From: Gibbula magus | Taxonomy: Eukaryota > Mollusca > Gastropoda > Trochida > Trochidae | DNA length: 64,000 bases | Reading direction: 5' to 3' | NCBI GenBank assembly: GCA_936450465.1 | Contig: OW388291.1 | Location: 73,562,436 to 73,626,435 of the forward strand | In this document: piece by piece, positions 1 to 64,000 of the stretch | Position numbering within the stretch: the stretch's first letter is position 1 | Layout: the number at the start of each line of letters is the position of its first letter | Program-made: the position numbers and the translations under genes | Notes under the pieces: generated by a model | Told to the model about the DNA's origin: nothing | Databases searched by the model: none | The model's input: only the letters and a program-made list of their open reading frames with translations

Positions 1-1262
1 CTAACCACTGCGGTTTCCCGCCTTCCGTTTAAATTTAGAGCTAGATCTCGCAATTTCATGCAATAACTGTCGTCTTAAACTTTATATCTCTGCGTTTAAG
101 TAATGGAGAAACCTCAATTTCGAGGACTTACCAGAGATTGTGTATCGTGGAATCGCATCTGCCTCGTTGGCGCAGTAGACTAAAGCTCACGTACCACATG
201 TGTTAGTGGATTCGAGACAAACTTTCTTCAAAACATTTGCTGTTCATATTCTGTCATAAATTTCAATTAGTCAAAGTTAGTTTCTTCAGATCTTTACCGT
301 CATCTTAGCAAATATATCAGGGTTTACAATCATTGTAATTCGTTCTAACAGGGTTTACAACTGTCTGTGTAAACCCTCCTGGAGGGACTTACAATGTTGG
401 GTGATAGGGTTTAGAAAGGTCGTTTCAAGTATCACGTTATGTGGCTAGTAGGTTGATAACGAAATGTAACCAATGCTAACAATATGATACGATCTTGAAA
501 ATGAACAATTATACGGATGTCGGTTGATAAGTATTTACCATTGATATCGTGTATATAATATAAGGATAAGCCATAATACCGAGGATATGGTACGGTTGTG
601 GACCCTGATAGGAAGGAAAAACCCGACCATATCCGAGGTAGAATTGCTTATCTATATTATCAACCGTTTTTAAGTGTAAAACAGGCTTTTTACTTGTTAT
701 CGCGTTAAATTGAGGATCCCTGGCGTTATATTGAGGATCCCTCGGTGATGTCAGCCTGTTAACAGCCGCGCTATATGAGTTTCTTTTGAAGCGTGAAATC
801 TCGTCCGCCTCCTTGGCGCAGTACTAGTCTCAAGCGTTGACTCAGTTACTACAGGTGATAGTGGATACGGGTTCGGGACGCACTTTCTGCAAAACATTTG
901 CTGTACATATTCTGTCGTAAACTTATGAAATTTTAAATTTTCAAAATTAGTCTAAGTTAGTTTCTTCAGATCTTTACTTTCAAGCCGTCATCTTAGCAAC
1001 TACATCAGGATTTACAATCATTGTAATTCGTTCTAACAGGGTTTACAACTGTCTGTGTAAATTAATCCTCCTGGAGGGACTTACAATGCTTAGTCCCTCG
1101 TACCGGGTGACAGGGTTTAGAAAGGTCGTTTCAAGTATCACGCTATGTGGCTAGTAGGTTGATAAAGAATTGTAAGTAATGCTAACCATATGCTACGATC
1201 TTGGAAAGACTGTCTGAAATGAACAATTATGCGGAGGTTTACCATTAATAGTGTGTATATAA
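1..1262. repeat. Direct duplication of a ~430-bp segment with tRNA-like core
   Basis: The segments 141-555 and 793-1262 are diverged direct copies. Shared landmarks include the cgcagta box, the tttacaatcattgtaattcg stretch and the gtggctagtaggttgata stretch. Each copy begins with a tRNA-like pair: an A-box-like ttggcgcagta (167-177 and 813-823) and a B-box-like ggattcgagac or gggttcgggac (208-218 and 869-879). The spacing and the cctcgttggcgcagta start resemble initiator or elongator tRNA-Met, but the cloverleaf cannot be completed, so a tRNA-derived SINE or decayed tRNA is more likely than a working tRNA. A 20-bp tandem repeat containing aattgaggatccct lies between the copies at about 702-745. 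Confidence 0.55.
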
Positions 1263-1740
1263 TCCTGGGGATACTACAGTTCATCGGGATTTATGAAGCA
1301 TAATGTGATGGGCAGTATAGTGGTGTGAGGTCATAGAGGTTTTGTAAATCACATCTTATCATTAGTATCATCAGAGTCAAAAGTGTCAAACATGAAAATT
1401 GGACATATATGGGTCCGAAAAGACGCACTTTAAATTAATGGTGAACTTTAGGTACTGTAAGTTTTAAGAATTTAATTTAGCATTATATAGATTTAAAAAT
1501 GCATCAACTTATCCAATGGTGATATTTCAAGTGTTAATTCTTTTCATCTGTGATAACTTGTTTAAATCGATAGGATGCCAGTCAGGTGACAACTCGATTA
1601 TCATTGATCTACCTGCAAATGCCGTTCCTGTTATGTTAATAGTAATCACGTCACCAGCTCTATTTCATTTGTTAAACCGTCTGTCTTCTTTGATTCAAAT
1701 GCTTTACGTTTTAACTTTAATGATCTCATTTATGGTATAT

Positions 1741-1820
1741 ATAGAGAATCTCACCCAAGTGTCTTCTGATATCAAATATATCAACACGAGTTGATTAAAG
1801 TTACAAATATCCGAGGCTTG

Positions 1821-1822
<2 letters not shown>
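1741..1822 (+). repeat. Solo arm of foldback MITE family A
   Basis: This is an ~82-bp copy of the arm that recurs at 27746-27826 and 33421-33505 (both inverted relative to this one) and at 27667-27716 and 31063-31130 (partial, same orientation). It carries the landmark tcttctgatatcaaatata. Only one arm is present here. It ends abruptly at a 41-base G run, so the partner arm is lost or lies beyond an unreliable homopolymer. Confidence 0.7.
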
Positions 1823-1864
<42 letters not shown>

Positions 1865-2011
1865 AATACTCCTCTACGCAGTGAAAATTATTTTGTTCAC
1901 TTCTATTACGAAGTTATTTGCAATGTATTTCAGGTTGAAAAACACTTTGGAATAGAGAGCCCAAAAAAAAAAAATGTTCCTGAAATTTGTGGGGGGGGGG
2001 GCTCAGTCACG

Positions 2012-2044
<33 letters not shown>
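1823..2044. repeat. Long poly-G and poly-C homopolymer pair
   Basis: There is a run of about 41 G (1823-1863), then a G run of 11 (1991-2001) and about 33 C (2012-2044). The G and C runs are mutually complementary and could fold or form G-quadruplex/i-motif structures. Homopolymers this long are also a classic place for sequencing or assembly error. Confidence 0.8.
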
Positions 2045-4190
2045 ACTAACCCCCCGCCGCCAAGCCCCCCTGTTGCTACGAGCCTGCAAGCTGTTACAAC
2101 TGTTATAGATACATAATGACACTATGTCAATCATGTATTATACAAACAGAACCGCCCTCTCTTTATGTAACAACGCTGTGTCATCTGCATCTGTTTTGGC
2201 GTCGAGCTTCACCCTCGGGGAAATAGCTGATGTTATTTTCGTCACGTCACTGATACAGTCATACTTTCATGATACGTAATATTAATTTATCATTGCAAAA
2301 AGATTTAGATAATCCGCCCATTGGATACAAATATTATCATCCTTCATTTTTTTCTCTAAAGCAGTCGAACCTACGCCAGAATAGCAAGAAAATGCTTTAC
2401 TTTCGGAAACTATCTCAAAGGGGAATACTATTCTCGGATTAATCAGGAAATAAATGGTAGAATCACCGAACATCAGTGATCACACTAGCTGAAAAATGAT
2501 AAGCATTTCCAATCTAATAATTTTGAAAAACAAAAGTTGGTACAAATAATTATTAAAGCGTCACTTTGTAAGTTAATGGTTTTGTTTATACATTTGTTCA
2601 ACATACATGTGACAAATCGGACGGGTTATATATACATGTTTAATTTATAACATGACTAAGTTTCTTAAAACGATTAGAATGTGATGAATTTCACGGATTT
2701 TCCTTTATTACATTCTAAACTTTCGCTTAAGTTAATAATCGCCTGCAAGATTTCATTTTAAGAAACATCCGCTATATGCATGTGATGTCTAAACTCTGGT
2801 CATTAACTTTTATGATATATTCGGATCAGAAAATTTTAAATAATGAAGGGTTTTTAAAAAAAAATGTTTTTGATAAAATATAAAACAATGTGAAGCGAAG
2901 CCATTAATCAACACTGAAAGTGCATAAGTACGGCATAATAAGATATGTTGATTAGCCTTAATGATAAATTATTTGTTACGTTGTGGAAAGTCAATAAATA
3001 CATGTGTTTATTTTTAATAAATTATAAAATTACTGAACAAGCAGGGTTTTGGTCATTTCACAAATATTTAAAAAAAATATGATGGCGTGGATATTTCGAT
3101 ATAACCCTGTCTTTATAGCTTTATATAAATGTTCAAATATCGTTTTCTTCTTACGCAGTTTCGTTTGCAGCTCGCATTAATTGAATATTGAAACTTGTAG
3201 ATGTAACAATAAGTCATCCTTTTGGCTGATAACGCAATTGATAGCCGGGGAGGAAAATAATTCAAAGTGGCAACTATCTTGCACTTTCTGAAATTTTCAA
3301 CAGTTTCAAAGAATTGCCATTGCATTATTGTGTCAATATTTATGGAAATTCTGCAAAGGTGAGAAAATTAAAAGCGAATTTTAAAATTATATATGCAATT
3401 ATAAATTTAACATAATTCCAATATGAGTTTGAGGTTATAATAATATATTAGTCTTAATTGGGTGTGTTGAATTGAATCTAAGTCATCCCCATTTCGTTGA
3501 TATTTATCGTTCGTGTTGATTAGCAAAATATATACCGCTATGCGCCTGGTTGCAGCAGTAATTGTATTTTTTCTAGGGTGCATGATAACAATTTAAATTT
3601 CTTTGGCACAGATTAACATCTCGTGTAAGTACTACATACAGTCCAAGACGTATGGCATGCAACTGTAGAATAACCATGCATCGATTTCGAAAACTGATTA
3701 ATTGCATTCTCTTCCCCACAGAGGTTACTCCCTTCAGATTTCCGATCTTAACCTCTGTTGTTTTACGCTTTTTTTCTTCTTTTTTTTTTACGCTGCAATT
3801 GAATCTAGTTGGGCAATCAGCGACGCCGTTGTAAAGGGCCATTTGACAATGTCATAATGATAACATAAACGTAAGATCATCATTTTCTCGTTTAATGTGT
3901 TTTCCTCGAAATATGCTATTTTATTTTGTGAAAACTATTTAAAAAATTAACATTCCACTCCTTAAATTAAAGTCCTTAAAACTCTTGATGTGTTAAAAAG
4001 GAAGTAGAGTTGTATTTGTTCCAAAATATAACCTTTCTGATCCACATTGGTTGTTCCAAGTAAAACTCTCTTTTGACTCCGCTATCATGCCATGTTATAT
4101 TGGCTATAAAACGGACATTTTCCCTTGATTAGCTATAACCATTTTTTCGCTAAAAGATGCAACGATTATATTATTATTATTATTTTACAG
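2045..4190. other. Non-coding AT-rich stretch, part intron
   Basis: No gene can be supported. Short open frames lack start context and coding-like composition. About 3698-3835 is a repeat shared with 27066-27200 (plus) and 27841-27895 (minus), recognisable by cacaraggttactccctt. The last bases are a good acceptor (T-rich tract then tttacag, ending at 4190), so this is presumably intron of the Kunitz gene that follows. I could not identify its signal-peptide exon. Confidence 0.5.
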
Positions 4191-4286
4191 ATCCATGCGT
4201 TTTAGAACGAAGGGGAGGCCCATGCAGAGCTTCTATTCCGCGATTTTACTTCAACGAAAAGACGAACAAATGCGAGGGGTTTTCAT
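4191..4286 (+). pseudogene. Kunitz-domain exon, N-terminal half, interrupted by a 22.4-kb insertion
   Basis: A phase-1 exon begins after the acceptor at 4190 and encodes the first half of a BPTI/Kunitz domain. It shows Cys1, eight residues, Cys2, fifteen residues, Cys3, then EGF, which is exact Kunitz spacing. The residue after Cys2 (P1 position) is Arg, which in this family predicts inhibition of trypsin-like serine proteases. At the codon where the Tyr-Gly-Gly-Cys4 block should follow, the sequence jumps into an inverted repeat. Reading on gives about 33 foreign residues and a stop at 4385-4387. The missing half, in the correct frame, is at 26733-26810 behind the duplicated heptamer ttttcat. 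The exon is therefore disrupted rather than decayed: every visible cysteine is intact. The signal peptide exon was not found. Confidence 0.85.
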
Positions 4287-4440
4287 CACCCGATCCGAAT
4301 GGAGTTACTCGCTTGAAGCGCTCTTATGTTTGCAGGGGTTACCGCTTCAAGAGGACGTACGGTATACCGTTATACCGTCCGGTATGAGGGGTTACTGTTT
4401 CAAACACTAACACCACTAAACTCCAATTGACCAATCAAAT
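4287..4440 (+). repeat. Left terminal inverted repeat
   Basis: This ~154-bp arm pairs with 26578-26732. It holds three spaced copies of a ggggttac-gcttcaa-like motif (4301-4318, 4335-4351, 4387-4402) and the near-palindrome acggtataccgttataccg. Repeated subterminal motifs of this sort are usual transposase-binding sites in cut-and-paste elements. Confidence 0.85.
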
Positions 4441-5180
4441 CTACCCAAATAGACTCTCTTTTGCGCATGTGCCTCGAATAATTTGTTGGACAACTGAAAG
4501 AAAAAGAACATTCTTTATGGGTCCTTTATAATAAAGTTTAAAATACATGCTTGTGATACTTGTTCGGTTGTTCTAAATTCTAATAATGTTATTTTTTTAG
4601 GTCGATAATGTTTCGAAGATAGGCCTACATGTAGGCTATTTCACGTTGAATGTGTGCAATCAATGTAGGCTATAAATATATGATATAAAAGTATTTCTTT
4701 TTAAAAATCAGAATGAGAATGGACATAATCTCCTCAAAATTACAGTGTCTTTTTAAAACAGGATCGATATATGAGAAACAAGATAAATCGGTTTCGTTAC
4801 GATAGGCCTATATAGTAGGCTATCTGTCCGTGACTCTCTCGATATATATAGATCTATATCAATTAGAGATTGTTTTGAACAATTTTAATAGTTGTCCCAA
4901 GATATGCCTTCGGAGCTCTTAGATTTACGATTTGTGGATAGGCCTACAGCTGCAGGTTATAAATTCCTATATGGAAGAAAAACACATTTTTTTCGTTAAT
5001 ATTATTTATTCCACCTAACCTACCTACATGTCTATATTATAAAATAAAAATGTCAGATTGGCAGAATTAATTATTGTAACATGCTGATAAAATAATGCTA
5101 ATAAAATATTATCAAGGGAGTATTTGACGAGAACTTAGTTCACACAATCTCCTTTCGTTTCCGAAGCATTTGCCATTTTG
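4441..5180. other. Subterminal non-coding stretch of the giant insertion
   Basis: No gene is seen. The motif taggccta recurs at 4620, 4803 and 4939, and once near the right end at 26420. It also occurs elsewhere in the window (about 29367 and 54735), so it may be simple background. Confidence 0.4.
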
Positions 5181-5202
5181 AAACTTCCGGTTTTGCACCA
5201 AG
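5180..5202 (+). promoter_or_regulatory. ETS-type core promoter element
   Basis: aaacttccgg is placed a few bases before the ATG at 5203. cttccgg is the ETS/GABP consensus, frequent near TATA-less transcription starts. No TATA box is seen in the preceding 100 bp. Confidence 0.4.
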
Positions 5203-8200
5203 ATGGGCCCCGCCAAGAATCAATTTTGGATCAAATCAACAGCTTATCTACGTCGCCTCTGCACGATGTATATATGTGAGTTTGGTACTAAACCGCTATT
5301 TTGATAAAACATTTGTATAAGAACGTTTCTGAATGTTAATAAAATAAGTAAACACATTTCTGATCAATATCTAAACACTGACAAAATACTGACAATCTAA
5401 AAAAAAAAATCACATGTTCAAAAGAGGACTCCAGTTTTCCTCATTTCCTTTTACTTGATGTTGAAAAATTAACTATTTAACCCTCTCACATTTCAGCTTG
5501 GACCAACACTGTAAAACTGACCAACTTACCAGAGATTAACTGTTCATTGTGATACCTTTTATCAACTTGGTAAGCTGGTATATAAGTAATATATGGTAAG
5601 TTTTTTAGCTCATCAGACTTGAAAGGCCTGATGGGCTTATGGCCTGGCATGGTGTCCGGCGTCCGTCCGTCCGTTGGTCTGTCCGTTAGTAAACTTTTTG
5701 TATTTTCGACTGCTTCTCCAGAACCAGTGATTCTAGAGAGCTGAATTATTATGTACAGACTCCTTGGCCAATGGGGATTATATAAATTGTAGATTTCGTG
5801 ACTCTGTGACCTCAAATGTAGGTCACAGGGGTCATGACCTAAAATTCTATTTTCATCTTCTTCTCCAGTACAAAAAGGTCTAGAGAGCTGAAATGTTGTG
5901 TACAGACTCCTTGGCCAATGGGGATTCTAAATTTGTGATTTTGTGACCTTTTGACCCCTAGCTAATATGGGTCACAGGGGTCACACCCAAAAAAGTATTT
6001 TCATCTTCTTCTCCAGTACACAAAGCTTTAGTCTGGAAAGCTCAATTGTTGTGTACAGACTCCTTGGCTTATTGGGATTCTAAATTGTAATTTGGTGACT
6101 GTGACCCCAAATGTGTATCACATGGGTCATGACCTAAGAATGTATTTTCAACAACTTCTTTGTATGAAAGGCTCTAGAAAACTGAAATGTTGTGTACAGA
6201 CTCCTTGGCCAATGGGGAATTCTAAATTGTAGATTTGGTGACCCTGTCACCCAAAATGTGGGTCACAGAGGTCATGACCTAAACATTATTCTCATCTTCT
6301 CCAGTACGAAAGGCTCTAGAAAGCTGGAATGTGAACAGACTCCTTGGCCACTGTAGATTGTAGATTTGGTGACCCTGTGACCCCAAATGTGGGTCACAGG
6401 GGTCATCACCTAAAAACCTATTTTCATCTTCTTCTTTTTCTTGTTAACATTGTATTACTTGAGTTTACTTAGATCTTCGACCTTCGATAATAAATCACTG
6501 CAGCCCATGGCTCTACTTTTGTTACAGTGTTGTTACAAATAAGGGCACAAAATAATAATAATTACAGACTACTAAAACAATTACAAAACTCCAAACAATC
6601 AAAACATTGTAAAACAGTTTGCCTTATCACATACCAAATGTCAATTAAAATCAAAATACTCCAAAATACTTTACCCTACAGCTCTGTACTTTACTAATCT
6701 TATTAGTTAAATGGGGTTTCAGGACCAATCTACACTATGTTGAGCATACTTAGCATAATAAGAAAATGTATGGCTATAGATTTATTACCTATTTCTGTTT
6801 TCAGAACCTGATGGCCTATCACACCTAATTTTGACAATTTTGAAAATAGGTGGTTTATTCCTCAATGATTTTCAATTGGATTTTCTTTGTGGAAATATGT
6901 TTGTGATAGGATACAACTTGAAGTTTTTGCATGGAAGAGAGTGAGCGATACAAAATATCCACTATTATTATTATCATTATATTAATATTTATGTTTTATT
7001 ATATCAAAACATTTTCAGTGATTAAATATGAAGTGTTTTTCTCATTTCACATAAAGTAAAAACAAAATGGCGTAAGGGGCTGTAGCACATTTTTTGCTCA
7101 TTGTGTTTTCTCAAATTTGCCATTTATTATTAAAGTTTATACAACATAAATAATGGTGCGTTAATAAGCAAAATTTCTCATTAGACGACCTGATAAGCCG
7201 TATCCATAGAAAACGACCTCCGGTATCTGTATTCAAAGAAAATGGCGAGACGTACATAGCGGCAGTGGTGTGGAACTCTTCAGTGTGAGAGGTAGATTTG
7301 TAGTCCTCATGAGAATTTGAGAGTTCAGAGAGCAAGAAGGTTGACCATTCCATCATTGTACCATATTTAAAACTAAATTCTTGAACAACCAGCGAGGGGG
7401 CATTTTAATGTGAACACGTTCAAATGGCCGCTCGAAGCAAAATGGACTGGCATGGCTTAATTGAACCATGTATATTCGTTTTGGAACTCTTTATATTGAT
7501 TTAGGAGTGTTATTTAGCCATTGCCCATTGGTAACACTTATTTATATTTTTGGAAAGCACTTTATTTCAGTAAGAAAACCGTGCTACAGCGCCTTTAACA
7601 TACACAGGTTTCAGGCTTCTAGAATCATAGGGTTAGGTGAAGCCAAACTCAGATTGTGTCATGTTGGCAATTCAAATTGTGTTAATTTATTGCAAATTGT
7701 CATCACATGTGGTCTTGTAGTAGTATTTATAAGGTACATATTTATTTATAAAGTTCTTTAAAAATTAAGCAATCTTCTTCAAATAAAATCAAATAAAACT
7801 TCGTTAAATTTTATAGCCAGAAACCTATAGGTTCGATTCCAATGTTTCAACAGAAAAATTTGTGAATTTTATTGGTGTTGATACTCTGCTATTTTATAAA
7901 GCATCTTCATCTAGATTTGAGAAATACAAATTTTAGCAAACATTATTTTCAAAACAAGAGAAGCGTGATCATGTCTAGTGCTCATGGTCAAAACAGGTTT
8001 TCATCATGAACATTTCTGTTTATGCATTACCATAATCATTTTGAGTCAAATCAAATTTGAATACCCATATAAAACAAAAGTCCATTTGTATGGCATAGCT
8101 AATAGTACAATAAGTATTAAAGTTATTTATGTTCAATGGGGACAGAGAGAAGGAGAGTTGGGTTTTAATACCGCTTTCAAGAGTATTTCACTTATATCGC

Positions 8201-10753
8201 GGCTGCTGGTATTACGGCAGGGAGACAGAACACTAGGGGATAGATTCTAGTTTAGCTTTCATATAATATGACTGTCTGAAGAGATATGTCACTGTCCCTT
8301 GAAAAGTGAGTGTTTTGATTTCTTTGAGTTCGATTGGAAGTTTGTTCCATAGAACTGCAACATTATAATTGGAAGATCTTTGGCCAAATTGTTTCAGGAA
8401 TATGGAAGAGATGCTGATTTACTGAGCGAAGGACTCTGGACTATTGGTAAACGTCAGTGAGCTTGACCAGGTATGACAGGACTGATCCATTGTAGCATTG
8501 ATATGCTAATACTAATACATTGAACTGAATCCAATTCCAAATCACTTTTATATCACTACATAGCCATTGGGGATCATAAATTATAGATATGGTGGCCCCT
8601 AATAAGATAATAGAGGCCATGCTCTAAAAACCTATTTTTCTTGAGAACTCAAAGATCTAAAAAGCAAAACTTCTGATCTGTTCTTCAATTGAAAAAAAAT
8701 TATATCACAAGGGATCAAACACAGCAGTCTCAGAAAAGTTTCTAGAATGTATATTTTCAATTGTTTCAACAATATCCTCACAAAATTAAGCTGAAACCTA
8801 GTGAAACAAATTTTGCCATGAATTGTAAATACTCCATCATGGCCACTTCTTGTGACACTATTGTAGTTGTCGTCATGTATCATTGTTTCATGACGTCACT
8901 TAAAAGAAATACTTTATTGTCAAAGGGTTGGCTACAAATTTGATCTTGTTCTTTGGGGGGTCCAGGTCAACCGCCGAGCCTGTTCGCGCACAGCACCCCT
9001 CCCCCCTTCCGGATCCGCTACTGAAGTCATTATTAAATTATTAGTAGTGAAGATGAATTTGAAGAGTTTTTGTTGAAAGCATAAAATCTGTTGATGAACA
9101 TCTTTAGTTGTGTGTAATGTGCGTAAAATCTTTACTACAAGAAGGATTATTGAAACTGATTGTTACACCTTTTACAGGTCTGAGGAAAGTTTGAAGAACA
9201 AAAAAGTGGAGCTCAGTTAGAAACTCATTTCAGTTGACTGTCACAGTAAGAGGAAAGCACTGTCAGCTGCAGGAAATGACATCAGCTCTCATCAAAACTA
9301 TGGAGAAGTAGACAGGTAGTAACAGATATGCTAGCACATTTATTGAACTTCTTTGTTTCCGTAGGAAAGCGAGGAGATCAGTTGACTAGAACTCTTTATA
9401 TTTATGGCCAATGTACATGTTTCATGTATGATATAGTTCTTACTCAATTTGGCTTATTTTATCCCTCTCCAAAATTAACTTTATTGTTGATATAGAAGTG
9501 AGTTCTGTCTGTGTAAAGAGTTTCTTATCATACAAGAAATTCATATTTTCCTTTTTGATCAGAACTTGAAAACTGTTTCATGAGATTTCAGTAATCAGTA
9601 AAGTCAACGTGACTTTGCTGTTAAGGAATATATTTTTTCCCTGCAATAAAATTGTTGCTGGGGTATTAAGATGGGGTATGTGCGGTCATCAATCTGTCTG
9701 TAACATGTCTTTACTGGCCCATAACCTTTTAATTAATCATTTTGGCATGAAAATATAATAGCCCTCACAATTTTGAAAATAATTTTGTGAATTCTTTTAG
9801 GCATAAAAAAGGTTCATTTAATAGAAACCTTTACAGGTCCAGGCCAGTAAATAAATCATTAATTGATTCTCTTATTTTGATCAATAATGGTACTAAGAAT
9901 CATTATTTCACAAAGGATTTTTATGATTAACAATTTAAAAATATTTAATTAAAATGGTAGAAAGTTGATAAATTTGTAAGAAAATTGTAGGAAGAACTGT
10001 CCTCATTATAACTTCCAACTTTGGTAATGAGATGCAAAATTAAATCTCCTCCTGAAGGCATCAGCCTACTTGTCTGAATAAAGCAACATAGCGGATACAG
10101 AAAAACATAATGTGTATCATGATGCGATATCAGGAGAATGATTTCAAACCATCCAAAGTATTTTGAGTTACACGGCTCATACATATTCTGGGGTGTTTTT
10201 TTATGGCAACAAGATAGACTTTAACCAAAGACTAGGCCAGGTTTTGTTTCCATATTAGATTTTTGTTATACTGTTCACTGTTATAAAGCAAGAAGTGACA
10301 TATATGTTTTGCTAATAAAAGGCTGCTAATATTTTAATTGTAAAATAAAATGTATGTTTATTCTGAAAAGCTTATTAGAATAATCTGCTTTCACATATTG
10401 TAAAATTTTAATACATTATGAAAATGGATCATAAGCATCTGTTTATCACTTACAGGGTTACTTCTTGTAAAATTTTATTGTTCATAACTATTATTTTTGA
10501 ATGAAATGTATAATTGTATATTTAGTGCTGTCTACTATCTTATTGCAGGATTCCTGTGTCTTTATTGAATGGACAAACCAAGAGATCTCTATGGGACATC
10601 TTACCTCAAGTACCACCTGATGTTTCATATAGCAACTGCCTGCCTAATGCCAAAGTCTTTCACTCTGCCATCCTCTCTTCAACACTCCACCACATCCATC
10701 CCAGTCCTCCTGAGACAAACAGTAGCTTCATATGTAAACCTACCCAGCCATAA
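5203..10753 (+). CDS. Unrecognised three-exon gene carried inside the giant insertion (119 aa)
   Basis: Exons are 5203-5275, 9234-9315 and 10549-10753. The ATG (context caccaagATGG) lies about 20 bp after an ETS-like cttccgg, a common TATA-less promoter element. Exon 1 ends at gtgagt in phase 1. Exon 2 follows tttcag, is open for 26 codons and ends at gtagta in phase 2. Exon 3 follows attgcag and stays open for 67 codons to TAA. The phases join without shift to 360 nt. The product starts MGPAKNQFWIKSTAYLRRLC, is basic at the N-terminus and has no signal peptide or membrane segment. The C-terminal half is Ser/Pro-rich (DILPQVPPD, SPPETNSS). I do not recognise the family. A stronger acceptor at 9177 would put a stop after five codons, so exon 2 may be used variably. 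It could be cargo of the insertion or a chance assembly of open frames. Confidence 0.5.
5600..6440. repeat. Tandem ~150-bp repeat with a dispersed 'ctcatcag...gtccgtccgtcc' head
   Basis: The head (about 5607-5690) has the ctcatcag/ctgatgggct inverted pair and gtccgtccgtcc, a type of dispersed repeat common in molluscan genomes. About five diverged units follow, each with tgtacagactccttggc, a gtcacaggggtcatgacc-like box and tcatcttcttctccagtac. It lies in intron 1 of the 5203 gene. Confidence 0.75.
6441..9170. other. Intronic stretch, no further exon supported
   Basis: AT-rich sequence in the first intron of the 5203 gene. About 8141-8250 (ccgctttcaagagtatttc) is a fragment of the SINE family seen in full at 59448-59741. 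Open frames here look random. Confidence 0.5.
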
Positions 10754-12880
10754 CATCATTGACAAGCACCTTTGAATATATTTATGAGTTTTCAGCAGTA
10801 TGGATGTTCAACAGAAGAGAGACATGATGTCAGGCTTGGCTGGTCAGATTGATCAATGAATTTTGACCAAAAACGAAAAAATTTTCAGACCTGTTTGAAA
10901 TTTGAAACTTCAAATTTGTATGGAGAAGTTACCAATGTGGTGATGTAGTGTCTTTTGGGGTTACAATTCCATTGACAATCATTGTTATTCATTGACATGA
11001 TTGACTTCATGTTTTCAAATTAATTAATGCTATATAAAGGTGGTCAAACTACAAGCCAGAGTCTTTCAATTCAAAGAGTGTCACTGAATGATTTAAAAGA
11101 GAATTCTTCTACAGAGAGATGGGACGAAAAATTATTATTCCCCCAACCAAAAAAGGTCGGGGGTATATAGTACCGGTAATACCAATGATTCCGTCCGTCC
11201 ATCTGTCAAGACAATTTGTGTCCGATTGATTACAGAAAAACTATTCTTCTCATCCTTTTCAAATTTGGTACATGTCTTCTTCACTACTAGGAGAGGTGCA
11301 TTGCCAAATGTATACCGAATTGGTGAATTTTTAAATTTTTTGTGAATTTTTAAATTTGTTTACTTTGTCATATTCTGAGCTAGAAAAAATGAAGCTACTT
11401 CTGTGTTGTGATTTGTTGACTTTATCATTTTCTTTTTCATGTAACTTTCATAAAAAGCTAATTCTGTGTTCTTGTTGATTTTACTATTTTATATTTTATG
11501 TGCAGACACCTCTCTCTTTAAGTAAAATAAAAATGTCAAACTTTAACAGTCCGGGGTATTAGTGAGCCATGCTCACTTTTTTGCTTGTTAATTTTAGAAT
11601 TCGTAACTTTTTTTTAAAAAAGCAAGTGTATTATGTCTTAAATCCCAAAATGAAAGAATGCTTGTTGGTCATCAAATTATTTAAAGACTTATCGCCCTTT
11701 AAAACTGGTGTCGGAAAATTACACTATTGTTTTGATCGATTTGGTCGACTTCGATTAAGTGCACACTTTCAATGAATAACATCAGAATTCTTTTAGATAT
11801 ATTTTAATCAAATAAGGGGATATATAGCTAATCATATTTTGAAAATTAATAACACTTTTAGGAGAAACAAAGTTAAATTAAGCACTGACATTTTATCATC
11901 GTTTTTAATTTGGCATATTCATTTAGATTTTTCACTGATCCACATATTTTTGTTATCGCTAATACTGTATAATGATGTGCACAGTTGAATAAACAAACAT
12001 TAATAAAATGATTATAGTAGTCACCAAACATGTCATCACTTTGCCAATTTTTAAAATTACTTCTTCAAACATATAAACTTGATGTCACTGCAAGTTTGGT
12101 CGCTTCAAGTGTAAATTTGATCGCCTATTGTGTAAGTATTATTCAATACAATGGAAGAGTGCATAGAACTTCTATTTATCAATTATACAACAACATTTTA
12201 ATTCAAAACTAAATTTACGTATATCTGTAATTGGAATAACAAACAAAATTAATATTTACTGTGAATATAAGTGAAGGTAATGTCATTGCCTTAAAGCGTT
12301 ATGGTGAATTTAAGCACTTTCAGTTAGTGTTCTGATAAGCCATTACTCCAAAATACATAATGCATATGTTGTGAAATTTTGTCGCAAAATCAATCCAAAT
12401 ACACTTAAAGGGACACATCACCTAAAGAGGATCAGGGAGTTTATACTATATAAAACTCAATTTTGATGAGTAAAAATAAAGAAATTTTTTTTCCTTCATA
12501 TATTCAAAGCAATTTTTTATTCGCAATATAAACATTAATGTTGCAGTGTGTTCTACAAAACAAACCTTGTATGGCTTTCATAAAAATGAACATTTTGGGG
12601 CAAAGTTTCATGGACATGTACCGAAACTGTTTGAGAAATTGGTGTTTTGCTTTCAAACTCAATACCCTGCACACTGTCACCATGACCACACTGATAAGAT
12701 TTCATATTGGCAATCATTGTAAGCGACATGTCACATTTGTTTTTTCCGTGTGAGTTATATGTATCATTTCTTGTATCATGTTTCAAGTTAAAACTATTTG
12801 CATTTTTATACCATATGTATTTGAAAACATATCCTTGAATAAAGTACATATATGATCCTTGACATTGTTTGCCTCATCAT
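10754..12880. other. 3' flank and non-coding repeats
   Basis: Contains a polyadenylation-type AATAAA (11526-11531) and, at about 11138-11300, a dispersed element starting ccccccaaccaaaa-like with gtccgtccatctgtc. No coding exon recognised. Confidence 0.45.
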
Positions 12881-12949
12881 GTAGGGAAATCTCGGTAGTT
12901 TATCAGACTTTGAAACAATCCATACACTGACTATGTCATAGGCTAGAAT

Positions 12950-15930
12950 CTGTAAAATGGAATAACTCAAGTACTGTTCACTCGATTTTTTGATATTTTG
13001 CATGTAGGTTCACCATAGTGAGAGTAATGTTCCTACAGAGTTTTGTGACCTTGACCGTCTTTTCAAGGTCAAAGTGAGACTTTGTCATGTTACCCTTGTC
13101 AGCGGAATATCTCCTATTGACTGGATTCTCATTATGTCTTACACATAGCATCTCCTAGGGAAGACAAAGGGCTGATTACATTTAGGGGACCTTGACATTA
13201 TTCTCAAGGTCACACGGAAGTTTGTATTTTTCGGCATGTCAACTCGCATGTTAAGCAAGATATCTCCAGTACCGTTTACTGGATTATCTTGATATATAGG
13301 ACATAGCTTCTACTAGGAAGGACAAAGAGCTCATCAGATTGTTGTGACCTTAACATTATTTTCAATGTCACATCGGATCTTTGAATTTGTTGGCATTTGA
13401 TCTTGCTTGTTGAGCTTGTCAGCAGGATATCTCAAGAACTGGTCTTTGGATTCATATCATTATCTTACACCAATATTCTTTTATGAAATATTAGGGCCCA
13501 GTCGATTTTGGTGACCTTGACATTATTTTGAAGTATCAATTTGCGGCAGGGGATCGTGTCATCTTAGTGACAACTGCTTGTTACAAAATTCATAGACCAA
13601 AATCACAAACTTTGATCCCCTAGGTGCAAAGTACCTCTCAACAAAATTTACAGCTTTGGGACTGAAGCAGTTGAAAATGTCAATTGTGGCAGGGTGATGG
13701 TCTATGCCATAAGCATATCTGGCCCTTTTCAGGTCTAAAGAGCTATAGAAATAAACAATCCTGAACCTGATTCTCGACAGATGCAGCGAATTGGCTGCAT
13801 TCAAAATTTGACAAAATTACACCACATGATTTTCCAAATATATCAAAAACGTGCGTTGTGACCTTGATAAGTGTTTGTGCAGGCCAATGAAATGCATTGA
13901 TAATATATTTAAAACAAACATCCATGAAAGGCAAAGGTTGTCTTTGTAGAATAAACATAGACATACTAGTACATGTACTCGAAAATAAACCATCCAGGCA
14001 TTGAGGCAACAGTAGCTCCAGACGGTGATTGGCAGGAGCAAGGCGAGGGAAGGTCAATATTTCTGTAAGCAGAAGCTGGGGTTTGCGCTTATATCATGCA
14101 AAAGCCGCCATCAATGTGACATTTGGCCTTTCTGAAGCTGGGGTTAGGGTTTATCTAGATAAGGTCGGTCATCAAAGTGAAATTTGGCCTTTCTGAAGCT
14201 CAGGTTAGGGTTTATCTAGATGAAGTCGACCATCATTATGAAATGTGGTCTTTCTAAAGCTAGGGTTAGGGTTTATCTAGATGAAGTCGGCCATCATTAT
14301 GTAATGTGGGCTTTCTAAAGCCTGGGTTAGGGTATATCTAGCAAAAGTCGGCCATCAATGTGAAATTTCACCTTTCTGAAGCTGGGGTTAGGTTTTATCT
14401 AGATGAAGTCGGCCATCATTATGAAATGTGGTCTTTCTAAAGCTAGGGCTAGGGTTTATCTAGATGAAGTCGGCCATCATTATGTAATGTGGCCTTTCTA
14501 AAGCAACGGTTAGGGTTTATCTAGCGAAAGTCGGCTATCAATGTGAAATTTGGCCTTTCTGAAGCTGGGGTTAGGGTTTATCTAGATGAAGTCGGCCATC
14601 GTTATGAAATGTGGTCTTTCCGAAGCTTGGGTTAGGGTTGATCTAGCAAAAGCCGCCAGCATTGTGAAATTTGGCCTTTCTGAAGCTAGGGTTAGGGTTT
14701 ATCTAGCTTTAGTCGGCCATCAATGTGAATTGTGGTCTTTCTGAAGCTGGGGTTAAGGTTTATCTAGATGAAGTCGGCCATCATTGTGAAATGTGGTCTT
14801 TCTGAAGCTAGGGTTAGGGTATATCTAGCAAAAGTCGGCCATCAATGTGAAATTTGGCCTTTCTGAAGCTGGGGTTTGGGTTAATCTAGATGAAGTCGGC
14901 CATCATTATGAAATATGGTCTTTCTGGACCCAGGATTAAGGTTTATCTACTAAAAATCGGCCTTCATTAGGAAATGTGGCCTTTCTGAAGCTGGGGTTAG
15001 GGTTTATGTAGCAAAAGTCGGCGATCAATGTGAAATTTGGCCTTTCTGAAACTAGGGGTAGGGCTATTCAGAAAAGGCTAGGAAAACTATGACACTAGGC
15101 CTTTTAACTTGTGCGAGTCATAAATCACTATCAAACTTGGTATTCTTGAGCTTTTAGTTCCCTGGAAAATGTCAAGACAAGGGTATATAAAACGCGGCCT
15201 TACTGACGCTAGGTATGCACACAGTTGTACTTGTTGATTTCAGTAACATCCGGGTATCCTGGACGTTTGGTTTATTCTACCCAGCACTAAATAAAATATG
15301 TGTTCAAAATACGTTAAATTATTTTATTCAATACAAACTAGTGTTTCTGTAATCAACATTCCTCAAGATATGATTATCACATTAAATGTCTCATATCTAC
15401 AGTGAGGCTGGCGATGTATGGTCTGGACTGGCAATTGGGATACCGGATGGCACCTCTCACAAGTCACAAGCAGTTGTGACCAGAGGGCCATGATCCCCTG
15501 CCACAACTTAATACTTCGAAATTAAAAAATAATGTCAAGGTCACCAAAATAGACTAGTGAATCTTCCCAAGTAGGACATTGGTGTAAGATAATGAGATTC
15601 CAGTGAACAACTATTGAGATATCCCGCTGACAAGCGTTTACATGTAAGTTCACATAAAGAAAAATTAAAAGTTCTGCTGTGACCAAAATCCAACCAACCC
15701 TTTATCTTCTCTAGGCGTAGTTATGTGTAAGAATCCAGTCAATTTGGGACATCCAGCTGACAAGGGTATAATGGCTCATTGTGACCTTGAAATGAAGCTC
15801 AAGGTCACAAAACTATGTAGGAACATTACTCTCACTATGGTGAACAAATATGCAAAATATGAAAAGAATCCTGTGAAGAGTAATTCAACTACTCCATTTC
15901 GGTTGTAGAGAAATACCTTGCCAAATGCTG
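12950..15930. repeat. Large inverted-repeat element with a satellite core
   Basis: The left arm (about 12950-13560) and right arm (about 15485-15930) are diverged inverse copies. Shared landmarks are atagtgagagtaatgttcct, the caaggtca/tgaccttg boxes, the gtcagcgggatatctc-like box and ggcaggggatc. Between them lie a unique spacer and the 61-bp satellite. The layout is that of a foldback element carrying a tandem core. No coding capacity is visible. Confidence 0.7.
14060..15066 (+). repeat. ~61-bp satellite containing ggttagggttt
   Basis: About sixteen units of 61-62 bp follow the pattern ctttctgaagctggggttag, ggtttatctag, gtcggccatca, gtgaaatttgg. Alternating unit variants (aaatttggcc versus aaatgtggtc) suggest a higher-order arrangement. 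Each unit carries one TTAGGG, the animal telomere motif, but not in tandem as at a telomere. Confidence 0.9.
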
Positions 15931-17573
15931 TATCCCCTGCTAAATGAGGGACTGGTGATAATTAGTACAGAAATAAGAGACTTTACTGAAAGTACAGAAA
16001 GATGTCCACATAACGTTTTGTCACCCATGAAGGCAGCTTCATTAGAGTTGACCAGGTCTGATGAAGCTGCCCTCATTGATGGCAAAATTTAAACATAAAC
16101 ATCTTTCGTAATGTTATCTGAGCATATATCTTTTTGTTTGGGCAGTATACCCTCTATTATTAAGATATGAATGAAATTAAGACTTTTGTAGACAACACAT
16201 TTACTATAACAAGAGTCCTGCTCTAAATGTATCACTTCGATGAATGAATGTGAAATGAAAAAAAAGCACATCATAAATACATTTTATTCTGAGTGAAGCA
16301 AAATCAGGTACATCAAGATCACTAGTTTATTATACATGCTTTTTAGGCATAACTTTATAACAAGTCATAACTTTATTAATTCATCAAACCAAAAATACAG
16401 CTAAAAATAGAGTGAACATTGTTTTGTTTATTTTAAAAACATGCATTAAATACACATCTACAAGTATTTTGCCTGAACATCAAACTATCAAACAATCACA
16501 TATTTTCCTTACCCCTTCAATTCATAGGATCAGAAAAGATTAAGAGCTTTGGTGTTATTTCAACAATTTGATAACAATAAGACACAGCTTGAGACAATAT
16601 AGATTACTACAAGTGCAGAGCATAAAACATTCAAAATATACCGGTAGCAATCAAAGCTCAGAAAACATACACTGAGATAAACCATATGACAGCTAAAAGA
16701 TAATTATAGTATCATTTCATTGGAAGGTTCACAAATGAATCACTTGAAATGGATTCTTTTTACATTCAGTTTCCAAAACATACTGTAACAGGTAGCATTA
16801 AACAATGTTTACAGAAAAAAAAAGAAGTTTATGATGAAAATGAATCTAGTAGATCTAGTCAGATGATACACTCTACTATTGTAGTAAGAAGGTCAAGTAA
16901 TTGTATAAAGAAACATTTAAGTATTTTTAGTTATCAATAAAATTCTTGATATAAAAAGTAATTTAAAAAAAAATTTCATTATTGACAATGCAGTTTTTGT
17001 CAAAAAATTTCAAGGAATCAATATTGCCAACAAGTGTACTTAAGGCAAATTATTTGGATATATTGAGGCATAAAAGGCTATTTATAGATTGATGCAATAA
17101 TAAACCTGATTTGTTTGTTATGACTTGTTATTTATGAAGTGAAGATTTAAAAAGTGAGACTGTCAACATCACAAATTCCAGAACATGAACATTGTGAATG
17201 CACTAAATCAGGAAGAAATGACCACTGATAATGGAGCAGCAGCTGGCAATTACAGCATTTTTTAAAAACTATACCTGAAAAACTTTTCTCAGATGTTGTA
17301 AAAAGTATATTTTAAGGTTTGAATTGTCTTTTTTTTATCAACTTGTATCCTTTAAAGTTGGGATAAAGTGATAGGACAAAATAATTTGATCTGATGATCT
17401 TTAGTATTAAGTCAAAATTAGTACAATTTCTGCACTTAGAAAGCTTTCAATAGAGTCCAAAATAATCCCTTAAAATTTAATACATTTTGTTACATGTTAT
17501 TATCATTGATGAGGGATTTTCAATGTGGATTGCTTTTCGATGTATCTTCTTTGATGTAGATGTAGATGTTTTG

Positions 17574-17624
17574 GTGTAGGTACTAACACTTGCAACTGCT
17601 CGATAACAGTGTTAGTATCTACAC
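17574..17624. repeat. Imperfect hairpin, 17-bp arms
   Basis: gtgtaggtactaacact and agtgttagtatctacac pair around a 17-base loop. It could be a foldback element tip or a structured RNA. Nothing else marks its role. Confidence 0.7.
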
Positions 17625-17784
17625 AGTAGAGTCACATTCATTGCAATAAAGAAGTCAGCTATCCATACATCCCAATTATCAATATTTGTTATTTTTAAGG
17701 GTCAAAATCCCATACAAGTGCTGATAAAGCAAGTTGAAGAAGATATTAATACTCTGTATCATTCCAATGCTATAGAATAAAACA

Positions 17785-17889
17785 TCATGTGTAAAACAAA
17801 TACAGAGGTTGTACAAATTCAGGGTCCATTGTTGTATCCAGACAGGAGTCACAGCCTTCATCAATACCTTCAATCACTGGTTGTTTTGT
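17785..17889 (-). CDS. Candidate terminal exon, unidentified
   Basis: The minus strand has a 34-codon open frame after a tag acceptor, ending in TGA. It is acidic with paired cysteines (GIDEGCDSCLDTTMDPEF). The better acceptor 31 bases upstream gives other frames with early stops, so this may be untranslated or decayed. It lies inside the giant insertion, downstream of the 19186-19260 candidate on the same strand. Confidence 0.25.
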   Translation of the reverse strand, partial: TKQPVIEGIDEGCDSCLDTTMDPEFVQPLYLFYT

Positions 17890-19185
17890 CTACACTTTGG
17901 CCCCGACACTAAAACACAAAATATTGGAAATCTTGTAAGTATTATTTTATAGGCAGTAGTAACACTGTAATATAACTGAAGTTACTGATTAACAAACATA
18001 AATTTTCAAAATTAATATAAAAAAGACTGCCTTTACTTTGTATTCGTCAACAAGAGAATTAGTCATCGGATCACAGTTCACTCATTTTACCCCCTCTTTC
18101 AACATTGGTAAAAGGAAAAAGCTTCAAAACAGTTAAAGGCACATCAATGTATAGTCCTTTGTAAGAACACACCACTGCAATTTTAAGTTTTAGAGATATA
18201 CTTATGACAATATGACAGTTCTACAGATATTGCTCTCATAATTTGAGTGCAATATCTGTAAGGCCCAAAAAAGAAAAAACAATGCGATGACGCATTTTAA
18301 TTAATATTTATTTACCACATTTTTTTTTTCGAATGAAGAGATAAATTCCATTTTATACAAACTTCTCACCGGTTTAAAACATTTTTTTATTACACAATTA
18401 TTTATATAAATAAAGCACAATCCCGCTTAAATATGTGTTACTTTTCCAAATGGTCAATAATCTTACACTCTTACACTCCATCTCAACAGAAGCGAGTGAC
18501 ATTTTCAATGTCCAATGATTGAGGCTAAAGAATTAGATTTATCTGCCCCTTTCTTTTGTTTGAAACTGACGAGGACGGAAACCAGAAACAAATTCTTTTT
18601 TTTTTATTTGGCCAAACAAGTATGTAATTCAGATCTAGGTATCATGGTTGACATGTGAATAATTTATCATAAAGCTAATATCTTTATTTGGGGAGATGCT
18701 CCAGACAAAATAACTCCCTCATAGATTCTCTGTTCACGTCATAAAATCTTATGTAGAGATAACCCATAATAGGCACATCTAGGGATTATGGTTGAAATTA
18801 TATTTATTTTGTGAATATTGCAGCCATTAGCGGCGAGGATAAACAATAACCACCGCATTGAAGTTTAACATTTTCAAGAAACAGGGCAACAGTGAGCATT
18901 GCTGAGCTCACACAGTCCAGTTTGTAGTTTGACCCCCTTCAGACAACATTAATCAATATAGTCAATCATGTGGGAGATGTAACCCCGCCAACACCAGATT
19001 GATAACTTACATTTTAAGTCATATAGTTTTTGAGTCAACATTGGTCAAGATAAACATCTGCACAAAATTTAATAATTCTGGACTTTTATATTCTAAGAAG
19101 ATTTGCATAATTTAACCACCTTTCACAAAAGGCCTAATGAGATAATGAAGAACTTCCATTGTATAGACAAAACTAACCACATGTT

Positions 19186-19260
19186 TCAAGCAGTGCTTTC
19201 CTCTTGCTCTTCTGCTTTTACATATAGGCCCTGCTCCTTTTGTTTTCTCGCATTGAATAG
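19186..19260 (-). CDS. Candidate terminal exon, charged tail
   Basis: After an atattttcag acceptor the minus strand is open for 24 codons in phase 0 to TGA, with a coding-like charged composition (RKQKEQ, then KAEEQEE). It would suit a short cytoplasmic or nuclear tail. An upstream exon-like block at about 22343-22418 (good tttattcag acceptor, gtatgt donor) has a coding-like frame in matching phase, but that frame carries a stop near its start. The set could be a decayed gene fragment. The family is not recognised. Confidence 0.3.
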   Translation of the reverse strand, partial: LFNARKQKEQGLYVKAEEQEESTA

Positions 19261-20429
19261 CTGAAAATATGTTGAACATACTATGTTAGAGTCACTCCAG
19301 GCTTAAATGATACAAGGAATTACTCTAGCAAGTTGATCCATCACATCAAAGATAAGAAATCCGGTATTTCTTGCCAAAAGATAATTATTTATAATAATGT
19401 CATCCTTGTTAGTGGATGAATAAACAAATTTTGAGAAACTTTATTTCTTACACTGGAATAATACATACAAAAAGAGCAAAAAACAGATTCCAAATTTAAC
19501 CTTTCAAAACGCAATATATGTCTCGGATATCCTGAAAGACGAAATATGATTCTCAACCTTATTATAACAACAGTCAAGTATAATATATACATATCCAAAT
19601 TAAATGGATCTTTACCGCAACTTCATACAATAAAACAAGATTTAAAACATGCCTACGAAATTGACAAACTCGTATGTTACTCAGAATGCAATTATTTGAA
19701 ATTCACTAAATTCTGGTCTGTATGCCATAATCTATTTACCATTTAAAACTCACTACAACTTCTTGAATGTTAAATGCCAGGTTTAAAAAAGAAACGAGAG
19801 AACTTTAAGTGAAATCCTGTATTTTTGTTTTGCAGTTGTTCTGTACCAATATGTGTTTGTACTTCTATTGAAAACGTTTGTACTATGAATGTAACAACAT
19901 ATATATGTCTGTGTATCTGAAAAAGAAATAAAATTATTTTTTAAAAAATACATACGAATGTAATGATCTTTTTTAGGTTTTCTCAAGAAACCAGTGAAAA
20001 CCTTATATCAGCAGTCCAGGGAAACTGTAAACAGAAAGAAAAGCAGTTGAAAGTACCCTGTGAATGTATATGTATTTAGCCAATCGGTGATAAATAGGGG
20101 TAAATTGTAAAAAATTGTTGAAATGCCTGAATGTGTTAAATAAACAGCTCAGAATATACCTCATAGAAGCAAAAAGGAATTCCCCACTCCCCCTCCCGAA
20201 CCAAATTACGTACTGTACTACCCTATCCCAGTAAGTTAAAACTAGCTGGTACGTGGCTATTGTGTAATTAACTGGGTTCCAGCCAGCCTACTGACCCCCT
20301 TAGCCAAGTCACTCAAACTGTACTGTGAAAACAAACTAATGAGACCAGTGTCCTTAAATTACTTATTTACAGTGCTACAGACATGGCATGGGGATCATTT
20401 GAAAGGCTTAGCTGTTAACATTGCCAAAG

Positions 20430-20860
20430 ATATTTAAAGGGAGGGGTCTGTCACCATCTTGGATTTTTTGTATTACATGAAATGAAAAGACACTATTGCA
20501 CCTAATTTTTAAAATTTTTAATAATGAAATACATACACTGATAGAGTATTCACATAGAAACACATTAAATGTCATAAAACTAGTAAACAATTTCCTGTTA
20601 TGCTGTCACAAAGTTTTCCCCACTCACAGCACCAATGACTGGCCTCAGTTCTCATTGTTTTTATTTTTCAACAAATGTGCGCTTGTGTTTATCAAGTTGT
20701 GAAATATAAACTCATCAAAATATACTTTCATTAGTATCTTTCAATTTGACTGTGTTTTAATCATGTATTAATTACATATATGTGTAAACAGGAACATCCT
20801 TTCGAATTTCGTTTCTACAAAAAATACCCTGATAGAACCCTCCTTTCAAGTACTTTAAGG
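20430..20860 (+). repeat. Dispersed ~430-bp repeat, copy 1
   Basis: This is the inverse of 45765-46180, sharing for example gtaaacaggaa, the aaaataccctgatagaac-like box and ttcatgtaatacaaa in inverse. A third, partial copy lies near 22785-22985. It is a dispersed family of unknown class. Confidence 0.7.
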
Positions 20861-20939
20861 AGTGCACCACTTTAAGTTGTACCCACTGCCACGACCTTAG
20901 TTTTGTGTCAGAGTAAGACAATGAAATTTACAGTATCTC

Positions 20940-21480
20940 CATTCAACAAAGAAAGTTCGAGCTTCTCAGCAGTGCTGGTTCCTTGAGGAAAGTCGAAAGA
21001 ATATTTGATTGTGGACACATTGTTATGCCAATATTTGAGGGGTGTGGGGTGGGATTCAAGACATATTTACAGACTTGAGTGTCCATGTAACAAGGATAGT
21101 ATTCTGAAAATTTTAGATTTCTAGCATTACTGGTTCTTGGGGAGAAGTCGTCTAAAGATTTTAGGTTGGACATTCTGCCACCCTCATATTTGGTTGGGGA
21201 TCAAGACCAAATGAACAAATTTAAGTCTCCATGTAACAATAACATATTCTGAAAATGTCAGCATCCAAAGGCAAACGGTTTTAAAGTTTTAATGGTTTTA
21301 GTCAAAATACCTGCCACATCCATATTTGAGGGGGGGGGGGGGGGGGGGGGGGTTGTCAGGGTCAAATGAACAAACTTTGATCCCTTAGGTGCAAGGTACC
21401 TCTCCACAAAATTTCAGCTTTTGGGGTGCAACGGTTCTGGAGAAGACGAAATGTAATGGGTGTGTTGGGGAATAGGGGGT
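20940..21480. repeat. Repeat with tandem substructure and a 23-base G run
   Basis: Two diverged subunits share gtccatgtaacaa and tattctgaaaat. A G run sits at 21330-21352. The block aaactttgatcccttaggtg at about 21372 recurs at 13609. Confidence 0.6.
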
Positions 21481-22699
21481 TATACTAGTTTGGGGTATCA
21501 TAATTCAAAGTGCTAATCAGCCTATGAATGCTATTTAGAGCACTTTAGAGGTGCATCCAGAGTTATATTTAGTCTCTAATTGGGGTAAAAGAGATCTCAT
21601 CCTTAAAAGTATTTATTAGTCCTCAAAGGTCAATAATGCTGAAAATTGTGTGTAGATCTTGTGTAACTTAACAATTAAGAATTATAAATGATAAATTTGG
21701 CTGACTATCCAAACCATAATAGAGACCACATTGACCACATGTAGTATTATTTCATGTTACTCTTCAACATTGGAGAAAATGACAACCATCAGAACCACAG
21801 AGCAAAATACCGGTAGCTCTATTTGGTCCCTGGACTTGCAGGGTCAAACTTTGTCAACTGATGGTAATATTAACAAGACTCATAATTAGGTATTCAAGAA
21901 ATAAAATGTTTTGTTGTGACTTTAGTTTGTTGCATTTGTAGATCTGAACCGAAGCAAGGGTTCTGTACTGCATTACATACCAAACCGAAGGTCAAGTGTA
22001 CCTTGACAGCATGCCAAAGAACCAACTTCTTCCACCTGGATAGCTTGAGTTTATCTGCAGTAAATGACATCACCAAAAGATCAATAAATATAAAGAACAT
22101 CATACTTGTGCATTTAGATTGTTTGTCTTGAACGAGAATATGTCATTGTCATGGAAGCGGAGGATTTTAAAAATTTATTATATAACCTCTTTTTCCAGCA
22201 AAATGTTAAAAACAATTTAGTTGCTCAAATTTAATGGGACAAAGCTCCGCACATTGATACACGGTTGCATGAACAGGACTAATGATTTGATATATTTGAT
22301 ATATTTCAAAGTCAATTATTTCAAGTCAACATACCAGATATTGGCTGAGGAGTGGTTCTTCATCTAGTTGTTGGTCAAGATAGAATGTTATCAGTCAATA
22401 ATGAGGTACAGGTTACCTGAATAAAATAATATAATAAAATAAAATTATTATGTAAACGCAAAAGTTGATTCATTTTAAATATTCAAAAAAATATTTTTTG
22501 ATGTAAACATTAGTTCTCTGTCCAAATTCTTGAAACACTGAATTCAAAGGTCAGTCATTAAAGCAACAAGCCAAATGGAACTTATCATAAATAATGAGAA
22601 GAAATGCTGCATTTATTTATAGCTTTGAACATACATATTGATAGAATATCCACAAAATAACAAATACTTCATCATTAGACTGTAAACATTGTCTTATCT

Positions 22700-22800
22700 A
22701 GTGAGTGAGTTATTTTTAAAAGCCACTTGGGCAATATTGCAGCCAATAGTGGTGATTGTTTAATCTACAGTCGTCCTCAGTTTCCACAGGACTGTATTGT
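22700..22800. repeat. Fragment of gcagccattagcggc SINE-like family
   Basis: gtgagtgagttatt...caatattgcagccaatagtgg matches 53220-53312 and about 18815-18870. These look like core fragments of a tRNA-headed family. Confidence 0.55.
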
Positions 22801-23130
22801 AATCATCTATCAATTACATATGTGTAAACAAATGTCCCCTCAGTGAAATTTGTTGTTAACTTGGTTTAGTCGGTAGAGAAAAACATGACATGTCATGACA
22901 ATTTGACATAAAAGCGGATACACAACAACCAGTGAATTTTGTTTCCTCAAAAATACCCTGATAGAACTGTCCCTTTTATCTTCAAGGCGCCTTGCATGAA
23001 GGTGGCAGAGATGGCCAAGTTGACTGATTTCACTCTTGGATCTTTAAATTTGATCTTCCATAACTTGTTCCCCGATCACTTGATATGGCAACGATCCTGA
23101 CCTAAATAAAGTTACATGAGTGGCTGAATT

Positions 23131-24660
23131 AACTAGAAGAGCGTTTGCGGGACACCGCAAAAGCAGAGCAGCTCCGAAACTTTGGGTCTCGCCTTTCCCT
23201 GTTCCGCCTTCTCCTCAGCATAAATAAAATGGGAATTTTTTTGGACAAAATGTTTTTCATTATTCAAGATATTCTTACAAGTTAAATCATCACTGGGGTC
23301 ACTTTTCACAACTTTGTTCTTAAAACCTATTTCTGATTTCAAAATTGGATTAACATGGCCTTAACCAATATCTCATGACCTTGAACTTTGACCTTCAAGG
23401 TCACACCATCAATGATTACTTTTCATTGTGTATAACAATCATGCAATGACTCAAAAGTGTTCATTGTTAACATAAGGCATATTCACAATAGCACGCTTAA
23501 GTTGTGACCTTGCTGTGACCTTGACCTTTGACAGATTTTAGCAAAAACGTTTTCAAATCTTGGTCTTTCTCCATAGTTGATATATACCAAGTTAGGGCCT
23601 GATAGCACAGAAGTTTTTGAAGTTATCGTGTTTACAAGGATTTTTGTAGTGATTTCAGAACTCATGACCTTGACCTTTGACCTTGAATGTGAGCATGTCA
23701 AAATATTTCCCCAGGTGTACAAGAAAGAAGCTATATATATGAGGTGTTGATACCTTCATGAAAAAAAGTTATAAAGAGATTTCAGAACTGGTGACCTTGA
23801 CCCTATCTCGTGACCTTGACCTTTAAAATTCAAGGTCACACAATCATTGATCACTTTTCATTGTGTATAACAATCCTTTAATGATTCAAAGTGTTAATAG
23901 TTGAAATAAGACATTTTCGCAAAAGCATGCTTAAGTCGTGCCCTCCCTGTGACCTTGACCTTTGACGGATGTTAGCGAAAACCTTTTCAAATCTTGGCCT
24001 TTCTCCATAGTTGATGTACACCAAATAAGAGCCTGATAGTACAAATATTTTTCAAGTTATCGTGTTTACAAGAATTTTTTAGCGATTTCAGAACTCGTGA
24101 CCTTGACCTTTGACCTTGAATGTGAACATGTCAAAATCATCCACCAGGTTTATAAGAAAGAAGCTATGTATATGAGGTGTTAATACCTTCTTGGGAAAAG
24201 GTTATTTAGTGATTTCAGAACTGGTGACCTTGACCATATTTCGTGACCTTGACCATTTAAATTCAAGGTCACACAATCAGTGATCACTTTTCATTGTGTA
24301 TAACAATCAGTTAATGATTTAAAGTGTTAATAGTTGAAATAAGACATTTTCGCAAAAGCATGCTTAAGTCGTGCCCTCGCTGTGACCTTGACCTTTGACG
24401 GATGTTAGCGAAAACCTTTTCAAATCTTGGCCTTTCTCCATAGTTGATGTACACCAAATAAGAGCCTGATAGTATAAATATTTTTCAAGTTATCGTGTTT
24501 ACAAGGATTTTTTTAGCGATTTCAGAACTCGTGACCTTGACCTTTGACCTTGAATATGAACATGTCAAAAAAATTCCCCAGGGGCATAAGTAAGAAGTTA
24601 TGTATATGAGTTCTCAAAACCTTCTAAGAAAAAAGTTATAGCGAATACAAAACGCGCGCG

Positions 24661-24691
<31 letters not shown>

Positions 24692-24742
24692 GACGGAAAC
24701 TGCGCAAAAACTGATAGCAGCTCCGACTTAGTCGGAGCTGCT
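23131..24742 (+). mobile_element. Helitron/Helentron-like non-autonomous element with ~432-bp tandem core
   Basis: The 5' end contains a tttgcgg/ccgcaaa hairpin. The 3' end is a perfect 12-bp hairpin (24716-24742, agcagctccgac stem, tta loop) preceded by a GC-rich cggcgg run. The agcagctccga string also occurs near the 5' end. The core holds three ~432-bp units (about 23350-24640). A 3' hairpin, no long TIRs and a tandem core fit Helentron-type elements. No Rep/helicase is present. Confidence 0.5.
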
Positions 24743-26577
24743 AATTATGATATCAAAATTATTTTCATAACTTCCAGCTAGTAGTTCAATCTGTTTTCTT
24801 GTTTTTCTTTCAATCAGCAACATGGTTGTTATTTACATGTATGAAATGAGTGATCCTTTCCTTTGGAATGTGGTGAATTTGTACCTGAATATGCTGTATG
24901 CATGAGCACATAAAGTCATACCCATCGGGCTAAATTAAACAAATAAAATCTTTCTCAGGCTTTGGCGCATCACTTTTATTTGTGAGCATGACAACTTTTT
25001 ATTGTCATTTGAAAAATTAAATTGAGAAAATGACCGCATCATTTTTTTGTAAACCCCAAAATCCACTTGTCCTGGCACTCAATATATATACCGGTATATA
25101 GGTATAAGCTATTTAGATGTATTTTAATTACTTGGTCTCATACCGATCTGTTCAACTATATTCAACTTCAAATTAACTAAAGCAACTTAAATTATTATAC
25201 ATAAAGATTTGTAGATACTATTTTTATGACCCATTTTCATGTGAAAACAAGTGTATATTTAAAATAAACCCTGCGACTAAGAATTAGTATAAACAAACCT
25301 TTCCGAATCCTTATCCTGCACTGTTCATTCTGCATCTTCCTCAAGATCTACCTTCAGTGCAAGCACCCGTGGAACTGGATAAATACACAATATCGGTCAG
25401 TCACTATATTAGCCAAGAACAAAGAATGTGAATTTGTAACAGTAACATTTATATTATTATAAGACTAAAATATTGCACTACTAGTCTACTACTATCTATT
25501 AGTCCTTCCCTAAATTTCTGAAAACAGTTTTAAAAATAGTATTATAAAATTGAGAATCAATATTAGACATATTAAATATTTAAAAACTGCAGGCATATTT
25601 TAGCCTACACTTATACTAGAAAAACGTGGTCAGTAATCTTGGAAGATAGTAATCGTTTTGACCTCAACTTTCCACACTTTGGTAGATCTACATGACACTA
25701 GACATCTCATCTGTTTTGTCTTAGGTGCGTAGCTTTACCCGACAGCACTGTATTCCCCAAGGTGCGTAGCTTTACCCGACAGCACCGCACAACTGCCACG
25801 AGTGTCTACTTTAAAAAAATGAAATAGAGAAGAGATTAGATCTATTTGTCAAGAAATAATTGTATATAATTCAGTTGGATCCTAGTCGAGTCATTTAAGC
25901 ATTTACATGTTGAGTTGCCGTAAGGAAAAACCGGCAGAAACGTCACAACGGCATGATTACCATGATTTGACAGAGTGCACGATAACTACATTCGCACGGA
26001 CGCGACAAAAGGAATATGATAGTGTTAGTTTAGTTTACAATGTCAATTCATAATCATTCCCAAACACACGTCGTAAAGTCACTCTTTCTGTAAAGAATTT
26101 ACCTTTTTGTTACCAACCAGTTCATGTTTTCGCGCGGAAGTTACATGAGTTATTACCTCCCTTGATCACGTGCAGGTTAACATAAAAAGTGGAAATGATT
26201 TCAAAACGGAACATTGGGACATTTTCTATCGAAACCATACTCGTTGTCTACAGAGTACGTTATGTCTTCTGTTTGAACATAAACATAACATATTTACATA
26301 AATAGTTTCAAACAGATGAGATAAGACAAGTTTACCGAGGTGTGACCAGGCAGCTGACGTGCAAAATTATTAGCGAATGCAGATCAGTTTTGTGTCATTT
26401 GGTAGACATTGCTAAAATGTAGGCCTATTGTGTCGAAGTTTATTCTAAGAACACTCTACTGCAGTACTGGTAAACTATTAATAAATCTATGTAGTATCTC
26501 TACATATGTACCTATTTTCACTTCTAAACGCTCTTCTGGAGGCTTGTTTTTCTCTTTCTCGTTGACTTGTGCTCATG
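24743..26577. other. Non-coding stretch before the right TIR
   Basis: There is a 25-bp tandem duplication of ggtgcgtagctttacccgac (about 25722 and 25761). A CpG-bearing stretch at 25920-26140 could hold a minus-strand promoter. A minus-strand ATG with a donor-like aaaaag/gtaaat (about 26105-26130) and a short exon-like block at 25327-25371 (tttatccag acceptor) are suggestive, but I cannot join them in frame. Confidence 0.3.
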
Positions 26578-26732
26578 TTTGATTGGTCAATATTAGAGTT
26601 TAGTGGTGTTAGTGTTTGAAACAGTAACCCCTCATACCGGACGGTATAACGGTATACCGTACGTCCTCTTGAAGCGGTAACCCCTGCAAACATAAGAGCG
26701 CTTCAAGCGGATAACTCCGTTCGGATCGGGTG
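26578..26732 (-). repeat. Right terminal inverted repeat
   Basis: Inverse of 4287-4440 with a ~115-bp mismatch-free block. It ends ggatcgggtg at the border with the duplicated ttttcat. The subterminal motif repeats match those of the left arm. Confidence 0.85.
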
Positions 26733-26810
26733 TTTTCATACGGTGGCTGTGACGGCAATGACAACAACTTTGAAACTATTCAAGCTTGTCGGAAGGCTTG
26801 TGTTAGATAA
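26733..26810 (+). pseudogene. Kunitz-domain exon, C-terminal half, displaced
   Basis: Immediately after the right TIR the plus strand encodes the remaining part of a Kunitz domain: YGGC, twelve residues including GNDNNF, CRKAC, then a stop at 26808-26810. Cys4-x12-Cys5-x3-Cys6 is the exact family spacing and completes the half at 4191-4286. It has no acceptor of its own, so it is not a separate exon. Both halves are free of internal stops, which suggests a recent interruption. Confidence 0.85.
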
Positions 26811-27065
26811 CAGAGCTAAACAAGGGAGATAACTGACCACTGGAAGTCCGGAGTCCGGAGGATGAAGTGTCTGAATGGGTTGAGACATTGCTAGAAATAT
26901 GTCCATCCTAATGCGTGAGATTTGTGGTCTAACTATTAAAGCTCTCTTTGAAACATCTGACATTCTGTCTTTCCTTGTTCAAGATGATGTCATTGTCTAG
27001 ATAATTCAGCATGTTTCAATAATATTGGGCATCATGTATTTCAGAAACATAAAACATTCTTGCGA

Positions 27066-27200
27066 ACATGTTCTTCCCACAAAGGTTACTCCCTTTGATT
27101 TTACTATCGTATTCTATGTTATTTACCGAGCAATTTCTCGTCTAGAAATAGAGAATCCTGATTGGTGGCGCCAGAAGCTAGTTGTGCAATCACCGACGTT
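27066..27200 (+). repeat. Repeat related to 3698-3835
   Basis: Shares aggttactccctt and a tagttg-gcaatca-cgacg box with 3698-3835. An inverse copy lies at 27841-27895, so it may form outer arms around the composite MITE. Confidence 0.5.
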
Positions 27201-27382
27201 GATTCAACCTGAGCATTCCGTAAATATCGAAATGACTAGCTGTATCTGTGTGATGCCTACATATTGTTTACAAGACAGAATTAATTCGGTCGCAGATGCA
27301 AAACGATGTTGATTGGACAAAAATAAGGATGTAACCAGTGTTGCAAACTTTCAACGCCAGGGGATCATGCAGGAATAGTGAA

Positions 27383-27667
27383 ATTTATCATCCAAAACTG
27401 TGTTCCACAGGAGATATCGCTTGTGTGAGATCAAGCGATATCTCCTAGGAGATATCGCTTTGGCAGTAGATTTTGCACAATGCCCTGTCGCCGTCAACTA
27501 CATGACATCACAATGCTTTTACATCATCGAGTAATGACGTCACAATGCTATGACGTCATAAACATGATGACGTCACAATGCTATGACCTCACCGCACTGG
27601 AAGTAAAATGGCAGAGATGTACACTATTTTCACTTAAACGTAATAAGAATGATTTTGGATGATAAAT
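27383..27667. mobile_element. MITE family B, CRE-rich, copy 1
   Basis: A 285-bp element with inverse ends atttatcatccaaaa / ttttggatgataaat. Inside are a hairpin (aggagatatcgctt stem, about 27412-27445) and three exact TGACGTCA palindromes (27535, 27551, 27568), the consensus CREB/ATF site. It is fused to an arm of family A. No coding capacity. Confidence 0.7.
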
Positions 27668-27826
27668 AGAATCTCACCCTCGTGTCTTCTGATATCAAAT
27701 ATATCAACACTCGTTGATAAAAGTAAAAATATCCTCGGCAAGCCTCGGATATTTGTAACTTTCATCAACTCGTGTTGATATATTTGATATCAGAAGACAC
27801 TTGGGTGAGATTCTCTATATCGCCTA
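27667..27826. mobile_element. Foldback MITE family A, uninterrupted
   Basis: The arm 27667-27716 (tagaatctcaccctcgtgtc...) is followed after a short centre by its inverse 27746-27826. The centre (agtaaaaatatcctcggcaa) is the empty form of the site that holds a LINE at 31131-33420 in the second copy. Confidence 0.8.
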
Positions 27827-28236
27827 TATGTAACTGAGGTTAAGATAGAAATAGAAATATGAAGGGAGTAACCTCTGTGGGAAAGAATGCACACGATAAT
27901 GAATGATTTTCCATATAGTTGGCATATATGTTTCTCTGAATGTTTGTGATGTGATGTGATGCGAATGCGATGTGTGCTGTCATCCCATTTAAAACAATCT
28001 TTGTTGACATTTTAATTTGTTTAATTCTATCTGGTTGTTTTCACTCAGTACTTCATGAAACTAACTGTATGGTGGGTGTCATCCTGGTTAGTGACCCAAG
28101 GGCAGGGTATGCTTACAAACTTCGTACTAATCAGATGTCATCATCCAACTTCGGCGATTCATTCACATTTATCCATTTGATATGTCCACCATGTGTTATA
28201 ATGGCGTTAATGGATGTTATCACTTGATCTACTAAG

Positions 28237-28446
28237 GATGAAAACAACGAATTGCTTACTGTCTGTCTCCGATCTGAGTTGTACTCGTTACTGCTGCGTG
28301 TGTGTTCTGAAATTAACCAATGTACACATTCGAATGACACGATCCGTTTACAGAGAAGACAGCTTCTGTGTGACTATGTGGAAAGAGTTTCAAAAGATTT
28401 GTTAAAAATCAGTGACACACCGAGCTTGATAGAGCACCTGATCTGA
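28237..28446 (+). CDS. Candidate terminal exon, unidentified helical protein
   Basis: A 69-codon open frame follows a ctactaag acceptor and ends in TGA. The composition is coding-like: Leu/Arg-rich amphipathic helices with two to three cysteines (RLQRRQLLCDYVERVSKDLL). It lies between the displaced Kunitz half and the next Kunitz gene, on the same strand. The acceptor lacks a good pyrimidine tract. It could be a retrocopied 3' end. Not recognised. Confidence 0.35.
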   Translation, partial: DENNELLTVCLRSELYSLLLRVCSEINQCTHSNDTIRLQRRQLLCDYVERVSKDLLKISDTPSLIEHLI

Positions 28447-28874
28447 ACATGTATTCATACAGGTGCACAATTAATAAACACATGGTATCCGTGTATATAT
28501 CACACGTCTATCCATTAACCCGCGGCACCAGCCGATGAGGATCCGGAACTTGACTTGTGAAAACGTTTTAACACTTGGTAGCAGGACACAATCACCTCAG
28601 CCGTAGTTGTGCAGCACTCGCTGTAGTTGTTACCTTCGGTAAATCCATTGGTTACTTACATTACATTATTTAGTAAGTACGCGTGGCCTCCTGTCCATAA
28701 TAGATAGATAATGAACATATGTTATAGTGATCAATAGCTATGATATAGACACAGATCTGTCACAGTCAGATCCGAAATTGTCAGACAGTCACCATATGTT
28801 ATTGAACAACTGTTATATTGACTCTTACATCTATCCTTGTTAAGCACATAACACACTCCTACCCTCTCGCCGCC

Positions 28875-31800
28875 ATGTTGAAAGTTGCGCTCTGTGTCCT
28901 CCTTGTTCTCAGTTTGGTGGTGCCAAGCTTTCAACTGCCGAGGAATGGTAAGTGTTAGTGATCATTAGCTTGAAAAAGAGAGAGTTTAAAATGTTATGAT
29001 TTGAGAAGAAAAGAATTTTAAAAATATATAAACGGGTTATTTGTTCAATATTAATGAAAATGAAAAGTTATTGTATAGCACTAATCTCCACAGTAATTGG
29101 ACTCCCAGGGCTTGTACAATATGCAGTTTATGCACTATGAACATTATTTCTCTAAGTGTCTAAGTCTCGAAGTGTACTTTGCTGTTAGAATCTATTATGT
29201 GTATATTCTGTCTCGGAAGACATCCGGACGTTTGTTTCGAGAGGTTGCTCAAAGCCCGTTATGTATACAATTACACCATCTCCTAACACTATCTCCAAAC
29301 ATTGTTCTAATGAGAACATAAGGTGATCAAATGAATGCAGATATGGATATGAATTGGCAACGGTAATAGGCCTACTTATAATTTCAAATTTTAAAGAGAG
29401 GATTCTATCGAAGTATCCGTCATTTTGTTTGTGTGTATGTACGCGAAATAAGAAATTCTTGTATTGTTTCGAACCCACGCCCTCAGAGAATGGCAACTAT
29501 CGCCAGCACTGGCCGTACCAGCAGCTTACCACACGAACACCAGGCCTCGACAACACTCGAGGTCCAACAATCGATAGTTAGCTAATTTTACATTCAGTAC
29601 ACCCTCTGATGGACGTAAGTTGACAAGTGTAACAATGTTATATTTGTTCACTATCTAAATGGCAAGTATTTCTAACGCATTCAGCCTTGAGAGCTGCGCC
29701 AATTTAAGGTATACTGCACTGCATCACCACACCATGTAGAGTTATTTTTCATAATTTTCAACAACCTGGGCTATGATAGATCAACTACCATCAACTAATA
29801 AAAATTTTAATTTGGTAAATATCTTGGCTTAGATCAATCTACGGATGGTAGATTATTGATGAAAGTCCTATATTATTCATGTAGATATTCTTTATAGTTT
29901 CTTTTCTCTCTGACGAGGATAGGCGTGATCCAAAATGCTTTGCTATTTATGTTTCATATATGCATGGATTATAAACTTTAGCTACCAAAGAGTTCAAAAA
30001 GGTTGACATTGTTAACATCATTCAATGGAAAAGATTAAAAACTGCCAATTTTGAGACCCATTGAACAACAACTGTCTGTTGAGAAAAAGGTTGTTGACGA
30101 TAGCAACATTCCGGTTTAGCATGGGCAGGGCTTACCCCTGTGTTAAATATTCAACAATGAGCATTTAATGCAAACTTTAAAGCTGATTTAAACGTAGGAA
30201 GTAGGAAAAGTTTCTCATGGCACAGGAATAAATTGCACAGGGGAGTATCAACATCCCTATATGCCATATTATCTCTAATAGACGCCGGGATATGAGCGTT
30301 TGAAAGAAATATACGCAGGTCTCGAATAGACAACGGTTCGAATAGACGCCGGGTGATAAGATGAACACTCAATGCTCCCGTGGTAGATAGTAAATTAATT
30401 CTCCCTTCGCATGATCCTTTTGAGGACGTCGGCGAGTTAAGTATGACAACAACGTCGTCAACATTTGAGATGACAATTATAACATATATTTACGTAAATT
30501 GTAATATTTAGGAGATAAACCTACTGTGTTTGAAAATCAGAGACATGTTATACTGGATTGATAGCGAGTAAATTTAAAATTCAAACCGAACGCGTAACCT
30601 TTAGACATGAATATCGATTATGGTATTGCCCATCGCAATATTTGAACACTGATCTCTTTGAACAGAATGTATATCAAGTTACAATAATATACCGCATCCC
30701 ACCTTTCATTTGAATGAACTGACCTCCAAACGTTACACGCCTATGACCATTTATTTGCACATGTTTTTTATCATCCAAAACTTTGTTCCACAGGAGATAT
30801 CGCTTGTATGAGATCAAGCGAGATCTCCTAGGAGATAGCGTTTTGACAGTATAGATTTTGAACAATGCCCCGTTGGCGTCAGCTACATGACATCACAATG
30901 ATTTTGCATCATCAAGTAATGACATCACAATGCTATGACGTCATAATCACGATGACGTCACAATGCTATGACATCACAGCACTGGAAGCCAAATGGCAGT
31001 TTTGTGTTCAGATATTTTCATTTTTCATTAAAAATTAATGAAGAATGATTTTGGATGATAAATAGAATCTCACCTTCGTGTCTTCTGATATCAAAGATAT
31101 CAAATATATCAACACTCGTTGATAAAAGTAAGATAAGATAAGATAAGATAAGATAAGATAATTCTTTATTATCCCGAGGGAAATTTACATTACATCTAAT
31201 ACAGTCTCCAGTATATATTAAAAAAACATACAACAGCCATATAAACAATATAAGCAATATTATAAACATTATATACACTTGTGTAAATTGATCATTAAAA
31301 AATCATTCCAAAAATTTTCCATTAAAGGCATAAATGCTATTCAGTACAAAAGATTGACGAAACCTGTTTGTTCTACTCGTCGGCATACGCAGTCTGCGTC
31401 CAGAGAGCAGCGAAGAATATTCCGAAAAAAGTATGTGAGTTGAGTCACTTAGAATTTTATTTGCTTTTTTTAAAAGTTGTTGATCATAAAAACTGCCGAT
31501 ACTTTCAATAGGAAGGCCAATAATTTTTGAAGCGGTGTTAACAATTTTAGAGAGTTTATTTTTATTTTGAACAGAAAGGTTTCCGTACCAACTCAAAAAA
31601 TTAAATGTTACTACACTTTGAATAAAAGTTTGGTAAAATAACCTCAAAATAGTTTGATCTATTTTAAAATGTTTCAACTTCCACAAAAAATGCAATCGTT
31701 GCTGTCCTTTCTTATAAATTTTGTCAGTGTTTTCATTCCAAGAAAGTTTCGTATCTAAGACAGTACCCAAATATTTATATTCCGTTACTCTTTCTATTTC

Positions 31801-34800
31801 ATTATCATCAATATTCACAGGATTTATTATAGACCTAGTTTTCCTGAAGTCTATGACCATTTCTTTGGTCTTCAACACATTCAAAAATAAAAAGTTTGAT
31901 TTGCACCATTCTACAAATTTTGAAATTTCTGTTCTGTAACTCAGTTCTGATTCTCAAATCAGGCCAACCAATGCAGCATCGTCAGCAAATTTTATTGTGA
32001 GACATTCTTTTACTTTGGATATACAGTCATTGGTATACAATATAAATAAAATGGGAGAGATCACGCAACCCTGGGGTGCACCAGTGGATGTATTTAATAT
32101 TGAAGACTCAACTTGGTTAACCCGTACAAATTGTTGTCTCTTAACCAGGAATGCATTTATCCATCTAAGGATATTAGAAGTAACGTTCATTTTGGAAAGT
32201 TTGTCAATAAGTAGATGAGACTGAATGGTATTAAAAGCAGATGAAAAATCAACAAACATTATTCGAACATATGTACCATAGTTTTCCAAATGCTGATAAA
32301 TATTGTGTAACAGTGTGATGGTTGCATCTTCTACCCCACGTCTTGCCCTATAAGCAAACTGTAAAGGATCAATCACATGGCTGACTTCACTAAGCAATAA
32401 ATTCTTAATTATACGTTCTAAGCATTTCATGGCAATAGAGGTTAGAGCCACTGGTCTGTAGTCATTGTTAACGGATGGATTTTTCTTTTTGGGCAATGGA
32501 ATAATTTTAGAAGTTTTCCAACGAATGGGAACCTCATGAGAATTGATCGATAACTGAAATAACTTTTGGAAGATAACAGCCAGCTGCACTCTACACTCCT
32601 TAAGTACAATCCCTAACAAGTTGTCAGGCCCGCAGGATTTATGCGGGTTAATCTGAGAAAATGAGCTAATCACATCGTCTGTCGATATATTTAACAATTC
32701 ACCAGATGGAAGCGATTCCAGTACATGTTCCCTTTCATTCGAAAAATCAATAGTATCAAATCTGGAGTAGAAGGAGTTTAACTCGTTTGAAAAAGCTAGA
32801 TCGTCGCTGAATTCTAGCTGCTGAGGTCTACAACTCGAACCTATAATAGTTTTAATGCCATTCCATGCGTTACGCAAATTGTTAACTGAAAATTGGCTCT
32901 CAATTTTAGATTTATATTCATCTTTACATTTTCTTGTTAAACAGACAATCTCTTTCTGAATTTCCTTCACCTGTACTTTGTCTCCTGAACAAAATGCCCT
33001 TTTCTTTTTATTTAAGACTGATTTGAACTCCTTAGTTACCCAAGGCTTGTTATTAGGAAATACTTTTATGCATCTGACAGGCACAATGCTTTCTACACAG
33101 AAGTTAATATAATCAGTTACACTGTTTGTAAACTCATTCAGATCATTACATGCATGGTGAAACATATCCCAGTCTGTACAATCAAAGCAACCTTTCAATT
33201 TTTCTTAACAATCCTTTGTCCATGACTTGACATATTTTACAATAGGTTTTTCTGATTTTAATTTTGTACAATAAGTAGGAGCTATATAAACAGTATTGTG
33301 ATCAGAGGTTCCCAACGGAGCCTTTGCAAAGGATTTATAGGCATCTTTCACATTTCCATAGCACAGATCAATAGTTTTCTTAGATCTTGTCAGGCATGTC
33401 ACATATTGATGATATGATGGTAAGCCTCGGATATTTGTAACTTTTATCAACTCGTGTTGATATATTTGATATCAGAAGACACTTGGGTGAGATTCTCTAT
33501 ATATTGCACGACTATACATATAATCTTCTGAACTTTCACTGGGTTGTAAGAATTGCAGTTACAATTCAAGAGGAACTGTTTGCTTGAAAGACGTGTAATA
33601 CTATATCTTAACTCATTAGGAAGCTCACTCTTTACTTTACATCACATTGAACTAGCCGTATAGGGTTACCGGTAATATGTTCAATAAAGGTACACAAAAC
33701 CTTATGGATATTACGATTTACGTAAACACATAATTACATTTCATCGCAAGTAAAGATAATTACAATTACCTAAAATTTTATTACGATTTGCGTCTTACAA
33801 TTTGCGTTAACTTTTATTACCAAGTACAAATTGCTGCATTACAATTTACGTCGTAACACTGCCTCTTAAAGAATATATATCTTGTTCAATAATGAATTAA
33901 TATTTTCCAAAACAAATTCATATTCAAGAAAGTTGTCATGATGGCACTAATACACAACGGGTCTGAAGGAGGTCTGACAAATAGACGTCTATTCGAGGAA
34001 ATACGGTAAACATAAGAGTAAACAGCTCAAGTGATTATTAACATTCAACAAGGACACGTGGTTCATACACCCTACTATAGTAGTTTGACATTACCAAATC
34101 AGCGACATGCATGTATACTGTATATGTGTGGGATTGTATATAGATATAGTGCCTATATTCAAGACAGTGTCATTGCCAGGAGCATAAACACCATTAAAAT
34201 ATCTGTAAAAACTCTATATATGCAGTATTTGAAACTTTTCATCTGACAGTCGACAGAAGGTTGACTTGTATGTGGAACTTGACGTTTACGTTTCTATAGC
34301 CCAAACGCTAATATCAAACACTAACCACATAGATTCCATTTTTTAAACAGTGTGACATTATCATGGCGAATTTAGTTATGTATAAAACAAAAAAATATAG
34401 TTTGCACAAATAAGTTACTTGTTTTGAAACTTACGAAAGTAATTTAACTTGACAAACAATGAATCGGTTTTGAATTTTTGGTATTTACATTTTCTAACAA
34501 ATATTTTTCTGTTTATCAGCTACTTAATTGCAATAACAAATACACTTTTGTCACTGATAGATACATTGAAGCGATATCGAAACTCGAGTTTATTTACATC
34601 ACGTACGTTGAATGACTGACGCTAACATTAATTTGTTGTTCTTTTCACTTGTAGTGTGCTTTCTGATGAAAGAAGTCGGAAACTGCAAAGCCGTGTTTCG
34701 CCGGTTCTTCTATAACCGCTTCACCAGAACTTGTGAAGGCTTCACCTACGGGGGATGCGGAGGAAACTTCAACAACTTCAAGAGTATGAAAGCTTGCAAG

Positions 34801-34827
34801 CGCGCCTGTCATATATTTCGGGGCTGA
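28875..34827 (+). CDS. Secreted Kunitz-type serine protease inhibitor (81 aa)
   Basis: Exon 1 (28875-28947) starts at a gccgccATG and encodes a signal peptide (MLKVALCVLLVLSLVVPSFQ), ending in phase 1 at gtaagt. Exon 2 (34655-34827), after cttttcacttgtag, encodes one complete Kunitz domain with C-x8-C-x15-C-x7-C-x12-C-x3-C, the FFYN and GGCGGNFNNF signatures, and a stop at 34825-34827. The P1 residue after Cys2 is Lys, as in BPTI, so inhibition of trypsin-like proteases outside the cell is expected. Phases join in frame (246 nt). The 5.7-kb intron has taken up a MITE and a LINE. It is a likely paralogue of the interrupted gene 2 kb upstream (P1 Arg). Related folds also occur as ion-channel ligands in venoms; nothing here points to that. 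Confidence 0.85.
28948..30766. other. Kunitz-gene intron, first part
   Basis: Non-coding. There is no recognisable repeat apart from short inverse motifs near 29775-29870 and an aatagacgccggg-type dispersed repeat around 30280-30360. Confidence 0.4.
30767..31063. mobile_element. MITE family B, copy 2
   Basis: Diverged copy of 27383-27667 with the same end pair, the same internal hairpin and two intact TGACGTCA boxes (30936 and 30953). It is again joined to a family A arm (31063-31130), which shows that A and B have travelled together as a composite. Confidence 0.75.
31131..33420 (-). mobile_element. 5'-truncated Rex1/CR1-like non-LTR retrotransposon
   Basis: One minus-strand frame (33450 to 31303) encodes the end of an endonuclease domain (TCLTRSKKTIDLCYG, GTSDHN) and then a reverse transcriptase with YRPVALT, the D-containing SSAFNT block, GAPQGCVISP, catalytic FADD (about 31970-31985) and the downstream thumb region. 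It is broken by in-frame TAA (33205-33207) and TGA (31954-31956). The order and wording of the motifs match Rex1-type CR1-superclade elements. The 3' end is attctttattatcccgaggg followed by a pentanucleotide tail (agata repeats, 31131-31160), as expected of target-primed integration. The 5' part of the endonuclease is missing. The element sits inside the centre of the foldback MITE. Confidence 0.85.
33421..33505 (-). repeat. Right arm of foldback MITE A, copy 2
   Basis: Matches 27746-27826 and completes the element whose left arm is at 31063-31130. A gtaag at both LINE borders may be a short target duplication. Confidence 0.75.
33506..34620. other. Kunitz-gene intron, last part
   Basis: AT-rich, with internal near-repeats of ttacgattt-cgt around 33705-33855. 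No exon or mobile element identified. Confidence 0.4.
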
Positions 34828-34876
34828 TGAACTGACGGACAATATGAAATTGTCATTTAATTTTTTAAAAACCCAA

Positions 34877-34882
34877 AATAAA
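34877..34882 (+). promoter_or_regulatory. Polyadenylation signal of the Kunitz exon
   Basis: AATAAA 50 bases after the stop codon and before the next acceptor. It would terminate the transcript that ends in exon 34655-34827. Confidence 0.6.
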
Positions 34883-34936
34883 TAGTGCAGCATTTGGTGT
34901 TATTTCTAACTTATACTGGTGTTTTTGAATTCACAG

Positions 34937-35100
34937 AGGATTGTATTGTCGAAAAAGCATATGAAGTCGACAATACAGCCTTTTATAAATATAGGGACTG
35001 GATCGTCGACTTCGTACGCCTTAAAGTCGCTAGTTTTCGACCATACAAGCCCCTGTGTTCGATTAAAGAGTTGATAGATTGCGGTGAAGACAATATGTGA
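34937..35100 (+). CDS. Candidate alternative last exon: cysteine-depleted Kunitz-like domain
   Basis: After a gaattcacag acceptor the plus strand is open in phase 1 for 53 codons to TGA. It can therefore be joined in frame to the signal exon 28875-28947 (237 nt, 78 aa). The length and several hydrophobic and aromatic positions align with a Kunitz domain. Measuring from Cys1, positions 8, 15, 7, 12 and 3 residues apart fall on Asp, Arg, Pro, Cys and Asn. Cys1 and Cys5 are kept, Cys2, Cys3, Cys4 and Cys6 are replaced, and a new Cys appears. It would not form the usual three disulphides and lacks a canonical P1 site. It could be a new-function domain, a decaying duplicate or a chance open frame. 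Confidence 0.4.
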
Positions 35101-35244
35101 AAATAGTGAGTCCATGTCATCACCCAAGGTGTCAAGAGTAAAAAGGTCATAACATTTCATATGGGATGGATTGTCAAAATATTCTCGGTTCAACATAGAC
35201 GACGAACTCTTTGGTAACTTTTTTTAATTCTATTACTCACATAC

Positions 35245-35254
35245 CATCTGCATG

Positions 35255-35286
<32 letters not shown>

Positions 35287-35670
35287 CGTACATACATACA
35301 TACATATATACGTACGTACGTACATACATACATACATATATACGTACGTACATACATACATACATACATACATATATACGTACGTACATACATACATACA
35401 CACACATACATACATACATATATACGTACATACACACATACATACATACATAAATACATACATACATACAAACATACATACATACATACAAACATACATA
35501 AACACACACAAACATACATACATACATATATACGTACGTACATACATACACACATACATACATACATACATACAAACAAAAATACATACAAACATACATA
35601 CATACAAACATACACAAACATACATACATACATACATACATACACAAACACACACATACATACATACATG
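35245..35670. repeat. (CATA)n-type microsatellite with gtacgtac inserts
   Basis: About 425 bp of catacata with interspersed tatatacgtacgta blocks. Open frames across it on both strands are pure repeat translations (Tyr/Val/Cys/Met or Ile/His/Thr). Confidence 0.95.
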
Positions 35671-35879
35671 TATGGGCACTACTAATATTCTCGATTAAAA
35701 GTCATTTTAGTGATTGATTATTTATAGCGCGATACGATGCGAAAGCTGGTATATGCTATTTGACTATACAGGTATATATTATCAGGTATTCGTTAGAGAA
35801 ACCCCGTTTGAACTTCATGATGAACACGATTTCCTAACGATGTTTTAGTTGCCTACATCCTACATGAGGGTGAGAGGCT

Positions 35880-36350
35880 GTGGAGAGAGTCTAAAGCAGA
35901 GACATAATGGTCGCTGTTGAAAGTAACACGTTGTGTCTGATATCCGAGCTCAAGTGTTACACTGAGATGAAACCAGTCCTTAGTCGTAGTGTGAACACAG
36001 TACAGCTCTGTATCGATGGTTCAGCCCCTTTTATCTTCACCAGTGAAAGTAAGGCGACCTCTCCTATTAGTGCTCGCTCGGAAACGCGAAACGACATTAA
36101 ACCACCTCGGGCTGGTAGGAACAATTCCATTGGAGCGGCGAAACATCAAAGAGATCGGCTCCTCTGAAACTTCAAAGAAACGGCGAACCTCTAGCGGCGT
36201 AGAAAGGAATAGGTGTTTGTGGATTAGAGGGAAAGCTGGTCTAAGCGTTGAAAGAGTGACCCTCAGTTGTGTGAGATGGTGTCGAGATATTCATAGGAAA
36301 ATCTCTCTCGTTTTTATACAGAATATTGCAACTTTGCATTGATATAAGGA
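35880..36350 (+). promoter_or_regulatory. CpG-bearing leader/promoter candidate for the isthmin gene
   Basis: Locally more GC- and CpG-rich than its surroundings (cgctcggaaacgcgaaacg, ggagcggcgaaa, tagcggcgtag). It lies 0.6-1.1 kb upstream of the first isthmin codon. Overlapping open frames (35907-36167, 36016-36342) have no recognisable domain. I infer an upstream exon or promoter; transcript data would decide. Confidence 0.3.
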
Positions 36351-36698
36351 TATTTCCATTTTCTCTCGGATGTATGTGAAACTGTGATATTCTTAGCGAT
36401 TGTGGGACTTGTTGATTCGTTTTACTACGTCATAATCTGCATGTGCCATATTCTGTTGATAATAGGGCATTCGAGATAAGTTATGAAGAATCACATCATG
36501 GTTTGTACGATATACACATCGCATGGCGGGAAGCTATCTGGCTTTGAAGAATGATATCACAACCTTAAATTACAATAGGGTTATTCCATACGGGTACCAC
36601 AGATATCACACTTTGGTTAAAATATGACACTGCGTGTGTGACGATGAGGACAAGGCACGTTGACAGTTTTGCTTGTGTATTGTGGCAGACAAGATATG

Positions 36699-36996
36699 CA
36701 CGTGTAACCGATGAAGACGAGGCTTGCACATTTAACTGATGAAGACGAGGCTTGCACGTGTAACTGATAAAACGAGGCTTACACGCGTAACTGATGAAGA
36801 CGAGGCTTGCACATGTAACTCGTGAAAACAAGGCTAGTACGTGTAACTGATGAAGACGAAGTTTGCACGCGTAACTGATAAACCGCGGCTAGCACGCGTA
36901 ACTGATGAAGACGAATCTTGCACATGGAACAGATGAATACGAAGCTTGCATGTGGAACTCATGGGGACGAGGTTTGCACATGTAACTGATGAGGAC
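36699..36996 (+). repeat. 27-28-bp minisatellite running into the isthmin start codon
   Basis: About eleven diverged units of the pattern gtaactgatgaagacgaggc ttgcac. The last unit supplies the ATG at 36989. Several units contain upstream ATGs. Confidence 0.85.
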
Positions 36997-39421
36997 GGGA
37001 CAGAAACACTGTAAACTCGTACTGCTGACGTCATCTGTGGCACTCATGGTCGGCGTTACGTCATTAGTAGTGTACCTCGCCTGGATGGTGACGGCCCATG
37101 GTCACGTGACTGGCGTCGACATCAAGAGTAACAGTCGCAGTAATGATACTTCAAATGGTGTAAGTAACAGAGCAGAATCGTATTGATATCACATTTTATA
37201 TGAGTATGTATCAAAATCAATGATATCTGTTGGTTGGGTTCTATATATCACTGAAACAAGATTTACAGGTCTTCGGTTGAAAAGTAATGTTTTATTTCAA
37301 GGTCTTTAATGGATGTTTAGAAGTGAAATACACAAGAAAACAAGTTTTCTGGGTAAAAACTGCTTAAGTATCGTGAACAGACACGATGTTTCGGGGTACA
37401 TGTATGACATAATGTCCTTCACCAGGTGGAATGTGTGTTATAACAAGATGGGAAACGTGTTATGTTCACAATAAAACGTTATACCCATATATCTTGTTTT
37501 CCAACAATGTCCTTCCTTTCGCATTATACTATTTTATATAACTTACGAATCAAACGATCTCACACCTGTCGACCTTAATCCACCTGATTTTTTTTTCTGT
37601 AAACAATGTAACGACAGTGTCAATCAGTCATGTGCTGATTTTACGCAGCGCATGACACCTATAACCCCAGGCTACATAGAGCACGCACCTGTCAAACAGA
37701 GAGTCCCATCTGTATAAACGGGGGTAACGTTTGCTTCAGTGTGGAATATAAACCAGGTGAAAATGTGCTTGAATACCGCAACATGTTTACTTACATCCGA
37801 TTTTCCAGTCACAACTACTGTTGTTATCAAATCACACAAAGCTTTGTATGTGATTTTAAACAAATAGAGATCGTTATAATCTTGATGCTCACATGACATG
37901 TTTCATCCAACTGTTGGCAGATTAACTCTCAAACAGTCTCTTATCGTTGCAAGTTTTACCTAGGACATTATAAAATCGTTACCTTTCAAACAATCCTATC
38001 TTTAATAGCTCGTTTCATCAATCGTTGACAGCTTAACCATCAAACAGTCCGATATCGTTGCAAGTTTTACTTCAGACAGTATAAAATCGTTTCCTTACAA
38101 ACAGTACTATCTTAAATGCTCGTTTCATTAACCGTTGGCAACTTAATCATGTTAACCATCAAAATGTTCGATATCGTTGCAAATATAACTCCAGTAAATG
38201 TTTTTTTGGATCGTCACATTCTAAACAATATATGAATAAATACTAGTACAAATACAAATACAAATTGAATTTCTTGAAAACATACTTATGATATCAATCG
38301 CTAGCGAAATCTTTATTAACAACTGACATATGATAAATAATTTTCATATCACGACACTCCAATGAAATTTGGTTTCAAAGACAGATTCCCCTTTACTGCC
38401 TTTAGGTACTACACAGGAACAAGCATTTCCGAGATTTGCCTGCTTGTCAATTTCAGAAATCGCCATAGCAACCCAGGTGAAACACGCTCTGTTTTCGTCC
38501 TGCAGGTTACGCTTGTCACACCTTACTGAATGTGACGATTGTTATATTAACATGTTTCTAAATATCCTGTAAATATACATATTATTGACATTTTACATGT
38601 TAAATGTTAACTGCATTGTGATATTACCAGCAAACTATAACACATGATATGGTATGTATATATTCTCATTGATTATACAATTTAAGAAACATACCTATAG
38701 TTGGATAAAACATTTATTTCAATATCTGTAGGAATTACATGATTAAATGAAAAGGTAAATAAATAAACGCAAAAAATATATGTTTCAATTTCTTTGATCA
38801 CTCATAAAGTTAGACCATAATGCTTTGCGCTTAAAAATAGAGTTTTTTTTCTATTTTTGGAATGGAAAACGCCTTTACTTATCTTAGTGCAATTCCTCCG
38901 CTTATTTTGGGGCACAAAAAATATGTGAAAAATTAAGTGCATATATTTAAATGAGATAGATGGTTGTGAACATACTCACAGCTCTTTAACGAAAATGAAA
39001 ATGAAAAGCATGGCTAACACTCTTATCGCACAAGATGCAAGGGTCCGTTATACAGATATATCAACATCTATTCAATCACTGTATGCACCCTACTTGATAA
39101 AGGTGTAAAGCTGTCAATATACAACTTGCCCTTCCTTTGTTCAGTAGATTGGCCGTCTTTGATTTATTCACCTTAATGTACCCAATGAAAGAACAAAGTA
39201 TATTATGATGGAAAAAACACCGAGTCCTTTCATAAAAGAGCATTCTGTTCTTTGTTGAATGAAATGTCTGCTTTGATGAAATCCTATGGCATACTGCGAT
39301 CAAAGAAGAACATGGCATTTAATAAGCAGTATGTGTAGTGAAAGAACACGCTGTGCCGTTATAGGATAGCTTTTATGGTTTATGAGGAACAGTCACTTTT
39401 ATACATACATACATACATACA

Positions 39422-39455
<34 letters not shown>

Positions 39456-42400
39456 CATTACATACATACATACATACATACACAAACATACATACATACA
39501 GACATACATACATACATACATACATACAAACATACATACAAACATATATATATATACATACATACATACAAACATACACAAACATACATACATATATACA
39601 TACATACATACATACATACATACAAACATACATACAAACATATATATATACATACATACATACATACAAACATACACAAACATACATACATATATACATA
39701 CATACAGACATACATACATACATACATACATACATACATACATACATACATACATACATACATACTGTACATGTACTGTAAGGATGAACAATAATGGTGT
39801 TCTGTAAGGAAACAATATGATAATTATTGATAGATCACTTACTTTGACGAACAATAATGGTGGTCTGTAAGGAAACAATATGATATATATTGATAGATCA
39901 CTTACTTTGATGAACAATAATGGTGTTCTATAAGGAAACAATATGATACATATTGATAGATCACTTACTTTGATGAACAATAATGGTGGTCTGTAAGGAA
40001 ACAATATGATAATTATTGATAGATCACTTACTTTGACGAACAATAATGGTGGTCTGTAAGGAAACAATATGATATATATTGATAGATCACTTACTTTGAT
40101 GAACAATAATGGTGTTCTATAAGGAAACAATATGATACATATTGATAGATCACTTACTTTGATGAACAATAATGGTGGTCTGTAAGGAAACAATATGATA
40201 TATATTGATAGATCACTTACTTTGATGAACAATAATGGTGTTCTATAAGGAAACAATATGCTGTGTATTGATAGATCATTCAATTTGATTAGTATTAATG
40301 GTGTTCTATAAGGAAACAATATGGTGTGTATTTATAGGTCATTTACTCTGATGAAAACGGTACCTTTGAAGATGGAACATTGTGTACTTTGAAGAAGAAA
40401 TACAGTGTGGTGTTGAAGGAACGTGCTGAAGCTGATTTAAACCAGACAAGATCCCCCTCTTCCTCTCCCCCAAACTCTTCCAGTCTCTCAAAGCACGTGC
40501 CCATTCTTATCTGTTATCAGGCATCGCACATCATCATGGCCATCGGGAAATCAAGCAAAAATAGATCACATGAAAGAAAGGTATCCATGGAAGATTACCA
40601 AAACTATAAGCAAGGTCAACCATACAGATAATATTTGCTTTGAATATTTATCCGTTGTGAAGCATGGTGGTATAGACGGTAGTTGTCTGACGGACACCTG
40701 CGTTTTGTTTTTCGCTTTTACATCTAAGTTCAGAGATGAGGTTATGTATATATATTTCTTGATTATTTTACGAGAAGGGATATTAAACGTAGACTTGTCT
40801 TTGATATGGATGAGCTTATAGTTTTGATAAGCGTGACACCTGCGTTTTTGTTTTACTGTTAACACTGATTTCAGCTATGAGGCCTTACGCCATAATAACT
40901 ATAAGGAAAGTTAAAGGGGAATGTAATATTTGAAAAGGTTTACCTTTGATATTTAAGCAGTTTATGCTTGATATTTCCGACACCAGTGCTTGGTTTTGCT
41001 TTTGCGTATTTTTTTTTAAAGTTGCAAATGTGAGTTCGCTTTATTAAGATTACTTTATTTACATGTGATATATCAAGAAAAAAGTCCGATCTTACAAAAA
41101 AAAATGCAAAACAGACATCTGCAGATAATCTCGTCTCGGCTATCTTCGTTCTGAAGTTTACCCTTGTCACACATTACTGAATGTGACGATTGTTTTATCA
41201 ACATGTTTGTAAAGGTCTAAAAATAAACATATTAATGCCATTTTAACTGTTAAATGGTATCTTATTAGTAATTATATATCAGTAAACTATGGTGCACATG
41301 CGTGTTAGTAGAATAGGATTCAAGAAAAATACATAGTTGGGTAAAACAGTTATTTCAATGAATATCTGTAGGAACTTCATAACTGAATCAAATAGTAAAT
41401 ACATATATACGCCAAAAACTATATAATTACTTCAATTTCGTTGATTACTCATAAACTTTGTAAACTTTCTCTTCCATTTGTTTACAGTGTGCGAGCAGAT
41501 AACAATGCCTTTCGCATATAACATACTTGATCTATATGTAGACTGTTTGAGAGGCATTCAATAATTGTATTGAAGTTGGTGTGATGAAGAAGACAACTAC
41601 TTTATGGATGATCAACTCCTTTATTTAGCAATGGCGACATTTCGGTATAGATCTTTTTACTTGATAACGGAATAGAGATCTATACCGAAACGTCGTCATC
41701 GTTAAATAAAGAAGTTGATCATCCATACATTCCTCGCCTTCTATATCAAGGCTGGAAAACGCCTTGTCTAATTTTTGGGGATAATTTTCCGGCTTTTTAA
41801 TCAACATGTTCTCAAGGACTATTAAATGATTACAGAATTAATGCACGAGTGTTGTGTATGATGTTGGCAACCTTTTAATGTTATATCTTTCGAAGTATTT
41901 AAATTTATTAAAATAGGCCAAATTGTACTTCCAGAGATCTAGAGGCTACCCCCAAATGTCATAGACGAATCATGTTGTCATGTCACCGTAAGAAAGGGAT
42001 GTTTTACCCACGTGCATCTCTCAATGTTTATGCCCTTGATGGTAAATAGATCGAGATGTTTTATATAACTTTCTAAGAATCGAGCGTACATGGAGCACCA
42101 TGTTAAAAAGGGATACTGGTATGTTCAATATATATTAAAATATTTAGATGTCCTCAAAAACCCCTGGTAATTAAGATGGTCACAGTACAGTCCTGTGTCA
42201 GTATTGCAGTATACAACATAACAGGATAATTAATATATATAATCAAGTTTTCAAAAGGGAAAACCTCGTGACAGCGGTTCACCCCGAGTTACAATTAAAC
42301 TGTTCTCTTGTGCCTCGGAGGTTTCCAGATGATGTTGACAAAACGGAGAAAACTGTTAGCAATATCAAGCCTTTAAGATCACCTGATATCGTACAAGATC

Positions 42401-45400
42401 AAAGGAAAATTTACTAGCGGTACGCTATGTTTTGACTGACCAGCTTATCAGCCTGGCTGGAAACGCATTAGCTCCCCTTGAAGTTGGTAATGCACCGACC
42501 AACAAAGGAGAGTTTGTACTTGTTGACCTTTGTTAACCTTACGTGAGGTCCGATTGTCTGTAAACAATTTATGTGCCTTGAAAACAAAGCTTTCTGGCTT
42601 AATCTGATAGCATTCTCAGGATGGTGAAAACTACCCGCAACTTGTCGAACACCTGTGGGAATTATTGTGTATACGTATTTAATGAGCTTGAAGCTGCGGG
42701 GTTTTAGTGAACTACTTAAATATAAACGTTTTAAGTTGTTCGTGCATACATGTATAGTGGCATATCTGCTAAATTGTGACCAGATAAGGCCAACAATTGG
42801 AAGGGGCGAGTTGATTATTTTTTAACGAATCCACTGCCCCGAATGCATTCTCCATCTAATCTTAATCCATGTATGACATGACATGACATGCAAATGTGAT
42901 TTTTTTTTTTTAAACAATACATTCCAATAATATGACGTTGAAATTAATTGTTTTGCAAATTTCGGTGCTCATTCAGCGTATATGGTACATGTAGCTACGA
43001 CCTTCATGAAACTGATTCTTCCACGCAAATGCAGCACAAAACTTCCGCGCGAAGCGATGTGATGTGTAGGATAAAACACGATACAGAGGTTACGCTTGGG
43101 ATTGTAAAACCCGAGGTAAGAAAGCTGAGCGGGAAGTAAGACCGAAAGCGAAACTTAAGGTCTTACTTCCCTGAAGTTTTCTTGCCAAAGGTTTTCCATC
43201 CAAAGCATAATCGAGGTAGGGTGTTGTATCTGACTTAGATACCGTAAAATATAAATGTGAGCGCTTAACTTATATGGAGGGTTTTCGAGCAGTAGCATTT
43301 TCTCCATTTATAAACCGTCAAATACCAACATTTACATTTTATACTTTTAAATTCCCAAATCCCGCATTATAATGAATATGTCTCCCTGACTAACATTACA
43401 TTGAGGCACAGAATATATCACTAAAAAATAGATAACATCAAGCGTTTATTGTCAACTTCCTCAGTAGCATAGAGTATAAGCGTCCGGCTTAAGAGCAAAT
43501 GGTTTCCGATTTCGAACACAGCCTTCTGCACTCAGAAAATATTTATTATCACTTTTCGATAATTGTTGTGAATATGGAATTGTAATATAAATTGGTTTGT
43601 AGGTATTATTTAATATTTCTTGTAATTCTCATTTTGAAATGTATTACTTACGAAAGTAAAACCTTCTCATTGGTCTTACTTTCGAATGTCCAACCTCATA
43701 CGGTTTATTCTCGGAAGAAACCTCACAAGGGAGTTATTACGAGAAAACAAGGTACCCCTAAACCAATAAACAAAATCCCCGATAGGTATCTAAACACAGG
43801 GTATGTATGGGGGTTTATGTGCGTATCGAACTCGAGTCTAACTGACTAATTCTTTGAAACATTTTCGCTGATTGCACTACAAGATTTGAATGCAACCAAT
43901 CAGTATAGACCCTACTCGCTCTCACAAAAATCCGTCTTATAACAGTGTTTACGTAGGAATATATTTGAATAACCTCTATGGGGTGTGAATGCAATTTAAA
44001 ATGCGCTTCAGTGAATTTAAAATCATATACACATGTAGTTTTATTAGAATTATCACTTCTGTCATTCTTTTTAGTTTCACAAATATCGATTCTGGGTATC
44101 ATTAAAACTGTATTTCTTTTCCAGATGCGATCAGCTCAAATTCAAGAGATTAATATTAAGGACAGTGTGAATGGCAAACATGAAGAGACGACTGTTGAAA
44201 CCCTACACATCAACAAGGTGCACATATCAGATAGGAGACGTCGAAAGAAAGTCCGAAAGAATCCGAATGACATTTTAAATTTACGGAAATCTTGGAAAGC
44301 CAAAGTTGTTTTGACGGCGAATAAGACAGATGAAATAGTGCAACAAAGGAAAAACATTGCTAAAAATGCAAAGAAAAGGAAAACTTTTTACGGGTTTAAG
44401 AAAAAGAAAAGTAAAAAAGCTTTTGAGAAAGTTGTTAAACTCGAGATTATGTCAAGAGACAAAAGTGATAGTGACACTCTGCCTGGCGAGATGGCTGCTG
44501 TAGGTCTGGGGCTCAGTACTGATGGTTCCAGGGTTGGACCAATCAGCGACAATCATAGAAATAAAGGTGAGTTGCCTCAAAGCTGCTGAGATAGGAATCT
44601 GGCCTGTTTCACGTATTCCTCGTTTTTCCTTAATGCGAATTTCGAATCCGAATCTCATCATATACAACCTTTTTATTGCAGGAATACATATCCATAAAAG
44701 CCGTTTCCGCTATATTTCTATAACTTTTAAATGCCCTTGAACGAAGTCATGTGTTTAAAGATACATCCATTGTGTTTCATAAAATTTTATTTCGCCTTAA
44801 CACGTGCCAACATACCAAATGTGCTGATTTCAGTTGAAACAATTTCACTCAACATGCATATTCATCCCCTATCGTCAAATTTATCATATTTACTACTTTC
44901 CCATTAAAATCGAACAACATCATTATACATTGCAGAAACCGAAACTACACGCCCCATGTAAATATACAGTAGTTATAAGACTTATCAAACATTATCGACC
45001 CAAATTTGTCTTTTTGTCTGTTGTGAATAAGTTTCGAAACTTACGTTTGACTGATGGACGCGCGCCACACACTGTGCATTGTCCGGTTTTCGATCAGATA
45101 TCGACAGTTTTACCTTTATATCGCCGGTATAATGAGTCGACTATTTCCAGCAATTTTCGGCAAAAGTTAACACTTCTCGATAAAATAACACATTTTATAA
45201 CATTTGGCATATGTGACCCTCAACAACACAATGGATGTACCTTTAATTTGTCTGATTAAGAATCAAAGACGTAATTAGCGCGGAAACCAGGTCTCCTCTC
45301 ACTTTACGTAAGTCTGTGCAGGTCAGGACTTTTGGGGAATAACTGACTCCCTACTATGCATATTTCACAACTCATTTCTATTATGTAGAGGGATTTCTTT

Positions 45401-48400
45401 TTCCATAAACAAGATTGATATTGTCATATGAGTTTATATTCGACACAGCACGAAGCCCGTGGGGCGACTGGACTCCCTGTAGCGTGGAGTGCGGGCTTGG
45501 TCAACAGGAGAGGGTGCGCAGTTGTGGGGACAACTGTCAAGAGATCGAATCTAAACCTTGTCTTACCAGGCCATGTGAAGGTAAGGTGCCTTGGGATGTG
45601 ATAAAGATATATGGACGTCAGTGTTTTATTTAAAGATATAATTCGTGTAAGGAGAAATATTTCGTATGATAAATTCCGTTCGGCGACGTTGAACTGTTTT
45701 ATAAACTTAACATTCGAAACATTTGGTCAATTGTAAAGGCTTCATTTAAACGTGGAGGCATCTCTTAAAAGGAGGGTTCTATATCGGGATATTTTTGTGG
45801 AAACGAAATTCGGGAGGATATTCCTGTTTACACATATATGTTATTAATACATGATTAAAACACAGTGAAATTGAAAGATACTAATGAAGGTAACATTTTG
45901 ATGACTTTATATTTCACAACTTGATAAACACAAGCGCACATTTGTTAAAAAATAAAAACAATGAGAACTGAAGCCGCTGCGGGTCGGGAAAACTTCGCTA
46001 CAGCATAACATCAACTTGTTTATTAGTTTTATTACATGTTATGTGTTACTATGTGAATACTCAATCAGTGTATTATAGTTATCAAAAAGTTTCAAAATTA
46101 GGTACAATATATAGCGTGTTTTCATTTCACGTAATACAAAATATCCAATATGGCGACAGAACCCTACCTTTAAGACGAGATTCTCTTCATACAGAGTGTA
46201 TTACTTACTCAACTAGACTCAGAACTGATTGGATTCGTGGAAAGAGAATAATGTGACGATTGCTTTTGTAAAGTAAGCAAATAAATAGCATTTGTTTATA
46301 ATGAAAAAGTACGAAATTTAGGAACAAGATATTTGTAAAACATTTTAACGATAAATCACTTCACCAAATTTACCTTTTTGTTAAATCAGTATAAAAGTTC
46401 AACGTTGTGTTAACATGATAAAGAGAGCAATGTTAGTAATAAGAAATAATATAGAATTCACAGAATTTACATGTCTTTGTTAAACACTAAAACAGCAAGT
46501 CAGTGCAAGAGAGAAACACGGTTTTTAAATGATACGTTTCAACCTTTATTGCTGTAGTTTGTGCCTGATGATACACAATTTAGATGTTGACATTACGATA
46601 TGTGATGTATTGATATTACAGGTGCTAAGATGACTGACAAATGGGCATACTTTGAAATGTTTGACTTAACGGAGCGAGAAGTCACTTCCGGTAGGTTTGA
46701 ATCTTGTACTTTTTCTCTAAAACTTCAATAAAACAATTTAAATGTTGCATATATCGAATGTTTAGATATCAAACCAGGTAATTCCACAGATGACAATTAC
46801 ATAATTATTGCATAAACATGTGTTTTTGGCGATTTAACACACCTCATAAATTCATCTAGCGGTAGTAATAATCATCATTAATTAATTAATGAGGCTCCAC
46901 GGACAAACTGTCTAGCGGGTCACAGACGACCCTTGTCTGTGGTAAATCACAGTGCTACAATCACAGTCACGCCTCAAACTCGGGAAATCCTCAGTGGCAG
47001 ACAACATTATACCTGAACTTTTTAAGTATTCGAGCGACCTCATACTACCATATTTAGATCTAATATTTAATCAGATACTTGAAAAGGGTGTATTCCCCAA
47101 AGAATGGTCGATGGGAATATCAATTCCGAATTATATCTATCATGTCTTAACGTAAAAACGTATAGGGTTAGCCTAGATCGTTTTAAATGTTCATCACTTG
47201 ATCTGTTCATTGAGAAAGGCAGATATACAAACATTAGTTGGGTGGACAGAATTTGTAAATTTTGTAAGTTATAAGATGAAGTTGCAGATGAATACCATTT
47301 CCTTCTAGTATGTCCAATATACAGTAACATCCGAAATAAATATATAAAAAAAAAAATCATGTACATCGCAGATTTAAATTTGCACTATTGCTGACTAGTT
47401 AAGACGCTCAAGAACTTAAAAATGTGTCCATGTATATATTTTATGCATATGTACATAGAACGCATGGTATATCTTAAATGTGTTTGCAATCTTTTGCAAT
47501 GTATATGGTGTACTATAGGCCTGAGGCCTTCTAAGTACCTGAATAAAGATCTAAACAAGCCTCAAGGAAGTCTTCAAAGCGGATCGCCCCGCTGATTGTG
47601 GCATTGTTAAAATGGGTAAATTATAATCGAATTAATAACCAATTGCAAGTGATTTTATGTTCAACTGATTCCAATATATAATGTACGCATAGGTTATAAT
47701 CTGTCATTCTTTAGAAAAATGCATAACACGTGACTTTAGGTAACATTGTGCTCACGTTATTTTCGTGAGTACTGATTTTTAACAAAACTTCAAATTCTCT
47801 TTTAAAACAACAACATACCGTCCTAATGTATAAAAAGCATTTCGGCGAAGTTAGGTTATTCGAAGTTTTAGACTAAACTACCAATGACTGCTATTAAAAC
47901 CAGTTACAATCTCAATGTAAAATATCTTGTCGAAGTCGAAGAAGTATAAGGATTATATATCTGTAAGGAAGCATATCTGTAAAGAAAACCATGCCAGCCA
48001 TGATATACAGAATACCAATATATTATCCATTAGGAACACCATATCTTATCCTAGAAGACGCATATACTTTCAAACCTCACGGCGTAAACCGTATCTAAGC
48101 TACATACTTTTCTATAAGGTGAACCAATCAAACAATCTTGCGGACCCAGAACTGCCATAAAGTTCAATGACAACCACCAATCTATTTATCGAGGACTCAA
48201 ATCCGTCGATCATTTTGTAACAACCATCAAAAACAATAACACCATCATATGTTATCGCCTTTTGAGCAAGATGGTCAATATAACAACCACCGATCTCAAG
48301 CGCTACCAAGTTACTTATACCAATATACCTCCTTGCTTATACCATCACTGTTACCACCTTATCTAATTCTATACGTTGCTCCTTTCTTCCAGAGTCGGGA

Positions 48401-49481
48401 GATGCGTGTGAGATGTGGATGAAGTGTAGCAACAAGTCGATCCATCACTACCTCTCCAACATCGCCAAGCTTCCTAGCTGCCCCTGCTTCTACCCCATCA
48501 GTCTGGCAGTAGACGACAAGGTGTATGACAGAGACAGGGAACAGCACTTCTCGTGGGAGGACGCCAGTGGACCTAGGGAGAAGAACCACGTGTACAGACC
48601 TGGTGCCAAGTTTTGTATACGCTCCCGATTACCGGAACAATCCGTTACCTTGGCAGCGCAGCACTGTTGCTATGACGGCCAACTAAGGCTGATAACTCGT
48701 GGGAGAGATGCTGGCACTCCTAATCTCGTTAGTCCACAACTATCGCGAGAACTTCATAAAAAGGTGGATATCCTGCCTTGGATAATATGCAAGGGTGATT
48801 GGACAAGGTATGGCAATGTTTGAAGTTTTATATTCAGAAACTAGTAGGTATATTTGATTTTGATTTTGAGTGGGACGTTGAGAGATTTTATGTTGCTTCG
48901 CAAAATATTACTGGCATGCTCATTACAGTACTTTAATCCCCTTTTAAACAAATACATAGAGAACAGTCACAGACCGTCTTTGTAATGGTATTTTTTTATT
49001 AAACAAGGTAACGATTTCGTAACCAAATAAGTCACATGTCAAGTTTCATGAAAATTTTGTTATATGGAAGTTAGTGTAGTATTCTATTTATTACTCCGCC
49101 CACATAAGTGAAGCGTTATTGCCGACAATGTCCATACAATGAATCTGAGAGTCAGTTACCATTCTGAGAACAGCACTAATGTGCGACGTCACTGCTGCAT
49201 ACCATCGGACGTGCTCACGACAGTATATCACTAATATTACACTACAGTATATTCCACCGTCAAGTACTAATTCAACACTTTTCAGCAAGCAGGAATTGTG
49301 CAACAGTTTGTCGGCATTCAATAGTGAACTTGCAACTTTTAAAACCCTGATTTAAAAATACCTATTTTATTCCTGTTGCAGGTACAACATGGTGATCCAG
49401 CCCAACAACTACCGCCAGTGTTCGGACAATCCCTGTCTGGGGGAACTTCAACACCAGCTTAAACTGGCGAAATCCTACTAG
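36989..49481 (+). CDS. ism1: Isthmin-like secreted protein (TSP1 + AMOP), six exons, 442 aa
   Basis: Exons are 36989-37159, 44125-44566, 45449-45580, 46622-46690, 48393-48807 and 49382-49481. Junction phases are 0, 1, 1, 1, 2 and the frame closes exactly at TAG 49479-49481. Exon 1 encodes a hydrophobic signal or anchor. Either ATG 36989 or ATG 37046 could start it; the latter gives a shorter, more usual signal peptide. Exon 2 is a Lys/Arg-rich linker (DRRRRKK near residue 90, KKKKSKK further on). Exon 3 is a TSP1 repeat (WGDW, CSVECG, about residues 206-247). Exons 5-6 are the AMOP domain with [41 protein letters not shown] and the conserved -AKSY end. This TSP1-AMOP order defines isthmins, which in vertebrates are secreted, anti-angiogenic and adipokine-like. 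It is close to the vertebrate length. The basic linker is unusual compared with vertebrate ISM1. Confidence 0.93.
37899..38190 (+). repeat. ~120-bp tandem repeat, 2.3 copies
   Basis: Units share gtttcat-aa-cgttg, caaacagtc, atcgttgcaagttttac and tataaaatcgtt. Confidence 0.75.
38505..38815 (+). repeat. Segmental duplication, copy 1
   Basis: About 300 bp matching 41158-41460 (tgaatgtgacgattgtt, tcaatatctgtaggaa, gatcactcataaa-like end). The two copies flank the microsatellite/minisatellite block. Confidence 0.75.
39400..39770. repeat. (CATA)n microsatellite, second locus
   Basis: About 370 bp of catacata with tatatata and cagacata interruptions, similar to 35245-35670. Confidence 0.95.
39775..40350 (+). 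repeat. 63-bp minisatellite, about nine units
   Basis: The unit contains gatagatcacttactttgat, gaacaataatggtg and aggaaacaatatgat. Unit variants (ggtggtctgtaag versus ggtgttctataag) recur as a ~189-bp three-unit block. Because 63 is a multiple of three, minus-strand frames stay open, which yields long but spurious open frames. Confidence 0.9.
41158..41460 (+). repeat. Segmental duplication, copy 2
   Basis: Diverged copy of 38505-38815, in the same orientation. Confidence 0.75.
41604..41726. mobile_element. Foldback element, ~50-bp arms
   Basis: atggatgatcaactcctttatttagc... pairs with ...gttaaataaagaagttgatcatccat around a ~20-base loop. Arms are near-perfect. No coding capacity. Confidence 0.8.
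44974..45140 (+). repeat. Dispersed ~167-bp repeat, copy 1
   Basis: High similarity to 52124-52291 (cattatcgacccaaatttgt, cagatatcgacagttttacc). It lies between isthmin exons 2 and 3. Confidence 0.85.
45765..46180 (-). repeat. Dispersed ~430-bp repeat, copy 2
   Basis: Inverse of 20430-20860, lying in isthmin intron 3. Confidence 0.7.
46952..47560 (+). mobile_element. Internally deleted non-LTR retrotransposon fragment
   Basis: 46952-47130 encodes the start of a reverse transcriptase ([27 protein letters not shown]). 47158-47352 then encodes a LINE C-terminal zinc-binding region (CKFC, an in-frame TAA, then EYHFLLVCP). The catalytic palm between them is missing. The 3' end shows gcctgaggcc and aataaa. 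It is a dead copy in isthmin intron 4, of a different lineage from the Rex1-like element. Confidence 0.75.
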
Positions 49482-50203
49482 GACCAGTTCGAACTGGATA
49501 TTGACCATGGGGACACATAGACAGCGTTACATTCTATGTGATGACACATTACTTCTACCCTTTGATGACACGATGTCGGCTGTCCTAAGTGCGAGTGTAC
49601 ATAGAGTCAAAGATGCTTCTAGACAAATTTTGTCAGTCTGTGATTCAAGGAAGTGTCCCTTTGTCAATGTCGACGCAGTACTCTAGTATTTGTCAATGTA
49701 CAATATTTAAACTTCGACTACATACACACCTATCTGTCCATGTATGATTAAGACATTTGACAAATTACGGTTCAAGTATTTGTCCACAGCCCACCAAAGC
49801 AAATGTTAACCTACGGTAACAGCTTTTGACAACGTGCGCGCGGTTCCAAACATGAGAGGACACATGGTTCCAGCATTTGTCAACTAGTTTTCAATATTCC
49901 CTTCATACGATAACAAAGCGAGGTTCAAGCAGCATTCACCAGCGGTGGTGAAATTAAGGATGGTGTATAATGAATGAGTTGTTATGCTGGGAAAAGAGGA
50001 CAAGCTTCGGCTACAACGGGTAAAATACCAGATATATTTTGTGTTACAAGGTTGACTTTACTGAATAACGTGATTTGTGAGACATGACTTTGTCACGGTA
50101 TATGGAAACATGCAGTCAGTATTACTTTTGAACAATGAGTGTATTGTTGCCATTTTGAAGTTCAAGTTGTCACCATAAAGGACTCAAGTAAACATGTAAT
50201 AAA
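49482..50203 (+). other. Isthmin 3' untranslated region with polyadenylation signal
   Basis: No open frame of note. The first AATAAA after the stop is at 50198-50203. Loose repeats of tatttgtcaa and gtattt occur at 49685-49890. Confidence 0.5.
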
Positions 50204-52690
50204 CTTAAACGTGTAAATAACAAGATCACCTTGTTATTTGTAGTGTATACATTGACCCGCTGAGCACAGGTCTGACCAGGTGAAGAAATTGAAGAACGCG
50301 TTGGTTTCATCCTCATTGAATAGCCTGACTTTGATGATGGCCATATGTCTGTGTGTAGGTTTATACGATGAAAGAACAAGTCAACTCATTTGAAATTTTA
50401 GTTTCTTAAGTAATAAATGAAATATTCTCTGAGTTTTGTTTTGTTTACTACAGAACCTGGTAGTGTGTGCTCATATACAACACACGACTTATACAGTAAC
50501 TTATATGGGCTAATGTAAGTGTAAGTAATTCATTTCTATACAACATACACCCATTGTACACAACACACATACAATATTCCGAAGATATCCATTAAAACCA
50601 AACAAGATTTCTTTTCTTTCATCACAAAGGTTCGAGTATCTCACTTTATCGGCTTGTGTTCTTGTACTGAGGGGATACTGCTCCTTGTTCACTTCCTATC
50701 ATTTATTTCATCCACCATTGCTTACATGCATCTCTACGTTTTATTTCGTAACATGTGTTTATTATGTACAAGGTTGAAGTTGGACTGCAAGGTTATGCCC
50801 GAGTCAACCAAGGTATTTCTTACTACGTCCTACCCCGTCCAAAACAACTGGAAAGTGGCCTCGAACTGGCTAGAGACTAGCAATTGGTTTCAATTGCATT
50901 ATTATTAGTGCATCATCTTTTCCCGATGTTACTATATTTGTTAGGTCAAAGAAACAAGAAATCAATCTCAATATAGGGACAAACATGTTTGTAAACATTA
51001 CTTTATTTTGATATTGAATTTAATTCTAACCTATGATTAAAATACTGTGGCTGAATAACAAAACAATAAAACAGTTTTCCTGAAACTCATCATGGTACTA
51101 TTGAAGTTCAAACCACTGTTGATTATGGGTTGTATGTGAATAGGGGGAAAGTGGGCAGCATACGGGGTAATTCTCTAAACATGTTTAGAATAGTGTTTTG
51201 CCACTGGCGTAACGTCTGTCTAAACACGTTTAGAGATGTGTTTAAATAACAGATGTAATATCGTTCTTGTATTTAGCTATTAAGCACTATCTTAAACATG
51301 TATAGCATTAAACATGTAACGATGGTGTTTAATTGCTTAACGCGATTTTTACAGTGTAAGTGGTGCATTTCAGTGTTATCCTACACAATTGCGGGTCAAA
51401 AGGTTATCACTTGGTAAAACGATAGATGCATACCAATTGAAGGAGTAAGCATATGCTCAGAAACGTCGTGTATCTTCACAATAATGTTGATATCCAGAAA
51501 ATATAGATTTATTATGTATTCTGCTTCTAAATTCCCTTCAAAGACTTAGTTCGTGAAATGCCGTTATCACACCGAATCCGTTTTCACTACGTTCTGGGAT
51601 GATTTTTTTGGAACTGGATCGACCTGTCATCTGTGGTAGCTGTTTACAACGTTATGCACGGACTCGGGCGTACTAAACACGGAAGGGTGCTCCTGAACGT
51701 TTAACGTGTCCAACGTTCTCCCCGTTCTGAAATTGACGGAGTTCAAACGTACTAAAACGGGACTTCGAACGAAACTGCCTTACTGCGACCCTTCTTAGGA
51801 CGAGTAAAGACTACTGCAGTCAGGAATTAATGTTTGAGTACATGTGCAGTTTCCACAGTCAATGACTTCCTCAAACATATCTTACTCAACTGCAGTACGA
51901 CCCCATACATCAGTTACTTTTACGTCTGTATGTCCCAAACGAAATTTATTGTTTCGATAGAGTTGGTAAGTACGTGCCTACACAGTTATAGAAGTTCGCA
52001 TGAAGTCCCCATTACGTTATACTCGCTGTTAGTCCGTTAATTTGCGAAATTCTCGCACAGTTCTTACCACGTTGGCAGTACGATGCGTTTAAATACATGC
52101 GTGTTAATACGTTTATCATTTACTTATAAGACCTATCAAACATTATCGACCCAAATTTGTATTTTTGTCTGTTGTAAATAAGTTTCGAAAATTACGTTTG
52201 ACTGATTGACGCGCGCAACACGCCGTGCATTGTCCGGTTTTCGATCAGATATCGACAGTTTTACCTTTATATTGCCGGTATACTGAGTCGACCCGGAGTG
52301 ATTTAGGATAGATAATTGACCAGAGAAACACAAACAAAGTTGCAGCTCTCAACATGATGAATGTGGGTTTCCTCCACTTTGTTATGAAAGCAGAGTACAG
52401 TGCGAACTGTTCTTTGCGCAAGAATAGAGAAAAAGAACAAGAACTTACTGATCTTGTACTTTATTTCCTTTGAACCATAATTCCCCTGACAACACTTCTT
52501 CCTTGAAGGTTTTCACCTTGAAATTGAGAACGGGAATAAGAAGGGATAAGAACGAATTGGATATGTATGGAGAAAAACCGGGCCAGGAAAGTAATTAATG
52601 TTCATTAAGCACGCACTTAGAACGTAATGAGAACGTAGTGAAAACGAAAAGAACTGTCCGAAAATGAGTTGGTCGGTTATAAACGAGTTA
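50204..52690. other. Intergenic stretch between convergent genes
   Basis: No gene supported. 52124-52291 is copy 2 of the 167-bp repeat. Imperfect inverse blocks (gttttcactacgttct at about 51582 and its inverse near 52628) suggest a decayed element. Confidence 0.45.
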
Positions 52691-53404
52691 AGCGGGGTTT
52701 ACACCACGTCCGTTTTTTGGATGCGATGCGTTAAAAATAATCGCATCAGAACGCAACACGACGTCCGTTTTTTGGATGAGATGCGTTAAAAATAATCGCA
52801 TCAGAACGCAACACGTAATGAGTTGTCATACACTACGTCCGTTTTTTTCATGCGTTGCGATGCGATGCGATGCGAAAAAAAAATAGAACCTGTTCTTTTT
52901 TATTCGCATCGCATTGGAATTCCCTATATGACGTCATATTTCATCATTTGAAGGGGTATTTCCCACCACGTGTAGTCAAAGCAGTCATACAAATAGTATG
53001 TCAACAGACATCTGTACAATACATACAAACATACATTCAGCCTTGTATACTTACACACATGTGTACAATACATCTGTAACTACATACATACATTTGTTCA
53101 TACCGTACATACATAATATTCTATACATAAAATATGTACATACACCCATTGTACACACACCTACAGTAATTACATGCACCTATACATATATACATATACA
53201 CGTACATACATAACATATGGAGTGAGTGAGTGAGTGAGTGAGTGAGTGAGTGAGTTATTGTTTAACCCCGTTTCGGCAGTATTGCAGCCATTAGCGGCTT
53301 TATAACCTATATGGAACTAAACGCACTAATGATATTCGCATGCAAAACGCGTGTAGTCAACGTCAACGCAATGCGATTTATTCGGACGTAGTGTAAACCT
53401 CGCT
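52691..53404. mobile_element. MITE with agcggggtttacac ends and tandem core
   Basis: The 22-bp ends (52691-52712 and 53383-53404) are inverse with a few mismatches. Inside are a ~64-bp tandem duplication (52709-52822), a gatgc run, a degenerate catacata tract and (gtga)n at 53220-53256 followed by the gcagccattagcggc fragment. No coding capacity. Confidence 0.7.
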
Positions 53405-53409
53405 ATAGA

Positions 53410-54430
53410 ACGGGATTATGCGTATTGCAAACAAGCTAGGTCTAGTCCAGAACGGATATGCTTCATACAAAAGTGAACGTACTCGTAGAAAGATATTTGT
53501 TTTGTTAATCTAGCATACACTAATGAAACAAGTCAATGACAAACTCTGTATAAATATTCAAGCATTTTATGAACTTTTAAAGTTTAATATCGAAACTTGC
53601 AATTGAGTATAAATACACAGACAACACGATTTCAATAAAACATGTTTATTTCGTATATTTCAGGCCACACCAGCCATGGTACAATTGTATTTGAGGAGAA
53701 AAATAGTTATCATGTTATGAAGATCTTATATTTAAGGCACTGTAGCACGCCGTTCTTAGGGAAATACAGTACTCTCACAAAGGGGTAAATAAGTGTTACC
53801 AAATAAATGATATTCCTGAATCAATAAAAATAAAAAAATAAAAAATTTCAGTATCATTTCACACCATCATCATTATAAAACAATAAACATATTTCATAAT
53901 TATTTCAATAAAAGGTTTATGGTTACAAGTTTATGCAAGAAGAAAATGCAATTTTATTTATGTTTGAAGCTTCTTACCTAAAATTGAAATTTTACAAATT
54001 GTTATTGTTTTCTATTAAACATTAATATCGATGTCAATTAATCTCAAGATTTGCTGAAAAAACACTGTTTGATATAAATACAATTCAACAACAAATTTAA
54101 CCCCCAAAAATCATATGTATCCAGGTTAACTTGGGTAATAATTGAAAAGAAAACATTGAGAAATTGTCAGTTTTCAGTTGCAAGGGAGATAACTCTTACT
54201 CAATAAACACGACCGTTTTTCCTTACAATAGATTACAGAGCAACATAACAAAATATATATCTTGATCATGAAACAAATACTGTATTTCAAAATTACAATA
54301 CAATGATTTTATCATAATATTTCTAGACAGACAGAAAAAGTACACTAAGGCTACAAGGCTTATCTGAATATGACACCTGAGGATGCTCAGAAACAATGAT
54401 AAAGAACTTCCTTAAATAAAAAAAACCCAT
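53410..54430. other. Probable 3' UTR/intergenic
   Basis: AT-rich with several tttatt (minus-strand AATAAA) candidates, for example near 53645. No open frame of interest. Confidence 0.4.
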
Positions 54431-54439
54431 GTAGGTCGT

Positions 54440-54514
54440 CTAGGATGGCAAGGCTGTTGACTTCGTCTCGAGATGGGGGAGATGACATGGAGGCGGACAT
54501 GTTGGCGACATCCA
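54440..54514 (-). CDS. Candidate last exon of the membrane-protein gene
   Basis: After a tattttaag acceptor the phase-0 frame that follows from the preceding exon runs 24 codons to TAG. A different frame of the same block (VANMSASMSSPPSRDEVNSL) looks more protein-like but is out of phase, so the exact ending is uncertain. Confidence 0.35.
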   Translation of the reverse strand, partial: WMSPTCPPPCHLPHLETKSTALPS

Positions 54515-54837
54515 CTTAAAATATAAATTAGAAAAAAATTGAAAACAATGTTAACAATCAAATTAGTAAACAAATAGAACTAAAACTGTGTGACACACTT
54601 CGCCAAGAGAACGCTTTAGACACAGATACACTGCATATCGCATTTTAAATATTCAACCCGAAATATATTATATATCATACTGTTAGCTTGACATTGTAGA
54701 TCCCTACAATCATTTTCATTTCTTTACTTCGGTTAGGCCTATATCTTTCCTTAAAGTTCACACTGGTTTAATATGTGATATTATGAATATCACAGGAAAT
54801 ACAAAAGGCATACACCCGATTACAATCTTATTCTTAC

Positions 54838-57800
54838 AGCTTCTTTCTGCTGGTAGGGTGGTGGTTCTGGTTGAGGGAACACAGAGCTGCTCCATCGCTT
54901 TGGTTTGTTCCTAGAATAAAACAAAGCAACAGCGACAGATCAGGAAGCAGTATCGATCTAACAACAATAGTATGACCTTTGGAAGTATTGTGAAGTGTGG
55001 TGATTAAGCTGATAACGCATCATTCCGGAGTATTTCATTTATAAACAAAAGGTGCTAGTATGCAAACAATGATGTTAATAATGACATATAAACTTGGTTT
55101 ATACAATTTTGATGTAGATACACAGATACCTAAAATTATACATTGTACATTCTTAAAATACCAGATTCCATGATTATTAAATTTTATATAAATTCAGACT
55201 TAGAAATTTAAGCGATATGTTCTCTGTTGATTGGATTAAACAAGGTCATGTGACCGGTATACATTCTCATAAACACAAGATTGGCAGCTGAAAAGGATAA
55301 CCGTCATACTCTGACGTTTTCAAAAAATAACCTGCGGTACTACTTTATCACTGTATCATTGTATCATTGCGCAAGTATGACACTGTTATTAAATGCTCTG
55401 TTCTTGATTAAACTTTTTAGAAACCTTACAATGTGAATTCTAATTGTAATTTGATTGAAAGTTTGATTAATACAGCATCTTAGAACCCAAACTTAAATAC
55501 TTTAATCATATTCCTGTGAATTATGTTTTGCGCGTGGTGACACGTAAGTGATGTGGTATTATGGTGGGCGGAGCTTATCGCCTGATATAAGACAATATGT
55601 ACTGTACATTTTTTGCGGAGATTTTTTATATTCAAAAGTTTATTAACTGATTAGAAATCGCTATAATTGCAAAGTTTGAATTTATAAGAAATAAATTTCA
55701 TAATGTGTTTTTTCGATGGCTTATAAACGGGTTGAAAGTTCAAGTTAAACTGTAGCATAAATGCCGTCGACAAGCTCCGGCATTTTTACTACAGCTTAAC
55801 CTGCACCTTTCTAACCGTTTATAAGCCAGTGAACAAACACATTATGAAATCTGTTCTGAAGAAATGTTGCTGTCCAGTACTTTATCTTCATGATGAATTA
55901 ACAAAAAAAACTAAACTAATAACAAGTGTCCTGGATTTGTAAATAAAATCGGTTGTACATTAAAAAACAAAAATTATTACATTATTGTTTGTTATTATTA
56001 GTAAACTTAACTCTGGATTGTGGCGTCTATTTCCTCGATTTCAGGGAGATGTACAGAGATAACATTGAGAAAGATCATTTATGTTGAGTGGTAACCAGTT
56101 TCCTATCCGAGTTATCTCTTTTTAGTAATGTGACCACCAGATGGATTTAAAATCATAGTCATAATTTCCACACCTGCCTTCTGGTTGAATAGTTTCAGTA
56201 AACCCCACAATACGGAAGTAAATTTACATATACTCATAATTACACAAAATCAAAGTAACTGTTGATAAACATTAGCGTAAACGTTCTCTCTGGAATTAGG
56301 GAGCCTCAATTCAACTTATAAGGATCAGTGGGAACGAGAAGTAGAGAGAAACGTTTTACGCTAACAATCCCAAATATTCTATAGAAGTTGAATCAATAAC
56401 AAGAGTAAGAATATAGCTCATTTTGCCATTTTAGACCTAGAATAGGCATCAACTTCTCGGAATTCCTTGCCTTCACCCGGTATGGAAATGAAAAGCTATT
56501 CCTAATACCCATGCCATAAGGTGACTGAAATGACGTTATTGGTAATCTTCGCATCCTTTGCTGGTCTCACTCCCGGCATTGGGTAGGGGAGAGCGGGGAT
56601 GGTTCGGACGATTTCAGACAAATCTCCCTGGGCTATTAAATACTAATATATGAAAGCCATGACACATGCCTCAATAAAGCTTAATATCTCATCTATGTAC
56701 ATGCCATGAATGAGAGTGCTACCCCTCATAGTAAAATAAGTATATCAGATTTTGAAAGATGTCCACATTGTCCGAAGTTACCTCACAGGTAGGGATACTT
56801 CGGACAAGGGGTGGGGTACATCCGGACACATACTGCTTTTGCTGAAAATCAGTTTATTGCAATGAAGTAAACATGACAATGAAATTAATATGAACCAACT
56901 TCAAGTATCACTATACACTACTACTCTGCTATTCTTTAACCACAACTTACACGACATAACATTCAGATAAATAATCAAAAACGAAATCCAGGATAGTTTA
57001 TCCTTACAGCACTAAATAATCCTTATATCTAAAAAATAGTTACACGTTCTGGAAATTCAACAAAATCGTTTAAAATATTTATACTGAGCTTATTGCAAAA
57101 TGTTTCTTTATTTTACTAGTGACATTCAAGAGAAGGCATGGTTGTGGAAAACAATCTTGACCAATCATACGTCCATCAGGTGTCCAAAAATGTACGTATC
57201 TGTCATATATGCGTCTTTGACCAAACGTGAGTTTAAAGTCTATTCGGTAACTTACAAGTATGTCAACAAAGTAGCGTTAAGGAAACTGTAATATAGACCA
57301 TTACTCATTGAACTTTTAAAAAAAAGCAACCAGTTTTCAATGAATAGGCATATACGATGTAATACCGAAGCAGATAGTAAATATGCATTGAATAAAACTA
57401 AAAATGTCAAAAGCAAAGGCTTTTGATTAATTTCCATGTCTGTGAAAGTTAAAACAATCGCACACATAATAAGGAACATGTATGGGGTAGGTTCATCCAT
57501 GTGGACGAAGCTACCCAACTGTAACTTTTTTCAGATAAATATAAATTGACAACCAGACAGGAGAGATTATACGAGACTGAAACTGTCCATCCATGAGTCG
57601 TGCTCATCACTACAAGGCAACATTCTATTCATAAAAACGATGCCTTTTATGGCAGTGAGCGCTTACGTTCTGATAGTCAAAAGTTACATGGGATTTAGTT
57701 AAAAACGAAAATCGTCTTAGCTGATCAAACTTCCCGCTTGCCCAACTTTTCGCAAATATGGCATGGTTGTTGACATGGTGCGAGTTTCCTCAACCAATGA

Positions 57801-60800
57801 AAACATCTGTTACATTTTCTGTTTGGGAGTTAGCGGGGGTGTCCGAACCATTCCGCTGTCCGAGCCATCCCCGCTCTCCCCTGGTATTTGCGAATCTGAA
57901 TCTGTTACAAATCCTAAAACGAGTGAAGAAATGTTTCTTGATTCTGAACTGAAATCTGTAACATCCACAATACAAAGAAAAGTGACCATGATCTGAAATC
58001 TACCTGGTGGTCACATAGCTAAGCGGAGATAACTCGGGAGTGAAACTGTTTACCACTCAACTTATTTGATCTTTTTTCTCAACTGTTACTCTTTTCATTT
58101 CTCTACAGCCGAGGAAATAGACACCACAATAATGAGGGAACGTATATGCTTATAATACATAAATGTAAAACACAAACAAAAACAATTAGACAGACTTAGA
58201 ATGAGAGTTTAATACTACTTCCCTGGATGTGGGAAGTTCACGCGACAGTTAGAGTTCAACCTGATAGAAATTGTCGTCATATCTTGAATACTTAGTTTAT
58301 ATTGTATCCATCCTCACCCCTTGATCCTCCAAGCAACGAATACGACCACAGCCAGAACCACGACAGCAGAGATTGTGGACAGAGTGATAGCTAAAGTCAT
58401 GACGCTCTTATCTGAAGTGTAGCAATATGACATGCTGGTAAACATATACGACCACAACTGTTGATGCTCAGTTAATTAGCGAGTTATTTGATAATGAAGT
58501 TGATTTTTTAAACAATAAAACATGTTAAATCCATTTCTCCAATGTATTTGGATTAAACTTATGTGTACGATAACACATGAGACCGTGGTTATAATTGGGG
58601 TTGCAAAACCCTAGTAAATAAAATTGTTGTTTTCCTTACGAAGTGTATCTCCTAGCTTTCATACTGTTTATCTGATTATCAAAGGCAAACATTTAAATAC
58701 ATATTAGCAATGCATTAAAGATAAGTTTTACTTAAGAAAACTATGTGCGGGATAAGCATGTCAAAAATCAGTGGAAGGTTTTATCAATAATACATGATTA
58801 ATAAATACTATGCAAACTGATGTACCCGGATATAAGCATAGTTTGGAATCAGATATCAAAGATAAGAATTGTTTACACCCTTCGAAAGTTATTTCTTTCG
58901 TTTAATTTGAATGTTACATTACATAACCACCATCAGCACACTATATCTACTTTATGTAAGAAATGAAGAATTTAGTTTAAACCTTCCTGACGAGTCAATA
59001 AGTAGTGTTTTGTGATATCTTATTGATCTAGTTCGGTCATGTCACATAAACAAGCAAATTGTACCCAAAAAGGCATATATTCAGAATTAGATTGTTCCGC
59101 GGGAGAGTATGCAAATAAAGACCCGAATGCCTCGCCTTATCGCAATAACGCCCTCGCGAGTTTATATGCCGTAACCGCCCCGCACCCGGTCATTATTTAC
59201 TGCATACCCAAAGTGAATGATTATAGTTGGTATCAAAGCGGGGGTATCTTGGTATCAAAGGTTTAGGCCCAAAGCAAAGCTTAGAAAAAATGCAACGTGC
59301 GGCAAGGTCAAGGTTAAAAATTATTATGGCATCAGAAAGGTCTCATGACAATGGAAACAATATATCCCAGAATCGCCGATTCGGGGGCATAAAAAGTACC
59401 GACGAAGATAAGGCCGTTCAGGGTCCATGGTAAGATAGAGGTTAAGTGAGGTGAGGTGAGTTGGTGGTTAACACCGTTTTCAAGAGCATTCACTTATATA
59501 TCACAATTGCTGCAGTAACTATAATTGCAGAGATAAAATCCGCAACCCAAATGAGGTTATGTATTGTGGGAACGCCTGCGAGCATCGACTTGAACAAGCG
59601 AACCATCGGTGGTACTACGCTGAAATTCATGGTATATAGCATTGCACCCAGTTCTCTACAGCAAACAGAGCTGAAGAGTCACCGGCGGGAATCGAACCCC
59701 GGACCTCTTTAACAGTAGCCGAACGCTTGCCGCGATATCCGCCAAAAAAAAAGAAGATGATATATTTAGTTTATATCAATATACCGTTATTGCCAGTTTC
59801 ACTTTCAGGGTTAGTTTCAGGGAGACCATCCACTGCAAGTAGATTATATAAACTGTAGAATTATAACTTTGTATTTAAGTCAAAAATGCTAAATAATGAA
59901 TTGAGTGATTAAAACCCGTTCTTAATATCATAATTCATCAAATGTTCTGCAAATAGTGTTATCACATGGCGCTCAATCAAAGACTTGAATTGTATTTCCT
60001 GCTGTCACTTTATATAATTTTTCAATTCATTCTTTACATCCTCTGCCAAACATTGAATGACAAGAAATTTTGACAAGCAGTTTTGTTAATGAACAATTAT
60101 CTGAAACATTGTGGTCAGCTATGCATTCATCCCAAGACATAATAACCGAGTGGTCTCAATGTAAAATTTGAAGAAAAAAAATCGAATGAAAAAGTCTCCT
60201 AATCATCGCCTCACCTGTGCATTCGTTTTTAGAGGTTCCCCCCAAGCCAGGCGTGGTTTGACCAGCTGGACATTGATGGCACATCACACTGGCCGGAGTG
60301 TCCTGGTAGTAGCCGCGGCCACACAGGACACACACCTGTCTCTCCTCCCGGCTACCTGCAGGGCACTCACCTGGGCAGGTGAAAAGAGGTTTGATATTCG
60401 AGAGGAATACTAATTTAACACAAGCGTAGTCCCTATTATCCTCGGATACCCAGGGTTTTATACATGCTCCGTTACTCTCCACTATATCACCCCTGGGACA
60501 CTCCATCAAGGATATCTAGTACTCAAATTACTCGCCCTTGGTCGGCGTGAGCCAATCAAACTGCAACGCAGCTTGGACCTGCGAGTCAATGAAAATTCAT
60601 TCAACATCTCTCTTCGGTAATTCATCTTACATGGCCGATAAATGCTTCAAGAAAGTGTGCAAAGATTTGAAATTGAAAAAACTCAATGAACTCTATCGAG
60701 CATTTTCATTTGTTACTGACCAAGGACGGGTAACAAGAGTACAGATTTCCTTGAGTGTCCCAGGGGTGATATAGTGGAGAGTAACGGAGCATATATAAAA

Positions 60801-61941
60801 CCCTACGTGGCCGAGGATGATTGATCAATTGTACTTAATTCATATGCTGATAACAAAGGTTTGAAATTGAAGAAGATTAAGTTTGTGACCTCTAGATGGA
60901 TCAAAACTTTATATGTTAATCACGACATTTTGGGGCAACGCATTGTCCGTCCTTCGTCCTCGTAAAGAAAGAGCGAGAAGGAGACCCAAAACATCACGAG
61001 CAAGAAATGAATGGTACACCAACTTCGTGTAATGCCTGTGAAAATATGGTTGATTTTATCATCGTTTTAAACAACAGTGTTGTCATGACGTCATAGAAAC
61101 AACATGATAAAATCACCAAAACATTATATCAGCTACACTTCAATGTCTTAAACCTTTTCATATAATTACTTTTGACCCTCGTGGCTCTGAAGAATTGTTT
61201 TGGATTCTAGATACAACGATCTGTGTTTGCTGAAGAGATACACCTACCGCACATGCCGATGGCAGCAGTCGGGGTAGTGCCAGGAGGACAGTCGATATCG
61301 ACCGAGGTGGAGCCGCTGTTTGTATCTACCGTGAATGTCTTCCCTCCCAGAGTAAACTTGAACACGCTCTCACTGTTGTTCACAAGCTGCTGTGCTGACT
61401 TCTCAAAGTTGATCACATTCGTAAAGTAGTAGGTTAACTTATCTTTTTCTGAAATGTCAGAAGCTGAACATTGTAATCAATGATTTCATTTGAAATACAT
61501 GTCAGTAAGGCAATGAACACATATTTGTATCTGTATGGTGTGTTTCCTGGGACTCGAAAAGAAACCAGGATTTTAGACAACATCAACATCCAATATAAAC
61601 ACATTTGTAATTTATGGTAAAACGGGAATGCTTTTATTGAGTTTAATTCTACTTACGTGAAGCGTCCCCTACAGTCCCGGTGATGTTGAATTTAGTTATG
61701 GCATCATTGTTGAGGGTGAGAGTGATGCTGATTGGTACTCCAGCATCTCTCTTGCTTCTGTGTGTACAATGTACTTGCTGCACTTCAGTCTGACACGTGC
61801 CTTCAGTCCTACACGTGAGGTTCTTTGTTTGAGCTGTAAGTGTGGCAGTTATCAAATCCCAGTTTGAGGAGACAGAGTCACACTGAAGGTTTGGATACGT
61901 CATCTGGTGTGTCATCTTGTAGCCTGTCGAACTCGAAACAG
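54838..61941 (-). CDS. Type I membrane protein with ephrin-receptor-like Cys-rich repeats (C-terminal part)
   Basis: Minus-strand exons are 61941-61657, 61448-61248, 60370-60215, 58411-58318 and 54910-54838, with phases 1-1, 1-1, 1-1, 1-2, 2-0 and no shift. Exons 1-2 encode an extracellular region with Cys pairs, N-glycosylation-type Asn sites and a basic HRSKRDAG stretch, a possible furin site. The end of exon 2 (DCPPGTTPTAAIGMC) and exon 3 (CPAG, CVLCGRGYYQD, CHQCPAGQTT) form ephrin-receptor/GCC2-GCC3-type repeats, as in SVEP1-like proteins. Exon 4 encodes a transmembrane helix (AVVVLAVVVFVAW). Exon 5 gives a cytoplasmic tail with PEPPPYQQ, a WW-domain PPxY motif. The N-terminal part lies beyond the window. 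The name is uncertain. Confidence 0.75.
55695..55850. mobile_element. Foldback element, ~75-bp arms
   Basis: atttcataatgtgtttttt... is the inverse of ...aacaaacacattatgaaat. The arms continue through cttataaacggttgaaa- and gtagcataaatgccg-like segments to a short centre at about 55770. Confidence 0.85.
56271..56371. repeat. Inverted repeat, ~24-bp arms
   Basis: ttagcgtaaacgttctctc and gagagaaacgttttacgctaa surround ~55 bp. Confidence 0.75.
56586..57881. mobile_element. 1.3-kb DNA element with 24-bp TIRs
   Basis: The ends 56586-56609 (ggggagagcggggatggttc ggac) and 57858-57881 are inverse with one mismatch. Further ggac/gtcc-rich boxes (ttgtccgaag, cttcggacaa) lie at 56768-56830 and 57840. 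No transposase frame remains and no clear target duplication is seen, so the superfamily is not assigned. Confidence 0.65.
58412..60214. other. Intron with SINE insertion
   Basis: Apart from the SINE at 59448-59741 there is nothing recognisable. A plus-strand open frame at 59039-59266 has no domain. Confidence 0.45.
59448..59741 (-). mobile_element. tRNA-headed SINE
   Basis: On the minus strand the head reads ggcggatatcgcggcaagcg (A-box region) and then ggggttcgattcccgcc (a good B box), followed by a core and ending in gtgag repeats. Core fragments recur at 8141-8250, 22700-22800 and 53256-53312. Confidence 0.65.
60430..60830. repeat. Inverted duplication of a CPRGDIVESNGA-coding block
   Basis: 60430-60545 (minus) and about 60718-60830 (plus) are inverse copies that both encode ECPRGDIVESNGA followed by a diverged tail. 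It lies between exons of the membrane-protein gene and looks like a duplicated cysteine-repeat exon fragment. The plus-strand copy ends in a stop, and neither joins the gene in clear phase. Confidence 0.6.
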
Positions 61942-62161
61942 CTGTAAATGAAAATGATATTGTGAAAACACCAATCTTGTGTAGTCGGGGGTATAATAAC
62001 GGATTCTTATGAAAGAAAATATCAAAATATATTTTATAAGCGCTTCATAGAGATTTATTGTATATCATTATCCTATTCATAACTTCGGAACAGAAAGACA
62101 CCTTTCTTCACAGTTGATTGAAAGTGTAAGTTTGGAGTTAAAGGATGGGATTTCGCATTAT

Positions 62162-64000
62162 CTACAAAAACCTTATATAAAGTGGAGAGGGCGAGGAAGA
62201 AGAGAGGAATGAGGAAGGGATTGGGTGTAAGAGATCGAGGAGGGAGGGATTGGAGTGGAAGAAAGGGAGAAGGGAGGGAATAGAGAAGAAGAGAGGGAGA
62301 AGGGAGGGAATAGAGAAGAAGAGAGGGAGAAGGGGGATTGGAGTAGAAGAGGGAGGTGGGAGGGAATGGAGTAGAAGAGAGGGAGGAGGGGGAATGGAGT
62401 AGAAGAGAGGGAGAAGAGAGGGAATGGAGAAGAAGAGAGGGAGAAGAGAGGGAATGGAGTAGAAGAAAGGGAGGAGGGGGAATGGAGTAGAAGAGAGGGA
62501 GAAGAGAGGGAATGGAGAAGAAGAGAGGGAGGAGGGAGGGAATGGAGTAGAAGAGAGGGAGAAGAGGGATTGGAGTAGAAGAAAGGGAGGGGGGAGGGAA
62601 TGGAGTAGAAGAGAGGGAGAAGGGAGGGAATGGAGTAGAATAGAGAGAAGGGAGGGAATGGAGAAGAAGGGAGGGAGAAGGGGGATTGGAGAAGAAGAGG
62701 GAGAAGGGATGATTGGAGGCGAAGAAAGGGAGAAGGGAGGGAATGGAGTAGAAGAGAGGGAGAAGGGAGGGAATGGAGAAGAAGAGAGGAAGAAGGGGGA
62801 TTTGAGTAGAAGATAGGTAGAAGGGAGGGAATGGAGAAGAAGAGAAGGAGAAGGGAGGTAATGGAGAAGAAGAAAGGGAGAAGAGAGGGAATGGAGTAGA
62901 AGAGAGGGAGAAGGAAGGGAATGGAGTAGAAGAAAGGGAGAAGGGAGGGAATGGAGTAGAAGAAAGGGAGGGGGGAGGGAATGGAGTAGAAGAGAAGGAG
63001 CAGGGGGATTGGAGTGGAAGAAAGGCAAGAGGGAGGGAATGGAGTAGAAGAGAGGGAGAAGGAAGGGAATGGAGTAGAATAGGGAGAAGGAAGGGAATGG
63101 AGTAGAAGAAAGGGAGAAGGGAGGGAATGGAGTAGAAGAAAGGGAGGGGGGAGGGAATGGAGTAGAAGAGAAGGAGCAGGGGGATTGGAGTAGAAGAAAG
63201 GCAAGAGGGAGGGAATGGAGTAGAAGAGAGGGAGAAGGAAGGGAATGGAGTAGAAGAAAGGGAGAAGGGAGGGAATGGAGTAGAAGAAAGGGAGGGTGGA
63301 GGGAATGGAGTAGAAGAGAAGGAGCAGGGGGATTGGAGTGGAAGAAAGGCAAGAGGGAGGGAATGGAGTAGAAGAGAGGGAGAAGGAAGGGAATGGAGTA
63401 GAATAGGGAGAAGGGAGGGAATGGAGAAGAAGAGAGGGAGAAGGGGGATTGGAGAAGAAGAGGGAGAAGGGATGATTGGAGGCGAAGAAAGGGAGAAGGG
63501 AGGGAATGGAGTAGAAGAGAGGGAGAAGGGAGGGAATGGAGAAGAAGAGAGGGAGAAGGGGGACTTGAGTAGAAGATAGGTAGAAGGGAGGGAATGGAGA
63601 AGAAGAGAAGGAGAAGGGAGGGAATTGAGTAGAAGAAAGGGAGGGGGAGGGAATGGAGTAGAAGAGAGGGAGAAGGGGGATTTGAGTAGAAGATAGGTAG
63701 AAGGGAGGGAATGGAGAAGAAGAGAAGGAGAAGGGAGGGAATAGAGAAGAAGAGAGGGAGAAGGGGGATTGGAGTAGAAGAGGGAGGTGGGAGGGAATGG
63801 AGTAGAAGAGAGGGAGGAGGGGAATGGAGTAGAAGAGAGGGAGAAGAGAGGGAATGTAGAAGAGAGGGAGAAGGAAGGGAATGGAGTAGAATAGGGAGAA
63901 GGGAGGGAATGGAGAAGAAGAGAGGGAGAAGGGGGATTGGAGAAGAAGAGGGAGAAGGGATGATTGGAGGCGAAGAAAGGGAGAAGGGAGGGAATGGAGT
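62162..64000. repeat. Purine-rich satellite (about 28-30 bp unit) reaching the window end
   Basis: At least 1.84 kb of gggagggaatggagtagaag agaggga-type units. Nearly all bases on the plus strand are A or G. A longer block with gggatgattggaggcgaag recurs at about 62708, 63471 and 63959, showing higher-order structure. Minus-strand frames stay open for up to 396 codons of Leu/Ser/Pro/Phe repeats but are not genes. It lies in or upstream of the membrane-protein gene's next intron. Confidence 0.95.

Follow-up and report, generated by a model that had tools for sequence, protein, structure and literature searches.

A Kunitz exon of Gibbula magus is interrupted by a single transposon of 22,446 bp, which is probably a giant non-autonomous DNA transposon of a KDZ (Kyakuja-Dileera-Zisupton) family that was moved whole by a KDZ transposase made elsewhere. 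The element was delimited by direct reading of its junctions, alignment of its arms and a Pfam search, and occupies positions 4287-26732 of the window, i.e., the 64,000-nucleotide stretch of contig OW388291.1 that was analysed, which contains no N bases. The assignment to KDZ is put no higher than probable because the evidence from the C12 locus is a single weak match. Judging from the sequence, the source copy would have moved as a single unit, presumably by cut-and-paste; its length would have been about 20.8 kb, or 22.4 kb with the nested insertion already in place. The KDZ transposase acting on these ends would have been supplied in trans, e.g., by elements of the C17 type, whose ends agree with ours over the outer ~70 bp. 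The unit landed in the last exon of a Kunitz gene, where 7 bp were duplicated and the domain was cut at about position 30 of the profile.

Features of the interrupted Kunitz exon and of the inserted element (positions in the window; o/e: observed/expected CpG)
Feature	Position	Strand	Remarks
Split Kunitz exon, 5′ part, behind TTTACAG acceptor	4193-4286	+	PF00014 positions 2-30
Left target-site duplication TTTTCAT	4280-4286		direct read
Left terminal inverted repeat, L type	4287-4439	+	149/155 positions identical to right arm (E 4e-70); 100% identical to a C16 match and to a C2 match
Two subterminal AGGGGTTACYGYTTCAA copies, left arm	4334-4403	+	4334-4350, 4387-4403
Left element end, CpG normal	4440-5300		o/e 1.02
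CpG-depleted core	5301-23900		o/e 0.38, TpG/CpA 1.27; no coding content detected; includes start of nested insertion
147-bp tandem array in core	5698-6435
2.9-kb inverted-repeat structure holding 61-bp satellite array	12955-15899		satellite array 14098-15063
~420-bp repeat copy, TTAA-ended	20434-20850	+	related copy outside element, 45764-46173
Nested insertion, 433-bp array, TAA duplication	23136-24741		missing in C15 and C2 copies
Element right end	24742-26577		outermost 25751-26577 CpG normal, o/e 1.04
Right terminal inverted repeat, R type	26578-26732	-	subterminal repeats 26616-26632, 26669-26685
Right target-site duplication TTTTCAT	26733-26739		direct read
Split Kunitz exon, 3′ part, up to stop codon	26733-26809	+	PF00014 positions 30-52
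Intact Kunitz domain, neighbouring exon	34642-34812	+	PF00014 E 5.9e-18

Searched separately against Pfam, the two exon halves match adjoining parts of one PF00014 domain, the first at 4193-4285 (E 2.6e-8) and the second at 26733-26807 (E 2.5e-9). A homologue search with the intact domain of the neighbouring exon gave none. The duplicated heptamer directly abuts the CACCCG...CGGGTG ends of the element, and the inverted arms, 153 and 155 bp long, carry four mismatches (positions 14, 22, 23 and 138). The subterminal repeat has four matches in the window, every one of them in the arms (expected: 0.04). The first-pass annotation had described a Kunitz domain split into halves 22,446 bp apart, a 7-bp direct repeat at the junctions and inverted repeats of ~154 bp, and each of these points was confirmed. 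It had also proposed that a single very large unit was inserted; the target duplication, the inverted ends and the adjacent domain halves support this, and a near-identical unit elsewhere with other flanks decides it. The exact duplication, the matching arms, the adjoining domain halves and this independent copy make it hardly credible that unrelated sequence was joined into the exon by an assembly error.

The transposon end has 23 matching places in the 1.47-Gb genome of the species. Fourteen of them pair by position to give seven inverted pairs, and nine are unpaired or partial. Among the five non-palindromic pairs a duplication is visible in two, ours (C3) and C15, and absent in C2, C7 (82.8 Mb) and C17. 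The C15 copy, on chromosome 15, is flanked on both sides by its own 7-bp duplication, TATCGGA, and is collinear with our element over 20,839 of the 22,446 bases in six blocks that are 96.5-99.6% identical. Five of the blocks (99.4, 99.6, 96.5, 99.4 and 98.7%) together are 99.05% identical over 19,412 aligned bases, and the sixth is 97.1% identical. The only part missing from the alignment is the 1.6-kb nested insertion; since it is missing in C2 as well, what the copies have in common as a mobile unit measures about 20.8 kb. That a short terminal-inverted-repeat element (MITE) hit the exon and then swelled in place to 22 kb by nested insertions is very improbable. Nested repeats are indeed present, and one of them is the insertion missing in both copies, but C15, which sits at a different locus and has a 7-bp duplication of its own, keeps the same block order and contradicts such growth for everything except these 1.6 kb.

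The near-identical, collinear C15 copy also argues that the ~20.8-kb unit was transposed recently, as far as sequence comparison can tell. A recent insertion had been proposed earlier from the intact exon halves and the identity of the arms; the proposal is upheld by C15 but not by arm identity, because the C15 arms show the same four mismatches as ours and the C2 arms the first three. The divergence of the arms was therefore inherited and provides no clock for this insertion, and a date derived from the mismatches was dropped.

The link to KDZ comes from C17, a copy whose ends are of the same type as ours and hence the kind of relative for which the first-pass annotation had recommended a search. 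Between its arms, in order and on one strand, lie pieces matching PF18758 at profile positions 2-53 (E 0.0013), 51-98 (1.6e-7), 102-132 (0.0079) and 163-212 (5.4e-7), i.e., a gapped coverage from 2 to 212 of 217 positions, together with CxC1 (6.1e-11) and CxC2 (4.2e-8) matches. AG acceptors of the KDZ exons were seen by eye. The C17 arms are identical to each other at 143/143 positions and 87% identical to ours over the arm; the right arm is nearly identical to ours in the outer ~70 bp, and in the left arm the outermost 7 bp are missing. Apart from short repeats, the core of our element is unrelated to that of C17, and a tblastn search with the C17 KDZ exons gave no convincing match in our copy. 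A homologue search with a 215-aa ORF of C17 gave none. The C12 locus is supporting only: its end match is unpaired and 104 bp long, and it has a single, weak PF18758 match (28.3 bits, one internal stop) located 23.0 kb from the end, compared with 24.8 kb in C17. The earlier statement that no transposase is visible thus holds for our copy, where the 236 ORFs of at least 38 aa gave no KDZ match in Pfam, as a non-autonomous copy would lead one to expect, but not for the family, whose C17 relative carries KDZ exons.

It is unlikely, though conceivable, that the C17 KDZ gene is a nested passenger and that these ends are served by a different transposase. In favour of this, the genome is rich in KDZ (at least 32 matches), and the search of our element turned up no KDZ remnant. 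The fetched pieces contained 76 ORFs of at least 110 aa; among the ten scanned for domains, the sole other transposase-like match, HTH_Tnp_4 in the C12 piece (E 5.8e-10), remains a candidate. However, the KDZ match lies at a similar distance from the end in C17 and C12, and the lengths of arms and duplication fit KDZ, for which inverted repeats of 139-241 bp (in fungi, KDZ1 241, KDZ2 139 and KDZ3 169 bp) and duplications of 4-8 bp are reported (PMC12810828). An 8-bp duplication could be read at our locus taken alone. This reading fails for C15, and both readable insertions have 7 bp; we therefore file the element under KDZ broadly and not under Zisupton, since Zisupton proper has 8-bp duplications (PMC12730594).

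Our family resembles KDZ elements in its long inverted repeats and short duplication, and in the multi-exon KDZ gene and CxC cluster of the C17 relative; animal Zisupton genes are likewise described as multi-exonic (PMC9297572). It differs in being about twice as large (17.7-31.9 kb for the non-palindromic pairs vs 9-11 kb), in that no transposase was found in our copy, and in its CpG-split body. With Mavericks/Polintons and Teratorn it shares terminal inverted repeats and, for Polintons, the size class. These elements are defined by 6 bp/AG or TTAA, Mavericks/Polintons having a virus-like gene set and a 6-bp duplication. Ours has CAC... ends and a 7-bp duplication, and no domains of that gene set were found among the ORFs scanned. 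RAG/Transib-type elements have a RAG1-like core and a 5-bp duplication, again different from ours; the single RAG1 match (13.8 bits, below the 25-bit cut-off) is at chance level among 100 ORFs and was rejected. The efficiency of DNA transposition is said to drop above ~6 kb of cargo, yet 100-200 kb have been moved with engineered elements (PMC6431247). A natural, recently moved, gene-breaking non-coding unit of ~21 kb suggests that an animal KDZ-type system can shift such blocks. Among the leading titles found in the open-licence literature, none described an animal KDZ element that is both giant and non-coding.

The ~18-kb core is depleted in CpG (0.38 vs 0.90) and the outer ~1 kb is normal. 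Other paired copies have a similar layout, and CpG transition differences between copies are more numerous in the cores. Together this suggests germ-line methylation of the core but not of the outer ~1 kb. The ~420-bp repeat copy within the core reads TG/CA at six sites where its relative outside the element has CpG. The CpG edge at ~23.9-24.6 kb had been considered as a capture junction, or as a limit of methylation lying within the 433-bp array; both were rejected because this array belongs to the nested insertion missing in C15 and C2.

CpG-poor filling between CpG-normal ends would also be expected if a terminal-inverted-repeat element had taken up ~18 kb from the body of a methylated host gene, as in Pack-TIR or Pack-MULE elements, which are likewise non-autonomous with transposase-free filling. 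We consider this quite unlikely: the core is common to several copies, and a clear coding signal is absent. When 17000-18900 was used as query, six matches of at least 1 kb were found, all on chromosomes with family ends and four within 20 kb of one. No copy free of inverted repeats was seen, but scoring covered 40 of 3861 candidates and may have passed over a parent; loci were judged by position. The family may go back to an ancient capture. For Pack-TIR elements, a median of 224 bp for duplicated regions, a largest human case of 3,585 bp and a scan limited to less than 5 kb (10 kb for a test in human) are reported (PMC8277862), whereas ours is a multi-copy ~21-kb unit without a known parent locus. 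Blocks of ~21 kb would escape scans with such limits of 5-10 kb.

Returning to a giant non-coding KDZ transposon, a tentative extension is that the family is treated epigenetically like a gene, its ~18-kb core being methylated in the germ line wherever it landed and ~1 kb at each end remaining unmethylated, perhaps via a long transcript starting in an end. If so, the non-coding core would be a retained functional part and not filler. In a genome that has lost CpG in patches, the contrast between ends and core offers a testable case of how methylation is both directed to a mobile element and excluded from it.

No coding content was detected in 4287-26732, and no ORF of the insert had a significant Pfam match. 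In a coding-potential scan based on amino-acid frequencies, simulation gave a maximum of 8.2, which three non-simple segments barely exceeded (8944-9021 with 8.8, 23053-23214 with 8.5 and 13994-14053 with 8.4), in addition to simple-sequence segments at 24641-24742. Exact pieces of the transposon end were unmatched in viral and prokaryote collections. A 23-bp match in two IMG/VR records was rejected, both being one sequence without further similarity, and 12 viral stretches matching a 17-base degenerate pattern were judged to be chance. A LINE ORF has 3453 relatives; among the 120 matches listed, the best named ones include Haliotis asinina, Glandiceps and Nucella.

The first-pass annotation had described a Kunitz exon split by an element with TTTTCAT repeats and inverted arms, and this structure is real and far beyond chance. 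Read directly from the sequence, the junctions (slash) are GAGGGG TTTTCAT/CACCCG on the left and CGGGTG/TTTTCAT ACGG on the right. The two arms are identical at 149 of 155 positions in inverted orientation (E 4e-70), and the exon halves, queried separately, match positions 2-30 (5′ half) and 30-52 (3′ half) of the Kunitz profile PF00014. The arms differ by mismatches at arm positions 14, 22, 23 and 138 and by a 2-base gap, which bears out the identical block of about 115 bp described earlier.

The genome (1.47 Gb, 140 contigs), in which the window occupies C3:73562436-73626435, was searched with the 154-bp end, which gave 23 matches (all 23 candidates scored). Judged by position, seven inverted pairs account for 14 of them, and nine are single or partial. 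Two of the five non-palindromic pairs, the insert on contig C3 and the pair on C15, have a perfect 7-bp duplication. The flanks of two further C7 pairs are reverse complements of each other, thus these are inverted duplications and not simple insertions. The C15 copy is collinear with the insert in opposite orientation; six alignment blocks cover 20,839 of 22,446 insert bases, and the five without 15064-16454 are identical at 19,228 of 19,412 aligned bases. According to the coordinates, C15 carries about 1.9, 4.4 and 0.9 kb of additional sequence between blocks. The only insert part absent from C15 (23136-24741) is also absent from C2 and has a TAA duplication, showing that it is a nested insertion. 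The C2 copy shares 97.2% identity with the insert across 14,766 aligned bases, and its alignment contains a 4.7-kb gap.

Features of the window and related copies on other contigs of the genome (ORF, open reading frame)
Feature	Location	Details
Insert arms	4287-4439; 26578-26732	
Intact Kunitz exon	34642-34812	downstream of insert
C15 block	4287-5475	99.4%
C15 block	5473-10876	99.6%
C15 block	10878-15063	96.5%, satellite array included
C15 block	15064-16454	97.1% over 1,403
C15 block	16455-23135	99.4%
C15 block	24742-26732	98.7%
Pair	C3 (insert)	22.4 kb; duplication TTTTCAT
Pair	C15	28.0 kb; duplication TATCGGA
Pair	C2	17.7 kb; no 7-bp duplication
Pair	C7, 82.8 Mb	22.7 kb; no 7-bp duplication; 12,391 insert bases aligned (a)
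Pair	C17	31.9 kb; no 7-bp duplication
Two further pairs	C7	46.6 and 11.6 kb
Palindrome C7b	C7	11,891 insert bases aligned (a)
Copy C7c	C7	5,936 insert bases aligned (a)
Copy	C16	3,736 insert bases aligned (a), 10 kb read
Copy	C6	3,081 insert bases aligned (a), 10 kb read
Copy	C13	2,027 insert bases aligned (a)
Dispersed repeat, ~285 bp	18275-18560	in core; about 30 among the genome matches listed
LINE reverse transcriptase relic	31303-33204 (-)	PF00078, E 1.2e-28; Haliotis, Glandiceps and Nucella among the named relatives
AMOP domain	48284-48823 (+)	exon-like ORF, E 3.4e-18
Ephrin-receptor-like domain	60156-60515 (-)	exon-like ORF, E 7.7e-10
Purine-rich array, long	62180-63998	one frame encodes EEREKGGNG-like repeats
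HTH_Tnp_4 ORF (transposase helix-turn-helix)	C12 (L046 4619-5188, +)	near C12 end, E 5.8e-10
(a) inverted and satellite matches counted

The insert contains 100 ORFs of at least 50 aa, against a mean of 100.4 in 30 Markov simulations. Pfam scans of insert ORFs down to 38 aa stayed at chance level for the number of queries, with best E values of 0.0084 for these 100 and 0.0086 for 136 ORFs of 38-49 aa, and Rfam at the gathering threshold gave no match across the window. Of the 59 insert ORFs of at least 60 aa, 54 could be compared with one or more of five diverged copies (C2, C16, C7a, C7b, C7c). With in-frame indels scored as breaks, none of those comparable with at least two copies was free of stops and indels throughout. 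Best preserved are 15877-16089 and 15779-15961, both undamaged in C2 and C7b; in C7a each shows a gap of a single base. ORF 9280-9492 is intact in the single copy covering it.

A relative with similar ends, which the annotation had suggested looking for, was found on C17. Its arms are 87% like those of the insert and identical to each other at 143 of 143 positions; the right arm is nearly identical to the insert arm across the outer ~70 bp, and the left one is without the terminal 7 bp. Inside, ORFs on one strand match PF18758, the profile of the Kyakuja-Dileera-Zisupton (KDZ) transposase class, in profile order: 2-53 (E 0.0013), 51-98 (1.6e-7), 102-132 (0.0079) and 163-212 (5.4e-7). Upstream lie the clusters CxC1 (6.1e-11) and CxC2 (4.2e-8), and by eye AG acceptors are located just before the ORF pieces. 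Nothing in the insert convincingly matches the C17 exons. Genome-wide, at least 32 PF18758 matches were identified (58 of 58 candidates scored), two of them near family ends: that on C17, at 24.8 kb from the left arm, and a single one on C12 (28.3 bits, internal stop), where an end match of 104 bp, itself unpaired, lies 23.0 kb away. Among published elements, KDZ1 is about 11 kb long with 241-bp terminal inverted repeats (TIRs) and 8-bp duplications, KDZ2 and KDZ3 are 9.2 and 10 kb with TIRs of 139 and 169 bp and 4-8-bp duplications (PMC12810828), and Zisupton has an 8-bp target duplication (PMC12730594); with these the C3/C17 family agrees in form. The insert is probably a giant non-autonomous KDZ-family element that was recently active, and its CpG-split body is unusual. 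Several PF18758 matches share score and stop pattern across different contigs, which suggests a further recent KDZ expansion.

The best one-block model of CpG content in the window has a depleted block at ~5300-23900 with an observed/expected ratio of 0.375 versus 0.895 elsewhere (log-likelihood gain 82). In 500-bp bins the gain was 78.1, against a maximum of 25.6 in 200 bin shuffles. Masking a (GCG)n run makes the right edge loose (23.7-25.7 kb) and gives a gain of 80.9, versus 53.2 with edges forced onto the element ends. The insert ends reach 1.02 on the left (4440-5300) and 1.04 on the outer right (25751-26577). Two 1-kb bins inside the block are at 0.68-0.70, and low-CpG bins outside, at 39-40 kb and 62-64 kb, lie within simple-repeat arrays. 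In 1-kb bins, those at the ends taking in some 500 bp of flank, the C15, C2, C7 and C17 pairs also show near-normal ends and a depleted core in which a few bins are normal. The width of the normal zone varies, at about 1-3 kb and, on the left of C17, almost 4 kb; profiles are noisier in single-ended copies. A repeat copy inside the core has TG/CA at six sites that are CpG in an outside copy, and the reverse at none (two-sided p 0.031).

We counted transitions, direction-blind, at bases in CpG of either copy. Core and end counts were 6/370 versus 0/126 for C15 (one-sided p 0.17; non-transition CpG-base changes, 8 in the core and 3 in the ends, exceed transitions here), 19/266 versus 1/102 for C2 (0.011), 5/46 versus 0/48 for C16 (0.025), 38/233 versus 3/51 for C7b (0.037), 15/104 versus 3/86 for C7a (0.008) and 17/70 versus 6/83 for C7c (0.003), tests that are not independent since the copies have a common history. 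Cores have a 3.8-12.7-fold excess over non-CpG transitions and ends a 0-2.8-fold one, apart from the C2 right end (5.6, one change).

Methylation usually leaves its trace as a loss of CpG (PMC8857923). Two other studies place methylation in gene bodies and young repeats in oyster (PMC4378273) and describe mosaic patterns in annelids, tied to gene bodies and, for one of the species, also to intronic elements (PMC11292947). Both gene-like transcription and silencing are therefore possible for the core, and the methylation we infer there may have come about by either route. Ancient capture is a possible origin of the core. Among 40 of 3861 candidates scored with 17000-18900 as query, six matches reached 1 kb: the insert, C15, C2, C6, C7:51.53 Mb and C16, the last three at distances of 17, about 45 and 114.5 kb from an end, respectively. 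The ~285-bp dispersed repeat accounts for many of the shorter matches. From the positions of these matches alone, no host parent was recognised. On C16 (47911139 to 48025670), a left end shares its strand with a core piece that is 98% identical to the insert; the two either belong to one hugely expanded copy or are separate fragments. On C7, 51.58-51.68 Mb (L029-L035) consists of inverted duplications composed of the insert's transposon family, and there an uninterrupted ORF of 1,969 aa within the piece read is retroelement-like by eye.
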